Of a DNA stretch of 64,000 nt, positions 1-64,000 are shown one piece after another; positions within the stretch are counted from its first letter, which is position 1; each line of letters starts with the position of its first letter. The notes under the pieces are model-generated. The model was not told where the DNA came from, did not search any database, and was given only the letters and a program-made list of their open reading frames with translations. Source of the DNA: Opitutaceae bacterium (lineage in GTDB: Bacteria > Verrucomicrobiota > Verrucomicrobiia > Opitutales > Opitutaceae); assembly GCA_016794625.1 (NCBI GenBank), contig JAEUGY010000037.1, forward strand, positions 186,001 to 250,000. Reading direction: 5' to 3'. The position numbers and the translations under genes were made by a program.

Positions 1-1
1 C

Positions 2-463
2 ATCGGTTTCATCTTCCAGCAGTTCAACCTCATCTCGACGTTGACGGTGGCCGACAATGTCAGCGTGCCGCTGCTCATTCAGGGCGTGCCGGCGCGCGAG
101 GCGCTGCGGCGGGCCGAGGAAACGCTGGAGCGCGTCGGCATCCGAGAAAAGGCGGGTCAGCTTCCCGGTCGTCTCTCCGGGGGACAGCAGCAGCGGGTCG
201 CCATCGCACGTGCGCTGGTGCACCGGCCGCCGCTCATCATCTGCGACGAACCGACCGCCTCGCTCGATCGGGAGAATGGCCTGAAGGTCATGACCCTGCT
301 GCGGGATGTGGCCCGCGACGCCCACCGGTGCGTGGTCGTCGTGACGCACGATCCGCGCACGTATCCTTTCGCCGACCGCATGAGCGAGATGGAGGACGGC
401 CGGGTCTTTCGCGTCCTGCAATCGCCGGAGGAAATCCGCCGGCAGCACACGGAGACGCTATGA
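2..463 (+). CDS. ABC exporter ATP-binding protein (5' truncated by window edge)
   Basis: This is the C-terminal two thirds of an ABC ATPase of the DevA/LolD/MacB type, which energises export of lipids or small molecules through a partner permease. The reading frame is open from base 2, so the true start and the Walker A motif lie outside the window. Visible elements in order are the Q-loop (FIFQQFNLIS), the signature LSGGQQQR, Walker B with the D-loop (LIICDEPTASLD) and the H-loop (VVVVTHDPR). The next gene, 74 bases downstream on the same strand, is an HlyD-family adaptor. The pair therefore looks like part of a tripartite DevBCA- or MacAB-like exporter. The permease would be expected upstream, outside the window. 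The substrate cannot be deduced. Confidence 0.93.
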   Translation: MGFIFQQFNLISTLTVADNVSVPLLIQGVPAREALRRAEETLERVGIREKAGQLPGRLSGGQQQRVAIARALVHRPPLIICDEPTASLDRENGLKVMTLLRDVARDAHRCVVVVTHDPRTYPFADRMSEMEDGRVFRVLQSPEEIRRQHTETL

Positions 464-537
464 GCGCGACCGACCTCGGTGCCCACCCAGTCCTGCAACC
501 TCCTTTACCATCCCATGCCTGACTCAGGCCTCCGCCC

Positions 538-1473
538 ATGATCCTCTTCAAACGCCTCTCCTTCTATCTCGCTCTGCTCGGCATGGTGGGCATCACCACG
601 TTTGTTCTCCGGCTGCGCGCCTCGTCGTCCGAACCCATTTTGCCGCCGCCGCTGGCGCCGCCGGCCAAACCGTTTGCCAAGGCGATTGGCGCGAGCGGGT
701 TGGTCGAGGCCCGCCGCGAAAACACGCTGGTGGGCGTGCCGGTGCCCGGCTTGGTCAAGAGCGTCAAGGTGGCGGTCTGGGACCGGGTGCAGCCCGGCGC
801 GCCGTTGCTGGAGCTGGACGACCGGGAGTTGCGCGCGGCGCTCGCCGCGCAGCGGGCGCAGGTTGCGGTGACGGAGGCGCAGATCGTCACCGCTCGGGCC
901 ACGCTTCGCCGGATCCGCGACTCGCTCGTGCGCATCGAACGGCTGCGCGAGGGCAACGTCGCTTCGGAGGAGGCTCTGGAGTCGACCCGCAATGAGGCCG
1001 CGGTGGCGGAGGCGCAGGTGGCGACCGCCGAGGCGCAGCGTCTCGCGGCGCTGGCCACCGTCACCCAGACCGAGACCCTGATCGAACGCCTCACCGTCCG
1101 TGCGCCCATCGGAGGCACGATCCTGCAGGTCAATGTCAGGGCCGGTGAATACGTTTCAACCGCGTCGGCCGTGACCCCGCTGGTGCTGGGTGACATCGAC
1201 GAGGTGCAGGTCCGCGCCGACGTCGACGAACAGGTCGCCCCCCGCGTGCGCGCCGGCGCCAAGGCCGTCGGGTACCTGAAGGGCGACAGCGCGCGCCCCA
1301 TCGCGATGGAGTTTGTCCGCATCGAGCCCTACGTCGTGCCCAAGCGCAGCCTGACCGGCGCCAGCACCGAACGCGTCGACACCCGCGTCCTCCAGGTCAT
1401 TTACCGCTTCCCCAACGCCCCCGGCCGCCCCGTTTACGTCGGCCAGCAGCTCGACTTGTACATTGAAGAGTAA
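538..1473 (+). CDS. HlyD/DevB-family periplasmic adaptor of an ABC exporter
   Basis: A 311-residue membrane fusion protein that would bridge the inner-membrane ABC permease and an outer-membrane channel. It has an N-terminal membrane anchor (residues about 7-25), then a biotinyl-lipoyl-like half (VPVPGLVKSVKVAVWDRVQ). A long Ala/Glu/Arg-rich coiled-coil hairpin follows at about residues 95-180, then the second lipoyl half (LTVRAPIGGTILQVNVRAGE) and a beta-barrel segment. The ATG start is preceded by no Shine-Dalgarno motif. The position directly after the ABC ATPase argues for one transcription unit. It is short for the family, as is usual for DevB-like adaptors. Confidence 0.9.
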   Translation: MILFKRLSFYLALLGMVGITTFVLRLRASSSEPILPPPLAPPAKPFAKAIGASGLVEARRENTLVGVPVPGLVKSVKVAVWDRVQPGAPLLELDDRELRAALAAQRAQVAVTEAQIVTARATLRRIRDSLVRIERLREGNVASEEALESTRNEAAVAEAQVATAEAQRLAALATVTQTETLIERLTVRAPIGGTILQVNVRAGEYVSTASAVTPLVLGDIDEVQVRADVDEQVAPRVRAGAKAVGYLKGDSARPIAMEFVRIEPYVVPKRSLTGASTERVDTRVLQVIYRFPNAPGRPVYVGQQLDLYIEE

Positions 1474-1519
1474 CCGCCGGTACGAGGACCTGCTCGAAGA
1501 CTCGACCTGACCCCCTGCG

Positions 1520-2845
1520 CTAGGATGCCGCGGGTCCGCGGTAGAAGCGCGCGAGGCTGGCCGGGGCGACGCCGGCGTTGAAGCCGGCGAGCATGAGGGT
1601 GTTGATGAGGGTGGTGCGGAGGGTGCCGCGTTTTTGCCAGCGGCGGGCCGAGGTTTGAATCGCCTCCCGGGCGGTGAGCACGCGGCCGCGTGCGCGCAGG
1701 CGGCGCACGAGGTCGTAATCCTCCATGATCGGGAGGTCGGCGTATCCTCCGAGTTCTTCAAAGGTGGCACGGGGCAGGAAGATCGCCTGGTCGCCGTAGG
1801 GGGTGCGGCCCCACGTGGAACGGAGGTGCGTGCCGTGTTCGATCCACCAGCGTCCGGGCACGGCCTCGCGGAGGCGGAAACGAAACGCTCCGGCGGCGGT
1901 TCCAGGAGTCGCGAGGGTCCGGCGGACCACGGTCGACCAGCCGGGAGGGAGCTCGGTGTCGGCGTGGAGAAAGAGGAGATGGCGCGCTTCGGTGCGGGCC
2001 GCACCGGCGTTCATCTGGCGGGCGCGGCCGGGTTCGGAATGAAGGACGCGTGCGCCGTGGGCTTCCGCAATGCGGGGCGTGTCATCGTGGCTTCCGCCAT
2101 CCACCACCCAAACCTCCTGCGCTCCCTCGGACCGGACGGTGCGCAGGGTACGCGCGAGCACGGGCGCTTCGTTGAGCGCCGGGATGACGACGGCGATGTC
2201 GCCCGCCGCAGACGTAAGCGTGGCGTCGTGCGCCAGCCAGGCCGGCAAGTCCTCGCTTTGGTCGACATCGGGCCACGTGCGGACCGTGGCGACCTCGTGT
2301 CCGGCGCGGGCCGCGAGCGCCCGGGTGGTGGCGAACACCCGATCCGTGCCCCAGGGGACGCCGGAAAACAGCGTCGGACTGGGTCGGTTCAACCCGATCA
2401 GCCAGTAGCCGCCATCGGTCGCCGGGCCGAGTACGACGGGGTCGCGTTCCAGGGCCGCAAAGGCAGCGGTGAGATCGTCGCCGGTGAAGAAGGGACAGTC
2501 GCTGCCGACGAGGACCGCCTGCGACGCGCCGTCGGCCAGTGCGCCCTCGAGTGCGGCGCGCATCCGGTCACCGAGGTCGCCGGAGGCCTGCGGGCGGAAG
2601 GTCAGGCCGCCGCCGAGCCAGTGCCGCCAGGCCGTCTCGGGTGCGCCCACGGTGTGCACCTCGATAGGGACGTCATGCTGTTCGCTGAAGGACCGCAGCG
2701 TGCGCAGGGTCCGGAGCACGAGACGGCGGTGCACGGAGGCCGCGCCGTCGGGTCCGAGCTGCGGGATCAGCCGGGTCTTCGCCAGCCCGGGCAGGGCATA
2801 CCGGCAGAGCAGAATGAGGCGGCGGGAAGGGCGGGAAAGGGTCAT
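1520..2845 (-). CDS. Fused TIGR04282-type and TIGR04283-type glycosyltransferase
   Basis: A two-domain protein of about 441 residues. The N-terminal half (to about residue 200) looks like the DUF2064/TIGR04282 nucleotidyl- or glycosyltransferase family: LCRYALPGLAKTRL near the start, then VGSDCPFF and ATDGGYWLIGL. The C-terminal half is a GT2-type transferase of the TIGR04283 group, with VVIPALNEAPVL, VVDGGSHDDT, the metal-binding LHADTELP and a GGYADLPIMEDYDLVRRL acceptor motif. Both families are known chiefly from arsenosugar and related radical-SAM loci, usually as separate neighbouring genes. Here they form one polypeptide. The start was placed at the ATG just before the first conserved strand; the frame is open 17 codons further upstream. 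It lies downstream of the flavoprotein/TVP38/DUF547 operon on the same strand, separated by a repeat-bearing spacer. Confidence 0.85.
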   Translation of the reverse strand: MTLSRPSRRLILLCRYALPGLAKTRLIPQLGPDGAASVHRRLVLRTLRTLRSFSEQHDVPIEVHTVGAPETAWRHWLGGGLTFRPQASGDLGDRMRAALEGALADGASQAVLVGSDCPFFTGDDLTAAFAALERDPVVLGPATDGGYWLIGLNRPSPTLFSGVPWGTDRVFATTRALAARAGHEVATVRTWPDVDQSEDLPAWLAHDATLTSAAGDIAVVIPALNEAPVLARTLRTVRSEGAQEVWVVDGGSHDDTPRIAEAHGARVLHSEPGRARQMNAGAARTEARHLLFLHADTELPPGWSTVVRRTLATPGTAAGAFRFRLREAVPGRWWIEHGTHLRSTWGRTPYGDQAIFLPRATFEELGGYADLPIMEDYDLVRRLRARGRVLTAREAIQTSARRWQKRGTLRTTLINTLMLAGFNAGVAPASLARFYRGPAAS

Positions 2846-3206
2846 GGCGGCGACCGGGCAGGGCGCGGCGCGGGGGCAGGTTCGCAGCGAGAGCATGGCG
2901 AGCCTGTCCGATCCGAAATGGGGCGGAAAGGAAAAACCCCGGCCGCAGGTGAGCAGCCGATTGAGGGCAGGCCGAGGTACCGTGTTGATTGGGCTCGGGT
3001 GGAGGGCGTCGCTCCGTCGACGCCGGGGGACGGTCCGAGAACCACCGCGCCCGACCGTTTTGGTTTCCGCGACGCGTCAACGGCGTCGACGGAGCGACGC
3101 CCTCCAGGGAAGGAGAAACGTGGTTTCCGCCGCTGCTGGAGTTTCTCCGTTGGTTCCTCTCGAGTCATTTTTCACTCTTCACTCTTTACTCTTCACGCTT
3201 CGCCTT
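2846..3206. other. Repeat-bearing intergenic spacer
   Basis: No protein gene is supported in these 361 bases. They hold one complete copy of a 105-base inverted-repeat element (3001-3105). After it comes a run of pyrimidine-rich CACTCTTCAC/TTTACTCTTCAC units at about 3172-3210. The same pyrimidine-rich units recur in the spacers near 13550 and 60115. The spacer separates two minus-strand genes that would otherwise read as one operon. Confidence 0.6.
3001..3105. repeat. 105-bp element with perfect 24-bp terminal inverted repeats, copy 1
   Basis: The left arm is 3001-3024, beginning GGAGGGCGTCGCTCCGTCGA. The right arm, 3082-3105, is its exact reverse complement over 24 bases, with 57 bases between. 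A second copy of identical length lies at 29272-29376 and shares the flanking GGGCTCGG just outside the left arm. Isolated right ends occur at 29109-29131 and 62925-62948. No coding capacity is supported. The structure is that of a small non-autonomous mobile element (MITE or REPIN-like). Confidence 0.85.
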
Positions 3207-4733
3207 TCACCGCTGCCAGCGGAGCCAGCGTTGCATGAGTCCACGGACGAACGGGGTGAGGCGGGTCCGGTTGTAGAGGTCGCCGGTCTTGCGTATGGCG
3301 TCACCTTGGGTCGGATACGGGTGGATGGTCGCGCCGACGGTCTTCAGGCCGAGTTTTCCACGCATCGCGAGGGTAAGTTCGCCGATCAGGTCGCCCGCCC
3401 GGGCGGCGACGACGGTGGCGCCGACGATCTGGTCGGTGCCGCGGCGGACATGGACCCGGACAAAACCGTCGGCCTCGCCGTCGAGCAGCGCCCGGTCGAC
3501 CTTGGACAGGTCCTGCGTGTAGGTGTCGATTGCGATACCCTGTTCCCGGGCAGTCTCGGCGGTGAGCCCGACCTGCGCCACCTCAGGGGAGGTGTAGGTG
3601 GCCCACGGGATGAGCAGGTCGCCCACCCGGGCGCGTCCGCCGAAGAGGGCGTTCTGCAGGACGAGGCGGGCCATGAAGTCGGCGGCGTGGGTGAATTGAT
3701 ACGCGGAACAAACGTCCCCGCAGGCGAAGATGCGCGGATTGGTCGTACGCAGACGATCGTCGACCGTCACGCCCCGCGGGGAGAAGGTGACACCCGCGGC
3801 GTCGAGTCCCAAGTGCTCGACGTTGGGCGCGCGCCCGATGGCGACGAGCAGCTGGTCGACCTCGATGTCGTAGGACGCGCCGTCCCCATTGCCCTGCAGC
3901 CGGATGGCCGCTCCGGCGCGGGCGATCCGCAGGCTGCGGGCGCCGCCGCGCACCGTGACGCCGTCGCGCTCCAGATGAGATCGGAGTATCTGCGCGGCCT
4001 CCCGATCCTCGCGCGGCAGCAGACCGCGGTCGCTCGTGATCAACGTCACCTGCGACCCGAGCCGCGCGAAGGCCTGTGCCATTTCACAGCCGATCGGTCC
4101 GGCCCCGATCACGCCCAGCCGGGCGGGCAGCTCGGTCAGTTGAAACAGCGTTTCGTTCGTCAGGTAGGGCACGGTGGCCAGACCTGGCAAATCGGGCGCG
4201 GCGGCGCGTGCGCCGGTGGCGATGACCGCCTTGGCGAACGACAGCGTGGCGCCGCCGACCTCCAGCCGGTCCGGCCCGGTGAAACGTCCGGTCCCAAGAA
4301 ACACATCGACCCCCAGCTCGGTGAACCGGCGGGCGGAATCATGCGGACTGAGGTCGGCGCGCACGCGGCGCAGCCGTTCCATCACCCGGGCAAAGTCGAC
4401 CTGCGGTTCGCCCGGCAGGGTCACCCCAAATTCTGCCCCGTCCCGCATCGCGGCCACGGCCTTCGCCGCACGCAGGATCGCTTTCGACGGCACACAGCCA
4501 ACGTTCAGGCAATCCCCGCCCATGAGGTGCTTTTCAACCAGCGCCACCCGGGCGCCCAGCCCGGCTGCGCCCGCCGCCGCGACCAGGCCGGCCGTGCCGG
4601 CTCCGACCACGACCAGGTTGTAGCGACCGTGGGGTGTCGGATTCACCCACGAGCGCGGGCTGACCGCGTCGACCAGCCGTTGGTTATGGGCGTCCCAGGG
4701 CAGGATTGGCGGCAGGTGGGAGGAAGCGTTCAT
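3207..4733 (-). CDS. FAD-dependent pyridine nucleotide-disulfide oxidoreductase, mercuric-reductase-like
   Basis: A 508-residue flavoprotein of the dihydrolipoamide dehydrogenase/MerA/glutathione reductase family, which moves electrons from NAD(P)H through FAD to a redox-active disulfide. Visible motifs are the FAD fold VVVGAGTAGLVAAAGAAGLG (from about residue 40), the active disulfide GGDCLNVGCVPSKA, the NAD(P) fold VIGAGPIGCEMAQAFARLG, the second FAD motif IFACGDV, and a dimerisation domain containing HPYPTQGDAIRK. There is no N-terminal heavy-metal-binding domain. The C-terminus (RWLRWQR) lacks the vicinal cysteines that true MerA uses to bind Hg(II), so mercury reduction is unlikely. The start overlaps the TVP38 stop by four bases (ATGA), indicating translational coupling. 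Such flavoproteins are often paired or fused with TVP38 proteins. Confidence 0.92.
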   Translation of the reverse strand: MNASSHLPPILPWDAHNQRLVDAVSPRSWVNPTPHGRYNLVVVGAGTAGLVAAAGAAGLGARVALVEKHLMGGDCLNVGCVPSKAILRAAKAVAAMRDGAEFGVTLPGEPQVDFARVMERLRRVRADLSPHDSARRFTELGVDVFLGTGRFTGPDRLEVGGATLSFAKAVIATGARAAAPDLPGLATVPYLTNETLFQLTELPARLGVIGAGPIGCEMAQAFARLGSQVTLITSDRGLLPREDREAAQILRSHLERDGVTVRGGARSLRIARAGAAIRLQGNGDGASYDIEVDQLLVAIGRAPNVEHLGLDAAGVTFSPRGVTVDDRLRTTNPRIFACGDVCSAYQFTHAADFMARLVLQNALFGGRARVGDLLIPWATYTSPEVAQVGLTAETAREQGIAIDTYTQDLSKVDRALLDGEADGFVRVHVRRGTDQIVGATVVAARAGDLIGELTLAMRGKLGLKTVGATIHPYPTQGDAIRKTGDLYNRTRLTPFVRGLMQRWLRWQR

Positions 4734-5491
4734 GAGTCGAGGCGTTGGGCCAGGGCGCGACGGGCGATGCGGGTGACCAGAAACGAGACCGCGGCGGTGG
4801 CGAGCAGGCCGACACCATAGAGCGTCCATTGCAGCGGCGTGCGCGCCGCGCCGCCGCTGGCGCCGGCAGCCGAGGCGATCGAGCCGAGATAGACGTAGAG
4901 CACGGTGCCTGGCATCATGCCGATCCAGGATGCGATGAGGTAGTCGCGGAACCGCACCTGAGTCAGACCGAACGCGTAGTTCAGCAGCGTGAAAGGAAAC
5001 ACCGGAGACAGTCGCGTCAGCCCGACGATTTTCCAGCCCTCCCGTCCGACTGCGCGGTCGATCGCCGCGAAACGGGCGTTGGATTCGATCCGTCGCTGCA
5101 CCCAACTCCGGGCGAGGTAGCGACCGGTCAGAAACGCGGCCGAAGCGCCGAGCGTCGCGCCGATCGAGACGAGCAACGAGCCCACGCCGACGCCATAGAC
5201 CGCCCCCGCTCCGAGCGTCAGGACGGAACCCGGTACAAACAACACCGTGCAGACCACGTAGAGCACGACAAACACCACCATACCGAACACCCCCTGCCGG
5301 CGGATGCCTTCGAGCGCATCCTGAAGCCAGGACGACAACGGTAACAGCCGTGCGGTGACACCCAGGGCGAGCACCACGACCCCCAGCAGAAGCCAGGGAC
5401 GCCACCGTACCCAGCGCGACGCGGGACGGGAGGCTGGTGCGGCTGTGGACGCGGGAGCGAGGCCGGAGGAACGGTCAGCGGGAGCGGTCAT
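4730..5491 (-). CDS. TVP38/TMEM64 family inner-membrane protein (SNARE-associated/DedA-like)
   Basis: A 253-residue integral membrane protein with about five or six hydrophobic segments, starting at WLLLGVVVLALGV (near residue 33). The central family core includes FVPGSVLTLGAGAVYG, a GATLGASAAFLTGRY stretch, and LTRLSPVFPFTLLNYAFGLT followed by WIGMMPGTVLYVYLG. These are hallmarks of the VTT domain, thought to act in lipid scrambling or small-anion handling; the exact substrate is unknown. It overlaps the DUF547 gene upstream by 17 bases and the flavoprotein gene downstream by four. The three genes almost certainly form one operon. Confidence 0.92.
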   Translation of the reverse strand: MTAPADRSSGLAPASTAAPASRPASRWVRWRPWLLLGVVVLALGVTARLLPLSSWLQDALEGIRRQGVFGMVVFVVLYVVCTVLFVPGSVLTLGAGAVYGVGVGSLLVSIGATLGASAAFLTGRYLARSWVQRRIESNARFAAIDRAVGREGWKIVGLTRLSPVFPFTLLNYAFGLTQVRFRDYLIASWIGMMPGTVLYVYLGSIASAAGASGGAARTPLQWTLYGVGLLATAAVSFLVTRIARRALAQRLDS

Positions 5492-6281
5492 TGAGCGTCC
5501 AGTCGTAGTCGGTGTAACGAACGGTGAAGTCCAGCGACGCCGCCGCTGCGGCGGGGTCCGGCCAGTAGGGGCGCAGTGCGGTCAGCACCGCGTTGGGCTG
5601 GCTGCCGAAATCGCCCCCATACCACTTGAAAATGGGGGACAGGTGAACCGTGCGGGCGGCCGGATCGATCCGGTTCTTGGACGACGTGGCGAGAAACCCA
5701 CGCATTTGATCCACGAGTTGTTCCTCCAGACGGGAACCGACAAAGGCTTCAGCGCGCAAAGAGGGACACCCTCGGGCCGCGCAGACCAGGGCGACATGGA
5801 GGCGCGGTTCCTGGTATTCCTTGCGCAGGATACCATGTTCCAGGGTGTTGAGCGTCAGGACCTGTCCGAAGAGCCGCACCACCGGCTGATCCCAGGGCCC
5901 CCGGAATAGGGAACCGATGTCCTTGATGCTCCGGACCGGGTGGTGGTCGATGATCAGCTTCAGGGTTACGGCGTTGTAGGCGTTGAATAGAAACGCCAGC
6001 CGATCGGCCACCGGCCACGTATTGAAGACGACGCGTTCCACTCGGGCCAGTTCGTCGAGGTAGGCGACGAGCCCGGCCGGCTCGGCCTTGAGTTGGGCGT
6101 AGTCGACCTGGCCGTTCTTCACGGTGGCGGCGAGCACCCGGGTCAGACCGGCGTGCGACACGTCGAACGGGGCTGCCCGGCCCCCAGCCGCGACCAGCCC
6201 CATGGCGAAACAGAGCAAGGCGGCCCGCGCGAGGGCGGAGCTGCGTAAAGGAAGCGGGAGCATGGAAGTGAGAGACGGCAT
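5475..6281 (-). CDS. DUF547 domain-containing exported protein
   Basis: About 268 residues with a signal peptide (LARAALLCFAMGLVAAGGRA) followed by a DUF547 domain. The conserved features visible are RLAFLFNAYNAVTLKLI, LNTLEHGILR, the HVALVCAARGCPSLR segment with its paired cysteines, and LSPIFKWYGGDF. The biochemical role of DUF547 is not established. The family often sits beside TVP38 proteins and arsenosugar-type glycosyltransferases, as here. Two start codons are plausible (6281 and 6263); I chose the outer one. The gene overlaps TVP38 by 17 bases. The upstream region holds a palindrome at 6381-6398 that may be a regulatory site. Confidence 0.88.
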   Translation of the reverse strand: MPSLTSMLPLPLRSSALARAALLCFAMGLVAAGGRAAPFDVSHAGLTRVLAATVKNGQVDYAQLKAEPAGLVAYLDELARVERVVFNTWPVADRLAFLFNAYNAVTLKLIIDHHPVRSIKDIGSLFRGPWDQPVVRLFGQVLTLNTLEHGILRKEYQEPRLHVALVCAARGCPSLRAEAFVGSRLEEQLVDQMRGFLATSSKNRIDPAARTVHLSPIFKWYGGDFGSQPNAVLTALRPYWPDPAAAAASLDFTVRYTDYDWTLNDRSR

Positions 6282-6380
6282 TGGACAAAATAGTCCCGAG
6301 ATTCTGGCACAAGACGACGATTCCGGCCAGCGACCCCGAGGAAATGAGGACCAGGACCCGCTCCGACTCCTCGCCAACCA

Positions 6381-6398
6381 TGGCGTAGAATTACGCCA
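6381..6398. promoter_or_regulatory. Palindromic operator candidate between divergent genes
   Basis: Perfect inverted repeat TGGCGTA-GAAT-TACGCCA in the 165-base divergent spacer between the DUF547 operon and the secreted hydrolase. A partly degenerate copy, also preceded by CA and sharing TGGCGTAGAA, occurs at 10115-10132 between the LuxR-type response regulator and the TonB receptor. NarL/LuxR-type response regulators commonly bind inverted 7-base half-sites, so the regulator encoded at 9401-10060 is a reasonable candidate binder. That link is inference. Confidence 0.45.
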
Positions 6399-6446
6399 CA
6401 ACCACCGCTTGAGCCCCGCGCGCAATCTGCGTCACGTCTGTGCGCC

Positions 6447-7319
6447 ATGCTCCGCTGGACCCTGCTCGCCCTCTCGCTCCTCCTTCTGGTACCGTCCGTG
6501 CGCGCCGAAGCCATTCCCGTCGGCCCCGGTCGGCTCGTCCTGGGAGGCGAACGGCCTCTGGAGGTCTTTACTTACCGCCCGCCCACCTACCGCAAAGGCC
6601 CGCTCATCCTCGTGTTTCATGGCGTCGGCCGCAATGCGGAGGAGTACCGCACCTTCGCCATCACCCTCGCGGAGCGTTACGGCGCGATTGTGGCGGCGCC
6701 CCTGTTCGACAAGGAACGCTTCCCGTACAATGATTATCAGCAAGGCGGAATTCTCCGCGAAGGCGTGGCCCGGCCCAAGGCCGACTGGACCTTCAGCCAG
6801 CTGCCGGCGCTCATTGCCGAACTGCAGGTACGCGCGGGAGACCCGGCGTTGCCGTATTACATCATTGGACACTCCGCCGGCGGACAGTTTGTGGCGCGCC
6901 TCGCGGCCATGTCCGGTGCGCTCGGGGCGCAGCGCCTCGTGGCGGCGAATCCCGGCTCTCACCTCTTTCCAACCCGGGAGGCGCCGTATGGCTACGGGTT
7001 TGGCGGCCTCCCGGACGCCCTGTCCAATGACGACGCGATCCGCCGGTTTCTGGCGGTGCCGTTGACCCTCTACCTCGGCACCGGAGACAACGACCCCAAC
7101 CACCGCTCCCTCGACCGCGGGGTCGAGGCCCTGCGGCAGGGACCCCACCGCTATGCGCGCGGCCTCGCCTGTTTTGCCGCGGCGCAGGAACTGGCACGCC
7201 AGCGCGGCTGGGCGTTCAACTGGCGCAAGGTCGAGGTGGCGGACATTGACCACGACGCCGCCCGGATGTTTGCCGCCCCGGAGGCCGGGCAGGCCCTCTT
7301 CGGCACCGCCGCGCCCTAG
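6447..7319 (+). CDS. Secreted alpha/beta hydrolase
   Basis: A 290-residue exported serine hydrolase of the PHB-depolymerase/acetyl-esterase-like fold. It has a signal peptide (MLRWTLLALSLLLLVPSVRA), then the oxyanion-hole motif LVFHGVGRN, a nucleophile elbow GHSAGG in YYIIGHSAGGQFVARLAA, an acid-bearing LYLGTGDND, and a C-terminal catalytic histidine candidate in VADIDHDAARMF. The order Ser-Asp-His is canonical. The substrate is not evident; an ester or polyester is the family expectation. It stands alone on the plus strand, divergent from the DUF547 operon. Confidence 0.87.
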   Translation: MLRWTLLALSLLLLVPSVRAEAIPVGPGRLVLGGERPLEVFTYRPPTYRKGPLILVFHGVGRNAEEYRTFAITLAERYGAIVAAPLFDKERFPYNDYQQGGILREGVARPKADWTFSQLPALIAELQVRAGDPALPYYIIGHSAGGQFVARLAAMSGALGAQRLVAANPGSHLFPTREAPYGYGFGGLPDALSNDDAIRRFLAVPLTLYLGTGDNDPNHRSLDRGVEALRQGPHRYARGLACFAAAQELARQRGWAFNWRKVEVADIDHDAARMFAAPEAGQALFGTAAP

Positions 7320-7433
7320 GCGAAGGCGCTGGCGCCGGGTCCGCTGCCCCGCGGGGCCGGTGCACGGCGCGGCGAAGCGGGTCGCGGCGCTGTGACATTG
7401 CGCTGCGTCTGCTCCCGGTTCACGGTCGGGGTC

Positions 7434-9395
7434 ATGTTGCGGTACCTCCTCCTCCTGCTCTGGCCGGCCGCCGTCTGGGCGGCGGAGCCATCGGTGGAGC
7501 GTTCCGGAGCGGTGGCCGCCACGATCGAGGTGGAACCGCCCGACGGGGATGATTCGCTCGCCGCGGCCGAGGCGGCTTATGCCGCGGCCACCTCCGAGGC
7601 GGCTGCGCTGCGGGCCCTTGCCGGCGTGGTCAACCTCCATCGCCGACGCGGTGACTATGCCGAAGGGCTGGCCCGGGCCCGTGACGGACTGGAACGGGCG
7701 CGCGCCCTCGGTGATCAGGCCTTGCAGGTGGAGTTTCTTTACCTGCGCGGACGCCTCTACTGGAACCTCACCGACTATCCCCAGGCGCTCGAAACCCACC
7801 TCGAGGAACTGCGCCTCTCCCAAGCGCTCGACGACCCCTTCCTGGTGGCCCGGACTCACGGTGGCCTGGGGCTCACGTACCAGCGCTTCGGCCGCTCGGA
7901 GGACGCGCTGCATCACTTCGAGCGAGGCCTCGCGGTGGCCGCCCGCGCGCCCGACGGACGTATCCGCAGCAGTCTGCTCAATAGCCTGGGTGTCTATCAC
8001 CTCGACCGCGGTGAGCCGGCGCGCGCCACCGAACTTTTCAGCGAAGCCCTGCGGTTGCGCGAGAGCTACGGCAACGCACGGGCGATTGCGGAGACGCTGA
8101 CGAATCTCGGGCAGGCGGCGGAGGCGGCCGGCGATTCGACGCGCGCGCTCGATTACCTGCAGCGCGCCCTGACGACGTTCGAGGCCTTGAAATACCGACG
8201 GTCGATTGCGACCACGCACCGCCGCATGGCCTCCGTCCTTCGCCGCATGGGCAGGCTGGACGAAGCGCTGTCGCACCTGCGGGTGGCGTTGCAGGTGGCC
8301 GGCACGCTCGACAGCAGCGAAGTGATGGCCGAGCTCTGGCTGGAGCAGTCCCTGGCGTTGGAGGCGCGGGGTGAGTTTGCGGCCGCGCTCGCCGCGCAGC
8401 GAAGCCACGCGGCCGCCAGCGAACGGGCCCGCGGAACGGAGGACCGCCGGCGCATGGCCGAGTTGCGTGCCCGCTACGGCGAGGAACAGCGCGAACTGGA
8501 AATCGCCCTGCTGCGGCGGAGTCAGGAATTGCAGAAAGCGGAGTTGTCCGACCGGAGGTCCCAAACGCTGGCGCTGGCGGCCGGCTTGATCGGGGGAGTC
8601 GCCTTTCTTGGGGCCATCATTGCCGTGCAGGTGGTGCGCCTGCGCAGTGCCCGTCGACTTCACGTGGCGACCGAGCACGCGCGGGCGCGGGCCGAAGACG
8701 CCGACCGCTTGAAGAGCCGGCTGCTGCAGATTGCCTCGCACGACCTCAAGGTACCCCTGACCGCCCTGCACGCGACGGCCGGTCTGATCGCCCGTTCCCC
8801 CGACGATCCCGACGCGGTGCTTCGGCACGCCGCCGGCATTCAGGCCGACACCGCCCGGATGCGCACCCTGGTTCGGGATTTTCTCGATGCCTCCGCGATC
8901 GAGGACGGCAGCCTGGTCGTCCAACCGGCGTCCATCGACCTGCCGGCGGTCGCCCATCAAGCCGTGCAAAGCCTGGCACCGGTGGCCGCGCAGAAGGAGC
9001 AGCACTTGCACTGGGTGGAGCCGGCCGTGCGGCCGCCGCGCGTGCGGGCCGATGCCGAGCGGCTGCGACAGGTGTTTGATAATCTCATCGGCAACGCCCT
9101 GAAGTTCACCCAGGCGGGAGGAACCATCACCGTCACCTGCGGAGAGTCCACGCCTTGGGTGTATGCGGAGGTGCGCGACAACGGCCCCGGTCTGGGTCCG
9201 GCCGAGTTTGCCCGCATTTTTTCCCCCGCTCCCGCGGTGGCCCCGCGGTCCGCACCCGGCGAAGGGGACTCCACCGGTCTGGGGCTGGTGATCGCCCGCG
9301 AACTGCTCACCTTGCAGGGCGGTCGCTTGGAAGTGGAATCCCAGCCGGGCAAAGGGGCGACGTTCCGGCTCCTGCTGGCGTCGACGCACGCCTGA
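7434..9395 (+). CDS. TPR-containing sensor histidine kinase
   Basis: About 653 residues. A signal peptide (MLRYLLLLLWPAAVWA) leads into a periplasmic array of tetratricopeptide repeats (about residues 40-350; units such as ALETHLEELRLSQALDDP and ALHHFERGLAVAARAPDG). One membrane segment (LAAGLIGGVAFLGAIIAVQV) follows, then a HisKA domain with phospho-acceptor His in LQIASHDLKVPL. The HATPase_c domain shows N-box DNLIGNALKFT, G1 VRDNGPGLG and G2 GLGLVIARELL. The ATG at 7434 was preferred to one 14 codons upstream because it starts a clean signal peptide. The response regulator is encoded convergently only five bases away and is the likely partner. Confidence 0.9.
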   Translation: MLRYLLLLLWPAAVWAAEPSVERSGAVAATIEVEPPDGDDSLAAAEAAYAAATSEAAALRALAGVVNLHRRRGDYAEGLARARDGLERARALGDQALQVEFLYLRGRLYWNLTDYPQALETHLEELRLSQALDDPFLVARTHGGLGLTYQRFGRSEDALHHFERGLAVAARAPDGRIRSSLLNSLGVYHLDRGEPARATELFSEALRLRESYGNARAIAETLTNLGQAAEAAGDSTRALDYLQRALTTFEALKYRRSIATTHRRMASVLRRMGRLDEALSHLRVALQVAGTLDSSEVMAELWLEQSLALEARGEFAAALAAQRSHAAASERARGTEDRRRMAELRARYGEEQRELEIALLRRSQELQKAELSDRRSQTLALAAGLIGGVAFLGAIIAVQVVRLRSARRLHVATEHARARAEDADRLKSRLLQIASHDLKVPLTALHATAGLIARSPDDPDAVLRHAAGIQADTARMRTLVRDFLDASAIEDGSLVVQPASIDLPAVAHQAVQSLAPVAAQKEQHLHWVEPAVRPPRVRADAERLRQVFDNLIGNALKFTQAGGTITVTCGESTPWVYAEVRDNGPGLGPAEFARIFSPAPAVAPRSAPGEGDSTGLGLVIARELLTLQGGRLEVESQPGKGATFRLLLASTHA

Positions 9396-9400
9396 CGGGT

Positions 9401-10060
9401 TCACCCCAACCCGTTGCGCAGGCACCACCGCACCAGCGTCGGCACGTCGTGCACGCCCAGCCGGGCAAAGATCCGCGCCCGGTGTTTCTCCACCGTGCGG
9501 GTGCTCAGGTTGAGGCGGTCGCCAATTTCTTTGGAGACAAGGCCGCGCGCGACCAGTCGCACCACTTCCTGCTCCCGTTCCGAGAGGGCGTCGGACCCGA
9601 GGCGGGGCAGGGCAGGCTCGGCCGAAAGGGAGGGAACCGGTGGCGGCACCGTCGCCGAGAAGAACATCCCCCCTTCGAGCACGCATTGCACCGCGCGCTC
9701 GATTTGCTCCAACGGCGAATTCTTGTCGACAAACCCGGCCACGCCGAGCGCCAGCAATTCCGCGGGCAGCTGGGCCTCCGGGTGGGCGGTGAGGACCACG
9801 ACCCGCGTCTTCATCTGGCGCCGGCGAAGCTCCGCGACAATGTCCCGCCCGTCGATCCCCCGCAGGTAGAGATCGACGATCAGCAAGTCCGGCGGCTGCT
9901 CCAGGCAATGGGCCAGTGCCTTGCGCCCGTCGGCAAAGTCCCACAGCTCCTTCGGTTGAAACCGGCTTTGCAGGGCCTCCCGCACCAAGCCCCGGTAGGT
10001 GGTGGTGTCGTCCACCAGCACGAACCGGTGGGAAGAGGTGGGGGCGGGAACCGCGGGCAT
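9401..10060 (-). CDS. LuxR/NarL-family response regulator
   Basis: About 219 residues. The N-terminal receiver domain has the acidic pocket FVLVDDTTT, the phospho-acceptor Asp in LLIVDLYLRG, the conserved Thr in VVVLTAHPEA and Lys in FVDKNSPLEQ. The C-terminal LuxR-type helix-turn-helix reads LSEREQEVVRLVARGLVSKE and LSTRTVEKHRARIFARLG. It is convergent with the TPR histidine kinase (7434-9395), its probable cognate sensor. The gene starts opposite the TonB receptor at 10234. The spacer holds a TGGCGTAGAA-containing site at 10115-10132. Confidence 0.92.
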   Translation of the reverse strand: MPAVPAPTSSHRFVLVDDTTTYRGLVREALQSRFQPKELWDFADGRKALAHCLEQPPDLLIVDLYLRGIDGRDIVAELRRRQMKTRVVVLTAHPEAQLPAELLALGVAGFVDKNSPLEQIERAVQCVLEGGMFFSATVPPPVPSLSAEPALPRLGSDALSEREQEVVRLVARGLVSKEIGDRLNLSTRTVEKHRARIFARLGVHDVPTLVRWCLRNGLG

Positions 10061-10114
10061 CGCAGGGTCTAACAGAGGGAGAAAACAGCCCACGGCAAGG
10101 CTGTGGCGTTGGCA

Positions 10115-10132
10115 TGGCGTAGAACTACCCAA
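10115..10132. promoter_or_regulatory. Second copy of the TGGCGTAGAAYTAC site
   Basis: TGGCGTAGAACTACCCAA lies in the divergent spacer between the response regulator (start 10060) and the TonB receptor (start 10234). Compared with the perfect palindrome at 6381-6398, the left half and spacer are conserved (ATGGCGTAGAA, then TAC) while the right half is degenerate. The two sites flank the kinase/regulator locus on both sides, which fits a small regulon of that two-component system. Binding is inferred, not shown. Confidence 0.4.
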
Positions 10133-10233
10133 TGACGGGCGGGTGGGCTTGTACTACTGTAGAGGCACCCGACGTCCCGGAGGAGCCTCCGGCGTCTTGA
10201 ACTTGTTTTTGTCGGTTGACCCCGTCCTGCACC

Positions 10234-13200
10234 ATGAACCTACGCCCTTGGATCCGTGTTGTTTCGCTTGTCACTGTCAGCGGTCTGTTGGCCGTGGACG
10301 GCTCCGCCCAGACGGTCGCGCCCGCACCAGCCGCCAACAAGGATCTCCAGCCAGAGACGATCAAGCTCGAGGCGTTCACCGTGACCGGCTCGAATGTGCG
10401 CCGCCTCGACCAGGAAAAGGCCCTGCCGGTGAGCGTGCTCACGATGGACGACATCCAGGTCCGCGACGCCTCGCAGGCGGCTGACTTCCTCTCCGGCCTG
10501 CCGCAGGTCACCGGTCTGCCCGGCAATGAAACCGCCACGCTTGGCGCGACGGCGCGGGGTGACAATTCCACGGTCTCCCTCCGCGGCATCCCCTCGAGCA
10601 ACACCCTGGTGCTGCTCAACGGCCGTCGCCTGGTCGCCCACGCCATCAGTCAGTCGGAGGCCGGTGTGCCGACGCTTTCCACCAACGTCAACCAGCTGCC
10701 CAATCAAGGCCTGGAGCGGGTCGAAGTGCTGCGCGACGGCGCCTCGTCGGTTTATGGCACCGATGCGGTGGCGGGCGTGATCAACTACATCACGCGACGT
10801 GATTTTGTCGGCACCGAGCTCAGCCTGCGTTACGCGCAAACCGAGATCGGCGACGGCGCCGAGTGGCGGGGCACGCTCACCCACGGCCGCAACTTTGCCG
10901 GAGGCAAGGGCCGTCTCTCGCTGGTCCTCGATCTGTACAACCGCGAGGCGATCTTTGCCCGCAACCGCGGATTCATGGCCGAGGCCGATCACAGCAACCT
11001 GGCTCCGGCGCCGTGGAACGTCTCCACCAACACCACGTTCAACGCCCGATCCGCCACGAGTGAATTTGGCAATTACCAGGTCGGCACGGTCAACGCCGCC
11101 GGGGTCTTCACCGCCGCGCGTCCGACCGGTGTGCCCGCCACGCTGGTCGCCACGTCCGGCACCTTCTTTCTCGCGCCCACGGTGACGGGCGTCGGTTTTC
11201 TCACCACCACCCCGGCCCGCTCAGGCATCACCAACACCTACTACTGGAACAACAATGCCTACCGCGTGCTCCAGCCGGAATCGAATCGCTTCAACGCCGT
11301 GTTCACCGGCGAGTTCGATCTGAGCGACCGCCTGACCGCGTTCACTGACCTCAGCCTGTACAGCGCCCGGTCGCTCACGTACCGCGAACCGGATGGCATC
11401 ACCCAATCGACGGATGGTGACATTATCGTGCCCGCCACCAACCCCTTCAATCCGTTTGGTACCCGCTTCTGGAGCACCACCGGTACGCCAAACAGCGACG
11501 GCACGCCGCGGCTGACGGGCACGCCCGCCGCCGTGCGTATCAGCAACAAGCGCCTGACCGACCTGCCGGACCGCACCGCCACGGTCGATACCGACATCGT
11601 CCGCTTTGTCGGCGGTGTGCGCGGCCGTCTGTCCGATACCTGGCGCTGGGAGTCGGCCGTGCTGATGTCGGAAGGTCGGGTGACCGATCTCGAGACGGGA
11701 CCGAGCCGCAAGAGCAGACTGCGCAATGCGATCAACCAGACGGATCCGGCCCTCGCCTTCAATCCCTTCACCCGCACCTTCGCCGTGCAGAACGGCACCC
11801 TGGTCGTGACGGGTCCCTACCAGAATCCGGAGAGCGTGCAGCAGACCTTCCGCTCCGAGTTCAAGCGGGAGGGCATCACCAAGCTGACCAGCATTGATTT
11901 CCGGGCCAACGGCGACGTCATCGACCTCTGGCGCGGCAACCGCGTGGGCGCGGCGGTCGGTGGAGAGTATCGCTTTGAGGCTTACGATGATTTCCGTCCC
12001 CCGTTCGCCGGGCTCAATCCCCCTGATTCGGGACTCGATCCCACGTCGAACGATTTCCTCGGCTTCTCCCCCAACTCCGACACGCACGGCAAGCGCCACG
12101 TGACCGCTCTCTACGCCGAGGTCGTGGTGCCGCTCGTCGGCGGCGAATTCCATCTGCCGTTGATCCACTCGCTCGAACTCTCCGCCTCCGCCCGCTTCGA
12201 GGATTTTACTGACTTCGGCAATACGACCAAACCCAAGGTGGGCGCCACCTGGCGGCCGGCTCCGTGGATGCTGGTGCGGGCCTCGTACAACGAAGGCTTC
12301 AACGCGCCGAATCTGGCTCAGCTGTTCACCGGCACGCTCATCCGCACGGTCACGGGCAGCACGGACAGCTACCGCAGCGCGGTCACCGGACTCCCCACGG
12401 ACGGCCCGTCCAACCGGCGCAGCATCGCCTCGGGCAATCTCGACCTCCGCCCGGAGGAATCGGTGGGCAAGTCCGCCGGCGTGGTCATCGAGGTTCCGGT
12501 CGTGAAGGGATTGTCCTTCGGCGTCGACTACTGGGAAATCCGGCAGAGCAGCGTGATCGCGTCCTCCGGTTCCATTGCCGACGACACCGCGGCGCTGCAG
12601 GCGGCGACGGCCGCGGCGCTCGCCGCCGGCCAGGCGATTGGCGCGATCGACCTCGGTTCGGGCACGGCCGCTTACAAGGGCGATTCCTCCGTGGTCCGGC
12701 TGCCCGTGACCCAGACGGATCGTGATTTCTTCGCGGCTTACAACGCCACCCGCACGCCGGGCAATCAGCGCGCGGTCGTGGGTGCGATCGACTTTCTGCG
12801 CACCACCTACTTCAACCGCGCGCAGCAGTTTGTGAACGGGTTCGACTTCGATGTGAACTACCGCCTGCCGCGGACGTCGCTGGGCAACTTCACGTTCGGC
12901 ACCACCTGGACCTATCTCAATGACTTCCACGCGTACAACGCGGCGGGCGCCCCGCGGACCGACCTGCGCTGGGGCAACAGCGCGGCCGTCGGCGGCGCGG
13001 CGCCGAAGTGGCGCGGCAGTGCCTCCATCACCTGGCGGCGCGACCGCTGGGGCGCCGGGTTCTCGGCGTACTATACGGGAGACTACACCGATACGGGCGC
13101 CACGACCACCGCGGCGACGTTTGAGTCGCTTGGTTCCCCGTCCTACATCGCGCCGGTTTTCACCGGCGGCAGCGCGGTCTATCGCTACGTGGTGAGCGAC

Positions 13201-13407
13201 GCGATGAACTACAACGCCAACATCTCCTACCGCATCCCGGCGAAGAACGAGGGCTGGCTTGGCGGCACGACCATCCGGCTCGGCGTGATCAACCTCTTCG
13301 ACAAGACGCCGCCGCTGTCCAGCGATTCGCGCGGCTACGATCCCTCCGTCTACAACCAGATGGCGCGCGGCCGCTCCTGGTCCCTGCAGATCACCAAGCG
13401 GCTCTGA
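10234..13407 (+). CDS. TonB-dependent receptor
   Basis: A 1057-residue outer-membrane receptor. It has a signal sequence, then the TonB-box-like IKLEAFTVTGSNVRR. The plug domain follows (ALPVSVLTMDDIQVRDASQA, VSLRGIPSSNTLVLLNGRRL, GLERVEVLRDGASSVYGTDA, VAGVINYITRR). After it is a long beta-barrel ending in the terminal-strand pattern SWSLQITKRL. The barrel includes the typical RASYNEGFNAPNLAQL and NLDLRPEESVGKS repeats of the CirA/oligosaccharide-oligopeptide receptor group. The ATG at 10234 is preferred over an upstream TTG. It stands alone, divergent from the LuxR-type regulator. No SusD-like partner is present. The ligand is not predictable from the sequence. Confidence 0.93.
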   Translation: MNLRPWIRVVSLVTVSGLLAVDGSAQTVAPAPAANKDLQPETIKLEAFTVTGSNVRRLDQEKALPVSVLTMDDIQVRDASQAADFLSGLPQVTGLPGNETATLGATARGDNSTVSLRGIPSSNTLVLLNGRRLVAHAISQSEAGVPTLSTNVNQLPNQGLERVEVLRDGASSVYGTDAVAGVINYITRRDFVGTELSLRYAQTEIGDGAEWRGTLTHGRNFAGGKGRLSLVLDLYNREAIFARNRGFMAEADHSNLAPAPWNVSTNTTFNARSATSEFGNYQVGTVNAAGVFTAARPTGVPATLVATSGTFFLAPTVTGVGFLTTTPARSGITNTYYWNNNAYRVLQPESNRFNAVFTGEFDLSDRLTAFTDLSLYSARSLTYREPDGITQSTDGDIIVPATNPFNPFGTRFWSTTGTPNSDGTPRLTGTPAAVRISNKRLTDLPDRTATVDTDIVRFVGGVRGRLSDTWRWESAVLMSEGRVTDLETGPSRKSRLRNAINQTDPALAFNPFTRTFAVQNGTLVVTGPYQNPESVQQTFRSEFKREGITKLTSIDFRANGDVIDLWRGNRVGAAVGGEYRFEAYDDFRPPFAGLNPPDSGLDPTSNDFLGFSPNSDTHGKRHVTALYAEVVVPLVGGEFHLPLIHSLELSASARFEDFTDFGNTTKPKVGATWRPAPWMLVRASYNEGFNAPNLAQLFTGTLIRTVTGSTDSYRSAVTGLPTDGPSNRRSIASGNLDLRPEESVGKSAGVVIEVPVVKGLSFGVDYWEIRQSSVIASSGSIADDTAALQAATAAALAAGQAIGAIDLGSGTAAYKGDSSVVRLPVTQTDRDFFAAYNATRTPGNQRAVVGAIDFLRTTYFNRAQQFVNGFDFDVNYRLPRTSLGNFTFGTTWTYLNDFHAYNAAGAPRTDLRWGNSAAVGGAAPKWRGSASITWRRDRWGAGFSAYYTGDYTDTGATTTAATFESLGSPSYIAPVFTGGSAVYRYVVSDAMNYNANISYRIPAKNEGWLGGTTIRLGVINLFDKTPPLSSDSRGYDPSVYNQMARGRSWSLQITKRL

Positions 13408-13510
13408 CACCGACGGCGCGGTGAGGTGCGAAGGGCGAAGAGTGAAGTGCGAAATCTCTGAAATTCAGCGTTAAAAGTCCAGCGTTCAGCGTTCAACGTT
13501 CGTCCCCCCT

Positions 13511-13620
13511 CATTGGGCTGGCCCTCGCGGCCACGCCTCGCTTCTTTCACGCTTCACTCTTCGCCCTTCACTCTTCACCGCTTCGCGGTGCAGGCGCGTC
13601 CGCAAGGGACGGCCCTACAC
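13511..13620. repeat. Two inverted copies of the GAGGGCCAGCCC-type dispersed element
   Basis: A minus-oriented copy at 13511-13540 (CATTGGGCTGGCCCTCGCGG then CCACGCCTCG) faces a plus-oriented variant at 13592-13620 (AGGCGCGTCCGCAAGGGACG then GCCCTACA). Between them lies a CTTCACTCTTCGCCCTTCAC-type pyrimidine-rich run. The same two modules recur together near 60012-60222 and 31407-31524. The 224-base spacer between the TonB receptor and the hybrid kinase is otherwise empty. Confidence 0.7.
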
Positions 13621-13630
13621 GACGGGGAAC

Positions 13631-16054
13631 TCAGCCGCGTCCGTCGTCGTGAGCGGTCTCGTCCTGGGCGCCGGCCAGCACCTGATACAGGGTCTGGCCG
13701 AGCTCCTGGGTGTCATACGGCTTTTGCAGGAAGGCGTGCGGCCGTTCGCTGGCGCCAGCCGCCATGACGTGTTCCTCTCGGTGCCCGCTCATGAGGATGA
13801 CCGGTACGCCTGGCCGCAGGCGGCGGAGGGCGCTGAGCGTATCCCAGCCACTCATGCCCGGCATGGTGACGTCGCAGACGACGCAGTCGAAGGCACCGAC
13901 GTCCTTGGCAAAGAGCTTCACCGCATCCTGCCCGTTGGCCGCGGCCACCGCCGCATGACCCACCTTGGCCAGCGCGAGCATGGCAAACTCGCGGACGGCG
14001 GGTTCGTCATCGACCACCAGTACCTTCGCCCGCCGTTCGGGTTGGTTGACGGGCGGCGCATGGACTCGCCGCCGGGGCGCCGGCGTGGGTAAACGGGGAA
14101 AAAAGAGCCGGAAGGTACTGCCCCGCCCCGGCGTGCTCTCCACGCTAACGGCACCCTGCCACGTCCGCACCACGCCCAGGACCACGGGCAACCCGAGTCC
14201 GCGGCCCACGAACTTGGTGGAGAAGAACGGATCAAAAATCTTGTCCATCGTCTGCGGTTCGATGCCGCACCCGGTGTCGGCGACCTCAAGACAGGCATAG
14301 TCTACCGCCGATGGTCGCCACGCGATGGGCGATCGATTGGCGGAGGGAATGTCGCCTGCTGCCACCGTCGTCACCTTGACGCGCACCGTGCCCGCCTGGG
14401 TGCCGATCGCTTCCCAGGCGTTGGTCAGCAGTTGTGACAACACGTGCTGAAACTGGTTGCTGTTCCCGCGAATCGCAGGCCCCGGGGACGGCAGATCGGA
14501 CCGCAGCAGGATGTGCGACGGGGAGCGCGGGCTCAATCGGTCGAGCGCGGTCTCGGTGGCCTCGCTCAAATCGATCGGTTCGGTGGCCTCCGCGTGCTGT
14601 CCAAGGTAGGTCAGCATCAATCCGCTCATTTCCGCCGCCTTGCGGGCCGACCGCATCGCCTCGCCCATGCTCTGGGCCAGCGGGCTGTGTGGTGGCAGGT
14701 CGCCCAGAGCCAGATCGATGTTGCCCATGACCGCCTGCAACTGATTGTTGTAGTGATGGGCAATGGCGCCGGCCATGCGGCCAAGGCTCTCGGCCTTTTC
14801 GAGCTGTTGGTTCACGAGGGCGAGCCGATCCTTCTCCATCTCCACCTGCCGCCGCTCCGTGATGTCATGCACGGCGCCCCCGAGCTTCACCACCTGCCCG
14901 TTTTCCCAGAGGGCCGAACCCTGGACGCGGACCCAAATGGAGCGCCCGCGCGCGGTGATGAGGGGCAGTTCGAGGTCCCAGGGCGTGCCGTGTTCGGTGG
15001 CGCGCGTGATCGCCTGGACCAGGATGGGCTGCGCGTCCGGCGGGTAGAAACGCAGGGCGGTGTCGAACGTGGGCGCGTCCCAGGTATCGATCTCGTGGAT
15101 CCGGCACGTCTCCTGGGACCAGGTGACCTGGTGTGTGCGCAGGTCCAGTTCCCAGGCGCCCACCTTGGCGATTTCACCGATGCGCTGCAGCAAGTCCTCG
15201 CTCTCGCGCAGCGCGGCCTCGGCCCGCTTGCGGTGGGTGATGTCGGTGTGGGAGACAATCGCGCCTCCTCGTCTTCCCTTGCGCGGTGTGATACGAAGGT
15301 GGAACCAGCGCGGCCGGTCGGGGGCGTGGCATGGATAGTCGAGTTGGAAGTCGGGGCGTTCCCCCGCCAGCACCGCGCGCAGACCCTCGGCGGCTCGAAC
15401 GGCGGTGGGCTCCGTGGAGGCGCCGGTGCAGGAGGCGAGGTAGTTCAGTCCGACCGAGTGCGCAGCGAGGGCCGGCGCGCCGTTCTCGATGGCGAATTGC
15501 CTCCATGCTTCGTTGACCGCGACGATGACACCCCCGGCGTCGAGCACCGCCAGGTGATCGACGATCGAGTTGAGCACACTCGTGTTGAATTCCTCGTTTT
15601 CCTGCAGGGCGAACTCCGCCTGCTTGCGCGCGGTGACGTCTTCGCAGATCGCAGCCGTGCGTAATGCCCGGCCGGTGGCATCGCGCAAGAAAGAGGCATT
15701 GATCCGAACCCAGACGACGGATCCGTCCTTCCGACAATACCGCTTTTCGTTGAGGTAGTACGGCGTTTCACCCCGAGCCGCTCGGCTAAAGCAATCCCAG
15801 TCATGCGCGCGATCCTCCGGGTGGGTCAGTTTGGGAATCGAAAGCGCCAGCAACTCCTGGTTCGAATACCCCGTGATTTCACAGTACTTCTGATTGCAGC
15901 GCAGGATCCTTCCGGTGGCCGGATCCGCCTGAACCATACCGACGGACGCGATGGCAAAGAAGGCTTCGGCTCTTCGATCCGCCAGATCGGCCTCAGCCGT
16001 GCCAGCATCATCGGGTCTTCGCGGAACCGGGTTCGAGGTGCTGCGAAGGTCCAT
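13631..16054 (-). CDS. Triple-PAS hybrid sensor histidine kinase/response regulator
   Basis: About 807 residues and no obvious membrane segment, so probably cytoplasmic. Three PAS/PAC units follow one another (first with RCNQKYCEITGYSNQEL and YCRKDGSVVWVRINASF; second with VLNSIVDHLAVLDAGG; third with IGEIAKVGAWELDLRTHQV). The dimerisation/phospho-acceptor helix is GRMAGAIAHHYNNQLQAVMG. In many relatives this box reads AHDFNN, so His-His-Tyr here is slightly unusual. The ATPase domain has N-box LLTNAWEAIG, VADTGCGIEP, FDPFFSTK and GRGLGLPVVLG. A C-terminal receiver has its phospho-acceptor Asp in CVVCDVTMPGMSGWD. ATG at 16054 was chosen; an in-frame TTG 16 codons upstream is possible. No dedicated effector gene lies nearby. 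Confidence 0.9.
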   Translation of the reverse strand: MDLRSTSNPVPRRPDDAGTAEADLADRRAEAFFAIASVGMVQADPATGRILRCNQKYCEITGYSNQELLALSIPKLTHPEDRAHDWDCFSRAARGETPYYLNEKRYCRKDGSVVWVRINASFLRDATGRALRTAAICEDVTARKQAEFALQENEEFNTSVLNSIVDHLAVLDAGGVIVAVNEAWRQFAIENGAPALAAHSVGLNYLASCTGASTEPTAVRAAEGLRAVLAGERPDFQLDYPCHAPDRPRWFHLRITPRKGRRGGAIVSHTDITHRKRAEAALRESEDLLQRIGEIAKVGAWELDLRTHQVTWSQETCRIHEIDTWDAPTFDTALRFYPPDAQPILVQAITRATEHGTPWDLELPLITARGRSIWVRVQGSALWENGQVVKLGGAVHDITERRQVEMEKDRLALVNQQLEKAESLGRMAGAIAHHYNNQLQAVMGNIDLALGDLPPHSPLAQSMGEAMRSARKAAEMSGLMLTYLGQHAEATEPIDLSEATETALDRLSPRSPSHILLRSDLPSPGPAIRGNSNQFQHVLSQLLTNAWEAIGTQAGTVRVKVTTVAAGDIPSANRSPIAWRPSAVDYACLEVADTGCGIEPQTMDKIFDPFFSTKFVGRGLGLPVVLGVVRTWQGAVSVESTPGRGSTFRLFFPRLPTPAPRRRVHAPPVNQPERRAKVLVVDDEPAVREFAMLALAKVGHAAVAAANGQDAVKLFAKDVGAFDCVVCDVTMPGMSGWDTLSALRRLRPGVPVILMSGHREEHVMAAGASERPHAFLQKPYDTQELGQTLYQVLAGAQDETAHDDGRG

Positions 16055-16376
16055 GGTTGGGGGGTCGAACAGGGGCTGCTCCCGAGCTGGGGTGGGCCGC
16101 AAGAGGGATTCGACGTGGAGGTCAGATCGGAGCGGCCAAACCCGACGGTGTGCCTGATTTTAGCCCACGCGCTGACGGGTGTGAGCATGGCCCGGGCCGT
16201 CGAAGAAGACAATCTGAGACCCGATGGCGGTAGCGGCGAGGACGAGGTATGAGTGTTTGCGATAGTCTGCAGTGGCTTGGATACTGGTGGCTTCTGAGAC
16301 TGAGGCCCAGGAACGACGGGGCTCGAGGCTCGACAGTTTCGAAGGGATGCGTTTGGTGACGGGGCCCCTTTCCCCC
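16055..16376. other. Spacer with no recognised feature
   Basis: This is a 322-base divergent spacer between the hybrid kinase and the Tat-exported TIM-barrel enzyme. I see no convincing gene, repeat family member or strong hairpin. It should contain the promoters of both genes, but no clear -35/-10 pair is visible. Confidence 0.5.
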
Positions 16377-17480
16377 ATGAGCTATCCTTCTTCACGACGT
16401 TCGTTTTTGCGCTCGGTGGTATCCGGTCTGCCGCTGGCCCTGGCCGCTTCCCACCTCCGAGGCGTGGAGTCGCGCCCCGCCGCAGGCCGGCGCGGGATCG
16501 CTCTGGGTTTGGACAACTATGCGGTCCGGGCGATGGGGTGGAAGGCCCCGGCGCTGGTGGACTACGCCGCGTCCCTCAACCTGGACGTGCTCCTGATTTC
16601 GGACCTCGACGCCTACGAAAGCCTGGCCGAGCCCGCCTTGCGTGAGGTGCGACGACGGGCGGATGACCGCGGGGTGCAACTCTATGCCGGAAGCTGGAGC
16701 ATCTGCCCGACCTCCCCCGCCTTCAAACCCACCTGGGGCACCGCGGAGGAGCACCTCCGCCTGGGCTTGCGGGTGGCTGCGGCGCTGGGGTCACCGGTCT
16801 TTCGCGTGGTCCTCGGGACCCGGGACGATCGCAAGACCCCGGGGGGCATTGCGGCCCGCATGGCAGATACCCTGGCGGTGCTGCGTGCCTGCCGCAGCCA
16901 GGCGCTCGACTCCGGGGTGAAGATCGCCCTCGAGAATCACGCGGGCGATCTGCACTCGTGGGAGTTGCGAGACCTGATCGAACAAGCCGGTGTCGATCTG
17001 GTCGGGGCCAATTTTGACAGTGGCAACGCGGCCTGGACGCTCGAGGATCCGCTCGATGCCTTCGAGCGACTTGGACCGGTGACGATCTGCTCCAGCCTGC
17101 GTGATGTCATGGCCTGGTCCGTCCCCGAGGGTGCCGCCATCCAATGGACTGCCGCCGGTGAGGGATTGATCGACTGGCCAGCGCTCGCCACCCGCTGGAC
17201 CCAGCTGTGTCCCCGGGCGCCGGTCATCATCGAGACCATCTCCGGATTCGCGCGGACCTTTGCCCACCGGACCGACGCGTTCTGGACCCACTACGACCGC
17301 CGCCCGGATGCGCTGGCCCGATTTGAAGCTCTGGTCGCGCGTGGTCGCCCCTTGGAGGCGTTCAAGGCGCCCCCCGGCAACGAGGGACGCCCTATCGTCC
17401 AGGCTTACCAGAAGGCGGAACTCGAGCGTTCTCTCGCTTATCTCCGGCAGACCGTCGGGCTCGGGCTTAAAGGGGCCTAG
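16377..17480 (+). CDS. Tat-exported sugar phosphate isomerase/epimerase-like TIM barrel
   Basis: A 367-residue protein with a twin-arginine signal (SSRRSFLRSVVSGLPLALAA) and an AP-endonuclease-2/xylose-isomerase-like TIM barrel. Barrel and metal-site segments include GIALGLDNYAVRAMGW, LDVLLISDLDAYESL, VKIALENHAGDLHS (Glu and His ligand candidates), LVGANFDSGNAAW and PVIIETISGFART. Family members isomerise or epimerise sugars or inositols. It is the first gene of a plus-strand trio with a Tat-exported oxidoreductase and a second secreted TIM barrel, so a periplasmic sugar-modification pathway is likely. ATG at 16377 directly begins the Tat signal. Confidence 0.86.
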   Translation: MSYPSSRRSFLRSVVSGLPLALAASHLRGVESRPAAGRRGIALGLDNYAVRAMGWKAPALVDYAASLNLDVLLISDLDAYESLAEPALREVRRRADDRGVQLYAGSWSICPTSPAFKPTWGTAEEHLRLGLRVAAALGSPVFRVVLGTRDDRKTPGGIAARMADTLAVLRACRSQALDSGVKIALENHAGDLHSWELRDLIEQAGVDLVGANFDSGNAAWTLEDPLDAFERLGPVTICSSLRDVMAWSVPEGAAIQWTAAGEGLIDWPALATRWTQLCPRAPVIIETISGFARTFAHRTDAFWTHYDRRPDALARFEALVARGRPLEAFKAPPGNEGRPIVQAYQKAELERSLAYLRQTVGLGLKGA

Positions 17481-17592
17481 CCCTCCCGCGCCGGGACCAC
17501 GCAGGGGCGGAGCAATTTTAGCCGGCGCCGCGTTTAGGACTGGCTCCCGGACTTGGGAGCGGCAGCGTGGGGGCCAACCCCCTTGCTCTGGC

Positions 17593-18951
17593 ATGAAACG
17601 ACGTGACTTCCTTCGTGGCTCCCTGGCGGCTGGTTCGCTGGCGGCGGTTTCTCCTTCCTTGCGGGCGGCCGATCTCTCCGGCCGCCGCTTTCGCACCGCC
17701 CTCATCGGGTGCGGCTGGTGGGGGAACAACATCCTGCGCGAGGCGATGGCCAGCCGGTCCTGCGAGGTGGTGGCCCTATGCGATGTCGACGAACGCCAGC
17801 TCGATGCCACCGCAACGGCGGTCCGGGAAGGCACGGGCGACACGCCCCGCCGCTTCAAGGATTATCGCGAACTGCTCGATCAGACGAAGCCGGACATCGC
17901 CATCATTGGCACGCCCGATCACTGGCATGCGCTGCCGATGATCGCAGCGGTGCGCGCCGGGGCGCATGTGTATGTCGAAAAACCGATCGGGCACACCGTC
18001 AACGAAGGACGCGCCATGGTCAGCGCGGCCCGCGCCACCGGGCGCGTCGTGCAGGTGGGCACGCACCGGCGCATCTCGCCCCACAACCTGAGCGCGCGCG
18101 AGTTCATCCGCTCCGGCAAAGTCGGCGAGATCGGCATGATCCGATGCTTCGTCAATTCCGGCGGGGGGCGCGACCGACTCCTTCCCACGCAACCCGTGCC
18201 GAAGGAGCTCGACTGGGACCTCTGGTGCGGGCCCGCTCCGGTCCGGCCCTACAACGGTGGCGATCCCCGCGACCGCAAGACCGCGTGGAACGGAGCCATC
18301 CATCCGCGCGGGTTCCGCAACTACCTCGACTATGCCAATGGCACCCTGGGCGACTGGGGTATCCACTGGCTCGATCAGGTGCTGTGGATCATGGAGGAAC
18401 GGTCCGCCCACCGCATCTATTCGACCGCGGGCCGGCCCATCGCCGGACCGGCGGTCCTCACTGCCACCGAGCAGACTCCGGATGCCCCGGATCACCAGCT
18501 CGCGACGTACAGCTTCAATCGCTTCACCGTGCAATGGGAGCACCGGCGGTTTGGCGGCAATGCGGCGGAGAAAGGGGAGAGCGTCGGCTGCTACTTCTAC
18601 GGCACCCAGGGTATTTTCCATCTCGGCTGGAGGGACGGCTGGACGTTCTATCCGAGTGACGCCAAGGCCCCGCCCGTGAAGCAGGCCGCCCAGCTGGGCG
18701 AGCCCGATGCGCAGAACATCAAGGAACTCTGGGCGGATTTTCTCCAGGCCATCCGCACTGGCACCAAACCGGCGTGCGATATCGCCGACATCCACCTGGC
18801 GACCAATCTCGCATTGCTGGGCATGGTCTCGTGGCGCCGCGGCCGCAGCCTCGACTGGGATGGTGAGAAAGAGCGAGTGATCGGCGATGAGGCGGCGAAT
18901 GCCCTGTTGAGTCGTCCCTACCGCAAAGGCTGGGACTATCCCAAAGTATAG
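17593..18951 (+). CDS. Tat-exported Gfo/Idh/MocA family oxidoreductase
   Basis: A 452-residue NAD(P)-dependent dehydrogenase with a twin-arginine signal (MKRRDFLRGSLAAGSLAA). The N-terminal Rossmann fold is ALIGCGWWGNNILREA. The family motif VEKPIGHTVNEGRAMV carries the conserved EKP, and a DYANGTLGDWGIHWLDQVLW segment contains the catalytic-region His. The C-terminus resembles GFO_IDH_MocA_C proteins of Verrucomicrobia and Planctomycetes. It lies 112 bases after the Tat-exported TIM barrel and upstream of the second secreted TIM barrel. Exported members presumably keep a tightly bound cofactor, and act on glycosides or sugar acids outside the cytoplasm. The actual substrate is unknown. Confidence 0.9.
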   Translation: MKRRDFLRGSLAAGSLAAVSPSLRAADLSGRRFRTALIGCGWWGNNILREAMASRSCEVVALCDVDERQLDATATAVREGTGDTPRRFKDYRELLDQTKPDIAIIGTPDHWHALPMIAAVRAGAHVYVEKPIGHTVNEGRAMVSAARATGRVVQVGTHRRISPHNLSAREFIRSGKVGEIGMIRCFVNSGGGRDRLLPTQPVPKELDWDLWCGPAPVRPYNGGDPRDRKTAWNGAIHPRGFRNYLDYANGTLGDWGIHWLDQVLWIMEERSAHRIYSTAGRPIAGPAVLTATEQTPDAPDHQLATYSFNRFTVQWEHRRFGGNAAEKGESVGCYFYGTQGIFHLGWRDGWTFYPSDAKAPPVKQAAQLGEPDAQNIKELWADFLQAIRTGTKPACDIADIHLATNLALLGMVSWRRGRSLDWDGEKERVIGDEAANALLSRPYRKGWDYPKV

Positions 18952-18957
18952 CGGGGA

Positions 18958-18979
18958 CCGGCGTCCGCTGGGACGCCGG
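18958..18979 (+). terminator. Terminator-like hairpin after the oxidoreductase gene
   Basis: Perfect 9-bp stem CCGGCGTCC/GGACGCCGG closing a GCTG tetraloop, beginning seven bases after the stop codon at 18951. There is no T-tract, so it may pause or stabilise rather than terminate. Confidence 0.4.
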
Positions 18980-19051
18980 GCGCGGGAAAACGGGTCGACA
19001 GCCGCGCTTCCGGGCGCGAGACTGTGACGCTCCTGGTTTCAGGAATTACCC

Positions 19052-19870
19052 ATGAAGATCACCCGCCTCTGTTTTCTCCTCAGCGTTATCTTGCTCCTGC
19101 CGGCGTTGCGTTTGGCCGCGGCCGAAAAGGGCCCGCAGCTGGGCCTGCAATCCTGGACGTGCCGCAACATGAATTTCGACGAGGTCGTGGCCTTTGCGAC
19201 CAAGCACGGTATCAAGTACCTCCAGCTCATCTCCTCGCACATCGACCCCAACGGCACCAAGGAGGAGACGCTGCGCAAGAAGGCCATCCTCGATCAGAAA
19301 GGACTGGTGGTTTATACCTTTGGCGTGGCGAAGACGACCCTCGACAAGGGGGAGAACCGCAAACTCTTCGAGTTCGCCCGTCTGATGGGAATCAAGATGA
19401 TCGTCGTCGAGCCCCGCGACATGAAGGAGTGGGACAACCTCGAAGCACTGGTCAAGGAGTACGACATCAAGCTCGCCATCCATAATCACAACCTGAACAC
19501 CGTGTACGGCGATCCCGCGACGGTGAAGAAGGTGCTGGCGGCGCGTGATGCGCGCATCGGCGTCTGCCTCGATGTCGGCTGGATCACCGCTGCGGGATTT
19601 GATGCGGCCGAAGTGCTGCGCGGCTACAACGGCCGGGTCTTCGACATGCATTTCAAGGATAAGACCACCGAGGTGGTGGATGGCAAAGTCGTGCCCGTCG
19701 ACACCGAGATTGGCAAAGGCAAGGCGAACTACGTCGGCCTCTTCGCCGAGATCAAGAAGTCGAAGTGGAGCGGCGTGCTCGCCATCGAAACCGACAGCAA
19801 AGCCTTCGCCTCCGACCCCAACCGCCTGGTGGCGGAAGCCAAAGCCTATTTCGCGCAGATGACGAAGTGA
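19052..19870 (+). CDS. Secreted sugar phosphate isomerase/epimerase-like TIM barrel
   Basis: A 272-residue protein with a Sec-type signal peptide (KITRLCFLLSVILLLPALRL then AAAEKG) and a compact xylose-isomerase-like TIM barrel. Visible segments are LGLQSWTCRNMNFDEVVAFA, IKYLQLISSHIDPNG, KMIVVEPRDMKEW, IKLAIHNHNLNTVYG, IGVCLDVGWITAAGFD, DMHFKDKTTEV and SGVLAIETDSKAFA. The Glu, Asp, His and terminal Glu positions match a divalent-metal isomerase site. Together with the two preceding exported enzymes it forms a putative periplasmic sugar-processing group. The start is preceded by AGGAAT, the nearest thing to a ribosome-binding site seen in the window. Confidence 0.88.
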   Translation: MKITRLCFLLSVILLLPALRLAAAEKGPQLGLQSWTCRNMNFDEVVAFATKHGIKYLQLISSHIDPNGTKEETLRKKAILDQKGLVVYTFGVAKTTLDKGENRKLFEFARLMGIKMIVVEPRDMKEWDNLEALVKEYDIKLAIHNHNLNTVYGDPATVKKVLAARDARIGVCLDVGWITAAGFDAAEVLRGYNGRVFDMHFKDKTTEVVDGKVVPVDTEIGKGKANYVGLFAEIKKSKWSGVLAIETDSKAFASDPNRLVAEAKAYFAQMTK

Positions 19871-20234
19871 CCGCCCCGCGTGGGGGCTGGCCCTCGCCGT
19901 CGTGCGTGGGCGCCAGCGTAGGGCGAGGGCCCAAGGTCGGCTTCTGTTGGAGGTGGGGTCGCCGACCCCGCGGGAATGGGCGGCGCAAACCCTACGGCGG
20001 ACGGAAATGGCGGGACCGGGGGTCCCGTCGCGGCCTCACCGAGGCCACCTCCAACTTAGGGTGCAGGAGATTCCCACGCGCTCCTTTAGACGGACGCGCA
20101 CGGCCCGTCCGCCGGACGTCGACGCCTCGCTTCGCACCTGCGAAGCCGGTGGAGCCCTCTTGCCGAGACGCCGAAGAAAGGCACAAAAAATCAAGCGCCA
20201 GCCAGACAAGGTTTGATAGGGTCGAGTCCGTCGC
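19871..20234. other. Repeat-filled spacer
   Basis: These 364 bases hold no supported gene. They contain a degenerate GGGCTGGCCCTCG element near 19885 and two members of the covarying hairpin family (19946-19979 and 20010-20055). Confidence 0.6.
19946..20055. repeat. Two copies of the covarying hairpin repeat (inverted to each other)
   Basis: Copy a (19946-19979) reads GTTGGAGGT followed by stem GGGGTC-GCC-GACCCC. Copy b (20010-20055), read on the minus strand, is GTTGGAGGT followed by stem GGCCTC-GGT-GAGGCC and then a second hairpin CGGGACC/GGTCCCG. Other members lie at 23761-23804, 29173-29218 and 31559-31585. Stem bases change in compensating pairs between copies. Confidence 0.75.
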
Positions 20235-21152
20235 ATGCATCAACTTGCCGCCATCCAGAAGTCCCTTCGTCTGATCGAGGAACACCTCGATCAACCCTTG
20301 CGGATGGAGGACCTGGCGCGCCGGGTTGGCCTCTCGTTCTGGCATTTCCAACGCATGTTCACTGCGATGGTCGGCGAATCGGCGGGCAGCTACCTGCGGC
20401 GCCGGCGCCTCGCGACGGCCGCCGAACAACTCCGGACCACGCAGCGCCCGATGCTCGACCTAGCGCTCGACTGCCAGTTCGAGTCGCACGAGGCGTTTAC
20501 CCGCGCGTTCAAGGCGGAGTTCGGGCTGACGCCCAGCCTCTATCGCGCCGGCCGGGACCATGGGGTCGGCTCGCTGCAGCCCGCCGTCCTGACGGCATCC
20601 TCGCTTCGTCTGCGCTATCAACACATGAAACTCACCCCTGAAATCGTCACCCTCCCGTCCCGCACCTTCGTCGGGCTTCAGTCCCTGTTCATCGTCCCGA
20701 GTTCGCCGGAGACCAACAACCTGAAGGTCATTCCGAAGCTCTGGGATGACTTCTTTGACCGGATCCGCGAACTGGAGCCCCTTGAACTCGGCGTGGGGTA
20801 CGGATTGAGCGACTGTCCCGAATCCCTTGGCCTCGTTGCGAGTCAGCCGGATGAAGCGGTCTATCTCGCCGGCACCGCCGTGGCCGACGGGACCCAACCA
20901 CCCAAGGGCATGGTGACCTGGGTCTCCTCCGGCGGCCTCTACGCCAAGTTCACCCACGTCGGGCGGATCGAGAAAATCGGGGAGACCATGGGTTTCATTT
21001 ACGGACGCTGGCTCGCCACCGGCGACTACCAGCGCGCCTCGGGCCCCGATATCGAACGATACGATCACCGTTTCAACCCGACCAGCGACGAAAGCCTGCT
21101 TGAGATCTACCTGCCCGTTGTCCGCGCACGTCAGGAGACCGGCCCACGATGA
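20235..21152 (+). CDS. AraC-family transcriptional regulator with GyrI-like effector domain
   Basis: A 305-residue regulator. The N-terminal pair of helix-turn-helices spans about residues 1-105 (MEDLARRVGLSFWHFQRMF; LDLALDCQFESHEAFTRAFK; EFGLTPSLYR). It is followed by a GyrI-like/BacT effector-binding domain (about 135-300; LTPEIVTLPSRTFVGLQSLF, LGVGYGLSDCPE, YAKFTHVGRIEKIGETMGFI). This layout matches Rob/SoxS-related regulators that sense small molecules. It precedes the heme-c protein gene by 82 bases on the same strand; whether it controls that gene is unknown. Confidence 0.93.
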   Translation: MHQLAAIQKSLRLIEEHLDQPLRMEDLARRVGLSFWHFQRMFTAMVGESAGSYLRRRRLATAAEQLRTTQRPMLDLALDCQFESHEAFTRAFKAEFGLTPSLYRAGRDHGVGSLQPAVLTASSLRLRYQHMKLTPEIVTLPSRTFVGLQSLFIVPSSPETNNLKVIPKLWDDFFDRIRELEPLELGVGYGLSDCPESLGLVASQPDEAVYLAGTAVADGTQPPKGMVTWVSSGGLYAKFTHVGRIEKIGETMGFIYGRWLATGDYQRASGPDIERYDHRFNPTSDESLLEIYLPVVRARQETGPR

Positions 21153-21234
21153 ACGCCCGGTGGTGCGCCCGGTTCGGCGGGCCGGGGATCAGGCTTGTCA
21201 GACCGGACGGGACGTGACCACATGGGGTCGTTTG

Positions 21235-22575
21235 ATGAAATTCGCTCATGCCTTGTCCCTCGGGCTGCTGATCGGTGGAAGCCCGATTGCGAGTCTGCGT
21301 GCGCAGAGTCAGCCGGACTACGAGCTGCCGCCGATTGAATATTCAACGCGGACCCCCCGCGATGCCTTTGCCTCCCTGCGGAGCGAGCTTGAGTCGGGGG
21401 CGTGGACGCTACCGGGTGACGAACGCCAGATGCTGCAGGCGCTGCTCGACCGGCTCGCGGTGCCGACGTCCAGCCAGGTGCTGGTGTTTTCCCGCACCAG
21501 CCTCCAGCGCGGCCGTATCCGACCGGAGCGCCCCCGGGCCCTTTATTTCTCCGACTCCGTCTACGTCGGCTGGGTGCCGGGCGGGTTGTTCGAGGTGGCG
21601 GCGATCGATCCAGTGCTGGGTCCCGTCTTCTATTCGATCGACGCCCGGCCCCCCGGCGGAGGACGACCGCGCGTCGACCGGGATCCCGACTGCCTGCGCT
21701 GTCACGGTGGCACATTTGTGCGCGACATTCCCGGGGTGTTCGCGCGTTCCGTGTTCCCGGATGCCACCGGTGAACCCCTGCTGCGCCATGGCACGCAGCT
21801 GGTCGATGACGCCACGCCCTTCTCCGAACGCTGGGGCGGGTGGTATGTGACCGGATACAAGGGACGGGAGCCGCACCGGGGCAATGTGCTCGCTTCGGAG
21901 GCTGAGGGGCGGTTGACGTTCGCACCCGACCCGACCCGGCCGGATCAACTCTCCGGTTACTTTTCGACCACCCCCTACCTTCGGCCGACCAGCGACATTG
22001 TCGCGTTGCTGGTGCTGGAGCACCAGATGACCGTGCAGAACTGCCTGACCCGCGCCGGACTGACCACCCGGCGCATGATCGCCTACCAGCATGGACTGCA
22101 GAAAGCCTTCAAGGAGGCCGTCACGGATGAGCCCGCGTACGAGAGCGTGAAGAGCGTGATGACGAACACGGTGCAGGACGTCGTCGATCACCTTCTTTTC
22201 CGCGGGGCCGCCCCGCTCCCGGACGGGGTGGTCGGGCACGAGGAGTTCCGTCGCGCCCTGGCCGCGGATGCCCCGCGGAGCGCGGAGGGCCATGCCCTGA
22301 AGGACCTGCACCTCGAGGGCCGACTCTTCCGCTTCCGCTGCAGCTACCTCATTTACAGCGCAGCGTTCCGGGGGCTACCCGACACGCTCAAGGTGCGGGT
22401 GCTTGACCGCCTCCGGACCGAGCTGCAGTCGAAGGATCCAAACGGCCGATACGCCTATATCCCGGAGGAGGAGCGACAGCAGATCTTCTCCCTCCTTCGG
22501 CAAACCCATGCCGACGCCCGCGAGTGCTGGAAAGAACCCGCTTCGATCGCCGGCCAGACCGTGGCCCGACGCTAG
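21235..22575 (+). CDS. Exported protein with a single c-type heme motif
   Basis: About 446 residues with a signal peptide (MKFAHALSLGLLIGG... ending ASLRAQ). A single CXXCH motif in PDCLRCHGGTFVRD lies roughly one third into the protein, so covalent attachment of one heme in the periplasm is predicted. Other notable stretches are VLVFSRTSLQRGRIRPERP, ALYFSDSVYVGWVPGG and ERWGGWYVTGYKG; these resemble uncharacterised heme-c proteins of Planctomycetes and Verrucomicrobia, from memory only. No function is assigned. ATG at 21235 was selected because it starts the signal peptide. It follows the AraC-type regulator. Confidence 0.78.
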   Translation: MKFAHALSLGLLIGGSPIASLRAQSQPDYELPPIEYSTRTPRDAFASLRSELESGAWTLPGDERQMLQALLDRLAVPTSSQVLVFSRTSLQRGRIRPERPRALYFSDSVYVGWVPGGLFEVAAIDPVLGPVFYSIDARPPGGGRPRVDRDPDCLRCHGGTFVRDIPGVFARSVFPDATGEPLLRHGTQLVDDATPFSERWGGWYVTGYKGREPHRGNVLASEAEGRLTFAPDPTRPDQLSGYFSTTPYLRPTSDIVALLVLEHQMTVQNCLTRAGLTTRRMIAYQHGLQKAFKEAVTDEPAYESVKSVMTNTVQDVVDHLLFRGAAPLPDGVVGHEEFRRALAADAPRSAEGHALKDLHLEGRLFRFRCSYLIYSAAFRGLPDTLKVRVLDRLRTELQSKDPNGRYAYIPEEERQQIFSLLRQTHADARECWKEPASIAGQTVARR

Positions 22576-22731
22576 ACCCCGGCTCGCGACGGGCGCGCCG
22601 ACGAAAGCTCGCTATTTGCAGGTTTTGGCGCCTGCATGATCAGCGCTTCCGGGGGGGCGGTCTTCCCGGCGGCAAAAACCTCCAACGGAGAGACCTTGTT
22701 CCCGCGTGGGAAGAGGCTCCCAGCAAACACC

Positions 22732-22830
22732 ATGGCCAAGACACAAAACTCACAGAAGCAGACCAAGAAAAAGCCCTTGAAGACACCGGCGGAAAAGAAG
22801 GCGGCCAAGCGCGAGAAGAAGGGCAAGTAA
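22732..22830 (+). CDS. Very small lysine-rich protein
   Basis: A 32-residue highly basic peptide, about 13 Lys of 32 residues (start MAKTQNSQKQTKKKPLKTPA, ending AKREKKGK). The composition suggests a nucleic-acid- or ribosome-associated role, but no family is recognised. The ATG at 22732 is preferred; the frame is open 32 codons further upstream. A second unrelated lysine-rich mini-gene follows at 23010-23135, and the two may be functionally linked. Confidence 0.5.
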   Translation: MAKTQNSQKQTKKKPLKTPAEKKAAKREKKGK

Positions 22831-23009
22831 GGAAGCGGGCCGGCGCCCACGGGGGCGTGGCCACCGAGAGCGACAACCGCCGCGTTCCCAAAGTCGGGTT
22901 CGCCGCGCGTCGCCGGCCGTCGGATGCGGGGTCGCATCCGGCGGCACTCTTTGCCTCCCCGGGGCGAATGTGATTGCCCGCCGGTCACATCCTTGCCGCC
23001 TTAGGTGTC

Positions 23010-23135
23010 ATGGGAGCCAAATACCTACCGACGAAACGCGATTTGAAAGCGAATCAGCGCTTCCATCAGAAAAAGAACCCCCTGCCGCAGACCAAGGTCG
23101 CGGGCGGCGGCAAGGCGTCCAAGAAGCGCAAGTAA
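23010..23135 (+). CDS. Second very small lysine-rich protein
   Basis: A 41-residue basic peptide (MGAKYLPTKRDLKANQRFHQ, then KKNPLPQTK and ending KASKKRK). It begins at ATG 23010 and ends with TAA at 23133-23135. It is rich in Lys and Arg and has no signal peptide or membrane segment. The adjacent 32-residue Lys-rich gene upstream and the similar tails (KKGK, KKRK) make a real pair plausible. Function is unknown. The codon pattern is coherent, but the short length keeps confidence moderate. Confidence 0.45.
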   Translation: MGAKYLPTKRDLKANQRFHQKKNPLPQTKVAGGGKASKKRK

Positions 23136-23156
23136 ACGCGGACGGGCGACGCCGGT

Positions 23157-23681
23157 TTACGGCGAGGTCAGTATCGTTCGTTCCGGAGTGCCGAAGAAGC
23201 GCACCTGCTGCACCCGCCAACCCTCGGCCGTGTGCACCCAACGGTGGCGTTCCTGGTAGCGCAGCCGCAGCCGGACCGCCGGTGCGGAGGTCGCGGCCTG
23301 CTCTACGCGCACCATGGTCTGGGTCAGCTCGACGTCGGCTGTCGACGGGTCGGTCCACGTGATACGATCCACCCGGGTCTCGAGTGACTCGATTGCTTGC
23401 ACGCGGGCGAACAATGCTTCGGTCCGCGTGATGAAGCCGGCTCGGTCAAACGTCACACCATCCGCTCCGGTGAACGACCAGTCCGGCGTGGCGGAGGCCA
23501 CGATTCCCGCGGCTGAACGGGCGAGGATGGCTTCCCGGATCAGGGCGATGCGAGCGCGGATCTCCTGACCAGCCTGCTCCTCCACCTCCGCCCGCGAGGG
23601 GCGTCCGCATCCGGTCAGGCACATCAGCCCGGTCAGGATGACCAGCGGGAGAACGAGGAACGAAGGTAAGCCAGGAGCCAT
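23157..23681 (-). CDS. Lipoprotein with NTF2/SnoaL-like (DUF4440-type) domain
   Basis: About 174 residues. The N-terminus is a lipoprotein signal with lipobox LTGC at about residues 22-25 (LPLVILTGLMCLTGCGRPS). The mature part has the alpha-plus-beta cone of SnoaL/DUF4440 proteins: IREAILARSAAGIVASATPD, FTGADGVTFDRAGFI, TADVELTQTMVRVEQ, RLRYQERHRWVHTAEGW. Such proteins often bind small ligands, and no catalytic role can be claimed. The ATG at 23681 gives the lipoprotein signal. The gene is a lone minus-strand unit converging on the lysine-rich mini-genes. Confidence 0.72.
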   Translation of the reverse strand: MAPGLPSFLVLPLVILTGLMCLTGCGRPSRAEVEEQAGQEIRARIALIREAILARSAAGIVASATPDWSFTGADGVTFDRAGFITRTEALFARVQAIESLETRVDRITWTDPSTADVELTQTMVRVEQAATSAPAVRLRLRYQERHRWVHTAEGWRVQQVRFFGTPERTILTSP

Positions 23682-24216
23682 GACGCGAACGTCGCCCACC
23701 GTACCGCCCCACCTCCCCAGGAACAAGGCCCGACCTTGAGTGCGTTCCCTGCGCCGCCGTTGCAGGCGGGCTCGTCGAGCCCGCGACGGGACCCCGGGTC
23801 CCGCTTTCCCGTCTCCACGCCTGAGCTCGTGTCGGCCCACCGCAGCAGCTCCAACGCCTCGCGCACTCAGTCTTTTCCTTAGAGCCAACTTTCTTAGATC
23901 GCCCCTGAAAACGGTGCCGAACCGCCGCGGTTTGAGCGTCTTTTGGTTGCGTTAGTGTTTATGATAAAGCTAGTTAGGGTTTAGGTGGTTTAATGCTCGA
24001 AGCGAAGGGCGGGATTTTTCCCCCGGTTCAAGCGTGGGAGGATTGGGTCGAACTAGGTTTTCGGGTCCACGCTATCAACGACATGAAACAACGCCTCGTT
24101 CTCCCTCGCGGAGGATTCCGCGCGGTGTGTCTCGGTCGGGGAGGGTCGTGCCCGCCTGTTTCCCGCCGGCCTCCCGCCGGCCGATCTCAAGCCTGTTGTT
24201 TCCGACTGAAGTCACC
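23682..24216. other. Long divergent spacer upstream of the chemotaxis receptor
   Basis: This 535-base spacer holds a member of the covarying hairpin family at 23761-23804. It also has an AT-rich stretch around 23945-23995 (GTTTATGATAAAGC) that is conspicuous in this GC-rich window and probably contains the promoter of the chemotaxis receptor. A TATGAT -10-like hexamer is visible there, but no convincing -35 partner. No riboswitch consensus was recognised in the long leader. Confidence 0.45.
23761..23804. repeat. Covarying hairpin repeat, copy c
   Basis: GCAGGC, then stem GGGCTC-GTC-GAGCCC, then GCGACGGGACC and a second hairpin ending GGTCCCGC. Its first stem differs from the GGCCTC/GAGGCC and GGGGTC/GACCCC copies by paired changes. 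Confidence 0.7.
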
Positions 24217-25830
24217 ATGAGTTCTTCCCTTCCTCGCAGTTCCTCCAATCTGCAGCATTCCGGCATGACCCTGCGCAAGCGGCTCTTTGTCCTGTGCGGT
24301 GTTCCCCTGGTCGGACTGCTTTTGATCTCGGCGGCCGCCTTCTTCAGTTCGAAGTCTGCGTTGCGTTCGATCCATGAGGTGACGACCGAGTGGGCGCCCC
24401 TGGCCGATCTCGCGCGCGTGGTGCAAATCGACGTGGCATCGATCCAGGACGTCTTTACCGATTTGGCGGCCACCCGGAATGCCGCGGAGAAAGACGCCCG
24501 TTTGGCTGACGCGGAAAAGCTGCGCCAGACGCTCCATGAGCATCTCAAGCTATTCGACGCTCAAGCGGTGCGGTCCAATGACGAGGCGCGCCGCCGCCAG
24601 ATCGCCGAAATCGGGCGCGCGGGTGATGCGCTCGTGGCGTCCGGACGCGACATGGCCACCGCCTACCTCGAACAGGGAACGGAGCAGGGCAATGTCATCA
24701 TGGCGAAATTCGATGCGACCAAGGCCCAGGTGCACCAGTTGCTCGAGCCGGTGGTCGAAGGGTATGTGGAAGGCTTCAACCAGCGTCTCGCCTCCACCGA
24801 GCGTCAGCAGCAGCAGCTCAGCCGCTGGGCCATGATCATTGGTTCGATCCTGGTCACTCTCACGCTCATCGTCGCGGCCTACTTCAACCGTTCGATTCTG
24901 CGCAGCCTGTACGAACTCAGCGAGGTGCTGCATGCCGCGGCGGCCCAGAACCAGCAGCTCGCGGAACAGATTTCCCAGGCCAGCCAGTCGCTGGCCGAAG
25001 GGGCCAGCGCACAGGCGGCCTCGCTGGAGGAGACGTCGGCCACGCTGGAGGAAATCGCGAGCATGACGAAGAGCAATGCGTCCAATTCCCAGCAGGCAAA
25101 CCAGACGACCACCCAGACCCGCACCGTCGCGGACACGGGCAACAGCCAGATGGAGGCGATGCAGACCGCGATGGCTGGAATCAAGTCCGCGAGCGATGAC
25201 ATCACCAAGATTCTCAAGACGATCGACGAAATCGCCTTCCAGACCAACCTGCTGGCCCTGAACGCGGCCGTCGAGGCGGCGAGGGCCGGTGAGTCTGGAG
25301 CCGGATTTGCCGTGGTGGCCGGTGAAGTGCGGGCCCTGGCCCAGCGCTCCGCGTCCGCGGCTCGGGAAACCGCCGCCAAGATCGAGGAGTCCGTCAGCCG
25401 GAGCCAGCGCGGGGTCGAAATCAGCTCCAATGTGGGCCAGAGCTTCACCGAGATCCGCGATCAGATCCGCACATTGGATACGTTGGTCGGCGAGATCGCG
25501 ACCGCCTCGACCGAACAGAGCCAGGGCATCGGCCAGTTGAATGTCACCGTGACCGATCTGGACCGGATCACGCAGGAAAACGCCGCGCGCGCCGAGGAGT
25601 CGGCCTCCATGGCGGCGGAGTTGAAGGTCCAGGCGTCCGAACTTTCCGTCACCGTGGGCATCCTTCTGACCCTGCTGGGCGGTCGTCGTCGCAACGATGC
25701 GCGCGGCCTGCCGGGCGAGGCCCGTCCGGGCGGTCGCCGCCGCAGCGACCGGAACGCAGGGGCCGCGAGTCCCTCCTCCGCTCCGGCGATTTCGCGGCGT
25801 GCGCCGGAGTTGACGCGCGCGAACTCGTAG
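24217..25830 (+). CDS. Methyl-accepting chemotaxis protein
   Basis: A 537-residue transmembrane chemoreceptor. TM1 ([20 protein letters not shown]) is followed by a four-helix-bundle-type periplasmic domain of about 160 residues. TM2 ([20 protein letters not shown]) leads into the cytoplasmic signalling coiled coil. The hairpin tip is [20 protein letters not shown], which contacts CheA/CheW in the family, and [19 protein letters not shown] is in the descending helix. A normal HAMP domain is not clear; only about 25 residues separate TM2 from the methylation helices. The C-terminal 50 residues are Arg-rich with two GGRRR(N/S)D units. No other che genes lie in the window. Confidence 0.93.
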
Positions 25831-25891
25831 GCGGAGGCCGCGGTCCCCAGACCTCGTTTCGCGCCTTCGCGTGAGACCCCCTGCCGAGGCC

Positions 25892-25920
25892 GAGGCGCGT
25901 CCGCAAGGGACGGCCCTACA
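25892..25920 (+). repeat. GGCGCGTCCGCAAGGGACGGCCC-type dispersed element
   Basis: AGGCGCGTCCGCAAGGGACG followed by GCCCTACA, virtually identical to the copy at 13592-13620. It lies in the short spacer between the chemoreceptor and the convergent YCII protein. Confidence 0.65.
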
Positions 25921-25946
25921 GGTCGCACCCGTCCGAAGGCTCACGC

Positions 25947-26363
25947 TTAGGTGGGCGGGCGACCTCGCACCGCCGAGAGGACCGGGCTGACGGCGGCCAC
26001 GGGACGCACCTCGACGGTCAAACCGAGAGGCAGGCCGGGACACTGTCGCGCGATCTCCGTGGCCTCATCCAGACTGGCCACTGTGAGCAGGAAGTACCCT
26101 CCAACCGCCTCCTTGGCCTCCGCGAAGGGGCCGTCGGTGACCACCTGGCCGCGATCGCCGGAGACCACGCGGCCGGTCAGTTCCAGCGGTTGGCCGTGCT
26201 GCACCTTGCCTGCGCGCGCCAGCCGGTCGTACCAGTCGTTCCATTGTTGCGCCATGTCCTGCCGCTGATCGGCCGTGAGACGCGCGTGGGGATCCGGCCC
26301 GGCGTTGCGGAACAACAGCAGGAACGGAGCGGATCCGGAAGGGTGAGCCGTCGCGTCGGACAT
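25947..26363 (-). CDS. YCII-related (DGPF-domain) protein
   Basis: About 138 residues with the ferredoxin-like YCII/DGPF fold. Family signatures are FLLLFRNAGPDPHARLTAD, the eponymous TDGPFAEAKEAVGGYFLL motif, and a C-terminal VRPVAAVSP strand. Family members are often encoded near ECF sigma factors and are thought to be small-molecule-binding or degradative; no sigma factor is present here. The start codon at 26363 begins MSDATAHPSG. It is a monocistronic minus-strand gene next to icd, with 64 bases between them. Confidence 0.85.
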   Translation of the reverse strand: MSDATAHPSGSAPFLLLFRNAGPDPHARLTADQRQDMAQQWNDWYDRLARAGKVQHGQPLELTGRVVSGDRGQVVTDGPFAEAKEAVGGYFLLTVASLDEATEIARQCPGLPLGLTVEVRPVAAVSPVLSAVRGRPPT

Positions 26364-26427
26364 CGCGGATGGAAGCAGCAGGACGAACCGTGGCGCCTTC
26401 GCTGGGGGAACCGATCGAGCTCCCCGC

Positions 26428-28686
<2,259 letters not shown>

Positions 28687-28790
28687 TCACGGCGAAGCCG
28701 GCCAACGCACGACCAAAAACAGGGTGGAATGCACCCCCTTTCCACGTGCCCCGGGAGAAAGGGGCACGCGGGGTGCGAACCGGGCGCGGG

Positions 28791-29030
28791 TTAGGGGAGT
28801 GGGGTGGGACCCACCGGCGGCACCCCGTTCGCCCCCGGCCCGGGCAGAGCGGTCGGGAATGAGTCCGTAAAATCGTTTTCGATGCCCGTGTAAGGGCGGT
28901 CCTGCTTGTAGATTTGCAGGATGCGGGCGTGTTCGTAGTCGGAGGTCGGGAAGACCCGGGGTGGTTCGCCCGGAAGGAAGATCGCGGTGTAGGCCCGCGT
29001 GCGGTCGACCTGGCGACGAATGACGATCAT
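28791..29030 (-). CDS. Small hypothetical protein
   Basis: A possible 79-residue protein starting MIVIRRQVDRTRAYTAIFLP, with a folded-looking N-terminal 55 residues (FPTSDYEHARILQIYKQD) and a Pro/Gly-rich tail. No family is recognised. The frame continues upstream without a stop, but the region further upstream is repeat DNA, so the internal ATG at 29030 is preferred. It sits between icd and the rRNA/tRNA methyltransferase on the same strand. Amino-acid composition and absence of low-complexity Arg/Pro runs in the first 55 residues favour a real gene. Confidence 0.45.
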   Translation of the reverse strand: MIVIRRQVDRTRAYTAIFLPGEPPRVFPTSDYEHARILQIYKQDRPYTGIENDFTDSFPTALPGPGANGVPPVGPTPLP

Positions 29031-29172
29031 CGCCTGAGGAAAGCCACTCTCGCGAAAAACGCCACTCAGGTCGCAGTCGACCGTGGCTGACCGGCGATAG
29101 CGCAACCAGCGCCGACGGAGCGGCGCCCTCCAAGGGAGAACCCGGCGGGTGCCCCGGGGTCGTCGTCGGCCC

Positions 29173-29218
29173 GTTGGAGGTGGCCTCGCTGAGGCCGCGA
29201 CGGGACCCGCGGTCCCGC
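29173..29218. repeat. Covarying hairpin repeat, copy d
   Basis: GTTGGAGGT, then stem GGCCTC-GCT-GAGGCC, then GCGACGGGACC-CGC-GGTCCCGC. It is nearly identical over 46 bases to the reverse complement of 20010-20055. Confidence 0.75.
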
Positions 29219-29271
29219 CTGCGTTCCCCGAAAAGGAAGCTACACGAGAACCCCAGTGTTTGGGCTCGGAT

Positions 29272-29376
29272 GGAGGGCGTCGCTCCGTCGACGCCGGGGG
29301 ACGGCCCACGCACCACCGCGCCCGACCGCTCTGGTGTAGGCGACGCGCAACCGGCGCCGACGGAGCGGCGCCCTCC
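29272..29376. repeat. 105-bp inverted-repeat element, copy 2
   Basis: Arms are 29272-29295 and 29353-29376. The left arm is identical to copy 1 (3001-3024). The right arm has two substitutions (GGCGCCGACGGAGCGGCGCC then CTCC). Overall length is exactly that of copy 1, and the internal GGGGGACGG and CACCGCGCCCGACCG blocks are shared. A free right end of the same type lies 140 bases to the left at 29109-29131. Confidence 0.85.
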
Positions 29377-29430
29377 AGGGGAGCCCCCGGGCTTCCGTCG
29401 CTGCGCGGGTTTTTCCTTCGGTCCCGTTGC

Positions 29431-30318
29431 TTAGGTGGACACGCAGAGGCCCTGGCGGCAGGGGGCGTGGAGCGATTCGGTACCGTTGGCGGCCGGCGGC
29501 GGAGCGACGGTCCCGCGCTGGCGGGAGGTTTCGTAGAGAAAGACGGCGGCGGCCGCGGCGACATTGAGTGAGTCGATCCCGGGGGCCATGGCGATGGATG
29601 CACTCGTACCGCAGGCGTCCCTGACCTCTGGACGCACCCCGGCGCCTTCACTCCCAAATACCAGACAGACATCCCCGGTGAGCGGAAGGGATGTCAACGG
29701 CACCGAGCCGTGGGCATCCGCGACCGTGCAAGCCACGCCCTGGGCCTGCAGCCGGCGCAAGTCGTCCGCCAGATGGGTCGACGGCACCACGGTCAGATCC
29801 AGCAAGGTACCCATGGAGGCCCGCACGGTCCGACGCACCCACGGGGGCGAGCACGTTTCGCCGATCAGCAGGCAATCCGCACCAAAGGCGGCCGCGCTGC
29901 GGGCGATCCCCCCGACGTTCTCGGCCTGGGCGAGGCCATCCAGCGCCACCCACAGCCGCGGGGAGCGCGTCCGGGCAAACACCTCGTCCCAACTGGGGGC
30001 CGGTGGGATGGCGGCCACGGCGAGCACCCCATTGAAGAGATCGAAACCCACGATCTCTTTCATAAGATTATCGTTGGCAACGACAAACACGTCAATCGCT
30101 TCACTGCGCAGAGCCAGTGATGGTGCCAGTTCCGCGTACCAGCGTTCGGTGACCAGCAAGGACTTGATCGTCAACGGAGAGCACATCAACCGAGCCACCA
30201 CGGCCGGCCCCTCGGCTACAAAGATGCCGGCCGAGGCGTGCACCGTGGCATAACGCAAGGTCCGGTAGGGAACGAGTGCGGGCAGATCGAGACCGGTGAT
30301 CGGGTGGATGCGGAGCAC
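29431..30318 (-). CDS. TrmH/SpoU-family RNA 2'-O-methyltransferase
   Basis: A 295-residue SPOUT methyltransferase, using S-adenosylmethionine to methylate ribose 2'-OH in tRNA or rRNA. The N-terminal substrate-binding region (about 1-105) carries GIFVAEGPAVVARLM. The knotted catalytic domain shows motif 1 DGLAQAENVGGIARSAAAFG, motif 2 CLVFGSEGAGV, and motif 3 IAMAPGIDSLNVAAAAAVFL with the invariant Asn. A GTG start at 30318 is the best candidate. The 506-base region upstream is non-coding and contains two intrinsic-terminator-like hairpins on the same strand. The exact RNA target cannot be told. Confidence 0.93.
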   Translation of the reverse strand: MLRIHPITGLDLPALVPYRTLRYATVHASAGIFVAEGPAVVARLMCSPLTIKSLLVTERWYAELAPSLALRSEAIDVFVVANDNLMKEIVGFDLFNGVLAVAAIPPAPSWDEVFARTRSPRLWVALDGLAQAENVGGIARSAAAFGADCLLIGETCSPPWVRRTVRASMGTLLDLTVVPSTHLADDLRRLQAQGVACTVADAHGSVPLTSLPLTGDVCLVFGSEGAGVRPEVRDACGTSASIAMAPGIDSLNVAAAAAVFLYETSRQRGTVAPPPAANGTESLHAPCRQGLCVST

Positions 30319-30390
30319 ACGGTTGTTCTACGGCACGCGTCGCGTGAAGCCTAGGCGCAAAACTGCCCAGATACCGCTGAAAATGTGACC

Positions 30391-30429
30391 AAAAGAACGC
30401 CCGATCGACCCGGGGGGATCGATCGGGCG
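30391..30429 (-). terminator. Intrinsic terminator, minus strand
   Basis: Perfect 11-bp stem CGCCCGATCGA/TCGATCGGGCG (30398-30408 and 30419-30429) around a 10-base C/G loop. On the minus strand it is followed by TTCTTTT (30391-30397). It lies 73 bases upstream of the methyltransferase start. Confidence 0.65.
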
Positions 30430-30473
30430 CAACCGTCGAAGGGGTTACAACGCAGGGGGGAAGTCGGAAGCCG

Positions 30474-30534
30474 GGAAAAACAGAACCGCCGGCGCGACCC
30501 CACATAACTTTCGCACCGGCGGTTGTTGTCTACT
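30474..30534 (-). terminator. Intrinsic terminator, minus strand
   Basis: 9-bp stem AACCGCCGG/CCGGCGGTT (30484-30492 and 30526-30534), extended by imperfect pairing. On the minus strand it is followed by CTGTTTTTCCC. No minus-strand protein gene ends here; the TPR gene ended 290 bases upstream. Confidence 0.6.
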
Positions 30535-30710
30535 GACGTGGGTTGAACCGTTGGCCCACGCCAAGATGTTTGGGTTTCGGCTGACTCTTCCTTGGGCGAT
30601 GCCACCTGGACGGAGGGTGGATTCGGGGAGAGGAAAGTCGGGAGGACCGAAGGTCCGTGTCACTCGCCCTCCAGCGGCGTTTGACAGGGCACAGGATGCC
30701 AGAACGCGGA
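30474..30710 (-). ncRNA. Candidate structured small RNA, family unknown
   Basis: Inferred from the minus-strand order of an AT-rich tandem repeat (promoter/operator-like), a compact GGACCTTCGGTCC hairpin, a GCGTGGG/CCCACGT stem-loop near 30535-30563 and a strong terminator at the 3' end. The 5' end is uncertain. I could not match it to 6S, tmRNA, SRP or RNase P RNA. Confidence 0.25.
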
Positions 30711-30711
30711 A

Positions 30712-30753
30712 ATTCTGCTCCGCATAAATTGGGATTTCTGCTGCGCAAATTGG
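30712..30753 (-). repeat. Tandem 20/21-base AT-rich direct repeat
   Basis: On the plus strand, unit 1 is ATTCTGCTCCGCATAAATTG plus G and unit 2 is ATTTCTGCTGCGCAAATTGG, directly adjacent. The shared pattern is ATT(T)CTGCTNCGCA..AATTGG. Lower GC than its surroundings and tandem layout suggest a promoter with a double regulator site. Confidence 0.5.
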
Positions 30754-30790
30754 CAGAAAAAGGGAGCCTCTTTTCTCCGTGTGTGCGCGG

Positions 30791-30815
30791 TAAAATGCGG
30801 TGCCGCGCGACCGCA
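30791..30815 (-). terminator. Weak terminator after the TPR gene
   Basis: Stem TGCGGT/ACCGCA with an 8-base loop, followed on the minus strand by TTTTA, starting about 10 bases after the TPR stop codon. Confidence 0.4.
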
Positions 30816-30824
30816 ATCCGCCGA

Positions 30825-31313
30825 TCAGGCGGGAGGGAGCGGACGCCACGCGCTCGCGCGCAAGGGCGCGAGGTCGTCGTCCTCCGAGGCCAGCTGGATG
30901 AACGCGGGGTCGAGGGCGATGGCGGCCTCCACCCAGCGACGGGCGGTGGCGAGATCGCCCTTCTGACAGGCGTAGCAGCCGAGATTGAACAAGACGGTCG
31001 GCTCCTTCGGGTGGTGCAGCCGGGCCTCGGTCAGGATGCGCTCGGCGGAGTCGATCGACTCCGCGCGCCGCGTGGCGTACGCCCACATGATCCACGCCCC
31101 GGCGGAATCCGGCCGGATCTGTACCAGAAGCTTAGATACGACCTGTAGGGCCGGCCAGTCCTTTCCCTCCTGGTGCAGGGTCGCGCGCAATGCCAGCGCC
31201 TCCTCGCTCGCGGCGAGAGCCGGAGGGAGCGCGTTGAGTTCGGTCAGCGCCTCCTTCAGCATGCCGAGCTCGAGGTAGCCGCGCGCGTGCGACAAGTGCC
31301 ACCGGGGATCCAT
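30825..31313 (-). CDS. Tetratricopeptide-repeat protein
   Basis: About 162 residues made almost entirely of four TPR-like helical pairs (HLSHARGYLELGMLKEALTE, ALRATLHQEGKDWPALQVV, WAYATRRAESIDSAERILTE, NLGCYACQKGDLATARRWVE). No signal peptide or membrane segment is visible, so it is probably cytoplasmic. TPR proteins scaffold protein complexes, and nothing in the context identifies a partner. ATG at 31313 (MDPRWHLSHARGYLE) was chosen because the frame upstream of it runs into dispersed repeat DNA. Confidence 0.8.
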   Translation of the reverse strand: MDPRWHLSHARGYLELGMLKEALTELNALPPALAASEEALALRATLHQEGKDWPALQVVSKLLVQIRPDSAGAWIMWAYATRRAESIDSAERILTEARLHHPKEPTVLFNLGCYACQKGDLATARRWVEAAIALDPAFIQLASEDDDLAPLRASAWRPLPPA

Positions 31314-31406
31314 GTCCGCAGGCTGACGGCGAAAGCAAGCAAGGTGAAGTGCGAAATCCCGGTGGGGGCTCCGGTGTCGAGGTGGGTCACGCTCGCGCGC
31401 AACCCG

Positions 31407-31524
31407 AGGCGTGCCCGCAAGGGGCAGCCCTACATAAAACCGCCCCCTCGCATTGTAGGGCTGGCCCTCGCGGCCACGCCTAAGCCCTGAGCCTGTCGAA
31501 GGGCTGGCCCTTGCGGCCACGCCT
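31407..31524. repeat. Three copies of the GAGGGCCAGCCC-type dispersed element
   Basis: One plus-oriented variant (31407-31435, AGGCGTGCCCGCAAGGGGCA then GCCCTACAT) and two minus-oriented copies: 31451-31480 with CATTGTAGGGCTGGCCCTCG, and 31501-31524 with GGGCTGGCCCTTGCGGCCAC. The alternating orientation recalls REP/BIME arrays. Confidence 0.7.
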
Positions 31525-31558
31525 CGTGTCGAAAATCTGGCGCACGCGCGCAACCATT

Positions 31559-31585
31559 CGCGGCCTCATCGAGGCCACCTCCAAC
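31559..31585. repeat. Covarying hairpin repeat, copy e
   Basis: CGC then stem GGCCTC-ATC-GAGGCC, then ACCTCCAAC. It is truncated relative to copies b and d because the second GGGACC hairpin is absent. Confidence 0.7.
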
Positions 31586-31630
31586 GGCAATCGGTGCGGA
31601 CGAGCCTCGCGTCGGTTCGAACTCTCCAAT

Positions 31631-32308
31631 TCAAATCGCCGGTGGCCGGCCGAAGTGCGCGGCGTGGCTGGCGTAGGCCGCGGCGTCGGCGAGCAGGCCG
31701 TCGAGGGCGGCGGCCAGGGGCTCGTAGCGGGTCAGGCCGGACATCACCACCTTGTCGCCGATTGCATTTGTGAGGATGAACGCCGGGCGCTGACCGATCT
31801 GATGCGCGAGAAACTCTGCCGTACTCGCGTCGACCCGCGCCCGCACCGCCGCGGACTCGGCCGCGACGCGCACCGCGGAGGCATCGAGCCCCGCCGCCGA
31901 AGCGGCCACCTCCGCCGCCACCGCCAGATCGCCGACCTTGCGACCCTCGCGTACGGCGGCATGAGCCAATGCGAGGCGAATGCGCTCGTCGGCGTCGCCG
32001 AGAAAGTCGCGCCCGGCCTCCGCCACGAGGTTCGGCGCCTCGTAGTGACCCTTCCGTCCCTCCTCGAACCAACCGGAATTGAGCATGTACGGCGACCGCA
32101 TGATCGTGCCGCTCCGACGATAGAACCACTGGCACTGCGCCTCCGACACCGGAAAGTCCCCCGGACTCATCAAGGCGATCTTCCAAGCGAACGACACCCG
32201 ACCCGCATACGTTTCCCGGAGCCGTGCCCACGTCGGCTCGGCCCAATGACACCAGGAGGAGATGACTTCGAGGTAGTAGGTAACGGTGACGGAAGGGGGC
32301 GGGTTCAT
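31631..32308 (-). CDS. DsbA-family (thioredoxin-fold) protein
   Basis: About 225 residues with the DsbA/2-hydroxychromene-2-carboxylate-isomerase-like fold: an N-terminal strand then the active-site region VISSWCHWAEPTW, an inserted helical domain (about 75-170), and the cis-Pro loop GQRPAFILTN. The normally CXXC active site is C-H-W-A, keeping only the first cysteine, so disulfide oxidation in the DsbA sense is unlikely. A glutathione-dependent or FrnE-like role is more plausible. No signal peptide is visible. The ATG at 32308 precedes MNPPPSVTVTYYLEV. It is divergent from the exported formamidase-family gene. Confidence 0.83.
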   Translation of the reverse strand: MNPPPSVTVTYYLEVISSWCHWAEPTWARLRETYAGRVSFAWKIALMSPGDFPVSEAQCQWFYRRSGTIMRSPYMLNSGWFEEGRKGHYEAPNLVAEAGRDFLGDADERIRLALAHAAVREGRKVGDLAVAAEVAASAAGLDASAVRVAAESAAVRARVDASTAEFLAHQIGQRPAFILTNAIGDKVVMSGLTRYEPLAAALDGLLADAAAYASHAAHFGRPPAI

Positions 32309-32606
32309 GGTGATCGGATCTTGGCCCGCCACCGCGCTCGGGTCAACCGGAGGACGGGCGGCGCTCCGGCACACCAGCCCGCGCCTGAGGGCGGCACACG
32401 AGAGAGCGCATCACCGGCGGGGAGGGCGGATCAGCCTGAAAAATTTGCATAGACCCGCGGCGACGCGCGGACCGGCACGATTCCGGCTGATCGGGACCTG
32501 CCAATCACTCACCGTTTCCAGCGGCTGCTCCTCGCGGTCGGGCGGATTCGTTCTGCCCGACCGCGTGGTGCGACCGGACGTTGGGGTGTGCGGATCCCGC
32601 GTCCCG

Positions 32607-33707
32607 ATGCATCGAACCCACCTCCCGTCCCGTCTGTCCCTCCTCCCCCTGCTCCTCGCTTCCGGCCTGACGGCCTGGGGCGTGCCTTCCGATCATCTCG
32701 TCCGGTTCACGCCCGAGACGGCGATCATCGGTCACTATTCGGCGACGAAGACACCGGTGCTTCGCATTCAGTCGGGTGAAACCGTCACCATCGAGGGCGG
32801 CGGCGGCCAGCGCTGGGGCGAGAAAGACCCGGATACCTGGTTGCGCGAACAGGGCATTCCAGGAACCCTCGCCACTCTGCCGGCTCTGGCGGAGACCGTC
32901 CGCGTGCTGAAGGAGACGCCCCGGGCTCCGGGCATTCCCACCGGGCATCTGATCGTTGGTCCCATCTACATCGAAGGCGCCGCGCCCGGGGACACTTTGG
33001 AAGTTCGCATTCTCTCGGTCGTTCCGCGCATACCCTACGGTGTCGTCGGCGGCTCACCCGGTCGCGGAGGACTGCCCGATCTGGTCCCGCGACCTTTTGC
33101 CCATGTCGTTCCGCTCGACCTCGGGCGCAACGCCGGCGTGTTTGACGACCGCGTCGAGGTGCCGCTCGGTCCCTTCATGGGTGTCATGGCGACCTGCCCC
33201 CCCGACTCCGAGGGCCCGCACCGCCGGTCCGGGCCGCCCGGGCTGTTTGGCGGCAATCTTGACTGCAAGGAATTGAAGGCCGGTGCGACGCTGTATCTGC
33301 CCGTTTACCACGCGGGAGCCCTCTTCTACACCGGAGACTCCCACGCCGCCCAGGGCGACGGCGAGATCACGATCAACGCGGTGGAGACCGCGAACACCGC
33401 CACCTTCAAGTTCATCCTGCACAAAGGCCGCACACTCAAGGCGCCGAGAGCGGAGACCCCCACGCACTACCTCACCTTCGGCCTCGACCCCGACCTTGAT
33501 CAGGCGATGCGCATGGCCATGATCGAAACCGTCGAGTTCTTGAAAGAAAAGCAGGCCTACGACTTCTTCGATGCGTACGCACTCGCGAGCATCGGAGTGG
33601 ACTTCCGGGTGACGCAAGTCGTGGACGGCACCAAAGGTATCCACGCGATGATACCAAAGAAACTCTTCATCAAGGATCCCGACGGCTATTGGTACCGCGC
33701 GCCGTGA
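32607..33707 (+). CDS. Exported acetamidase/formamidase-family protein
   Basis: A 366-residue protein of the FmdA/AmdA family, hydrolysing short-chain amides to ammonia and carboxylate. A signal peptide (RLSLLPLLLASGLTAWG) precedes the enzyme, so it is predicted to be exported, unlike the classical cytoplasmic members. Family landmarks are SGETVTIEGGGGQRWGEKD, GHLIVGPIYIEGAAPGDTLE, VPLGPFMGVMATCPP, LFGGNLDCKEL, YLPVYHAGALFYTGDSHAAQ with GDGEI, and a C-terminal DFRVTQVVDGTKGIHAMIPK. It lies just upstream of the RND efflux pair and about 6 kb from the large cluster of other exported amide hydrolases on the opposite strand. The shared chemistry may not be chance. Confidence 0.9.
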   Translation: MHRTHLPSRLSLLPLLLASGLTAWGVPSDHLVRFTPETAIIGHYSATKTPVLRIQSGETVTIEGGGGQRWGEKDPDTWLREQGIPGTLATLPALAETVRVLKETPRAPGIPTGHLIVGPIYIEGAAPGDTLEVRILSVVPRIPYGVVGGSPGRGGLPDLVPRPFAHVVPLDLGRNAGVFDDRVEVPLGPFMGVMATCPPDSEGPHRRSGPPGLFGGNLDCKELKAGATLYLPVYHAGALFYTGDSHAAQGDGEITINAVETANTATFKFILHKGRTLKAPRAETPTHYLTFGLDPDLDQAMRMAMIETVEFLKEKQAYDFFDAYALASIGVDFRVTQVVDGTKGIHAMIPKKLFIKDPDGYWYRAP

Positions 33708-33740
33708 TGGAGCTCCCGCTGTCCCGCTGCTGACACTGAG

Positions 33741-34925
33741 ATGAAACTCGCTCTGAAACGCACCCTTTGGTCTGTGGTGGTGGTGGCGGCCTTGGCCGCC
33801 GTGGCGGCTCCCAAGCTGCTTCCCTGGCTGAAGTCAGCCCGGACTCAGACCGTTGCGGGTGCGACCGCGGCCCCGCGTTCGGCCACCAAGGGAGGAGGAG
33901 GGGCGCTGCGGGTGACCACCGTGACGCTTGAGCCGCAGGGGCTGGCGGAGACCATTGTCGCCACCGGGACCCTGCGCGCGGAAGAAGGCATTGAGCTGCA
34001 GGCTGAAGTGTCCGGGAAGGTCATCGCCATCAACTTCAGCGAAGGGAGCCGGGTCCGGAAGGGCGACCTCCTCTTGAAGATCAATGACGCCGATCTCCGC
34101 GCCACCCTTGCACGGGCCACCTTCCGCAAGCAGCTCGCGGAATTGAAGGAAAAGCGGCTGGCATTGCTGCTCCGGGACGGAGGGGCCAAGCAGGAGGACT
34201 ACGACACCGCGATGAACGAGGTCCACGTCCAGCAGGCCGAGATGGCGCTGGTCGAGGCCCAGATTGCGAAGACCGAGATCCGGGCGCCCTTCGATGGGGT
34301 GATCGGCCTGCGCTTTGTCAGCGAAGGCTCCTTCATTCTCGCCACCTCCAATGCGACCACGCGCATCGCGACCTTGCAGGCGGTGGACAACCTCAAGGTG
34401 GACTTCAGCGTGCCGGAAAAGTACGCCGGTCGGATCCGCGTGGGCAGTCCGGTCCGGTTTACCGTGGCCGGAGGCGATCATGAATTCACGGGCGAGATCT
34501 ACGCTCTCGAACCCAGGATCGACATTGCCACCCGCACGGTCCTCATCCGTGCCCTGTGTCCGAATCCCCAGGGCCGCCTGCTGCCGGGGGCCTTTGCCAA
34601 TGTCGAATTCACCCTGGCGACCCTGGAGAACGCGTTGCTCGTGCCCTCGATCGCGGTGATTCCCGGACTGAGCGAAAAGAACGTCTATATTGTCGTCGAC
34701 GGCAAGGCCGTGCGGCGGCCGGTCCAAACCGGCACTCGCACCGAGACATCGGTGCACGTGCTGTCGGGGCTGAAGGCCGGCGACCGCGTGATCACTTCGG
34801 GCATCCAGCAACTGCGCGCCGGACTGGCGGTTTCGGTCGCTTCCCCCGCGGACCGTGCGAGCCCGGGCGCGCCGTCTGCCGCCGAACCCAAGGTGCGTCG
34901 GGAAAAGTCGGCCCCTTCCCAATGA
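33741..34925 (+). CDS. RND efflux periplasmic adaptor (membrane fusion protein)
   Basis: A 394-residue AcrA/MexA-type adaptor. It has an N-terminal anchor (TLWSVVVVAALAAVAAPKLL). The split lipoyl domain follows (VIAINFSEGSRVRKGDLLLK; TEIRAPFDGVIGLRFVSEGS) around a short alpha-hairpin at about 120-175. The beta-barrel (LKVDFSVPEKYAGRIRVGSP) and a membrane-proximal domain (NVYIVVDGKAVRRPVQTGTR) come next. It precedes the RND permease by 31 bases on the same strand and forms a pump with it. The outer-membrane TolC-like channel is not encoded nearby and must come from elsewhere. Confidence 0.93.
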   Translation: MKLALKRTLWSVVVVAALAAVAAPKLLPWLKSARTQTVAGATAAPRSATKGGGGALRVTTVTLEPQGLAETIVATGTLRAEEGIELQAEVSGKVIAINFSEGSRVRKGDLLLKINDADLRATLARATFRKQLAELKEKRLALLLRDGGAKQEDYDTAMNEVHVQQAEMALVEAQIAKTEIRAPFDGVIGLRFVSEGSFILATSNATTRIATLQAVDNLKVDFSVPEKYAGRIRVGSPVRFTVAGGDHEFTGEIYALEPRIDIATRTVLIRALCPNPQGRLLPGAFANVEFTLATLENALLVPSIAVIPGLSEKNVYIVVDGKAVRRPVQTGTRTETSVHVLSGLKAGDRVITSGIQQLRAGLAVSVASPADRASPGAPSAAEPKVRREKSAPSQ

Positions 34926-34956
34926 GATCCGTCGTCCCGGGTCGCCCCCTCCTGCG

Positions 34957-37900
34957 ATGAGCAGCCCGACCTTCTCCCTCGCCGAGCTCAGCATCCGCCG
35001 GCCCGTGCTGGCGATCGTGATGTCACTGTTGGTGACCATGTTTGGCCTGATGAGTTTCAGTCGCCTCGGCGTGCGCGAGTACCCGGCGGTGGATCCCCCG
35101 ACCATCACCATCTCGACCAGCTACCCGGGCGCGGCGGCGGAGGTGATTGAAGCCCAGATCACAGAACCGCTCGAGGAAGCGGTGAACTCGGTTGCGGGCA
35201 TCCGCACCCTGACCTCGACCAGCCGGGAAGGGTCCAGCCAGATTGTCGCCGAGTTCACCCTCGACACCCCGCTCGACGTGGCGGCCAGCGACGTGCGCGA
35301 CCAGATCTCGCGCGCCTCCCGCAATCTCCCCCCGGACGCGAATCCGCCCGTCATCAACAAGTCGAACGCCGACTCCAGCCCCATCTTCGGTCTCGCGCTG
35401 AGCAGCGATGTGCGCTCTCCCCTCGAGCTCTCCGCCTTCGCGGAAAGCATCAAGGAACGACTGCAAACCGTGCCCGGCATCGCCTCGGTCGACCAGCCGG
35501 CCGAAAAGCGCTATTCGATGCGTCTCTGGATGGACCCGGAGAAGCTCGCGGCCTACAGCCTCACCCCTCTCGACATCCGGGTTGCCCTCAATCGCGAAAA
35601 CCTTGAGGTCCCCTCGGGCCGCATCGAGGGCGAAGCCATCGAACTCCCGATCAAGGCGCTTTCTCGACTCTACACGCCCGAGGACTTCAACAACATTGTG
35701 CTCAAGCGGCTTGAGGACCGGATTGTCCGCTTTCGCGACGTTGGCTACGCTGAACTCGGCCCCCAGAACGAGCGCACCTCGCTCAAGGTGGGCAGCACCC
35801 CGATCGCCGGCCTGTACTTCCGACCCCAGCCCGGCGCCAACCAGATCGAGATTGTCGACCAGCTCAACCGCCGTCTGGAGCAGATCCGCAAGGAGATCCC
35901 CGGAGACATCACGCTGGAAGTTGCGTATGACAACACCCGTTACGTGCGGCAGTCGATTGCGGAGGTGGAGGAAACCATCATCGTGGCCTTCCTCCTCGTC
36001 GTGGCGGTCGTTTTCGCCTTCTTCCGGGAATGGAGGACCACCCTCATTCCGGTCATCGCGATCCCGGTTTCGATCATTGGCGCGTTCTTTGTGATGGAGA
36101 CGGCGGGGTTCTCCATGAACGTGCTCACCCTGCTCGGCATCGTGCTCGCGATCGGACTGGTGGTGGACGACGCGATTGTCGTGCTCGAGAACATCTACGC
36201 GAAGATCGAGGCAGGAGTTCCCCCGATCGAGGCCGGCATCGAGGGAACGAAGGAGATCTTCATGGCGGTGATCGCCACCACCATCACGCTGGCGGTCGTT
36301 TTCCTGCCCCTGCTCTTCATGGGGGGACTCTCCGGCCGGCTCTTTCGCGAGTTTGGCGTGACCATCGCCGGAGCGGTGCTGATTTCCGCGTTTGTCGCGC
36401 TCACCCTCACCCCCATGCTGAGCGCGCGGTTCCTCCGGCGCACGGAGAAGCACGGCTGGCTCTTTCTCCGGACCGAACCCTTCTTTGTCTGGCTGGATCG
36501 CTCGTACAGCGCCGGCCTGGCGGGCTTCCTCCGCCACCGCTGGTTGGCGCTGGTGGCGCTCGGGGCGGCGTGCGGTGTGATCTTCCTTTTGGTCGGCCTG
36601 CTACCAAAAGAACTCGCCCCGCTCGAGGATCGCGGCCGAATCTGGGTGCGGGCGTCGGCGCAGGAGGGTGCAAGTTACGACTACATGAGCGCCTTCATGG
36701 ACGATGTGGCGAAAGTGGTGGCCGAACGGGTACCCGAGGCGCGGATCATGATGACCCAGGTGCCGGGTTCGGGCGGGGCTCCCGGTGTGCAGGGCGCGGT
36801 CAACAGCGGGTTCGTCCGGGTGTTTCTCAAAGACAAGCAGGAGCGCTCTCGCACCCAGCAGGAGATCGCCGAGGACTTGCTGGCTGCGACCCGTCCGCTC
36901 ACCGGAGCCCGCATCAACATCGCGCAAGAACCCAGCATTGGGGAGCGGCGGGGCGGCGGCGGCGTGTCGGTGCAGTACGTCATCCAGGCTCCCGGGCTCG
37001 ACGCGTTGCAGGAGGTGCTGCCGGGTTTCCTGGAGGAGGCGCGGAAACAGCCCGAGTTCTCCTTTGTCGACAGCGACCTCAAGTTCAACAAGCCCGAGGT
37101 GAAGATCACCATCGACCGCAACAAGGCGCAGACGCTCGGAGTGACCGCGGAGGACATCGCCCGCACGTTGCAGGCCTCGCTCAGCGGACAGCGCATGGGT
37201 TACTTCATCTTTCAGGGCAAACAGTACGAGATCATCGGTCAGTTGACCCGCGACTATCGGAGCCGGCCGGGCGACCTTGGCAATCTTGCGGTGCGCAGCT
37301 CCACGGGCGAACCGGTGCGGCTCGACAATCTGGTGCGCTTTCAGGAGAGCTCCGCTCCCCCCGAGTTGTACCGCTTCAATCGTTACGTCTCGGCCACGAT
37401 CACGGCGAATCTGGCGCGCGGGCGGACCATGGGCGAGGGCATCGACGCGATGCGTGCGGTCTCCCGCGGTCATCTCGACGAACGGTTCACCACCACCCTT
37501 GCAGGAGCCTCCCGCGATTTTGTGGAGAGCTCCGAGTCCCTTGGTCTCGTGCTCCTCTTTGCGATGGTCCTGATCTACCTCGTGCTCGCCGCCCAGTTTG
37601 AGAGTTTCCGCGATCCTTTTGTCATCATGCTCACCGTGCCATTGGCCCTGGCCGGTGCGCTCTTTGCACTGTGGTATTTCAACCAGACCCTCAACATTTT
37701 CTCCCAGATCGGGCTGATCATGTTGATCGGATTGGTGACGAAGAACGGTATTCTCATCGTGGAATTCGCCAACCAGCGCAAGGAAGCGGGGCGGCTGGAT
37801 CCCCTGGCTGCGGTCAAGGAGGCCGCCGCCGCCCGGCTGCGTCCCATCCTCATGACGACCCTGGCGACGATCCTCGGCATTGCGCCGATTGCACTCGCGC

Positions 37901-38097
37901 TCGGTGCCGGGGCGGAGAGCCGCGTGTCGATGGGCATCGCGGTGATCGGCGGTCTGGTTGTCGGCGGAGCGCTTACGTTGTACGTCATTCCGGCGGTCTA
38001 CGTGATGGTCAGCGGCCGGGTCAGGGCGGATCCTCCGCGGTCCGTCCCAACGCCTCCGACCGTGGAGCACATCGAGGAACCGGTCGCAGGTCGCTGA
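34957..38097 (+). CDS. RND-family (HAE-1/AcrB-like) multidrug efflux permease
   Basis: A 1046-residue proton-driven exporter of the inner membrane. The N-terminus is typical (FSLAELSIRRPVLAIVMSLL, then RLGVREYPAVDPPTITI). The proton-relay Asp pair is in TM4 (GLVVDDAIVVLENIYAKIEA), and the GVPPIEAGIEG and PLLFMGGLSGRLFREF segments follow. The second half repeats the topology, with LMLIGLVTKNGILIVEFANQ and ARLRPILMTTLATILGIAPI. The ATG at 34957 was chosen because the protein then begins in the family-standard manner. It is convergent with the last amidase gene of the minus-strand cluster. Confidence 0.95.
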   Translation: MSSPTFSLAELSIRRPVLAIVMSLLVTMFGLMSFSRLGVREYPAVDPPTITISTSYPGAAAEVIEAQITEPLEEAVNSVAGIRTLTSTSREGSSQIVAEFTLDTPLDVAASDVRDQISRASRNLPPDANPPVINKSNADSSPIFGLALSSDVRSPLELSAFAESIKERLQTVPGIASVDQPAEKRYSMRLWMDPEKLAAYSLTPLDIRVALNRENLEVPSGRIEGEAIELPIKALSRLYTPEDFNNIVLKRLEDRIVRFRDVGYAELGPQNERTSLKVGSTPIAGLYFRPQPGANQIEIVDQLNRRLEQIRKEIPGDITLEVAYDNTRYVRQSIAEVEETIIVAFLLVVAVVFAFFREWRTTLIPVIAIPVSIIGAFFVMETAGFSMNVLTLLGIVLAIGLVVDDAIVVLENIYAKIEAGVPPIEAGIEGTKEIFMAVIATTITLAVVFLPLLFMGGLSGRLFREFGVTIAGAVLISAFVALTLTPMLSARFLRRTEKHGWLFLRTEPFFVWLDRSYSAGLAGFLRHRWLALVALGAACGVIFLLVGLLPKELAPLEDRGRIWVRASAQEGASYDYMSAFMDDVAKVVAERVPEARIMMTQVPGSGGAPGVQGAVNSGFVRVFLKDKQERSRTQQEIAEDLLAATRPLTGARINIAQEPSIGERRGGGGVSVQYVIQAPGLDALQEVLPGFLEEARKQPEFSFVDSDLKFNKPEVKITIDRNKAQTLGVTAEDIARTLQASLSGQRMGYFIFQGKQYEIIGQLTRDYRSRPGDLGNLAVRSSTGEPVRLDNLVRFQESSAPPELYRFNRYVSATITANLARGRTMGEGIDAMRAVSRGHLDERFTTTLAGASRDFVESSESLGLVLLFAMVLIYLVLAAQFESFRDPFVIMLTVPLALAGALFALWYFNQTLNIFSQIGLIMLIGLVTKNGILIVEFANQRKEAGRLDPLAAVKEAAAARLRPILMTTLATILGIAPIALALGAGAESRVSMGIAVIGGLVVGGALTLYVIPAVYVMVSGRVRADPPRSVPTPPTVEHIEEPVAGR

Positions 38098-38160
38098 AGG
38101 CGGCGATCGCGCATCGGCCAGGGAGGAGATCCGCGGGCGGGTCAGTCAGCGAGCAGTGTC

Positions 38161-38184
38161 ACGGAGACCCAATTCGGTCTCCGT
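38161..38184. terminator. Hairpin between convergent genes, possible bidirectional terminator
   Basis: Perfect 9-bp stem ACGGAGACC/GGTCTCCGT around a CAATTC loop. It is placed between the RND permease stop (38097) and the stop of the last amidase gene (38285). It lacks a T-tract on either strand, so termination is a guess from placement. Confidence 0.4.
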
Positions 38185-38284
38185 ATGATTGGGAGGTGAG
38201 GAACCCGAACCTCCGTCCAACGGCAGGACTGGATTGCGCGTCGTTTCGCGTAGTGTGGCCGACTTCGCGGGGGCCGGACCGGCG

Positions 38285-39886
38285 TCAGTAACGGATCAGT
38301 TCGCCCGCCAGCGCGGGGGCATGACGGGGCAGCCGCAGATTCAGGGTCGCTTGTTCGTAGGCGTATCCCAGCGCGAGAAGCCGGGCTTCACTGAAATCGG
38401 TGCCAAAAAAGCTGATGCCCACGGGCAGGCCGGTGCTGGTGAATCCTGCGGGCAGAATGAGATCGGGAAAGCCGGAGAGATTCGCAAAATTGCTGGGTGA
38501 CGGTGCCGTGGTCGCGGCCGAGCCGCCCGGCTGCTCCTCCCCGATCCGGGCGGGCCGCCGCGGATTCGTAGGATAGACGATTGCGTCAAGCTGGTGCGTG
38601 GTGAAAAGCCCGCGCAGGGTTTCGCGGACAAACGGAAGACCGTGCTGGACGGCCGCAACGTAGGTGGGGTCGGTCAACGGCGGCGATTTCGCTTCCTGGC
38701 GATAGAGCGCCAGTCGACCGTTGTTCTGCATGATGCCGGCCGCGTTCGGAGCGCTGATCTTCTCGGAGAGTGCGAGAATGTCGGCGTGCGTTTTGGGCAG
38801 ACCCGGCCGGGTGGTCGCGAGGTAGTCCTGGACCTGCCATTTGAACTCGGGACGGCGGATCGCGTTGTAGAGGTCGCCTCGCATCTTGTGTAGCACCTCC
38901 GGATACTTGACATCCACGAGCACCGCTCCGGCGCCCCGCAGGGCGCTGAGGGCCGACTCGAAGAGGGTGTCCACCTCGGCGTCCTGACCAAGGAAATCGC
39001 GCGCCACGCCGATGCGGGCGCCGCGGAGCGCCTGACGATCCAGGGCCTTCGTGTAGTCGGTGACGATGCGCCCGGCGCTCTTCCGCGTGGCGGCGTCGGT
39101 AGGGTCCTCTCCCACCGTCACATTCAGGGAAACGGCGATGTCATAGACGCTGCGGGCCATCGGTCCACCCGTGTCAAAGCTCAGCGCGAGAGGAATGATG
39201 CCGGAGCGGGAGAGCAGGCCGTGAGTCGGTTTCAATCCGACGATGCCATTCGCGGTGGAAGGTCCGCGAATCGAACCGCCCGTGTCGGTGCCGTAGCCGA
39301 GCGGCGCATAGTTGGCGGCAATGGCCACTCCGGTGCCGCCGGAAGAACCGGCGGGTGTGCGTTCGAGGTCGTGGGGGTTGCGTGACTGCCCGCCGAGCGA
39401 GCTCATGGCACCCCCTGAGGCAAATTCCGAAAGATTGACCTTGGCGAGAATGACGGCGCCGGCCGAACGCAGCTTGGACACCAGGAAAGCGTCCTTGGCC
39501 GGCACATGATCCTTCAGTCCGTAGAAACCGGCGGTGGTGGGCAGATCGGAGGTGTCGAAGTTGTCCTTCAGCACCACCGGCACACCGTGCAGCGGAGACC
39601 GCGGACCGCGTGCCTTGCGTTCGGCGTCGAGCGCACGCGCCTGCTCGAGGGCGCGCGGGTTCAAGGTGATGATCGCGTGCAGGGTTGGTTCGTAGGCGGC
39701 GATCCGTTTGAGGTAGAGTTGAGTCAGGGTTTCGGACGTCAGTGCACCCGCGTTGAACGCGGCGTTGATGTCGGCGATGGTCGCAGTGGCGAGATTGAAC
39801 TCGGCGGCGCTCAAGGAAAGCCGGGGGGCGGCGAGCAGAGCGAGCAGGACGAGCAGCAGCAGGCGAGGAACGGGGGCGGTGCGCAT
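38285..39886 (-). CDS. AS10: Sec-exported amidase-signature (AS) family hydrolase
   Basis: A 533-residue amide hydrolase with a signal peptide (PRLLLLVLLALLAAPRLSLS). The Ser-cisSer-Lys triad is intact: Lys107 in HGVPVVLKDNF, cis-Ser181 in AGSSGGTG and nucleophile Ser205 in GTDTGGSIRGPS, with the family-typical spacing (74 and 24 residues). It has the N-terminal NLATATIADINAAFNAGALT helix shared by all Sec-type paralogues of this cluster and ends in APALAGELIRY. It most resembles AS4 (50539-52185). It is the last gene of the second transcription unit (AS8-AS9-AS10), 65 bases after AS9. GatA-type function is unlikely because of export and the absence of gatB/gatC. Confidence 0.94.
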   Translation of the reverse strand: MRTAPVPRLLLLVLLALLAAPRLSLSAAEFNLATATIADINAAFNAGALTSETLTQLYLKRIAAYEPTLHAIITLNPRALEQARALDAERKARGPRSPLHGVPVVLKDNFDTSDLPTTAGFYGLKDHVPAKDAFLVSKLRSAGAVILAKVNLSEFASGGAMSSLGGQSRNPHDLERTPAGSSGGTGVAIAANYAPLGYGTDTGGSIRGPSTANGIVGLKPTHGLLSRSGIIPLALSFDTGGPMARSVYDIAVSLNVTVGEDPTDAATRKSAGRIVTDYTKALDRQALRGARIGVARDFLGQDAEVDTLFESALSALRGAGAVLVDVKYPEVLHKMRGDLYNAIRRPEFKWQVQDYLATTRPGLPKTHADILALSEKISAPNAAGIMQNNGRLALYRQEAKSPPLTDPTYVAAVQHGLPFVRETLRGLFTTHQLDAIVYPTNPRRPARIGEEQPGGSAATTAPSPSNFANLSGFPDLILPAGFTSTGLPVGISFFGTDFSEARLLALGYAYEQATLNLRLPRHAPALAGELIRY

Positions 39887-39951
39887 GGCAAAAGTACGAT
39901 GAAATGTGCAACGGCCGCGGAGAGATGCCGCGGCCGCCGGACAAGGGTCGG

Positions 39952-41529
39952 TCAAGCGATTGCGGGTTTGATGTAGCCGCCGGTGCGGCTCTCGACGAAG
40001 GCGGCGGCGGCGAGGACCTTGTCCTCGGTCCAGGGCTGCCCGATGATTTGCACGCCGATCGGTAGGCCCTCGGGCGAAGTGCCGGCGCGGACCACGGCCA
40101 CTGGGTAGCCGCTGGTATTGTGCACGCCCATGTAACTCGTGCCTGGGCGCCGCGCATTCGGATCGACGCCCGCGTTGAGCGGCTGCGCCGGCTTCGCCAT
40201 CGCCGGATTGATGACGATGTCGTAGGACTGCATCCACGACAGCAGGCGGCTGCGATTGGCATCCTGCTTTTCCAGCAGCTCGGTCAACTCCGCTGTGGTG
40301 GGAAGCGTCTGGCTCGCACGGGCGGTGATGGTCGGCGAGATCGCCTTGGTGCCCCACTTTTCCGCCAGGCGCAGCAATCCCGGTCCGGAGACGGGGGAGA
40401 TTTTCGAGCGGATCTCCTCCAGTTCCATGATGATGGACTTTGGGTAGTCCTCCTTCACCGAACATCCGAGGTCCGAGAAATAGGAGGCCACCTTTTTGAC
40501 GATCTCGATGGTTTCCGGTGTGATGTCGGCCACGCCGTTGGCGGCGTAGAATCCAATGCGCAGGGACTTTACCTCCACCGCTGCCGGATCGTTCCACGGC
40601 ATGGGCACCATGGCGGCGTCCAGGTCATCCGGTCCCGAAAGCAATGCGCCGATCAGTCCCAAGTCCTCGACCCGCCGGGCCATCGGACCTAGCTCCTGCC
40701 ACGAATCAAAGATGCCGCCGAAGTCGACGATGTGACCCGTGCGCGGCACCCGGCCGAAGGTGGGCTTCAGCCCAGCGATGCCATTGTTGTGGGCCGGCAT
40801 TCGAATGGAACCACCGTAGTCGGAACCGATGTCGAACGAGGCCCCGCCGGCCGCCACGATCGCGCCGGCGCCGCCGGACGACCCGGCGGTGGAGCGGCGG
40901 AGATCGTAGGGGTTCTTGGTGATCCCGTAGATGATGTTGGCGGTGGTGCTGATACCCGGGATGCCGCCTCCGGCGAGGGTGAACTCCGGTGTATTGGTTT
41001 TTCCCAGCAGAATGGCGCCGGCCGCCCGCACGCGGGCCACGACCGTGGCGTCCTGCGGCGGAACATAGAACTGCCGGCCGACGGTGCCGCCGGTGGAAAT
41101 CACACCCTCCGTGTCAATCGAGTCCTTGATGGTGAACGGAACGCCGTGCAGGGCGCCTTGAATGCGGCCCGCGGCGAGCGCGTCGTCCGCGGCCCGGGCC
41201 TCCTGCAAGGCCCGCTCGAAACAGGTCTGCACGACCGCGTTGATCCGAGGATTGACCTTTTCGATCTGGGCGATTGCGGCCTTCACCGCCTCGGTCGCCG
41301 AGACTTTCTTCTCCCGGATCAACTGGGCGAGTTTGGTCGCGGACATGAACACCAGTTCGGACGACGGATCAGTCGAAACCAGCCAGCCCGATTTTGGTGT
41401 GGCGGCGGCGCGGGCGAATCGGGCGGCCGGCAACGTGGCGAGAAAGGCAAGGGTCGAACCGGCGCCGATGCGTCCGATGAAGCGACGGCGAGAGGAGGGA
41501 CGGACGGAGGAAATAGGTGCGGTCGTCAT
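39952..41529 (-). CDS. AS9: Tat-exported amidase-signature family hydrolase
   Basis: A 525-residue AS-family enzyme with a twin-arginine signal (SSRRRFIGRIGAGSTLAFLA). The triad is Lys135 (VPFTIKDSIDT), cis-Ser217 (AGSSGGAG) and Ser241 (IGSDYGGSIRMPA). The SATKLAQLIREKKVSATEAV helix and the PEFTLAGGG motif mark it as a member of the Tat subgroup. It is closest in detail to AS2 (53845-55398), sharing LAQLIREKKVS and GAILLGKTNTPEFTL. The middle gene of the second unit; it starts 16 bases after the AS8 stop. Likely periplasmic, folded before export. Substrate unknown. Confidence 0.94.
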   Translation of the reverse strand: MTTAPISSVRPSSRRRFIGRIGAGSTLAFLATLPAARFARAAATPKSGWLVSTDPSSELVFMSATKLAQLIREKKVSATEAVKAAIAQIEKVNPRINAVVQTCFERALQEARAADDALAAGRIQGALHGVPFTIKDSIDTEGVISTGGTVGRQFYVPPQDATVVARVRAAGAILLGKTNTPEFTLAGGGIPGISTTANIIYGITKNPYDLRRSTAGSSGGAGAIVAAGGASFDIGSDYGGSIRMPAHNNGIAGLKPTFGRVPRTGHIVDFGGIFDSWQELGPMARRVEDLGLIGALLSGPDDLDAAMVPMPWNDPAAVEVKSLRIGFYAANGVADITPETIEIVKKVASYFSDLGCSVKEDYPKSIIMELEEIRSKISPVSGPGLLRLAEKWGTKAISPTITARASQTLPTTAELTELLEKQDANRSRLLSWMQSYDIVINPAMAKPAQPLNAGVDPNARRPGTSYMGVHNTSGYPVAVVRAGTSPEGLPIGVQIIGQPWTEDKVLAAAAFVESRTGGYIKPAIA

Positions 41530-41545
41530 GGCGAAGGGACGGGAG

Positions 41546-43093
41546 TTAGACGGCAGTGGGTTTCTGGAAACCGAAACCGGGCGAGGCCTCGACGAACGCG
41601 GCGGCGGCGAGTGAAACGTCCTCGCGCCAGGGTTTGGTGATGAGCTGCACGCCAATCGGCAGTCCCTCGGGGGAGGTGCCGGCGCGGACCACGGTGCCCG
41701 GCCAACCCGTGTTATTGAAGGTGGCGGTGTAGCCGTAGTTGCCGCGCGCGGGCGGCGTCCACCGCGGTTCTACCGGCCAGGGTTCGGCCGGACCGGCGTT
41801 GGCGGGGCAAATGAGCAGGTCGTAGGGTTTGATCCATTGCAGGAACTTGGTCCGGTTCAGATCCATCTCCTGGGCGAGCCGGGCGAATTCCGCCGTGTCG
41901 CACTGCGGTTGGTCGGTCAGGCTGATGACCGGGGAGATTTGGGACGTACCGTATTTCTTGAGCAGCCGCTTGGTCCAGGCCCGGCCATCGGCCGTGGAGA
42001 GGGCGTTGCGCAGCTCCTGGGATTCTTTGATCAGAGCCTTGGGGCAGTCTTCAATGACCGTCACGCCGAGAGCGGTAAAGAGGGCGGCGGTGCGTTTGAC
42101 CGCGGCAGCCGTTTCCGGTGTGCAGGCTTTCTCGGAGCCGTTCTCGATGTACATGACCACCTTGATGGACTTGAGATCCACCTTGCCAGGTTCGGACCAC
42201 GGCACCGGTGCGATGGCGGCGTCGATCCCGTCCGGCCCGGAGATGAGCGGAAGCAGCAGGGTAAGGTCCTCGACCCAGCGCGCCATGGGACCGATCACCT
42301 GAAACGGGTCAAAGTATCCACCGAAGTCGACAATGTGTCCCGTACGGGGAACGCGGCCGAACTGCGGCTTGATGCCGGCGATTCCGCAGAAGTGCGAGGG
42401 ACCCCGGATCGATCCGCCGAAGTCCGTGCCCAGGTCAAAGGGTGATCCGCCGGCGGCGATGATGGCGGCGCCACCGCCGGTGGAGCCGCCCGGTTGATAG
42501 CCCAGCTTGTACGGATTGTGGGTTTTTCCGTAGATCAGATTCGTGGTTTGACCGGACAACGTCAGTTCCGGCGTGTTGGTTTTGCCGAGGATGATGGCGC
42601 CTGCCTTGCGCACCCGCGCCACGTAGGTGGCATCGCGGGCCGGCAAGAAGTCCTTCCGACCCAGGGTGCCACCGGTCGATCGCACCCCTTGGACCTCATG
42701 GGAGTCCTTGATGGTGCACGGCACGCCATGGAGCGGACCCATCAGCAGACCCTTGGCCTGGGCTTCGTCCGCGCGCGCGGCCTCCTGCAGGGCGCGCTCG
42801 AAGACGGGAAAAACCACGGCGTTCAAGGCCGGGTTGACCTGCTCGATCCGGGCGATCGTGGCTTTGACCAGTTCGGTCGACGAGAGAGATTTCGCCTTGA
42901 TCAACGCGGCGAGTCGTTTGGTCGACGTGAAGAGCAGGTCCGACGGAATGGCCGGATTGGCGGGCGTCTCCGCCCGCAAAACCTGCGTCAGCCAGGCGAG
43001 GGTGGTTCCGCCGGCGCCGAAGCGACGGATGAAGTTCCTGCGCGATGAACGCGTGGTGGGGGCGGGCAGGGAAGAGGATAAGGCAGTGGACAT
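41546..43093 (-). CDS. AS8: Tat-exported amidase-signature family hydrolase
   Basis: A 515-residue enzyme with twin-arginine signal (SSRRNFIRRFGAGGTTLAWL). Triad: Lys129 in HGVPCTIKDSH, cis-Ser204 in PGGSTGGG and Ser228 in GTDFGGSIRGPS. The residue after cis-Ser is Thr instead of the usual Ser. It shares NPYKLGY and surrounding sequence with AS1 (55417-56949; NPYKAGY), suggesting descent from the same copy. It is the first gene of the second transcription unit. A 295-base upstream spacer carries a 32-base element also found upstream of the TonB receptor gene. The ATG is not preceded by a Shine-Dalgarno motif. Confidence 0.94.
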   Translation of the reverse strand: MSTALSSSLPAPTTRSSRRNFIRRFGAGGTTLAWLTQVLRAETPANPAIPSDLLFTSTKRLAALIKAKSLSSTELVKATIARIEQVNPALNAVVFPVFERALQEAARADEAQAKGLLMGPLHGVPCTIKDSHEVQGVRSTGGTLGRKDFLPARDATYVARVRKAGAIILGKTNTPELTLSGQTTNLIYGKTHNPYKLGYQPGGSTGGGAAIIAAGGSPFDLGTDFGGSIRGPSHFCGIAGIKPQFGRVPRTGHIVDFGGYFDPFQVIGPMARWVEDLTLLLPLISGPDGIDAAIAPVPWSEPGKVDLKSIKVVMYIENGSEKACTPETAAAVKRTAALFTALGVTVIEDCPKALIKESQELRNALSTADGRAWTKRLLKKYGTSQISPVISLTDQPQCDTAEFARLAQEMDLNRTKFLQWIKPYDLLICPANAGPAEPWPVEPRWTPPARGNYGYTATFNNTGWPGTVVRAGTSPEGLPIGVQLITKPWREDVSLAAAAFVEASPGFGFQKPTAV

Positions 43094-43273
43094 GAGTGCG
43101 ATCGATCAAAAGGGCCACCGGCGAAGAAGGACGGTGGGGGCCACCCGGGCATCCGCCGGGAGGGACTCGTGGGGTTTACCGGTCGCCGCACCGGAGAATT
43201 TCAGTTGCAATTACTCCGGCCGGGCGTTTGTTCGCCAAGGCCTGATCGAGTCCATGGTAACGGTTTCGCGGTG

Positions 43274-43305
43274 TGAGTGATTGGCGTCCCACATTTAGCA
43301 GAGCC
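43274..43305 (-). promoter_or_regulatory. Shared upstream element, copy at the AS8 unit
   Basis: Plus-strand TGAGTGATTGGCG, then 8 bases, then TTAGCAGAGCC. The element at 59820-59852 upstream of the TonB receptor has the same two blocks (TGAGTGATTGGCG and TTAGCACAGCC, one mismatch) with 9 bases between. On the transcribed (minus) strand the second block gives TGCTAAAT, which resembles an extended -10 hexamer. It lies 181 bases upstream of AS8. It may be a common promoter or operator. Confidence 0.6.
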
Positions 43306-43346
43306 ACGACCCCGACCCGATCAGGTTTTTTTGTGCGGAAACGTCT

Positions 43347-43365
43347 CGCGCCCGCAGCGGGCGCG
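43347..43365 (-). terminator. GC-rich hairpin after the asparaginase-like gene
   Basis: CGCGCCC-GCAGC-GGGCGCG, a perfect 7-bp stem that can extend to 9 bp. It lies 24 bases before (on the plus strand) the stop of the second asparaginase-like gene, so it follows that gene on the minus strand. The following minus-strand bases are only weakly T-rich. It probably ends the first transcription unit. Confidence 0.45.
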
Positions 43366-43388
43366 GTGACGGTCTGGGTGACGTCCGA

Positions 43389-44561
43389 TCAATACTCGTC
43401 GAAGATCCGTTTGATCTCCTTCGGATCCTGCGTCTTGGCCAGGGCCAGCTGCAGAAGCATGCGAGCCTTCTCCGGCATCAGATTGTCCGCGGGAATGATC
43501 CCGGACTCACGCCGCCGGGGCGTGTCTTGGACGCGGCCGCCATGGGTGCGGGCGGTCACTGCGACAATGACCCCCGCGGCCTGGGCCTTCTTGATGGCTT
43601 CGGTCTGTCCGCCGGTCGGGCTGCCGGCTCCGGTGCCATCCACAATGATCCCCTTGACTCCGGCCGTGACCATCGCGTCGAGGATGTAACCGGGCGCCTC
43701 CGTGTAGGCGTAGGCGATCTCCACGTCGGGCAGTTTGGGCGGGAGCGAGTTGATGTTGAACTCGGAGGTGTGGGTGTGGCGGCGCGTCGGTGCGGTGAAG
43801 AAGACCACTTTGTCCGGATCAGCGACTCCCATTACGCCGAGATCGATGCTGCGAAACGTATCCATCCGATAGGCACTCAATTTCGTCACATCGCGGGCCG
43901 AATTGATGTTCTGGTTCATCGCGTGCAGCACCCCCTTGCCCGCCGCCTCCGGAGTGGCGGCGACCCGGACCGCATTGAGCAGGTTGAGGGGACCGTCGCC
44001 GCTGAGGCCGCTCCAGGGCCGCTGCGAGCCCACGTACACCACCGGTTTGGTGATGTTGACCGTCAGGTTCATGAACCATGCGGTCTCGGCCATCGTATTC
44101 GTGCCGTGTGTGACGACGACGCCGTCCACGTTGGGGTCGTTGGCCAGTTCCTGCAGACGTTTCGCCACGGCGTAGAGCCGCTCGTAGGACGTGCCGCCGC
44201 CCGCGGGTGCGTCCGCCGGCGGACGGAAGTCCTCGGTCGTGATGCGGGCGTAGAGGGCCAGGTCGGGCAGGTCCTTGACCCACTTCTCCGGATCCACGCG
44301 GGGGTTGTCCTTGCCTCCATAGTTGGTGATGTTGAGCCGGTCCTTGGCTTGGGAGGCGATGGTGCCGCCCATGGAGAGCAACGTGATCCGGGGCAGCGAA
44401 AGACCCGGAGGAGCGATGGGCGGAATTTCCTGCGCCCGCAGGACGGAAATGGGAGCGAGGCAGGCGAGGGCGCAGCTCGCGGTCAGGGCCCGCAGCGCGA
44501 ACCGTCGGGCCTGGGGCCGGGGCGGAGTGAGGGCGGAACGAAGAGAAGGAGACGTGTGCAT
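43389..44561 (-). CDS. Exported type II asparaginase-like amidohydrolase with HGTN active site
   Basis: A 390-residue member of the bacterial asparaginase/glutaminase (AnsB) family with a signal peptide (ALTASCALACLAPISVLRAQ). Catalytic Thr67 in SMGGTIAS, second Thr154 in VVTHGTNTMAETA and Lys227 in ARDVTKLSA are retained. The HGTD motif of known asparaginases is HGTN here (Asn155), and the Ser-Gln pair that binds the substrate alpha-carboxylate is not recognisable. Asp90 of E. coli AnsB contacts the substrate amino group, so these changes argue for a substrate other than free asparagine or glutamine. The C-terminal LAKTQDPKEIKRIFDEY is AnsB-like. It ends the first transcription unit. Confidence 0.92.
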   Translation of the reverse strand: MHTSPSLRSALTPPRPQARRFALRALTASCALACLAPISVLRAQEIPPIAPPGLSLPRITLLSMGGTIASQAKDRLNITNYGGKDNPRVDPEKWVKDLPDLALYARITTEDFRPPADAPAGGGTSYERLYAVAKRLQELANDPNVDGVVVTHGTNTMAETAWFMNLTVNITKPVVYVGSQRPWSGLSGDGPLNLLNAVRVAATPEAAGKGVLHAMNQNINSARDVTKLSAYRMDTFRSIDLGVMGVADPDKVVFFTAPTRRHTHTSEFNINSLPPKLPDVEIAYAYTEAPGYILDAMVTAGVKGIIVDGTGAGSPTGGQTEAIKKAQAAGVIVAVTARTHGGRVQDTPRRRESGIIPADNLMPEKARMLLQLALAKTQDPKEIKRIFDEY

Positions 44562-44598
44562 GAAAGTGAAGTGATGGAAGTGAGCCGTCGGGACCGCA

Positions 44599-45639
44599 TC
44601 AGTAGCTGTTGAAGATCCGCTGAAGCTCGCGCGGATCCTTGGTCTTGGTCAGGGCGAGCCGCAGAAGAATGCGCGCCTTCTGCGGATTGAGACTGTCGGC
44701 CGTGATGACACCGCGTCCGGCGGTGCGCTCGCTCAAGGGCACCCGTCCCGCGCCCTTGCGGTCGCTTTGCACGACCGCAATGCCCTTGGCGATGGCGGCG
44801 GACGAGCCGGTGGCGAACGGTGGGGCTCCGTCGGCAAGGATGATTCCCTTGACGCCGGCCTCGATCAGGGAGTTCAGCGGCGCGGCGGAAGCCTCCTGGT
44901 AGCCGTAGACGATATCAACCGCGGGAAGTTCGGTCAGGGCGCTGACATCGAATTCACTCTTCGACGTGTGCCGGGTCAGGGGCGTGCGGTAGAATACCAC
45001 CCGGTCGCTGTCCGAGTAGCCGATCGGGCCCACCTCGCGGGAGACAAACGTTTCGACGTGGGTGGTGTGACCCTTGTTGACGAACCGCGCGGAGTGCAGG
45101 GTGTCGTTCAGCAGCACGATCACCCCCTTGCCCACGGCCTCGGGTGTGACGGCGGTGCGGACCGCATTGTAAAGGTTGAATGGACCGTCCCGGCTGATGC
45201 CGGTCCAAGGACGCATCGCACCGACCACCACCACCGGTTTATCGGATTTGACGGTGAGGTGAAGAAAGTAGGCCGTCTCCTCCAGCGTGCCCGTGCCATG
45301 CGTGACCACAGCGCCGGCCACGTCGGCTTTGGCCAGCTCGGCATTGATGCCCTTGACCAGCTTCAACAGCAGGTCGGTTTTCATGCCACCTGATCCGATG
45401 TTGCTGATTTCCGTCACCTGGATGTCGGCGATTGCCTTCAGCTCCGGCAGGTCGCTGAGCAGTTCGTCTGGGGTCACCCGGCCATCGTTGTACTCGGTGA
45501 TCTTGAGACGATGAGCACCCTTGCTCTGGATGGTGCCCCCGGTGGTGAAGAGGGCCACTTTGGGCAGGGCGGCTTGGGCGATGGGGCCCGCGATAAAGGC
45601 GAGCAGGAGCAGGCAGGTGGAGGTGAGACGTGGTTTCAT
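44599..45639 (-). CDS. Exported type II asparaginase-like amidohydrolase with HGTG active site
   Basis: A 346-residue AnsB-family protein with signal peptide (STCLLLLAFIAGPIAQA). Thr36 (TTGGTIQS), Thr116 (VVTHGTGTLEETAYF) and Lys189 (ARFVNKGH) are conserved. The usual Asp after Thr116 is Gly117, and NIGSQ is NIGSG (Ser83 kept, Gln replaced by Gly84). Thus both the amino- and carboxylate-binding residues for an alpha-amino acid substrate are altered. The remaining core (VVVGAMRPWTGISRDGPFN, LNPQKARILLRLAL) is otherwise close to E. coli AnsB. It starts 15 bases after AS7 and precedes the second homologue by 37 bases in the same unit. Confidence 0.92.
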   Translation of the reverse strand: MKPRLTSTCLLLLAFIAGPIAQAALPKVALFTTGGTIQSKGAHRLKITEYNDGRVTPDELLSDLPELKAIADIQVTEISNIGSGGMKTDLLLKLVKGINAELAKADVAGAVVTHGTGTLEETAYFLHLTVKSDKPVVVVGAMRPWTGISRDGPFNLYNAVRTAVTPEAVGKGVIVLLNDTLHSARFVNKGHTTHVETFVSREVGPIGYSDSDRVVFYRTPLTRHTSKSEFDVSALTELPAVDIVYGYQEASAAPLNSLIEAGVKGIILADGAPPFATGSSAAIAKGIAVVQSDRKGAGRVPLSERTAGRGVITADSLNPQKARILLRLALTKTKDPRELQRIFNSY

Positions 45640-45654
45640 GCGGTCGTGGCTGGA

Positions 45655-47283
45655 TTAGTAGGAGAGGGATTCACCCGGCAGCGCGGGCGTGGTGGGAGGA
45701 AGACGACGCACCGGGCCGGCGCTCGCTTCGTATCCGGATGCGAGTTTCAAAAGAAGCGGTTCGCTCCAGGGCCGGCCCAGGATCTCCAGACCGACTGGAT
45801 TGCCGTCCGGGGTGAAGCCCATGGGGACGACGATGGCGGGCAGACCGGTGATCGGGCTGAGCTGGATCGTCTCGGTATAGACCGTGTCCGTCGGCCGGGG
45901 CCCAATCAGCGTGGCGCGGCGCAGCCGGTGCGGATAGACAAGAGCGTCGAGCTGCAGCTTGTCCATCAGCGCGATCACCGCGGCGCGGAGGGCGGCCTTG
46001 CCTTCCAGGGTCGCCCGGTATTCAGGATCGCGATTCAAGTCGACCGGCTTCTCAAGGGCGGCCTTGTCGGCCGGGCGTCCCGGGACTCCCTCATGACCGA
46101 GCAGGAGCTGGCTCGCGTCCTTGAACGGGTAGCCGGGGCCCTGTCGGGCGAGGTAGTGGTTGATGGCGGCGATGCGCTCGTAGCGACTCGGCGAGACATT
46201 GGCGCCCAGGTATTGCCGAAGATCGAAACCCATCGAGACCGGGTTGAAGAGTTTAGCCCCCGCCTTGGGGAGCACGGCCAGCGCCTGTTTGGTCAACTCC
46301 AGGACCTCCGGTTCCGAGGGGGTGTAGTCGTAGGCCTCCTTGAGCACGCCCAGACGGGCGCCGCGCAGACCCTGGGGATCGAGAAAACTCACATAAGGCT
46401 GGGTCGGCATCTGGCCAAGACTCTGCGCTGTCCACATGTCGAAGGCGTCAAACCCGGCGATGGCGTCGAGGGTCACGGCCAGGTCGTACATCGAGCGCGC
46501 CATGGGTCCGCCCCGCTCACCCGTCAGGTAGCTCCACATCTGACCGTCCCGCGAGATCAGGCCTGAAGTGGAGGCGAGGCCGTAGAGATTGCCGTCACTG
46601 GTCGGTGTGCGGATGGAAAAGCCCGTCTCGCTGCCCAGCCCGACGGTGCCGAAGACGGCGGCGAGGGCGGCCGATGTGCCGGAGCTCGACCATCCGGGTG
46701 TGCGTTTGAGATCGTAGGGATTGAGTGTGTTGCCGCCGAGCGTGGAGGCGGCGACGAACGGAGGCTGCGCGTACCAGTCGGATTGATTCACCTTGGCCAG
46801 CATGATGGCGCCGGCCTCCTTCAGTTTTTTCACAATGAAGGCATCCTTGGTCGGCTTGACACCCTTGAGGGGCAGGTAGCCACCGGTGGTGGGCATGTCG
46901 ACCGTGTCGAACACGTCCTTGACCACCACGGTGATGCCGTGCAGAGGGCCGCGCACCTTGCCGGCCTTGCGTTCCGCGTCGAGAGCGCGGGCTTCGGCCA
47001 AGGCGTTGGGATTGAGAAACAGGACCGCCTTGAGTGAAGGTCCCTTGGCGTCGTAAGCGGCGATGCGGGCGAGGTAGAGTTCGGTCAGACGCTCGCTCGT
47101 CAACGCACCGGAGGCCATGGCCGCCTGCAGGTCGGCAATGGTGGCGGTGCTCAGGTTGAGAGTGGCGGCGGAGGCCGGGACGGCGCAGGCGAGGGCGAGG
47201 CTGCCGCGAAGCAGCCAGCGCCGGAGGCCCGCGCGCAGCGCGCTGGCGGGACGTTCGAGGTTGGACGAGGATCGGTGGGTCAT
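45655..47283 (-). CDS. AS7: Sec-exported amidase-signature family hydrolase with variant nucleophile loop
   Basis: A 542-residue AS enzyme with a signal peptide (LLRGSLALACAVPASAA). The triad positions are Lys122 (VVVKDVFDT), cis-Ser199 (GWSSSGTS) and Ser223. The canonical DTGGSIR loop reads ETGFSIR, with Asp to Glu and Gly to Phe changes beside the nucleophile. With AS5 and AS6 it forms a subgroup having NQSDWY after the AK(V/L) strand. It ends in TPALPGESLSY, a C-terminal motif repeated in several paralogues. It starts two bases after the AS6 stop codon. The altered loop could change substrate size or abolish activity; both remain possible. Confidence 0.92.
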   Translation of the reverse strand: MTHRSSSNLERPASALRAGLRRWLLRGSLALACAVPASAATLNLSTATIADLQAAMASGALTSERLTELYLARIAAYDAKGPSLKAVLFLNPNALAEARALDAERKAGKVRGPLHGITVVVKDVFDTVDMPTTGGYLPLKGVKPTKDAFIVKKLKEAGAIMLAKVNQSDWYAQPPFVAASTLGGNTLNPYDLKRTPGWSSSGTSAALAAVFGTVGLGSETGFSIRTPTSDGNLYGLASTSGLISRDGQMWSYLTGERGGPMARSMYDLAVTLDAIAGFDAFDMWTAQSLGQMPTQPYVSFLDPQGLRGARLGVLKEAYDYTPSEPEVLELTKQALAVLPKAGAKLFNPVSMGFDLRQYLGANVSPSRYERIAAINHYLARQGPGYPFKDASQLLLGHEGVPGRPADKAALEKPVDLNRDPEYRATLEGKAALRAAVIALMDKLQLDALVYPHRLRRATLIGPRPTDTVYTETIQLSPITGLPAIVVPMGFTPDGNPVGLEILGRPWSEPLLLKLASGYEASAGPVRRLPPTTPALPGESLSY

Positions 47284-47285
47284 GG

Positions 47286-48905
47286 TCAGTAGGTGAAGGA
47301 TTCCCCCGGGAGGGCAGGAGTGGAGACGGGCGGGCGCCGGTGCCGGGTGGTGCTCTCGTATCCAGCGCCCACCGTCAGGAGCGTGGGCTCGCTCCACGGT
47401 TTGCCGAGGAACTGCAGCCCAAACGGCATGCCGTCGCCGGGAAAGAAACCGCCGGGCACGATGAGGGTAGGAAGTCCCGTGTAGGAGCTGAGACTGTTGC
47501 GAGTCTCCGCCCGGCCCCCGCCGCCTTCGGCGGGAATCGTGTCGATGACCGCCGTGCGAAAGGGCAGCACGAGTGCGTCGAGCTGGTGCTTTTCGATCAG
47601 CGCCACGAGGGCGGCGCGCAACATGTCCTGCTGCCGTTAGGCGGCGATGAGTGGCGCGTGGCGGTCGAGCCGGCCGATTTTGGCTGTCTCGATGATGCCC
47701 GGTTTGACGAGGGCTCCTCCCTTGGCAATCATCTCCTCGACCGTGCGGATCGGCGCGGTCGGAGGGAGGGCGGAGAGATACTTGTTGATCGCGTCGGCCC
47801 GTTCGAATGACGCGGCGGCAGCGTCGCTTTGCACCTGCACGAGGTCCAGGTGCGTCAGCACCGGATCGACGACGACGGCTCCGGCCTTGCGCAGATCGGC
47901 GACCGCCTGATTGAACAAAGCGGTGCCTTCGGCGTGCAGGGCGCCGGGGCGCACCATCTCCCGCAGCACGCCGAGCCTGGCCCCACGCAGACCATCCGGG
48001 CGGACAAAACTGACATAAGGTGCGTCAGGCAGCCGGCCGACACAGGCTTCCGTGGCGAGGTCGGCGGCGTCGTAACCGGCGATGACATCGAGCACCGCCG
48101 CTGCATCCAGCACACTGCGCACCATGGGCCCGCCGTTTTCCTGGCGCGGTGAGCTCCACATCATGCCCGTGCGGGAGACGAGGCCGTGGGTCGCGGAGAG
48201 TCCGACCAAATTGCTGTTGGCGCTCGGAATGGTGATGGAGCCGCCGGTGTCGCTGCCCAATCCAAGAGTGCCGAACCATGCCGCCACGGCTGCACCGGTG
48301 CCGGAGCTGGAGTGGCCGGTGCTCTTTTTGGCATTGTAGGGGCTCAGCACCTGGCCCTTCAGCGTGCTCGCTCCCGCCGGGGCGACACCGTACCAGTCGG
48401 ATTGGTTGAGTTTGGCGAGAATGATGATGCCCGCGGCGCGCAAACGGGCGATGACAAACGAGTCGCGCGAGGGCTGGGAGGTCGCCATCGGCAGGAAGCC
48501 GCCGGTGGTTGGCAGGTCCGCTGTATCGTAGACATCCTTGACCACGGCGACCAGACCATGGAGCGGGCTGCGCGCGCGCCCCGCTTTGCGCTCGGCGTCC
48601 AAGGCGCGAGCCTCCTCCAGGGCGCGGGGATTGAGTGTGATGACCGTGTTGAGACGCGGTCCGGACTGATCGTAGGCGGCGATGCGTGCCAGGTAAAGAC
48701 TCACCAGCCGCTCGGAGGTGAGGGCGCCGCGCTCCAGTACCGTGCGCAGCTCCGCGGTGGTGGCGGTCGCCAGATCGAACGTGGCCGCGCGGGCCGGGGG
48801 GAATGCGGCCGACAGGACGAGCGCCAGGGTGAGAACGCGTGGACGCAGCGCGTGCGTCCAGCGGGGCGAGGGGCGCGGGGTGTCAGCGATCGGACAGGGT
48901 GACAT
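47286..48905 (-). pseudogene. AS6: amidase-signature gene interrupted by one in-frame TAA
   Basis: Full-length homology spans 540 codons but codon 423 is TAA (47637-47639). The reading frame is unchanged on both sides. The paralogue AS5 has Tyr at the equivalent position (AIYRQQEV versus A-A-stop-R-Q-Q-D-M), so a single TAC/TAT to TAA change explains it. The upstream 422-residue part carries the signal peptide, Lys123 (VVKDVYDT), cis-Ser199 (GHSSSGTG) and Ser223 (GSDTGGSIT). It would lack the last 116 residues, including LPTLIVPGGFFPG and the TPALPGESFTY tail. ATG at 48905 overlaps the AS5 end by 23 bases. Sequencing error, recent inactivation or stop readthrough are alternatives. Confidence 0.88.
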
Positions 48906-50520
48906 GGGAAGGGAGGGAGAGGGTTTCACCGGCCAGCGCGGGGGTCGAAGCAGGGGCCTTGCGGTGCCGGGTGGCAGCCTCGTAGCCGCTGCCCAGTTTG
49001 ATCAGCGTGGGTTCCGCAAACGGACGGGCTAGCAGCTGCAGACCGAAGGGCATGCCGTCGCTCGGCCAGTAGCCGCCTGGCACAATCAGAGTCGGCAGCC
49101 CGGTGGAGGAAGCGAGGTGGTTGCGCACCTCGGGATTCTGCCAGGTGTTGCGCGGCATGGCGTCGATGCGCCACGGCGTCAGCGTGCGGAACGGCAGCAC
49201 GAGGGCGTCGAGTTGATAGGTGTCCATCAGGGCCAGCAGCGCCGTCTTGATTACTTCCTGCTGGCGATAGATGGCGGCGAGCCGACGGTTGCGCTCAAGG
49301 CGGGTGAGTTTGGCCGTCTCGATGATGACCGGTTTCACCTTGTCGCCACCGATGGCGATCATCTCCGCGACGGAACGGATCGGCGCGGACGCAGGCAAGC
49401 CCGCGAGGTAGGCGTCGATGGCGGTCGCTCGTTCCACCTCGGCGGCATCCGCGTCGACTTGCAGGCTGATCAGGTCCAGACCCGTGAGCACGGGATCCAC
49501 CACGATGGCGCCGGCTTTGCGCAGATCGGACACCGCGCGCTGGAAGAGCGCTACGCCTTCCGCGTGATCCGGGCCGGAGCGGACCATCTCTCGCAGCACA
49601 CCGATTCGCGCGCCGACGAGGCCGTCCGACCGAACGAACGACACATACGATGCGGCGGGCATGCGGCCCACGGCCGCTTCGGTGGCGAGATCCGCGGCGT
49701 CGTAGCCGGCAATGACATCGAGCAAGGTGGCCACGTCGTGCACGCTGCGGGCCATCGGCCCGGCGTTCTCCTGCCGTGGGGAACTCCACATCATCCCTGT
49801 GCGCGAAACGAGTCCGTGCGTGGCGGAGAGGCCCACCAGCGCGTTCAACGTGCTTGGATTGATGACCGAACCCGTCGTGTCCGAACCCAGGCCGAGGGTG
49901 CCGAACCAGGCGGCCATGGCGGCACCGGTGCCGGTGCTTGATCCCCCGCCGTATTTGAGTGGATTGTACGGACTGATGACCCGGGGGCGCAGGGTGCCGC
50001 CTCCATTTTGCCCGACGCCGTACCAGTCGGACTGGTTGAGTTTGGCGAGGATGATGCCGCCCGCCTGCCGGATTCGATCGATGATAAATGCGTCGCGATT
50101 GGGCTGGGATGCCGCCATGGGTGCGAATCCACCCGAGGTCGGCAGGTCACGGGTGTTGAAGACGTCCTTCACCATGACCGCAATCCCGTGCAGGGGACCT
50201 CGGACCCGGCCGGAACGTCGTTCGCTGTCGAGTTGCCGGGCCTCCTCACGGGCCCGGGGATTGAGGGTGATGATGGTGTTGAGCTTCGGCCCCTGCTGAT
50301 CGTAGGCGGCGATCCGTGCGAGATAGAGCTCGACCAGCCGCTCGCTCGTGAGCGTCCCGGCGGCCATCGCCCGCTGCAGATCGGCCACGGTGGCCGTGGC
50401 GAGCTCGAGTTCGGCGGCGCGGACCGCCGGCGACGACGTGAGGGCCGTGACCGCGCCCACCGCAAGGATCAACCAAAGGCGGGTGCAGGTTCGACCCGTC
50501 GGAGCGAAGTGTGGGAGCAT
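48883..50520 (-). CDS. AS5: Sec-exported amidase-signature family hydrolase
   Basis: About 545 residues with a signal peptide (RLWLILAVGAVTALTSSPAV). Triad Lys118 (AVMVKDVFNT), cis-Ser194 (GGGSSTGTG) and Ser218 in GSDTTGSVINPS, where the usual GG before the nucleophile is TG. NQSDWYG places it in the AS5-AS7 subgroup. It is the closest relative of the interrupted AS6 and shows what AS6 should encode. A GTG two codons upstream of the ATG is an alternative start. The C-terminus continues 11 residues beyond the TPALAGETLS motif and overlaps the AS6 start. Confidence 0.93.
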   Translation of the reverse strand: MLPHFAPTGRTCTRLWLILAVGAVTALTSSPAVRAAELELATATVADLQRAMAAGTLTSERLVELYLARIAAYDQQGPKLNTIITLNPRAREEARQLDSERRSGRVRGPLHGIAVMVKDVFNTRDLPTSGGFAPMAASQPNRDAFIIDRIRQAGGIILAKLNQSDWYGVGQNGGGTLRPRVISPYNPLKYGGGSSTGTGAAMAAWFGTLGLGSDTTGSVINPSTLNALVGLSATHGLVSRTGMMWSSPRQENAGPMARSVHDVATLLDVIAGYDAADLATEAAVGRMPAASYVSFVRSDGLVGARIGVLREMVRSGPDHAEGVALFQRAVSDLRKAGAIVVDPVLTGLDLISLQVDADAAEVERATAIDAYLAGLPASAPIRSVAEMIAIGGDKVKPVIIETAKLTRLERNRRLAAIYRQQEVIKTALLALMDTYQLDALVLPFRTLTPWRIDAMPRNTWQNPEVRNHLASSTGLPTLIVPGGYWPSDGMPFGLQLLARPFAEPTLIKLGSGYEAATRHRKAPASTPALAGETLSLPSHVTLSDR

Positions 50521-50538
50521 CGACACAGAAGGAGGGGG

Positions 50539-52185
50539 TCAATTGCCGATCCGGTCGGTGACCAGCGCCGGCGTGTGTTTGGGGAGAGCGCGGGCTCGGG
50601 TGGCTTGTTCGAAGTCGTAGCCGTAGCCCAGCAGCTTGGGTTCGCTCCACGCGGGTCCGAAGAAACTGAGCGTGACGGGAAGTCCTTCCGGGGTGAAACC
50701 CGCTGGCACAATCAGGTCCGGATAGCCGGTCTGGTTGGCAAAATTCGTCGGCGAGTCACCTCCGCCGGCGGGTGGGGTGGAAGGGGTGATCAGCTGGGCG
50801 GGACGGGGCGAGGTGGGATAGACGATGGCGTCCAGCCGGTGTTTGGCGAAGAGGGCGTCGATGCCCGCCTTGGTGGACGCAAGGGCCTGGTTCTTGACGG
50901 CGAGATAGACCGGATCGGTGAGATCCAGTGCGATTGAGGCGGTGTAGGTGAGCGCGAACGCCTTCTGTGGACTGCGGTAGCCGGTCTTGGGGTCGTTGGA
51001 CCGGGCCACCACTTCGTCAAAGGATTTTGGATATCCGGGCCGAGTGGTCTTCAGGTACTGGGTGAGCTGGGCCTTGAATTCGGAACTGACCAGCTGGTTG
51101 TAGATGGGCTGACGTGAGGCCAGCAGGTGTTCCGGGTACTTGATGGGGTCGACGATGACGGCGCCGAGAGACTTCAAGGTCGCGATCGCTTTCTCGATCA
51201 CGGCATCCGTGCCGGCGTCGCGGCCGAGAAAGTCGCGGGCGATGCCGATGCGCGCGCCCTTGAGGGATCCGGTTTTGAGAAAGACTGTGTAGTCGGATTT
51301 GAGATGCGCGCCGCTGGCGCGGGTGGCCTCGTCCGCCGTGTCGACGCCGGTCATCGCGCCCAGCATCACGGCGATGTCGTAAACGCTCCGTCCCATCGGG
51401 CCGGCGGTGTCGAAGCTGAGACCGAGCGGGATGATGCCGTCGCGCGAAAGCAGACCGCAGGTGGGCTTGAGGCCGACGATGCCGTTGGCCGCGGAAGGAC
51501 CGCGGACCGAACCGCCGGTGTCGGTGCCGACGCCCAGCTGGGCGAAGCCGGCGGCAATGGCCGCGCCGGTTCCACCCGAAGAACCGGCCGGCCCGCGGGT
51601 GAGGTCATGCGGATTCCGGGTCTGTCCTCCGGCGGAACTGAAGCCATTGGGCACGGCACCCTTTTTCAGGACCTCGGGATCCTTCGCACCGCTGACGCTC
51701 CCGCCCGAGCCCGCCCATTCGGAGAGGTTGACCTTGGCAAGAATCACGGCGCCGGCGTTGCGCAGCTTGGTCGTGATGAATGCGTCATCCGGGGGCAACG
51801 ATCCTTCCAGTAGTTGGGAGCCCCCGGTGGTGGGCAGATCCACCGTGTCGATGTTGTCCTTCAGCACCACCGGCACTCCGTGGAGCGGGCCGCGGATCTT
51901 TCCTGACTTGCGCTCCGCGTCGAGGGCGCGGGCCTGCTCCACCGCCTTGGGGTTGAGTGTGATGACCGCATTGATCGTCGGCCCTTGTTTGTCGTAGGCC
52001 GCAACCCGGGCGAGGTAGGCCTGCGTGAGCGTCTCGCTCGTGAGGGTGCCGGCTTTGAAGGCGGCATTGATCTCGGCCACGGTCGCCGAGGTCAGGTCGA
52101 GCGGTGCGGCGTGGGCAAGGGAGGCCGCGGCGAAGAGCGCGGCGAGGCTGAGTCCGGAGAGGCGGTGGGGGAGGAGGGATCGCAT
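50539..52185 (-). CDS. AS4: Sec-exported amidase-signature family hydrolase
   Basis: A 548-residue enzyme with a signal peptide (LSLAALFAAASLAHA). Canonical triad: Lys109 (VPVVLKDNIDT), cis-Ser202 (AGSSGGTG), Ser226 (GTDTGGSVRGPS). Compared with AS10 it carries an insertion of about 20 residues between the Lys and cis-Ser motifs (around VSGAKDPEVLKKGAVPNGF). Otherwise it shares LTSETLTQ, HGVPVVLKDN, AVILAKVNLSE and RNPHDL with AS10. It starts 12 bases after the AS3 stop. Probably periplasmic or surface-exposed. The paralogue most likely to be the sister copy of AS10. Confidence 0.94.
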   Translation of the reverse strand: MRSLLPHRLSGLSLAALFAAASLAHAAPLDLTSATVAEINAAFKAGTLTSETLTQAYLARVAAYDKQGPTINAVITLNPKAVEQARALDAERKSGKIRGPLHGVPVVLKDNIDTVDLPTTGGSQLLEGSLPPDDAFITTKLRNAGAVILAKVNLSEWAGSGGSVSGAKDPEVLKKGAVPNGFSSAGGQTRNPHDLTRGPAGSSGGTGAAIAAGFAQLGVGTDTGGSVRGPSAANGIVGLKPTCGLLSRDGIIPLGLSFDTAGPMGRSVYDIAVMLGAMTGVDTADEATRASGAHLKSDYTVFLKTGSLKGARIGIARDFLGRDAGTDAVIEKAIATLKSLGAVIVDPIKYPEHLLASRQPIYNQLVSSEFKAQLTQYLKTTRPGYPKSFDEVVARSNDPKTGYRSPQKAFALTYTASIALDLTDPVYLAVKNQALASTKAGIDALFAKHRLDAIVYPTSPRPAQLITPSTPPAGGGDSPTNFANQTGYPDLIVPAGFTPEGLPVTLSFFGPAWSEPKLLGYGYDFEQATRARALPKHTPALVTDRIGN

Positions 52186-52197
52186 GGGAACAGTCAG

Positions 52198-53829
52198 CTA
52201 GTAGGAGAAGGATTCGCCGGGCAGTGCGGGGGTGGAGGCTGGGTCAACGCGGCGCTGCGTCGCCTGCTCATACGCGTAGGCGTAAGCAAGGAGACGGGGT
52301 TCGCTGTAGGCCGCTCCTAGGAACGAGATCGAAACAGGAAGCGTGCCGTGGGATACACCGGCAGGGACAATCACGTCGGGCAGCTGCGTGATGTTCGCGA
52401 TGTTGGTGATCGAGCCACCGAGGCGGGCACTGGTATCCATGGGCGACGAGTCAGCGATCTTCGCCGGCGGTTCGCCGCGAGTGCAGTAGACGATGCAGTC
52501 GAGCCGATGTTGGGTCATGACGCTCATCACGGCGTCACGGATCATGGCCATGCCGTGCTCCCGCGCGGAGCGGTAGAGCGCGTCCGTGGATTTCAGGCCC
52601 GTGTTCGAGGCGCGCAGCGCATGGTAGAGCCGCGCGTTGGGGGAGACACGGCCGCGCGGCTCCTTCAAGCCGTCGTGCAGCGCGATCATCTCGTCCAGCG
52701 ACTTCGGGTAGCCCGGTTTGAGGGTCGCCAGGTAGTGCCCGAGTTCTTCGCGAATATCCACCTGACGGATGATCTCGGAGACGCCCTGCCGTCCCTCCAT
52801 TACGACGGAAGGGTACCGCACGCTATCGATGATCACGGCCCCCTGGGCCTTCAGATCGGCGACCGCCTGGTTGAACGTGGCGTCGACCTCCTTGTCCTTG
52901 CCCAGCCCCTCGCGCAGGATGCCGATGCGGGCGCCGTTGAGCGCCTTCTTGTTTAGAAACTGGGTGTAGTCGGTGTAATAGAGTCCCACGCTCTTTTCCG
53001 TCAGGGCATCATCCGGATCGACTCCCGTCATGAAACCCAGGGAGAGGGCGACGTCGTAGACGGTGCGCGCCATCGGCCCGCCCGTGTCGAGCGAAAGTAC
53101 GCGGGGAATGATGCCCGCGCGCGAAAGCAAACCATTGGTCGGCTTGATGCCGGGGACACCATTGTAGGAGCAGGGACCACGAATCGAACCGCCCGTGTCG
53201 GTACCCAGACCGAGCGGAGCGAACCAGGAGGCAAGTCCGGCGCCCGTGGCGCCCGAGGAGCCAGCCGGGATGCGATCCAAGGCGTGGGGATTCTTGGTCT
53301 GACCCCAGAGAGAGCTGAAGCCGATGCCTCCTCCGGCCAGTTCGTCAAGATTGACCTTGGCCAGCACGATGGCACCCGCTTCGCGCAAGCGGCGGATCAT
53401 GTATCCGTCGCGTGGCGGCAGCGAACCGGCGAGATAGAAGGCTCCGCCCGTCGTCGGCAGATCAGCGGTGTCAAAGTTGTCCTTCACCAAGACCGGTATC
53501 CCGTGCAGCGGAGAACGCCGCCCGCGGGCGCGGTATTCGGCATCCAGCTCCCGCGCGGTCTCGAGTGCGCGGGGATTGAGGGTGATGACGGTATTGAGGG
53601 ACGGACCCTGCTGGTCGTAGGCCTGGATGCGTGCGAGGTACAGTTGGACCAGCTTTTCGTAGGAAAGCGCCTTCGCATCCACTGCGGCGTGGATGGCGGG
53701 AATGTCGGCCGAGGCGAGGTTGAAGGTTGCCGACCAAGCCGTGGAGACCCCTGCGCAGAGCAAGGTGACGAGAACGAAGCGGACCGGAAGACGGGCGAAG
53801 CCGCGACGGGCGGCGGAGGATGAGGTCAT
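52198..53829 (-). CDS. AS3: Sec-exported amidase-signature family hydrolase
   Basis: A 543-residue AS protein with a signal peptide (PVRFVLVTLLCAGVSTAWS). Triad: Lys116 (IPVLVKDNFDT), cis-Ser191 (AGSSGATG), Ser215 (GTDTGGSIRGPC). The N-terminal helix ASADIPAIHAAVDAKALSYE is a divergent form of the Sec-subgroup helix. It ends in TPALPGESFSY. ATG at 53829 is preferred; a GTG four codons upstream is possible and would bring the gene to within four bases of the AS2 stop. It is the third AS gene after the TonB receptor in the first unit. Confidence 0.94.
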   Translation of the reverse strand: MTSSSAARRGFARLPVRFVLVTLLCAGVSTAWSATFNLASADIPAIHAAVDAKALSYEKLVQLYLARIQAYDQQGPSLNTVITLNPRALETARELDAEYRARGRRSPLHGIPVLVKDNFDTADLPTTGGAFYLAGSLPPRDGYMIRRLREAGAIVLAKVNLDELAGGGIGFSSLWGQTKNPHALDRIPAGSSGATGAGLASWFAPLGLGTDTGGSIRGPCSYNGVPGIKPTNGLLSRAGIIPRVLSLDTGGPMARTVYDVALSLGFMTGVDPDDALTEKSVGLYYTDYTQFLNKKALNGARIGILREGLGKDKEVDATFNQAVADLKAQGAVIIDSVRYPSVVMEGRQGVSEIIRQVDIREELGHYLATLKPGYPKSLDEMIALHDGLKEPRGRVSPNARLYHALRASNTGLKSTDALYRSAREHGMAMIRDAVMSVMTQHRLDCIVYCTRGEPPAKIADSSPMDTSARLGGSITNIANITQLPDVIVPAGVSHGTLPVSISFLGAAYSEPRLLAYAYAYEQATQRRVDPASTPALPGESFSY

Positions 53830-53844
53830 GGGAGAGGACACAGG

Positions 53845-55398
53845 CTAGAGAACCGGGTGGGGGAACGGGCCGAAGGCGCGTTCGAGGTGCAGAGCGACGG
53901 CGAAGGCGACGTCCTCGCGCAGGGGGCGGCCGACGACCTGCAGCCCGAGCGGCAGTTTTTCCGGTGAGGTGCCGCCACGCAGCACGAGCGCGGGCCAGCC
54001 GGAGATGTTGTAGATGGCGGTGTAGCTCATGGAACCGTCGCGAGCCGACTGGATGCGCGGCGCAGGGCCGGCGTTGGCCGGGCAGAGGATGACGTCGTAG
54101 TTTTTGAACCAGGAGGTCATGGCGCGACGGTAGCGGTCCTGCTCCTGCAGCAGTGCGATCAGTTCGGCGGAGGTGCTGGCCGGAGCGCTGAACTTGAGGC
54201 TCGGTGCCACCGTCCGACTGCCGACTTTCTCGGCCAGTCGCTTCATCCACTGATTGCCATCGGCCTGACGCAGCCGGGTGCGCAACTCGACGGCTTCACG
54301 GTAGTGCGGATGCAGATCCTCTCGCACCGTGGCGCCAAGGGCCGCGAGGGAATCGGCCGCCCGCTTCACCATGGCCTGCGTCTCGGCGGTTGGGGCAGAG
54401 ACTCCGTTGCTCAGATAGAATGCCACGCGCAGTTTGGAGAGATCGACGGCCGCTGGCTCGAGGAATGGGGCGGGCAGAATGGCCGCGTCCTTGCCGTCCG
54501 GCCCTGAGATGACGCGGGTGACCAGGACAAGATCTTCCACCCTGCGGGCGAGAGGTCCGACCTGCTGGTAGGCGTCGAAGATGCCACCGTAGTCGACAAT
54601 GTGACCGGTGCGCGGCACGCGCCCGGTTGACGGCTTGATCCCGGCGACACCGTTGGCATGCGCCGGACCGCGGATGGAACCGCCGAAGTCGGAGCCGATG
54701 TCGAAGGCCGCGCCACCTGCCGCCACAATCGAACCAGCGCCGCCGGAAGAACCGGCGGAGCTGTGCAGCGGATTGTGCGGATTCCGAGTGACGCCATAGA
54801 TCAGGTTCCAGGTCGAAGTGATGCCATCGACTCCCGAAAGCGTGAATTCGGGGGTATTGGTCTTGCCGAGGAGGATGGCACCTGCGGCGCGGGCCCGGGC
54901 GACCGCAGTGGCGTCCGCGGCGGGTACATAGTCGATCCGGCCGAGCGTTCCCCCGGTGGAGACCACTCCGGCGGTATCGAGCAAGTCCTTGATCGTCATC
55001 GGTACGCCGTGCAGCGGACCCAGGGTTCGGCCGGAGGCGACCGCGTCGTCGGCGGCCTTGGCCTCGGCCAGAGCGCGATCAAAGCAGGTCTTGACCACGG
55101 CATTGAGGGTGGGATTGACCGCCTGGATCCTTTGGATGTAGGCGCGGGTTGCTTCCGTCGAGGAGACCTTCTTTTCTCGAATCAACTGCGCCAGCCGCGA
55201 GGCGGACATCCAGATGATCTCAGTCGAAGTGTCGTCGGAGGTGGCGGGAGCGGCCGCGCGAGCGGATGAACCCACAGCGAGCGTTCCCAGCAACGAGCCG
55301 GCGGCGCCGAGGCCGGCGCTGCGCAGAAAGCCGCGGCGACTGGGCCGGACGGACGCGCCGCGCGAGGCGGAAGAGAGGGGCAGGGAGGAGGAATTCAT
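53845..55398 (-). CDS. AS2: Tat-exported amidase-signature family hydrolase
   Basis: A 517-residue AS enzyme with a twin-arginine signal (RPSRRGFLRSAGLGAAGSLL). Triad Lys137 (VPMTIKDLLDT), cis-Ser217 (AGSSGGAG), Ser241 (IGSDFGGSIRGPA). Highly similar in order and motif detail to AS9, including the same positions for cis-Ser and Ser. The start is 18 bases after the AS1 stop. Tat export implies folding in the cytoplasm before transport. AS enzymes need no cofactor, so Tat use here is notable rather than required. Confidence 0.95.
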   Translation of the reverse strand: MNSSSLPLSSASRGASVRPSRRGFLRSAGLGAAGSLLGTLAVGSSARAAAPATSDDTSTEIIWMSASRLAQLIREKKVSSTEATRAYIQRIQAVNPTLNAVVKTCFDRALAEAKAADDAVASGRTLGPLHGVPMTIKDLLDTAGVVSTGGTLGRIDYVPAADATAVARARAAGAILLGKTNTPEFTLSGVDGITSTWNLIYGVTRNPHNPLHSSAGSSGGAGSIVAAGGAAFDIGSDFGGSIRGPAHANGVAGIKPSTGRVPRTGHIVDYGGIFDAYQQVGPLARRVEDLVLVTRVISGPDGKDAAILPAPFLEPAAVDLSKLRVAFYLSNGVSAPTAETQAMVKRAADSLAALGATVREDLHPHYREAVELRTRLRQADGNQWMKRLAEKVGSRTVAPSLKFSAPASTSAELIALLQEQDRYRRAMTSWFKNYDVILCPANAGPAPRIQSARDGSMSYTAIYNISGWPALVLRGGTSPEKLPLGLQVVGRPLREDVAFAVALHLERAFGPFPHPVL

Positions 55399-55416
55399 GG
55401 CGAGGGTGGACGCGGC

Positions 55417-56949
55417 CTAGAGCACGGGGGGGCGATAGCCGAAGCCCGGTTGGGCCTCGAGATGACGGGCGACGGCGAGCACAACGTCGTCGCGCCACGG
55501 CTTGCCGACGATCTGCACCCCGATGGGCAGGCCATCCGGGGACATGCCTCCGCGCAGGACCGCGGCCGGCCAGCCAGTGATGTTGTAGATCTGGGTATAG
55601 CCTCCGCCCACGGGTGCGCCCGGAGTCTCCGGACGATCGAGCGCGGTGGCGGGGGTGGCGCCGGTCGGACAGAGGATCACGTCGTAACTGTCCATCCATG
55701 ACAGCAGCCTGCTGCGCAGCGCGTCCTGACGTTCGGCGAGGCGCGTGAACTGGTCGGCCGCCAGAGTCTTGCCCGTGATGCGGCGTACAATGCCCGGTGA
55801 GGCGGTGCGGGTGCCGGCCTCGTCGAGCATGCGCTGGAACCAGGCGCCTCCGTCCGCGCCGACATACGCGCTGCGGATCTCCTGACCTTCGGCGTCACCG
55901 CCGTGAAACGCCTCGGTCACCGATGCCACCGCCGGGGCGAGTGCCTGGGCGGCGTTCTTCACGGCGGCGATCGTCTCGGCGCTTGGAGTTGAGACGGCAT
56001 TGGAGGTATAGAAGGCGACCCGGAGACCCTTCAACGACACCGCAGAGGATGCTCCCAGGGGAATGGGGAGAATCACCGGATCCTCGAAATCCGGTCCGGC
56101 GATGAGCGAGAGAATCAACTCCAGATCCTCCACCCGGCGCGCCAGCGGCCCCAGTTGCTGATAGCTGTCGAACGGCCCGCCGTAGCCCGGCAAATGTCCC
56201 GTGCGTGGTACGCGACCGGTGGTCGGTTTGATTCCGGCAATGCCATTCATGTGGGCCGGGCCCCGGATGGAGCCACCGAAGTCCGAGCCAATGTCGAAGG
56301 ACGAGCCACCGGCGGCGACGATGGCGCCGGCGCCGCCCGAAGAACCGCTCGGTGAATATCCCGCCTTGTACGGATTGTAGGTCTGGCCGAAAACCAGGTT
56401 GTAGGTGCCGAGGCCACCACCGCCGAGCGTGAACTCCGGTGTATTGGTCTTTCCGATGAGAATGGCGCCGGCGGCGCGCACCCGGGCCACCGCGGTGGCG
56501 TCCGTGCCCGGGACGTGCCCTTTCCGCCCGAGCGTGCCGGCGGTTGAGATGACTCCGGCGGTTTCCAGGGAATCCTTGATCGTGAAGGGCACCCCGTGCA
56601 GCGGTCCAAGCGATCGACCTCGGGCGAGGGCGGCGTCGGCGGCGGCCGCTTCGGCGAGGGCTCGCTCGGTGACCAGGGTCACCACTGCGTTGATCTTTGG
56701 GTTGACGGCGGCGATGCGGGCCAGCTGGGCCTGCACGGCTTCCACCGAGGACAGTTTCTTGGTCCGGATCAGCTCGGCCAGCTTCGTGGCAGAAGCGTAG
56801 AGCGGATCGGAGGAAGAGTCGGTGGAGGTGACGGAGGAGCTGGATTCGGCGCGGGAGCGAAGTCCGGCGAGGGAGACTAGGGCCGCTGTCCCGCCCAGAT
56901 GGGCGAGAAACCGGCGGCGCGAGGGGGGCGAAGCGGGCGATGAGCGCAT
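55417..56949 (-). CDS. AS1: Tat-exported amidase-signature family hydrolase
   Basis: A 510-residue AS enzyme, first amidase gene after the TonB receptor. Twin-arginine signal (PSRRRFLAHLGGTAALVSLA) is followed by a Ser-rich linker (about residues 35-48). Triad: Lys125 (VPFTIKDSLET), cis-Ser203 (SGSSGGAG), Ser227 (IGSDFGGSIRGPA). It shares NPYKAGY and flanking residues with AS8. ATG at 56949 was chosen because it begins the Tat signal 98 bases after the receptor stop. No Shine-Dalgarno motif is present. Family substrates range from small amides to acylated peptides and cyclic oligoamides, so specificity is open. Confidence 0.95.
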   Translation of the reverse strand: MRSSPASPPSRRRFLAHLGGTAALVSLAGLRSRAESSSSVTSTDSSSDPLYASATKLAELIRTKKLSSVEAVQAQLARIAAVNPKINAVVTLVTERALAEAAAADAALARGRSLGPLHGVPFTIKDSLETAGVISTAGTLGRKGHVPGTDATAVARVRAAGAILIGKTNTPEFTLGGGGLGTYNLVFGQTYNPYKAGYSPSGSSGGAGAIVAAGGSSFDIGSDFGGSIRGPAHMNGIAGIKPTTGRVPRTGHLPGYGGPFDSYQQLGPLARRVEDLELILSLIAGPDFEDPVILPIPLGASSAVSLKGLRVAFYTSNAVSTPSAETIAAVKNAAQALAPAVASVTEAFHGGDAEGQEIRSAYVGADGGAWFQRMLDEAGTRTASPGIVRRITGKTLAADQFTRLAERQDALRSRLLSWMDSYDVILCPTGATPATALDRPETPGAPVGGGYTQIYNITGWPAAVLRGGMSPDGLPIGVQIVGKPWRDDVVLAVARHLEAQPGFGYRPPVL

Positions 56950-57047
56950 GGAGGGACAGGCACGGTGAAACCGTGCGGCAAACGTGAACGGAACGGGGAA
57001 CGCAGAAACCAAACCGCCGCCGGGCGCAGCCGGCGGCGGTGGTGTGA

Positions 57048-59789
57048 TCAGAAGCGGTACGTGATCGTGGAGTCGAAGGTGCGCGGCAGGCGCGCCGCGA
57101 CCGAGTTGAACGATCCACCGTTGAAGTACAACTTGTCGAAGACGTTGAGGATGTTCAAACGTCCCTCCCAGTTCTTGTACGTGTAGGCGATACCGGCGTC
57201 GAACACGTAGACCGGCTTGACGATGACCGTCTTCAGACGGTCGGCGGCGAAGTTGCCCTGGTAGTAGGCCGTGGCCCGGATCGAGATGCCGTTCTTGAAC
57301 GTGTAGATCGGCGTCAGGTTGACGATCGTATCGGGAATCGCATTGACTTCATCGTAGTCCGTGACTCCGGCGGGGATGTTGGTCGAGATGATGCCGCCCC
57401 AGCCGAAGGCCTCGGCCGGGATGACGACCTTGCCCGTTGCGTCGACCACGTCAGGATACCCGAGGAACCGGGCATTGGTGTTCACGTTGCCCGAACTCAC
57501 CAGATTCACCGTCTTGGAGCTGCTCATGCCCGCGGTGAGACTGAAGCGGCGGCTTGGCGACCAACGCAGCTCACCCTCGATGCCGCGCCCCCGCGTAGCC
57601 CCGATGACACCCGCGCCGTCGTTTGGATCGAAGTTGTTGCGCGTCTGATCATAGGCGGCGACGGCGAAGAAGAGTTTTCCGCCGTAGTACGAACCCTTGA
57701 TGCCGACTTCGCGCAGCTGGGATTCGCCAATCGGACCGCGGCGGACATTGGCCACCGGGATGCCTCCCGTCGAAGCGTCGCCAATGGGCGCGGATTGGAC
57801 GGCATACGTGAAGTAGGGTTTCAGACCCCGGATCAGCTCGAAGCTGGCGCTTCCCGAGTAGGACCAGCCGAAGTCGTTGGACTTGGCGTAGTCGGCGTAC
57901 CCCTTAAAGGCGGGATTGGTGCTGGCGACCGTGAGGCTTCCGTTGCCGTTGCGATTGAAGACACCGGCGGGCACGTAGGCCTCGCTATCAATGCTGTCGC
58001 CCCGGCCGCCGACCATCAGATTGAACTTCTTGAAGAGCGTGATGTCGGCGAGAAGCCCGAAGCCCCACTGCAGGTAGTTTGACTGCTGGAACTGGGAGAG
58101 GGCGCTGCCTTCGAAGCCGGAGTTCTTGGTGAAGGCACTGAACGTGTCGTTCGGGGTGAACCCGGACATCAGACTGCGTCGGAAGTCATAGTCCACCGTG
58201 TTATCGGTCCGCCGGCCACCGTCGTAGTAGACTCCGTTCACCGAACCGAGAGTGGCGGCTTCCAGCCAGTCCCACTTCGGATGCCACGTCTTTACGACCG
58301 TGATCTTGTCCTCAATTTGGAAGATATTCTGGAATTGCGAGAACGGATTGCGGCCGGTCTTCTCCTGGTCCTGCGTATCCAAGAGGAACTGATTCTTGTA
58401 GGTCAGGTCCTCGTTCGTGTCGTTGACCAGGTCGAAGAAGAAGGTGTAAATGTAGGCCTCGTAGTAGTCTTCACCAAAGCTCCGACGGTAGTCGAACGGC
58501 ACCTGCTGCCAGGTCCCCAGCTTCGGGTCGAAGGCGGGCGGCATGTAGAAGGCCTGCTTGGCGACCGCGGTGTTGGGCAGCCCCGTGGCGAGGACCGGAT
58601 ATACTCCAAGCTGCAGCCCCTGCCGTTGCACGGCGGTCCCGCCCACCTGGGTGGGCGCCGTGTCGAGGTAGCCGGCCTGGAACTGGGCGACCGTAATGGT
58701 GCCCCCGTTGACCGGTCCGCCCTGCCAGGGGAAGCGCCGGTTGAGCGGGGCGTTGACCTGACCCACGTAGTTGCGCGAGGCGCCGATGTTGCCCGCGGCG
58801 GTCGAGGCGCCGCCTCGACCCTGGGGGATGCCCCCAAAGTAGGAATTGAAGATCTCCGTGTCGGAAATGCGACTGTCCCCGTTGCTGTCGAGGTTATAGG
58901 AGAAGGTGCCGTCCCAGTAGCGCCCCGTGTTGACGAAATCCTGGGTGGTGCGGTTAACGCCGCCCGGGAGACCGCCGTAGGAGTACTGTGAGACCGCGCC
59001 GGTTTCCAGGCGCCAGTTCTTCGTTAGATCCAGTGTCAGCGTGGCTTGGATGATCTTGTGCCGATCATGCGGAGAGATCGAGTAGTAGCTGTCGCTGTCT
59101 TCATAGTAGCCGAAGACCTGATAGCCGCCGTTACGGCCGGCGATCTTGACCGGCCCCCCGACGTCCGTGGTCACGATGTTCTTTCCGTAGGAGCCGAAGG
59201 TGTAGCTGACCTCGCCCGTCGGCCGATCGAGGTATTTCCCGGTCTTCTCCAGGCGGGCCGTCTTCGGGTTGAAGTTCAGGTAGCCGCCGATGCGGCCCAG
59301 GCCGTAGATGGGCGAGGGGGGGCCACGGACGATTTCGATCGAGTCATTGGCGGCGAAAATCGTCCGGTAGTTGCCCTGCGGATCAATCCGCCGCATACCG
59401 CGGAAATAGAAGTCCGATGTCTGGTTCCGGACGGAGACATTGCCCTGGAGACCGAAGCGGAAATTCGAGAACGTGGACGGTGCGATCCGGGCGATGTCCT
59501 CCGAATTGCGAATCGCGAGCGTCTTGATGAACTCGGAGCTGATGTTGGTCGCCGAGCGGGGAGTATCGTACAAGCTCCGGTTCAGGCCGAGAATGGAGCT
59601 CGTCGGCTGATTCGGGACAATACGGTTGGGATCGTCCTTGTTTTCTTCGGCGATGAACTTCTCGAGTGTGATGACCGGTTCATCGGATTTCTTGGCGGCC
59701 TCCCCCGGCGTGGCCACCTGGCCGGAGGCAGCCAAAGGCAGGAAGGACGCTAGGCTTACGAGCGTGCTGAGAGACTTAACTTTTCGCAT
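57048..59789 (-). CDS. TonB-dependent receptor heading the amidase cluster
   Basis: A 913-residue outer-membrane receptor. Signal peptide (LVSLASFLPLAASGQ), TonB-box-like EPVITLEKFIAEEN, plug domain (about 60-190; LNRSLYDTPRSATNISSEFI, VSVRNQTSDFYFRGMRR, NDSIEIVRGPPSPIYGLGRI, GGYLNFNPKTAR) and a barrel finishing with the outer-membrane signature phenylalanine (TFDSTITYRF). The plug resembles siderophore-type (FhuA/FecA-like) receptors common in Opitutaceae. As the first gene before seven exported amidases and two asparaginase homologues, its likely cargo is an amide-containing oligomer or its breakdown product, though metal chelates remain possible. Upstream are the shared element (59820-59852) and a palindrome (59903-59922). 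Confidence 0.94.
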   Translation of the reverse strand: MRKVKSLSTLVSLASFLPLAASGQVATPGEAAKKSDEPVITLEKFIAEENKDDPNRIVPNQPTSSILGLNRSLYDTPRSATNISSEFIKTLAIRNSEDIARIAPSTFSNFRFGLQGNVSVRNQTSDFYFRGMRRIDPQGNYRTIFAANDSIEIVRGPPSPIYGLGRIGGYLNFNPKTARLEKTGKYLDRPTGEVSYTFGSYGKNIVTTDVGGPVKIAGRNGGYQVFGYYEDSDSYYSISPHDRHKIIQATLTLDLTKNWRLETGAVSQYSYGGLPGGVNRTTQDFVNTGRYWDGTFSYNLDSNGDSRISDTEIFNSYFGGIPQGRGGASTAAGNIGASRNYVGQVNAPLNRRFPWQGGPVNGGTITVAQFQAGYLDTAPTQVGGTAVQRQGLQLGVYPVLATGLPNTAVAKQAFYMPPAFDPKLGTWQQVPFDYRRSFGEDYYEAYIYTFFFDLVNDTNEDLTYKNQFLLDTQDQEKTGRNPFSQFQNIFQIEDKITVVKTWHPKWDWLEAATLGSVNGVYYDGGRRTDNTVDYDFRRSLMSGFTPNDTFSAFTKNSGFEGSALSQFQQSNYLQWGFGLLADITLFKKFNLMVGGRGDSIDSEAYVPAGVFNRNGNGSLTVASTNPAFKGYADYAKSNDFGWSYSGSASFELIRGLKPYFTYAVQSAPIGDASTGGIPVANVRRGPIGESQLREVGIKGSYYGGKLFFAVAAYDQTRNNFDPNDGAGVIGATRGRGIEGELRWSPSRRFSLTAGMSSSKTVNLVSSGNVNTNARFLGYPDVVDATGKVVIPAEAFGWGGIISTNIPAGVTDYDEVNAIPDTIVNLTPIYTFKNGISIRATAYYQGNFAADRLKTVIVKPVYVFDAGIAYTYKNWEGRLNILNVFDKLYFNGGSFNSVAARLPRTFDSTITYRF

Positions 59790-59819
59790 GAACAGTCCAT
59801 GGTTTACGGTTGTCGGAGC

Positions 59820-59852
59820 TGAGTGATTGGCGATTCCCTACTTAGCACAGCC
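59820..59852 (-). promoter_or_regulatory. Shared upstream element, copy at the TonB receptor unit
   Basis: Plus-strand TGAGTGATTGGCG, 9 bases, TTAGCACAGCC. The matching blocks occur upstream of AS8 at 43274-43305 in the same orientation. Here it ends 31 bases before the receptor start codon. On the transcribed strand TGTGCTAAGT could serve as an extended -10, followed by the strictly conserved CGCCAATCACTCA. Confidence 0.6.
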
Positions 59853-59902
59853 GGTGCCATGAGTTGCAGGCCGAGGGGGCTATGAAAAACTTTCTTTGCG
59901 GT

Positions 59903-59922
59903 AAGTGAGTTACTACTCACTT
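59903..59922. promoter_or_regulatory. Palindromic operator candidate for the adjacent TetR-type regulator
   Basis: Perfect 8-bp arms AAGTGAGT-TACT-ACTCACTT, a layout typical of TetR/AcrR operators. It is 114 bases upstream of the TonB receptor start codon and is separated from the TetR gene (60276-61001) only by repeats. Assignment to this regulator is inference from position and symmetry. Confidence 0.55.
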
Positions 59923-60011
59923 GACAGCCGGATTCCAGTGGCTCCTAGCGCGACGCGCCTGCACCGCAGAGCGGTGAAGAGGAAAATCGAAGCGTGGAGC
60001 GTGAAAAACCA

Positions 60012-60222
60012 GGCGTGGCCGCGAGGGCCAGCCCTACAATGGGAGCGGGAACGCTGAATGCTTTACTTCAGACGCAGAAGTGTCCCGGGACATTTCCTAG
60101 CATTCGAACTTCACTCTTCGCCCTTCACGCTTTACCGCGCATCGCGGTGCCGGTGTGGCCGCGAGGGCCAGCCCTTCGACGGGCTCACGGCTTAGACGTG
60201 GCCGCGAGGGCCAGCCCGACAA
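60012..60222 (+). repeat. Three direct copies of the GAGGGCCAGCCC-type element
   Basis: Copies at 60012-60040 (GGCGTGGCCGCGAGGGCCAG then CCCTACAATG), about 60152-60176 (GTGTGGCCGCGAGGGCCAGC) and 60195-60222 (GACGTGGCCGCGAGGGCCAG then CCCGACAATG). All are in the same orientation, unlike the mixed clusters at 13511-13620 and 31407-31524. The first and third are each followed by GGG(A/T)GCGGGAACGCTGA, so the repeat unit extends to about 45 bases. Confidence 0.75.
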
Positions 60223-60275
60223 TGGGTGCGGGAACGCTGAGCGCGGAACGACCGAAGGGCGACGTTCGCGCTGGA

Positions 60276-61001
60276 TTAGCGACCCAGGCGGAACTCCCCG
60301 CCTCGCTCCCACGACCGCATGATTTCTGGTGCGGCGTAGCGCGCGATCAGGGATTCGCGCAGCCCGATTCCGCGGAGCCCGAACAGCGTCGCCTGCCGCA
60401 CGACGTCCATGAGATCACCCTCGTAGTCAACAACTGGATCCGCGGGAAGCAGGTGATAGTAGGCCTGGGTGGCGACGTTGCGTGCCAGCCAGAATCTCTG
60501 GTTGGGAGAAAGCCCACCGGCTACGATCTGGCGTGCGGCGATGCCGGCTTCGATGCATGCGACCACCTTGGCGCGAAAGGCATTGATCACCGGGTTCCCG
60601 AGGAGCAGTCGGGCGAAGGCGCCGTCGTCGAGCAGACTGTCCCCCATCATGCGCATTGCGGTTTGCAGTTCGAGAGAGCGACAGACCAGCACGGCCCGAG
60701 CGTTGAGGTAAATCAGCTGGACAAGGTTGGCGCAGGTCGGGGGCAGTTCTTCAAATCGGGTCTCCTCGAGCGGCAGACGCCGGGCGCAATGGAGGTAGAT
60801 TTCCTGGTACAGCACTTGGCGGTTGGGAAAGTGCTTGAACAGCAAGGCCTCGGAGACCCCGGCGACCCGGGCCAGTTCTCGGGTCGAGAGGTGGCGCAGC
60901 CCTTGCGAGGCGAACAGGGGCAGTCCGGCTTCGAGAATCAACTGCTTGCGGTCGCTGGCGGCGACTCGCTTGGCTCGAGGGAGCGGACGTTTACGGGGCA
61001 T
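60276..61001 (-). CDS. TetR/AcrR-family transcriptional regulator
   Basis: A 241-residue regulator with a basic N-terminal extension (MPRKRPLPRAKRVAASDRKQ) and the TetR helix-turn-helix (STRELARVAGVSEALLFKHF, then PNRQVLYQEI). An all-helical ligand-binding domain follows, about 75-235. It is longer than the 200-residue norm. It lies upstream of, and on the same strand as, the TonB receptor/amidase unit. The palindrome at 59903-59922 is a natural target, making this the best candidate controller of the amidase locus. Most family members repress until a ligand binds. Confidence 0.9.
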   Translation of the reverse strand: MPRKRPLPRAKRVAASDRKQLILEAGLPLFASQGLRHLSTRELARVAGVSEALLFKHFPNRQVLYQEIYLHCARRLPLEETRFEELPPTCANLVQLIYLNARAVLVCRSLELQTAMRMMGDSLLDDGAFARLLLGNPVINAFRAKVVACIEAGIAARQIVAGGLSPNQRFWLARNVATQAYYHLLPADPVVDYEGDLMDVVRQATLFGLRGIGLRESLIARYAAPEIMRSWERGGEFRLGR

Positions 61002-61115
61002 GGCGTCGATTTATTGGGGGCGGTGGCGTCGGCCGACCGTGGGCGGTGAATTACGGATACATGCGGTGACGTCCGGTGGCGAAACTCCCGCCAGCTCGAA
61101 ACGGCGTGCGGTGAA

Positions 61116-61676
61116 TCATCCGGCCAGGTCCGCGTCTATGACGTCGCAGATGTGGTGGAGGAGAAACAGGTGCGCCTCCTGGGCCGCGCGGCCGGAGTCG
61201 CCGGGGACGATCAGGTCGATGGTGGCGAGGCCTCGGGCCTTGCCGCCGCCGCGGCCGAGGAAGGCGATGCTGGGCAGCGCGAGGCGTCGCGCCTCGGCAA
61301 GGGCGGCGAGGATGTTGGCGGAGTTGCCGCTGGAGGTGAAGACCACCACGACATCGCCCGGGCGGGCGAGGCCTTCAATCTGCCGCGAAAAGACGGAGTC
61401 ATATCCGTAGTCGTTGCCGATGCAGGTGAGCAGCGAACCGTCGGCCGAGAGCGCGACGGCGGGGAGGGAGCGGCGGTTCTTGAAATAGCGCCCGACGAGT
61501 TCGGTCGAGAAATGCTGGGCTTCCGCCGCGCTGCCTCCATTCCCGCAGATGAGGAGTTTGCCTCCTTGACGCAGGGTGGAAACGACAAGTTCGGTGGCCT
61601 GGTCGATTTGCGGACGGATGTCGGTCAGGGCCTGGAACGTGCGGAGGGTCTGGGCGAGTGCGGCGTCGAAGGACAT
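61116..61676 (-). CDS. gmhA: SIS-domain phosphosugar isomerase, GmhA-like
   Basis: A 186-residue protein with a single SIS domain resembling D-sedoheptulose-7-phosphate isomerase, the first step of ADP-heptose synthesis for lipopolysaccharide core. Motifs: LLICGNGGSAAEAQHFSTEL near residue 40, LTCIGNDYGYDSVFSRQIEG, VVVFTSSGNSANILAALAEA and IVPGDSGRAAQEAHLFLLHH. The helix pair before the SIS core is typical of GmhA. The gene is divergent from the cysteine desulfurase, with 79 bases between start codons that must hold both promoters. No other heptose genes are adjacent, so the symbol is tentative. Confidence 0.82.
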   Translation of the reverse strand: MSFDAALAQTLRTFQALTDIRPQIDQATELVVSTLRQGGKLLICGNGGSAAEAQHFSTELVGRYFKNRRSLPAVALSADGSLLTCIGNDYGYDSVFSRQIEGLARPGDVVVVFTSSGNSANILAALAEARRLALPSIAFLGRGGGKARGLATIDLIVPGDSGRAAQEAHLFLLHHICDVIDADLAG

Positions 61677-61755
61677 GGATTTCGCAGGTCGGGAGTCTGG
61701 CGTTGACCGGTGGCCGCTTGCAAGCCAGCTGAGGAGATGGCAGAGGTGGGGTTGC

Positions 61756-62907
61756 GTGATCTATTTCGACCACAATGCCACCACGCCGCTGACTGCCACT
61801 GCCCGGGCCGCCTGGTTGCGGGCTCAGGACGAAGCGTGGGTGAATCCCTCCAGTCCCTACCGCGAGGCGGCGCGGGTGCGGATTCACCTGGAGGCGGCGC
61901 GCGAGGCCTTGGGTTCGCTGCTTGGCGCGGGAGCTGAGCGGGTGGTGTTCCTTTCCGGCGCGACCGAGGCGGCGGCCGCGGTCGCCCAGCATCTGGCCCG
62001 GACCTTGCCGGCCGGGGTGCGGGTGGCGATGAATCCCACGGAGCACCCGTGTGTTCTGGCCGCATTCGGGGCGGCGTTTCCCGGTCGTTGGATCGCGCTT
62101 CCGGTGACGCCCGAGGGGAGGGTGGAAACCGCGCGGGTGGCCGGGATGGTGGACGAAGCTGCGGCTTCGTCCGCGCCCATCGGGGCCGTCGTGGTGATGG
62201 CGGCCAATAACGAGACCGGGGTGCTTCAACCGTGGTCTGAATTGGCGCGGATGTGTCGGGCGCGGCAGGTGACGTATGTGTGCGACGCGTCCCAATGGGT
62301 CGGCAAGCTTCCGGCGGCGGGCCTCGGGGCCGCCGACTGGGTGTTCGCGTCGGCGCATAAGTGGGGTGGACCCAAGGGCGTGGGTTTTCTGTTGCGAGCG
62401 AGCCCGGCCGACACGTTCCAGGGTCTGCTGGGCGGAGGCCAGCAGCGAGGCCATCGGGGCGGCACCGAAGACTATCCGGGAGTCGCGGCCATGATGGCGG
62501 CCCTGGTGGAGGCGGAAAGCGGTCAGGTGCTCTGGGAGACGGAACGGGCGCTGTGGCGCGACGCATTCGTGCACGCCGCCGTGGCCGCGCTGCCGGGATC
62601 CCGGGTGGTGGCGGTGGGAGCGGAACGACTGTGGAACACGGTTTCGCTGACCTTGCCGCGGCATGAGCATCTTCGCTGGGTGGCGCGGCTGGACAAACGG
62701 GGCTTCGTCGTTTCGACCGGCTCTGCCTGCGCGACGGGCCACGAGGGACCCTCGCACGTGCTCGCCGCGCTGGGGTTGGATCCTGAGGCCATGCGCCGGA
62801 CGATTCGCATCAGCGCCGGCTGGTCCACGCTGGAGAAAGACTGGCTGGCGTTGCGACAGGCTCTGGTGACGGTGTCGGCGGAGTTGGACGCGGCGCCAAC
62901 GAAGTGA
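61756..62907 (+). CDS. Cysteine desulfurase (NifS/IscS-like, class V aminotransferase)
   Basis: About 383 residues starting at GTG 61756 (V/M-IYFDHNATTPLTATA, the family-standard N-terminus). PLP-binding Lys lies in FASAHKWGGPKGVG. The persulfide-forming Cys is in STGSACATGHEGPSHVL. AANNETGVLQPW and a RGGTEDYPGV stretch complete the active site. The loop around the Cys is short, as in group II/SufS-like or NifS-like proteins without an IscU partner. No iscU, sufE or other Fe-S genes are visible nearby. The role could be in thio-modification of tRNA or Fe-S assembly. recF follows on the same strand after 179 bases. Confidence 0.92.
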   Translation: MIYFDHNATTPLTATARAAWLRAQDEAWVNPSSPYREAARVRIHLEAAREALGSLLGAGAERVVFLSGATEAAAAVAQHLARTLPAGVRVAMNPTEHPCVLAAFGAAFPGRWIALPVTPEGRVETARVAGMVDEAAASSAPIGAVVVMAANNETGVLQPWSELARMCRARQVTYVCDASQWVGKLPAAGLGAADWVFASAHKWGGPKGVGFLLRASPADTFQGLLGGGQQRGHRGGTEDYPGVAAMMAALVEAESGQVLWETERALWRDAFVHAAVAALPGSRVVAVGAERLWNTVSLTLPRHEHLRWVARLDKRGFVVSTGSACATGHEGPSHVLAALGLDPEAMRRTIRISAGWSTLEKDWLALRQALVTVSAELDAAPTK

Positions 62908-62924
62908 AAAGGCGCCCCGACGGC

Positions 62925-62948
62925 GGTGTCGACGGAGCGACGCCCTCC
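62925..62948. repeat. Isolated right end of the 105-bp inverted-repeat element
   Basis: GGTGTCGACGGAGCGACGCC then CTCC, matching the right arm of copy 1 (3082-3105) with one difference. It lies 18 bases after the desulfurase stop. The left arm and interior are missing, so this is a decayed or solo end. Confidence 0.65.
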
Positions 62949-63086
62949 AGCGGAGGCAAGGCGGACCATCGTCGGTGCCATCGAAGGCTTGGCCTGCGTC
63001 TCACGCAACCCCGATGGGTCGCCGTCGCCGCGCGCAGATGGGGCTGGGTTTTGCGCGCGGAATGCGTGTACTGATTGTTTTTGTCG

Positions 63087-64000
63087 ATGCGACTTCGCCG
63101 GATCATTCTTCAACACTTTCGCAACATCTCCTGGGCGGAGGTGGAGCTGACCGGGACGAGGCATTTTTTCCTTGGACCGAACGGCCAGGGGAAAACGAAT
63201 TTGCTCGAGGCGGTGGGTCTGCTGACCGCGCTGCGTTCCTTTCGGACCAGTGACGCGCGGGTCTTGATTGCCCACGGTCAGCCGGAGGCGGCGCTCTCGT
63301 TCGAACTGGAGCAGGAGCGCATGGGCCCCACGCGGGTGACGATCCGGTTGCGCGCGGGCAGCAAGGAGGTCACGGTCGACCAGGAGCGCGTGACCCGTCT
63401 GGCGGACCTGCTTGGCCGGTTTCCCACCGTGGTGTTTTCGTCGCAGGACCAACAGCTCATCCGCGGCGCGCCGGGCGGACGGCGTCGCTGGCTCGATCTG
63501 ACCCTGGCGGCAACGGACCCGGCCTACCTGCAAACCCTGCAAACCTACCACCGGGCGCTGGCCGGGCGGAATGCGTTGTTGAAACGAGCGACCCCGACCG
63601 CGGAACTTGCCGCCTTTGAGCGTCCCCTCGCGCAATCGGGCAGCCGCCTGATGCGGGAACGTGCGGTGGGACTCGAACGGCTGGGCCGCCACCTGACCCG
63701 TGCGTATGCGTGTATTGCGTCGCCCGGCAGCCCGGAGACCGTGGGGTTTGCCTACGCACCGGATCTGGCTTCGGCGGATGAGGCTGCCTGGTTGCACGCG
63801 CTGGCGGCCGGACGGGCGCGCGACCTGCAGTTTCGGTCGACCTTGACCGGTCCCCACCGCGATGACCTGGACTTCACGCTCGATGGCCGCCCGGCGCGCG
63901 AGGTGGCTTCGGAGGGGCAGCAACGCAGCCTCGTGCTCGCTCTCAAAGTCGCCCAGGCGCATTGGTTCCACGCTGGCAGTGGTGTGGCTCCGGTGTTGCT
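63087..64000 (+). CDS. recF: RecF DNA repair/replication ATPase (3' truncated by window edge)
   Basis: The first 304 codons of RecF, an SMC-like ATPase that helps load RecA at gapped DNA. It starts at ATG 63087 (MRLRRIILQHFRNISWAEVE) and shows Walker A FLGPNGQGKTNLLEAVGLLT, the VVFSSQDQQLIRGAPGGRRR segment with the RecF-typical RRRWLDL, and the LTGPHRDDL plus SEGQQRSLVLALKVA signature region. Walker B lies beyond the window. recF is often near dnaA-dnaN-gyrB, but none of these is in the preceding DNA. Confidence 0.94.
   Translation, partial: MRLRRIILQHFRNISWAEVELTGTRHFFLGPNGQGKTNLLEAVGLLTALRSFRTSDARVLIAHGQPEAALSFELEQERMGPTRVTIRLRAGSKEVTVDQERVTRLADLLGRFPTVVFSSQDQQLIRGAPGGRRRWLDLTLAATDPAYLQTLQTYHRALAGRNALLKRATPTAELAAFERPLAQSGSRLMRERAVGLERLGRHLTRAYACIASPGSPETVGFAYAPDLASADEAAWLHALAAGRARDLQFRSTLTGPHRDDLDFTLDGRPAREVASEGQQRSLVLALKVAQAHWFHAGSGVAPVL

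Follow-up and report, generated by a model that had tools for sequence, protein, structure and literature searches.

A candidate extracytoplasmic amide-utilisation locus with its own TonB receptor in an Opitutaceae genome and similar arrays in Gammaproteobacteria

To our knowledge, extracellular access to amide-bound organic nitrogen is known mostly from proteases and single amidases. The asparaginase and FmdA families usually react with primary amides, and peptide amidase is a C-terminal deamidase; enzymes of the amidase signature (AS) family also cut secondary amides, esters and carbamates, and FAAH, 6-aminohexanoate-cyclic-dimer hydrolase and the urethanases cleave secondary amides or carbamates. 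In two papers on asparaginases, Asp90 is described as invariant in the type I and II enzymes and critical for canonical substrate binding (PMC6667453), and is counted among five residues that are crucial for catalysis (PMC8256714). No description of gene arrays in which such families are combined was found in the open-licence literature searched, which excludes most subscription papers.

The stretch of DNA analysed here (the window, 64,000 nucleotides, positions 186001-250000 of contig C93) belongs to an Opitutaceae genome of 6.45 Mb (127 contigs, 95% complete, 1.3% contaminated) and contains a run of 13 consecutive minus-strand genes at 38285-59789 (21.5 kb), read in the order TonB receptor, seven AS genes (the sixth interrupted), two asparaginase homologues and three AS genes. 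An operon of an FmdA/AmdA gene, an RND adaptor and an RND permease at 32607-38097 is convergent to the array and probably forms part of the locus. The features are as follows:

57048..59789, minus strand: TonB-dependent receptor of 913 aa, first gene of the run (PF07715 plug, 35.6 bits)
55417..56949, minus strand: AS amidase, Tat-like N-terminus (PF01425, 332 bits; KSS triad; SRRRFL)
53845..55398, minus strand: AS amidase, Tat-like N-terminus (PF01425, 336 bits; KSS; SRRGFL)
52198..53829, minus strand: AS amidase, Sec-like N-terminus with ARRGF before it (PF01425, 288 bits; KSS)
50539..52185, minus strand: AS amidase, Sec-like N-terminus, peptide-amidase-like (PF01425, 322 bits; 1m21, 362 bits; AlphaFold model)
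48883..50526, minus strand: AS amidase, Sec-like N-terminus with a longer start (PF01425, 232 bits; KSS)
47286..48929, minus strand: AS amidase gene interrupted by an in-frame TAA at 47637-47639 (PF01425; motifs before the stop)
45655..47283, minus strand: AS amidase, Sec-like N-terminus (PF01425, 240 bits; KSS)
44599..45639, minus strand: type-II-asparaginase homologue, upstream member of the pair, Gly at the Asp90 position (HGTG; PF00710/PF17763)
43389..44561, minus strand: type-II-asparaginase homologue, downstream member of the pair, Asn at the Asp90 position (HGTN; PF00710/PF17763)
41546..43093, minus strand: AS amidase, Tat-like N-terminus (PF01425, 316 bits; KSS; SRRNFI)
39952..41529, minus strand: AS amidase, Tat-like N-terminus (PF01425, 317 bits; KSS; SRRRFI)
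38285..39886, minus strand: AS amidase, Sec-like N-terminus, last gene of the run (PF01425, 348 bits; KSS)
32607..33707, plus strand: FmdA/AmdA-family amidohydrolase, hydrophobic signal-like N-terminus (PF03069, 106 bits over both parts)
33741..34925, plus strand: RND periplasmic adaptor (TIGR01730, 261 bits)
34957..38097, plus strand: RND inner-membrane permease (PF00873, 989 bits on the longer ORF 34855-38097)
60276..61001, minus strand: TetR-family regulator upstream of the run, possible regulator (PF00440)

An earlier note, made from the letters of this DNA, had claimed 13 consecutive minus-strand genes, and gene calls and Pfam agree with it: PF01425 was found in ten genes (E-values from 1e-65 to 1e-103), PF00710 together with PF17763 in two and PF07715 in one. 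The spacing of 2-65 bases given there stands only in outline, as the intergenic distances between called starts are mostly 2-98 bases, with one gap of 295 bases (43094-43388) and one pair overlapping by 23 bases. Likewise, of the ten AS hydrolases with catalytic motifs described there, all ten exceed the PF01425 cut-off and the nine open ones carry the Lys, cis-Ser, Ser triad (KSS), but the tenth is interrupted; its listed ORF matches part of the profile, the same triad motifs precede the stop, and the frame is otherwise open to its end and 71% identical to a relative. The signal peptides ascribed to the AS enzymes were borne out for seven of the nine open genes by a crude test of hydrophobicity and an AxA motif, the rest being signal-like by eye only.

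The genome encodes 12 AS genes, ten of them inside these 21.5 kb of approximately 6.45 Mb; given this distribution, chance clustering is no issue. Two of the genome's three asparaginase-family genes are in the array, and two FmdA/AmdA genes were counted in the genome. The GC content of the run is not distinct from that of its flanks, Rfam and tRNA scans of the window returned no matches, and a promoter/terminator scan of 42500-60500 gave nothing usable (one promoter-like and 17 terminator-like sites versus shuffled means of 1.9 and 10.9).

Similar arrays recur in other genomes. At least eight of 100 listed genomes of the window's family (its own included) have at least ten AS matches, some of which are pieces of one gene. 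The largest arrays comprise 24 AS genes and six asparaginases in 49 kb (G013, 2082583-2131940), and, over 48 kb, 22 AS genes with six asparaginases and a further, divergent asparaginase-like protein (G004); 14 AS genes and four asparaginases lie within about 27 kb in G211, with the receptor at the upstream end, eight and two in G034, and six and two in G048, which has a second array of six AS genes. The array of G054 (five AS genes, two asparaginases) mirrors the window's layout: TonB, three AS genes, asparaginase pair and two AS genes, convergent with permease, adaptor and FmdA. The downstream-type asparaginase (at least 450 bits) is present in 12 of 252 genomes of the family, distributed over ten genera. 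Nine other genomes of the window's genus yielded no match at 1e-60, and among 387 genomes across the phylum four passed 1e-90, all of the window's family, its own included.

With an alignment of seven array asparaginases as bait, one genome per species (84,980 species) was searched, and the best 80 of 230 loci were split into 33 close loci (56-80% identity) and 47 distant ones (32-42%) that served as controls. At least four AS genes were found in 17 of the 33 close loci versus none of the 47 distant ones (best 80 of 230 loci). In the same set, at least two AS genes occur in 26 close loci versus no distant one (a single distant locus has one AS gene), an asparaginase pair in 29/33 versus 0/47, FmdA in 14/33 versus 0/47, and a receptor like that of the window in 6/33 (five verrucomicrobial) versus 0/47, the last count being limited by the many close loci that extend only 10 kb; the 33 close loci are not independent (L065/L071 and L066/L078 each share a genome, L069/L070 are close kin). 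Of the AS matches at the bait loci, 115 of 124 are on the same strand as the asparaginases. Seven close loci are without a nearby AS gene: L074, L076, L087 and L089 are short contigs or contig ends, and the others are L065 and L071 (one Bryobacterales bin) and L088, the latter from one of the 12 family genomes above (G025), with an asparaginase pair but only scattered AS genes.

The close set comprises Verrucomicrobiota, Gammaproteobacteria (Solimonas, Nevskia, Hydrocarboniphaga, Steroidobacter, Cellvibrionaceae), Alphaproteobacteria, Acidobacteriota and Aminicenantes; in the close loci of the last two, asparaginases are present and no AS genes were seen. The same architecture is sporadic in Opitutaceae and in Gammaproteobacteria (Solimonas, Nevskia, Hydrocarboniphaga and Cellvibrionaceae), and the array is thus not confined to Verrucomicrobiota. 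Whole-genome AS searches in eight genomes of the close set (six gammaproteobacterial, two verrucomicrobial) gave 13-25 matches each, and in Solimonas soli the stretch C3:342947-377092 accounts for 17 of 20 matches.

A maximum-likelihood tree of 47 rows unites the downstream-type asparaginases in one supported group (41 rows, 100/99). Here G013a_29 and G004_23, both from single-contig genomes of the window's family, nest in an otherwise gammaproteobacterial group (100/99); other asparaginase copies of the G013 and G004 arrays group with Verrucomicrobiota. Transfer is the simplest reading of this tree, and the array has probably moved between phyla, with the caveat that paralogues and bins can mimic transfer and that the deeper forks of the tree are unsure.

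The catalytic triad of the AS enzymes is conserved throughout these arrays: KSS is kept in 199 of 202 rows (matches above 250 bits; 87 from the window and the regions read in family genomes, 115 from close loci), the remaining three being incomplete frames, and in 190 of 193 once the duplicate records L062 and L086 are removed. With their triads intact, the AS enzymes look active, as far as can be predicted. Export signals were judged by eye and by the crude test, not by SignalP: by inspection, four of the window's AS N-termini are Tat-like (SRRxF) and six Sec-like, the 52198 gene with ARRGF. The crude test was passed by one of the two window asparaginases and by 73 of 87 AS enzymes over all regions read; the two AS enzymes of the window that failed are the 41546 product with its Tat motif and the 48883 product, which is signal-like with its longer start at 50526, and the 43389 asparaginase homologue has a hydrophobic N-terminus that is signal-like by eye and without AxA. 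A cytoplasmic GatA-like function was ruled out by the export-like N-termini and by the absence of GatB/GatC from the run.

The nine open AS enzymes of the window share 26-56% identity and each has its closest relative in another genome, by which recent tandem duplication was ruled out as the source of the array. In the G013a array, seven of 24 AS enzymes have their nearest relative inside the same array. Of 200 AS enzymes, 181 are most closely related to one from another locus (18 of them as duplicate-record pairs), and most copies are therefore old and kept. That the family has expanded by duplication without specialised roles and is partly decaying, as the one interrupted gene among ten might suggest, is the least probable of the readings weighed here, since the triad is retained almost throughout and the asparaginase pair and FmdA recur across phyla.

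Structural comparison places the Sec-type AS enzyme encoded at 50539-52185 nearest to peptide amidase, both by sequence (1m21) and by its AlphaFold model (pLDDT 76), whose top PDB fold matches are peptide amidase with TM scores of 0.76-0.90. All eight AS genes compared stay below the cut-off of the nearest NCBIfam AS model (NF006006, 534 bits; best score 497). The Tat-type enzyme encoded at 53845-55398, on the other hand, is at about equal distance to GatA, FAAH, 6-aminohexanoate-cyclic-dimer (nylon-dimer) hydrolase and urethanases, and no nearer to peptide amidase than to these. These similar scores, together with the many divergent AS genes per locus, would suit an array whose enzymes cleave the secondary backbone amides of amide polymers or natural products (lipopeptides, oligopeptides, polyamides) extracytoplasmically, as a source of carbon and nitrogen. 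We nevertheless regard such digestion as rather unlikely: the peptide amidase relationship of the Sec-type enzyme favours the removal of primary amides over the cutting of amide polymers, the asparaginase and FmdA families act on primary amides, and neither a peptidase nor an esterase was recognised by Pfam in the window's run.

Both asparaginase homologues of the window contain PF00710 and PF17763 and the catalytic residues Thr12, Tyr25, Thr89 and Lys162 (residue numbers follow E. coli asparaginase II and were assigned by motif, not by alignment to that protein). Relative to the TIGR00520 cut-off of 314 bits, the product of the 44599 gene scores above (372) and that of the 43389 gene below (300). 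The four catalytic residues are kept in the array-type asparaginases with few exceptions. Asp90, in contrast, is replaced in 79 of the 80 array-type rows that show a letter at this position (41/41 of the downstream and 38/39 of the upstream type; two rows are gapped), a count that leaves out the duplicate records L062 and L086 and includes divergent third copies (L084, L085), fragments and the asparaginases of the seven close loci without AS genes. The downstream type (43 rows) has Asn in 40, Ser in one and a gap in two; the upstream type (39 rows) has Ala in 16, Gly in 15, Ser in four, Thr in two, Asn in one and Asp in one, the single retained Asp90 being that of L088, a locus without a nearby AS gene. 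Ser58 is also missing in most downstream-type asparaginases; E283 maps to a variable region and was left out of the evidence. Among the 47 distant asparaginases, position 90 is Asp in 36, Ala in eight, Asn in two and Ser in one, so that loss of Asp90 is not unique to the arrays. Since Asp90 is lost while the catalytic Thr/Tyr/Thr/Lys are kept, free asparagine is an unlikely substrate, and we infer that these proteins do not handle it normally; this agrees with the earlier proposal that their targets are side chains in compounds other than free asparagine. On the view of Asp90 as crucial for catalysis, given in PMC8256714, they might be impaired rather than re-tooled.

In the receptor, PF07715 was the only domain recognised, no barrel family reaching the Pfam threshold, and the mean pLDDT of its AlphaFold model was only 36. 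Since the source genome contains 117 plug-domain matches, a TonB gene next to the array of a single genome carries little weight, and a chance neighbourhood at first seemed likely. It was ruled out by eight other genomes (G133, G054, G013, G004, G034, G228, G211 and G048, drawn from the 12 other family genomes with array-type asparaginases): in all eight, the sequence that best matches the window's receptor is encoded within or next to the array. Five weaker matches are located outside arrays; four of them (G054:C42, G013:2656000, G004:3578856 and G228:C88) are followed, after about 2.2 kb, by another AS gene, a distance that would be roughly taken up by the rest of the receptor frame, and for the fifth (G020, 108 bits) no AS gene follows in this way. 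The same-genus genome G007 has no match to this receptor. By likeness, ExbB/ExbD genes are encoded near arrays or AS runs in G004, G034, G005, G013 and G048; Pfam confirms ExbB and ExbD for both G034 and G013, and TonB for G034. NMT1_2 genes adjoin the ExbB/ExbD genes of G004, G034 and G048, and a LysR gene was confirmed for G034; beside the window's run, no ExbB/ExbD, NMT1_2 or LysR genes were found. The receptor's few and weak PDB matches are mostly siderophore receptors, which might indicate piracy, i.e. the import of hydroxamate or peptide siderophores and their degradation by the amidases for iron and nitrogen. This we consider highly improbable, as only about 80-240 residues of the plug region are matched, at 39-67 bits, Pfam recognised neither an iron regulator nor a reductase among the genes of the run, and the FmdA and asparaginase homologues would be left without an evident role.

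The FmdA-like protein of the convergent operon has a signal-like N-terminus without AxA in the crude test; it matches solved acetamidases (best 136 bits, 2ii1) and remains far below the formamidase equivalog NF045496 (62.8 bits versus a cut-off of 500). RND adaptor and permease genes adjoin the arrays of the window, G054, G004, L061, L063 and others, and the permease is closest to multidrug-type models, below their cut-offs. With the TetR gene upstream of the run, these features could point to a defence or detoxification island, in which amide toxins or antibiotics are inactivated by periplasmic amidases and pumped out by the RND system. However, RND parts occur in only eight of 33 close loci versus one of 47 distant ones (best 80 of 230 loci), and a receptor family that tracks the AS genes, with ExbB/ExbD nearby in several genomes, favours uptake; detoxification is therefore improbable. 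Relatives of the window's TetR gene were not seen in the other arrays, sigma-54 activators are present in L071 and L072, and no single regulator common to the arrays emerged, nor one that would prove a role in nitrogen metabolism.

Taken together, three unrelated families that typically hydrolyse primary amides, predicted to be exported and accompanied by their own receptor, suggest extracytoplasmic deamidation for nitrogen. We give an even chance to the view, derived from sequence comparison, that the locus serves extracytoplasmic amide utilisation (deamidation), in analogy to polysaccharide utilisation loci. A dedicated, predicted extracytoplasmic amide-processing locus with its own TonB receptor had been proposed before, and the recurrence of similar loci and the receptor family that tracks the AS genes speak for it. 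According to this model, the predicted TonB receptor would bring amide-bearing compounds across the outer membrane; AS enzymes, asparaginase homologues and the FmdA-like protein would hydrolyse primary amides (R-CONH2) of different contexts, and ammonia would be released in the periplasm. The primary amide as target of the AS enzymes is a guess, given the wider range of bonds cut by this family. The asparaginase homologues may act on Asn- or Gln-like side chains with a blocked alpha-amino group, as in peptides; such substrates are proposed because the residue that binds the canonical substrate is gone. The neighbouring RND pump may expel unwanted products, and the many distinct paralogues may serve many substrate contexts, comparable to the glycoside hydrolases of polysaccharide utilisation loci. 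In its widest form, this model describes a mobile nutrient island of a new class, with its own family of TonB receptors, as many as two dozen exported AS enzymes, pairs of asparaginase homologues adapted to N-blocked substrates, and amidases of the FmdA type; together these enzymes would deamidate complex organic nitrogen extracytoplasmically, and the island would have moved between Verrucomicrobiota and Pseudomonadota; we hold this wider form to be slightly short of evenly probable. If this is true, polysaccharide utilisation loci would have a nitrogen counterpart, in which three unrelated amidohydrolase families are combined with a receptor of their own. The locus would also provide markers with which metagenomes can be searched for others of its kind, and a large number of uncharacterised amidases that are predicted to be exported, among them asparaginase homologues that lack the Asp for substrate binding. 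Named isolates that carry the array make the system directly testable: Solimonas soli DSM 21787, Solimonas aquatica DSM 25927, Hydrocarboniphaga daqingensis CGMCC 1.7049 and Opitutaceae bacterium EW11.

Compared with the described enzymes, the array members are related to, and at the same time set apart from, each of their nearest counterparts. The peptide amidase Pam of Stenotrophomonas maltophilia (1m21/1m22) is the nearest solved relative of the Sec-type AS enzyme tested, whereas this enzyme is only about 40% identical to it, the AS genes compared fall below the NF006006 cut-off, and they are clustered in arrays. The type II L-asparaginases (E. coli AnsB/EcAII) share the family and the catalytic Thr12/Tyr25/Thr89/Lys162 with the array homologues, in which Asp90 is exchanged for Asn (downstream) or mostly Ala, Gly, Ser or Thr (upstream). 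The acetamidases/formamidases (FmdA/AmdA) share PF03069 with a protein that is a neighbour or member of the arrays and differs by its signal-like N-terminus and its distance from the formamidase equivalog. Subunit A of GatCAB belongs to the same AS family, but the array enzymes are export-like at the N-terminus and neither GatB nor GatC is encoded among the 13 genes; the genome's GatA-like AS gene (524 bits to PF01425) sits elsewhere (C73). With polysaccharide utilisation loci of the SusC/SusD type, the array shares a TonB receptor and a same-strand battery of diverse, here predicted exported, hydrolases as well as a sporadic, probably transferable occurrence. In contrast to them, its 13 genes include neither SusD nor carbohydrate-active enzymes according to Pfam, its enzymes come from unrelated amidohydrolase families, and only the plug was recognised in its receptor: the array follows the logic of polysaccharide utilisation loci, in that hydrolases are linked to a receptor, yet falls outside the tests by which these loci are defined.

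Among the 33 loci closest to the array-type asparaginase bait (56-80% identity, among the best 80 of 230), ten, gammaproteobacterial in every case, encode a protein of 577-611 residues with numerous hydrophobic stretches. Five of these loci were mapped, and in four it comes immediately before the two paired asparaginases; the Pfam scan gave no match for any of the three copies scanned. The copies listed are examples, and relatives exist besides:

L072, 6878-8710, hydrophobic-stretch protein
L068, 7055-8797, the same
L091, 7167-8927, the same
L080, 7050-8867, the same
L064, 3561-5291, the same

Several arrays also hold long divergent asparaginase-like proteins (approximately 580-715 residues, as open frames), three of which were scanned and matched PF00710 weakly (23-31 bits):

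L063, 17022-19166, long asparaginase-like protein
L069, 4580-6331, the same
L044 (family genome G004), 10661-12448, the same
L091, 19267-21099, the same

Amidase-signature (AS) proteins of about 650 residues were observed in small runs of two further genomes of the family:

G013, C1:2638606-2644614, RND adaptor and permease directly adjoining
G005, C1:2034929-2038944, TonB receptor ahead of the run

The window's own 6.4-Mb genome yielded 117 matches to the TonB plug domain, a high count for one genome. In the gap upstream of the window's TonB gene, three copies of the GC-rich unit GGCTGGCCCTCGCGGCCAC were noted by eye (60020-60230).

Array-type asparaginase pairs had no AS genes nearby in L065 and L071 (both Bryobacterales; the latter's neighbours include an Amidohydro_1 protein as well as a TonB-like barrel) and in L088 of the window's family, where one member of the pair retains Asp90, a substrate-binding residue of E. 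coli asparaginase II.
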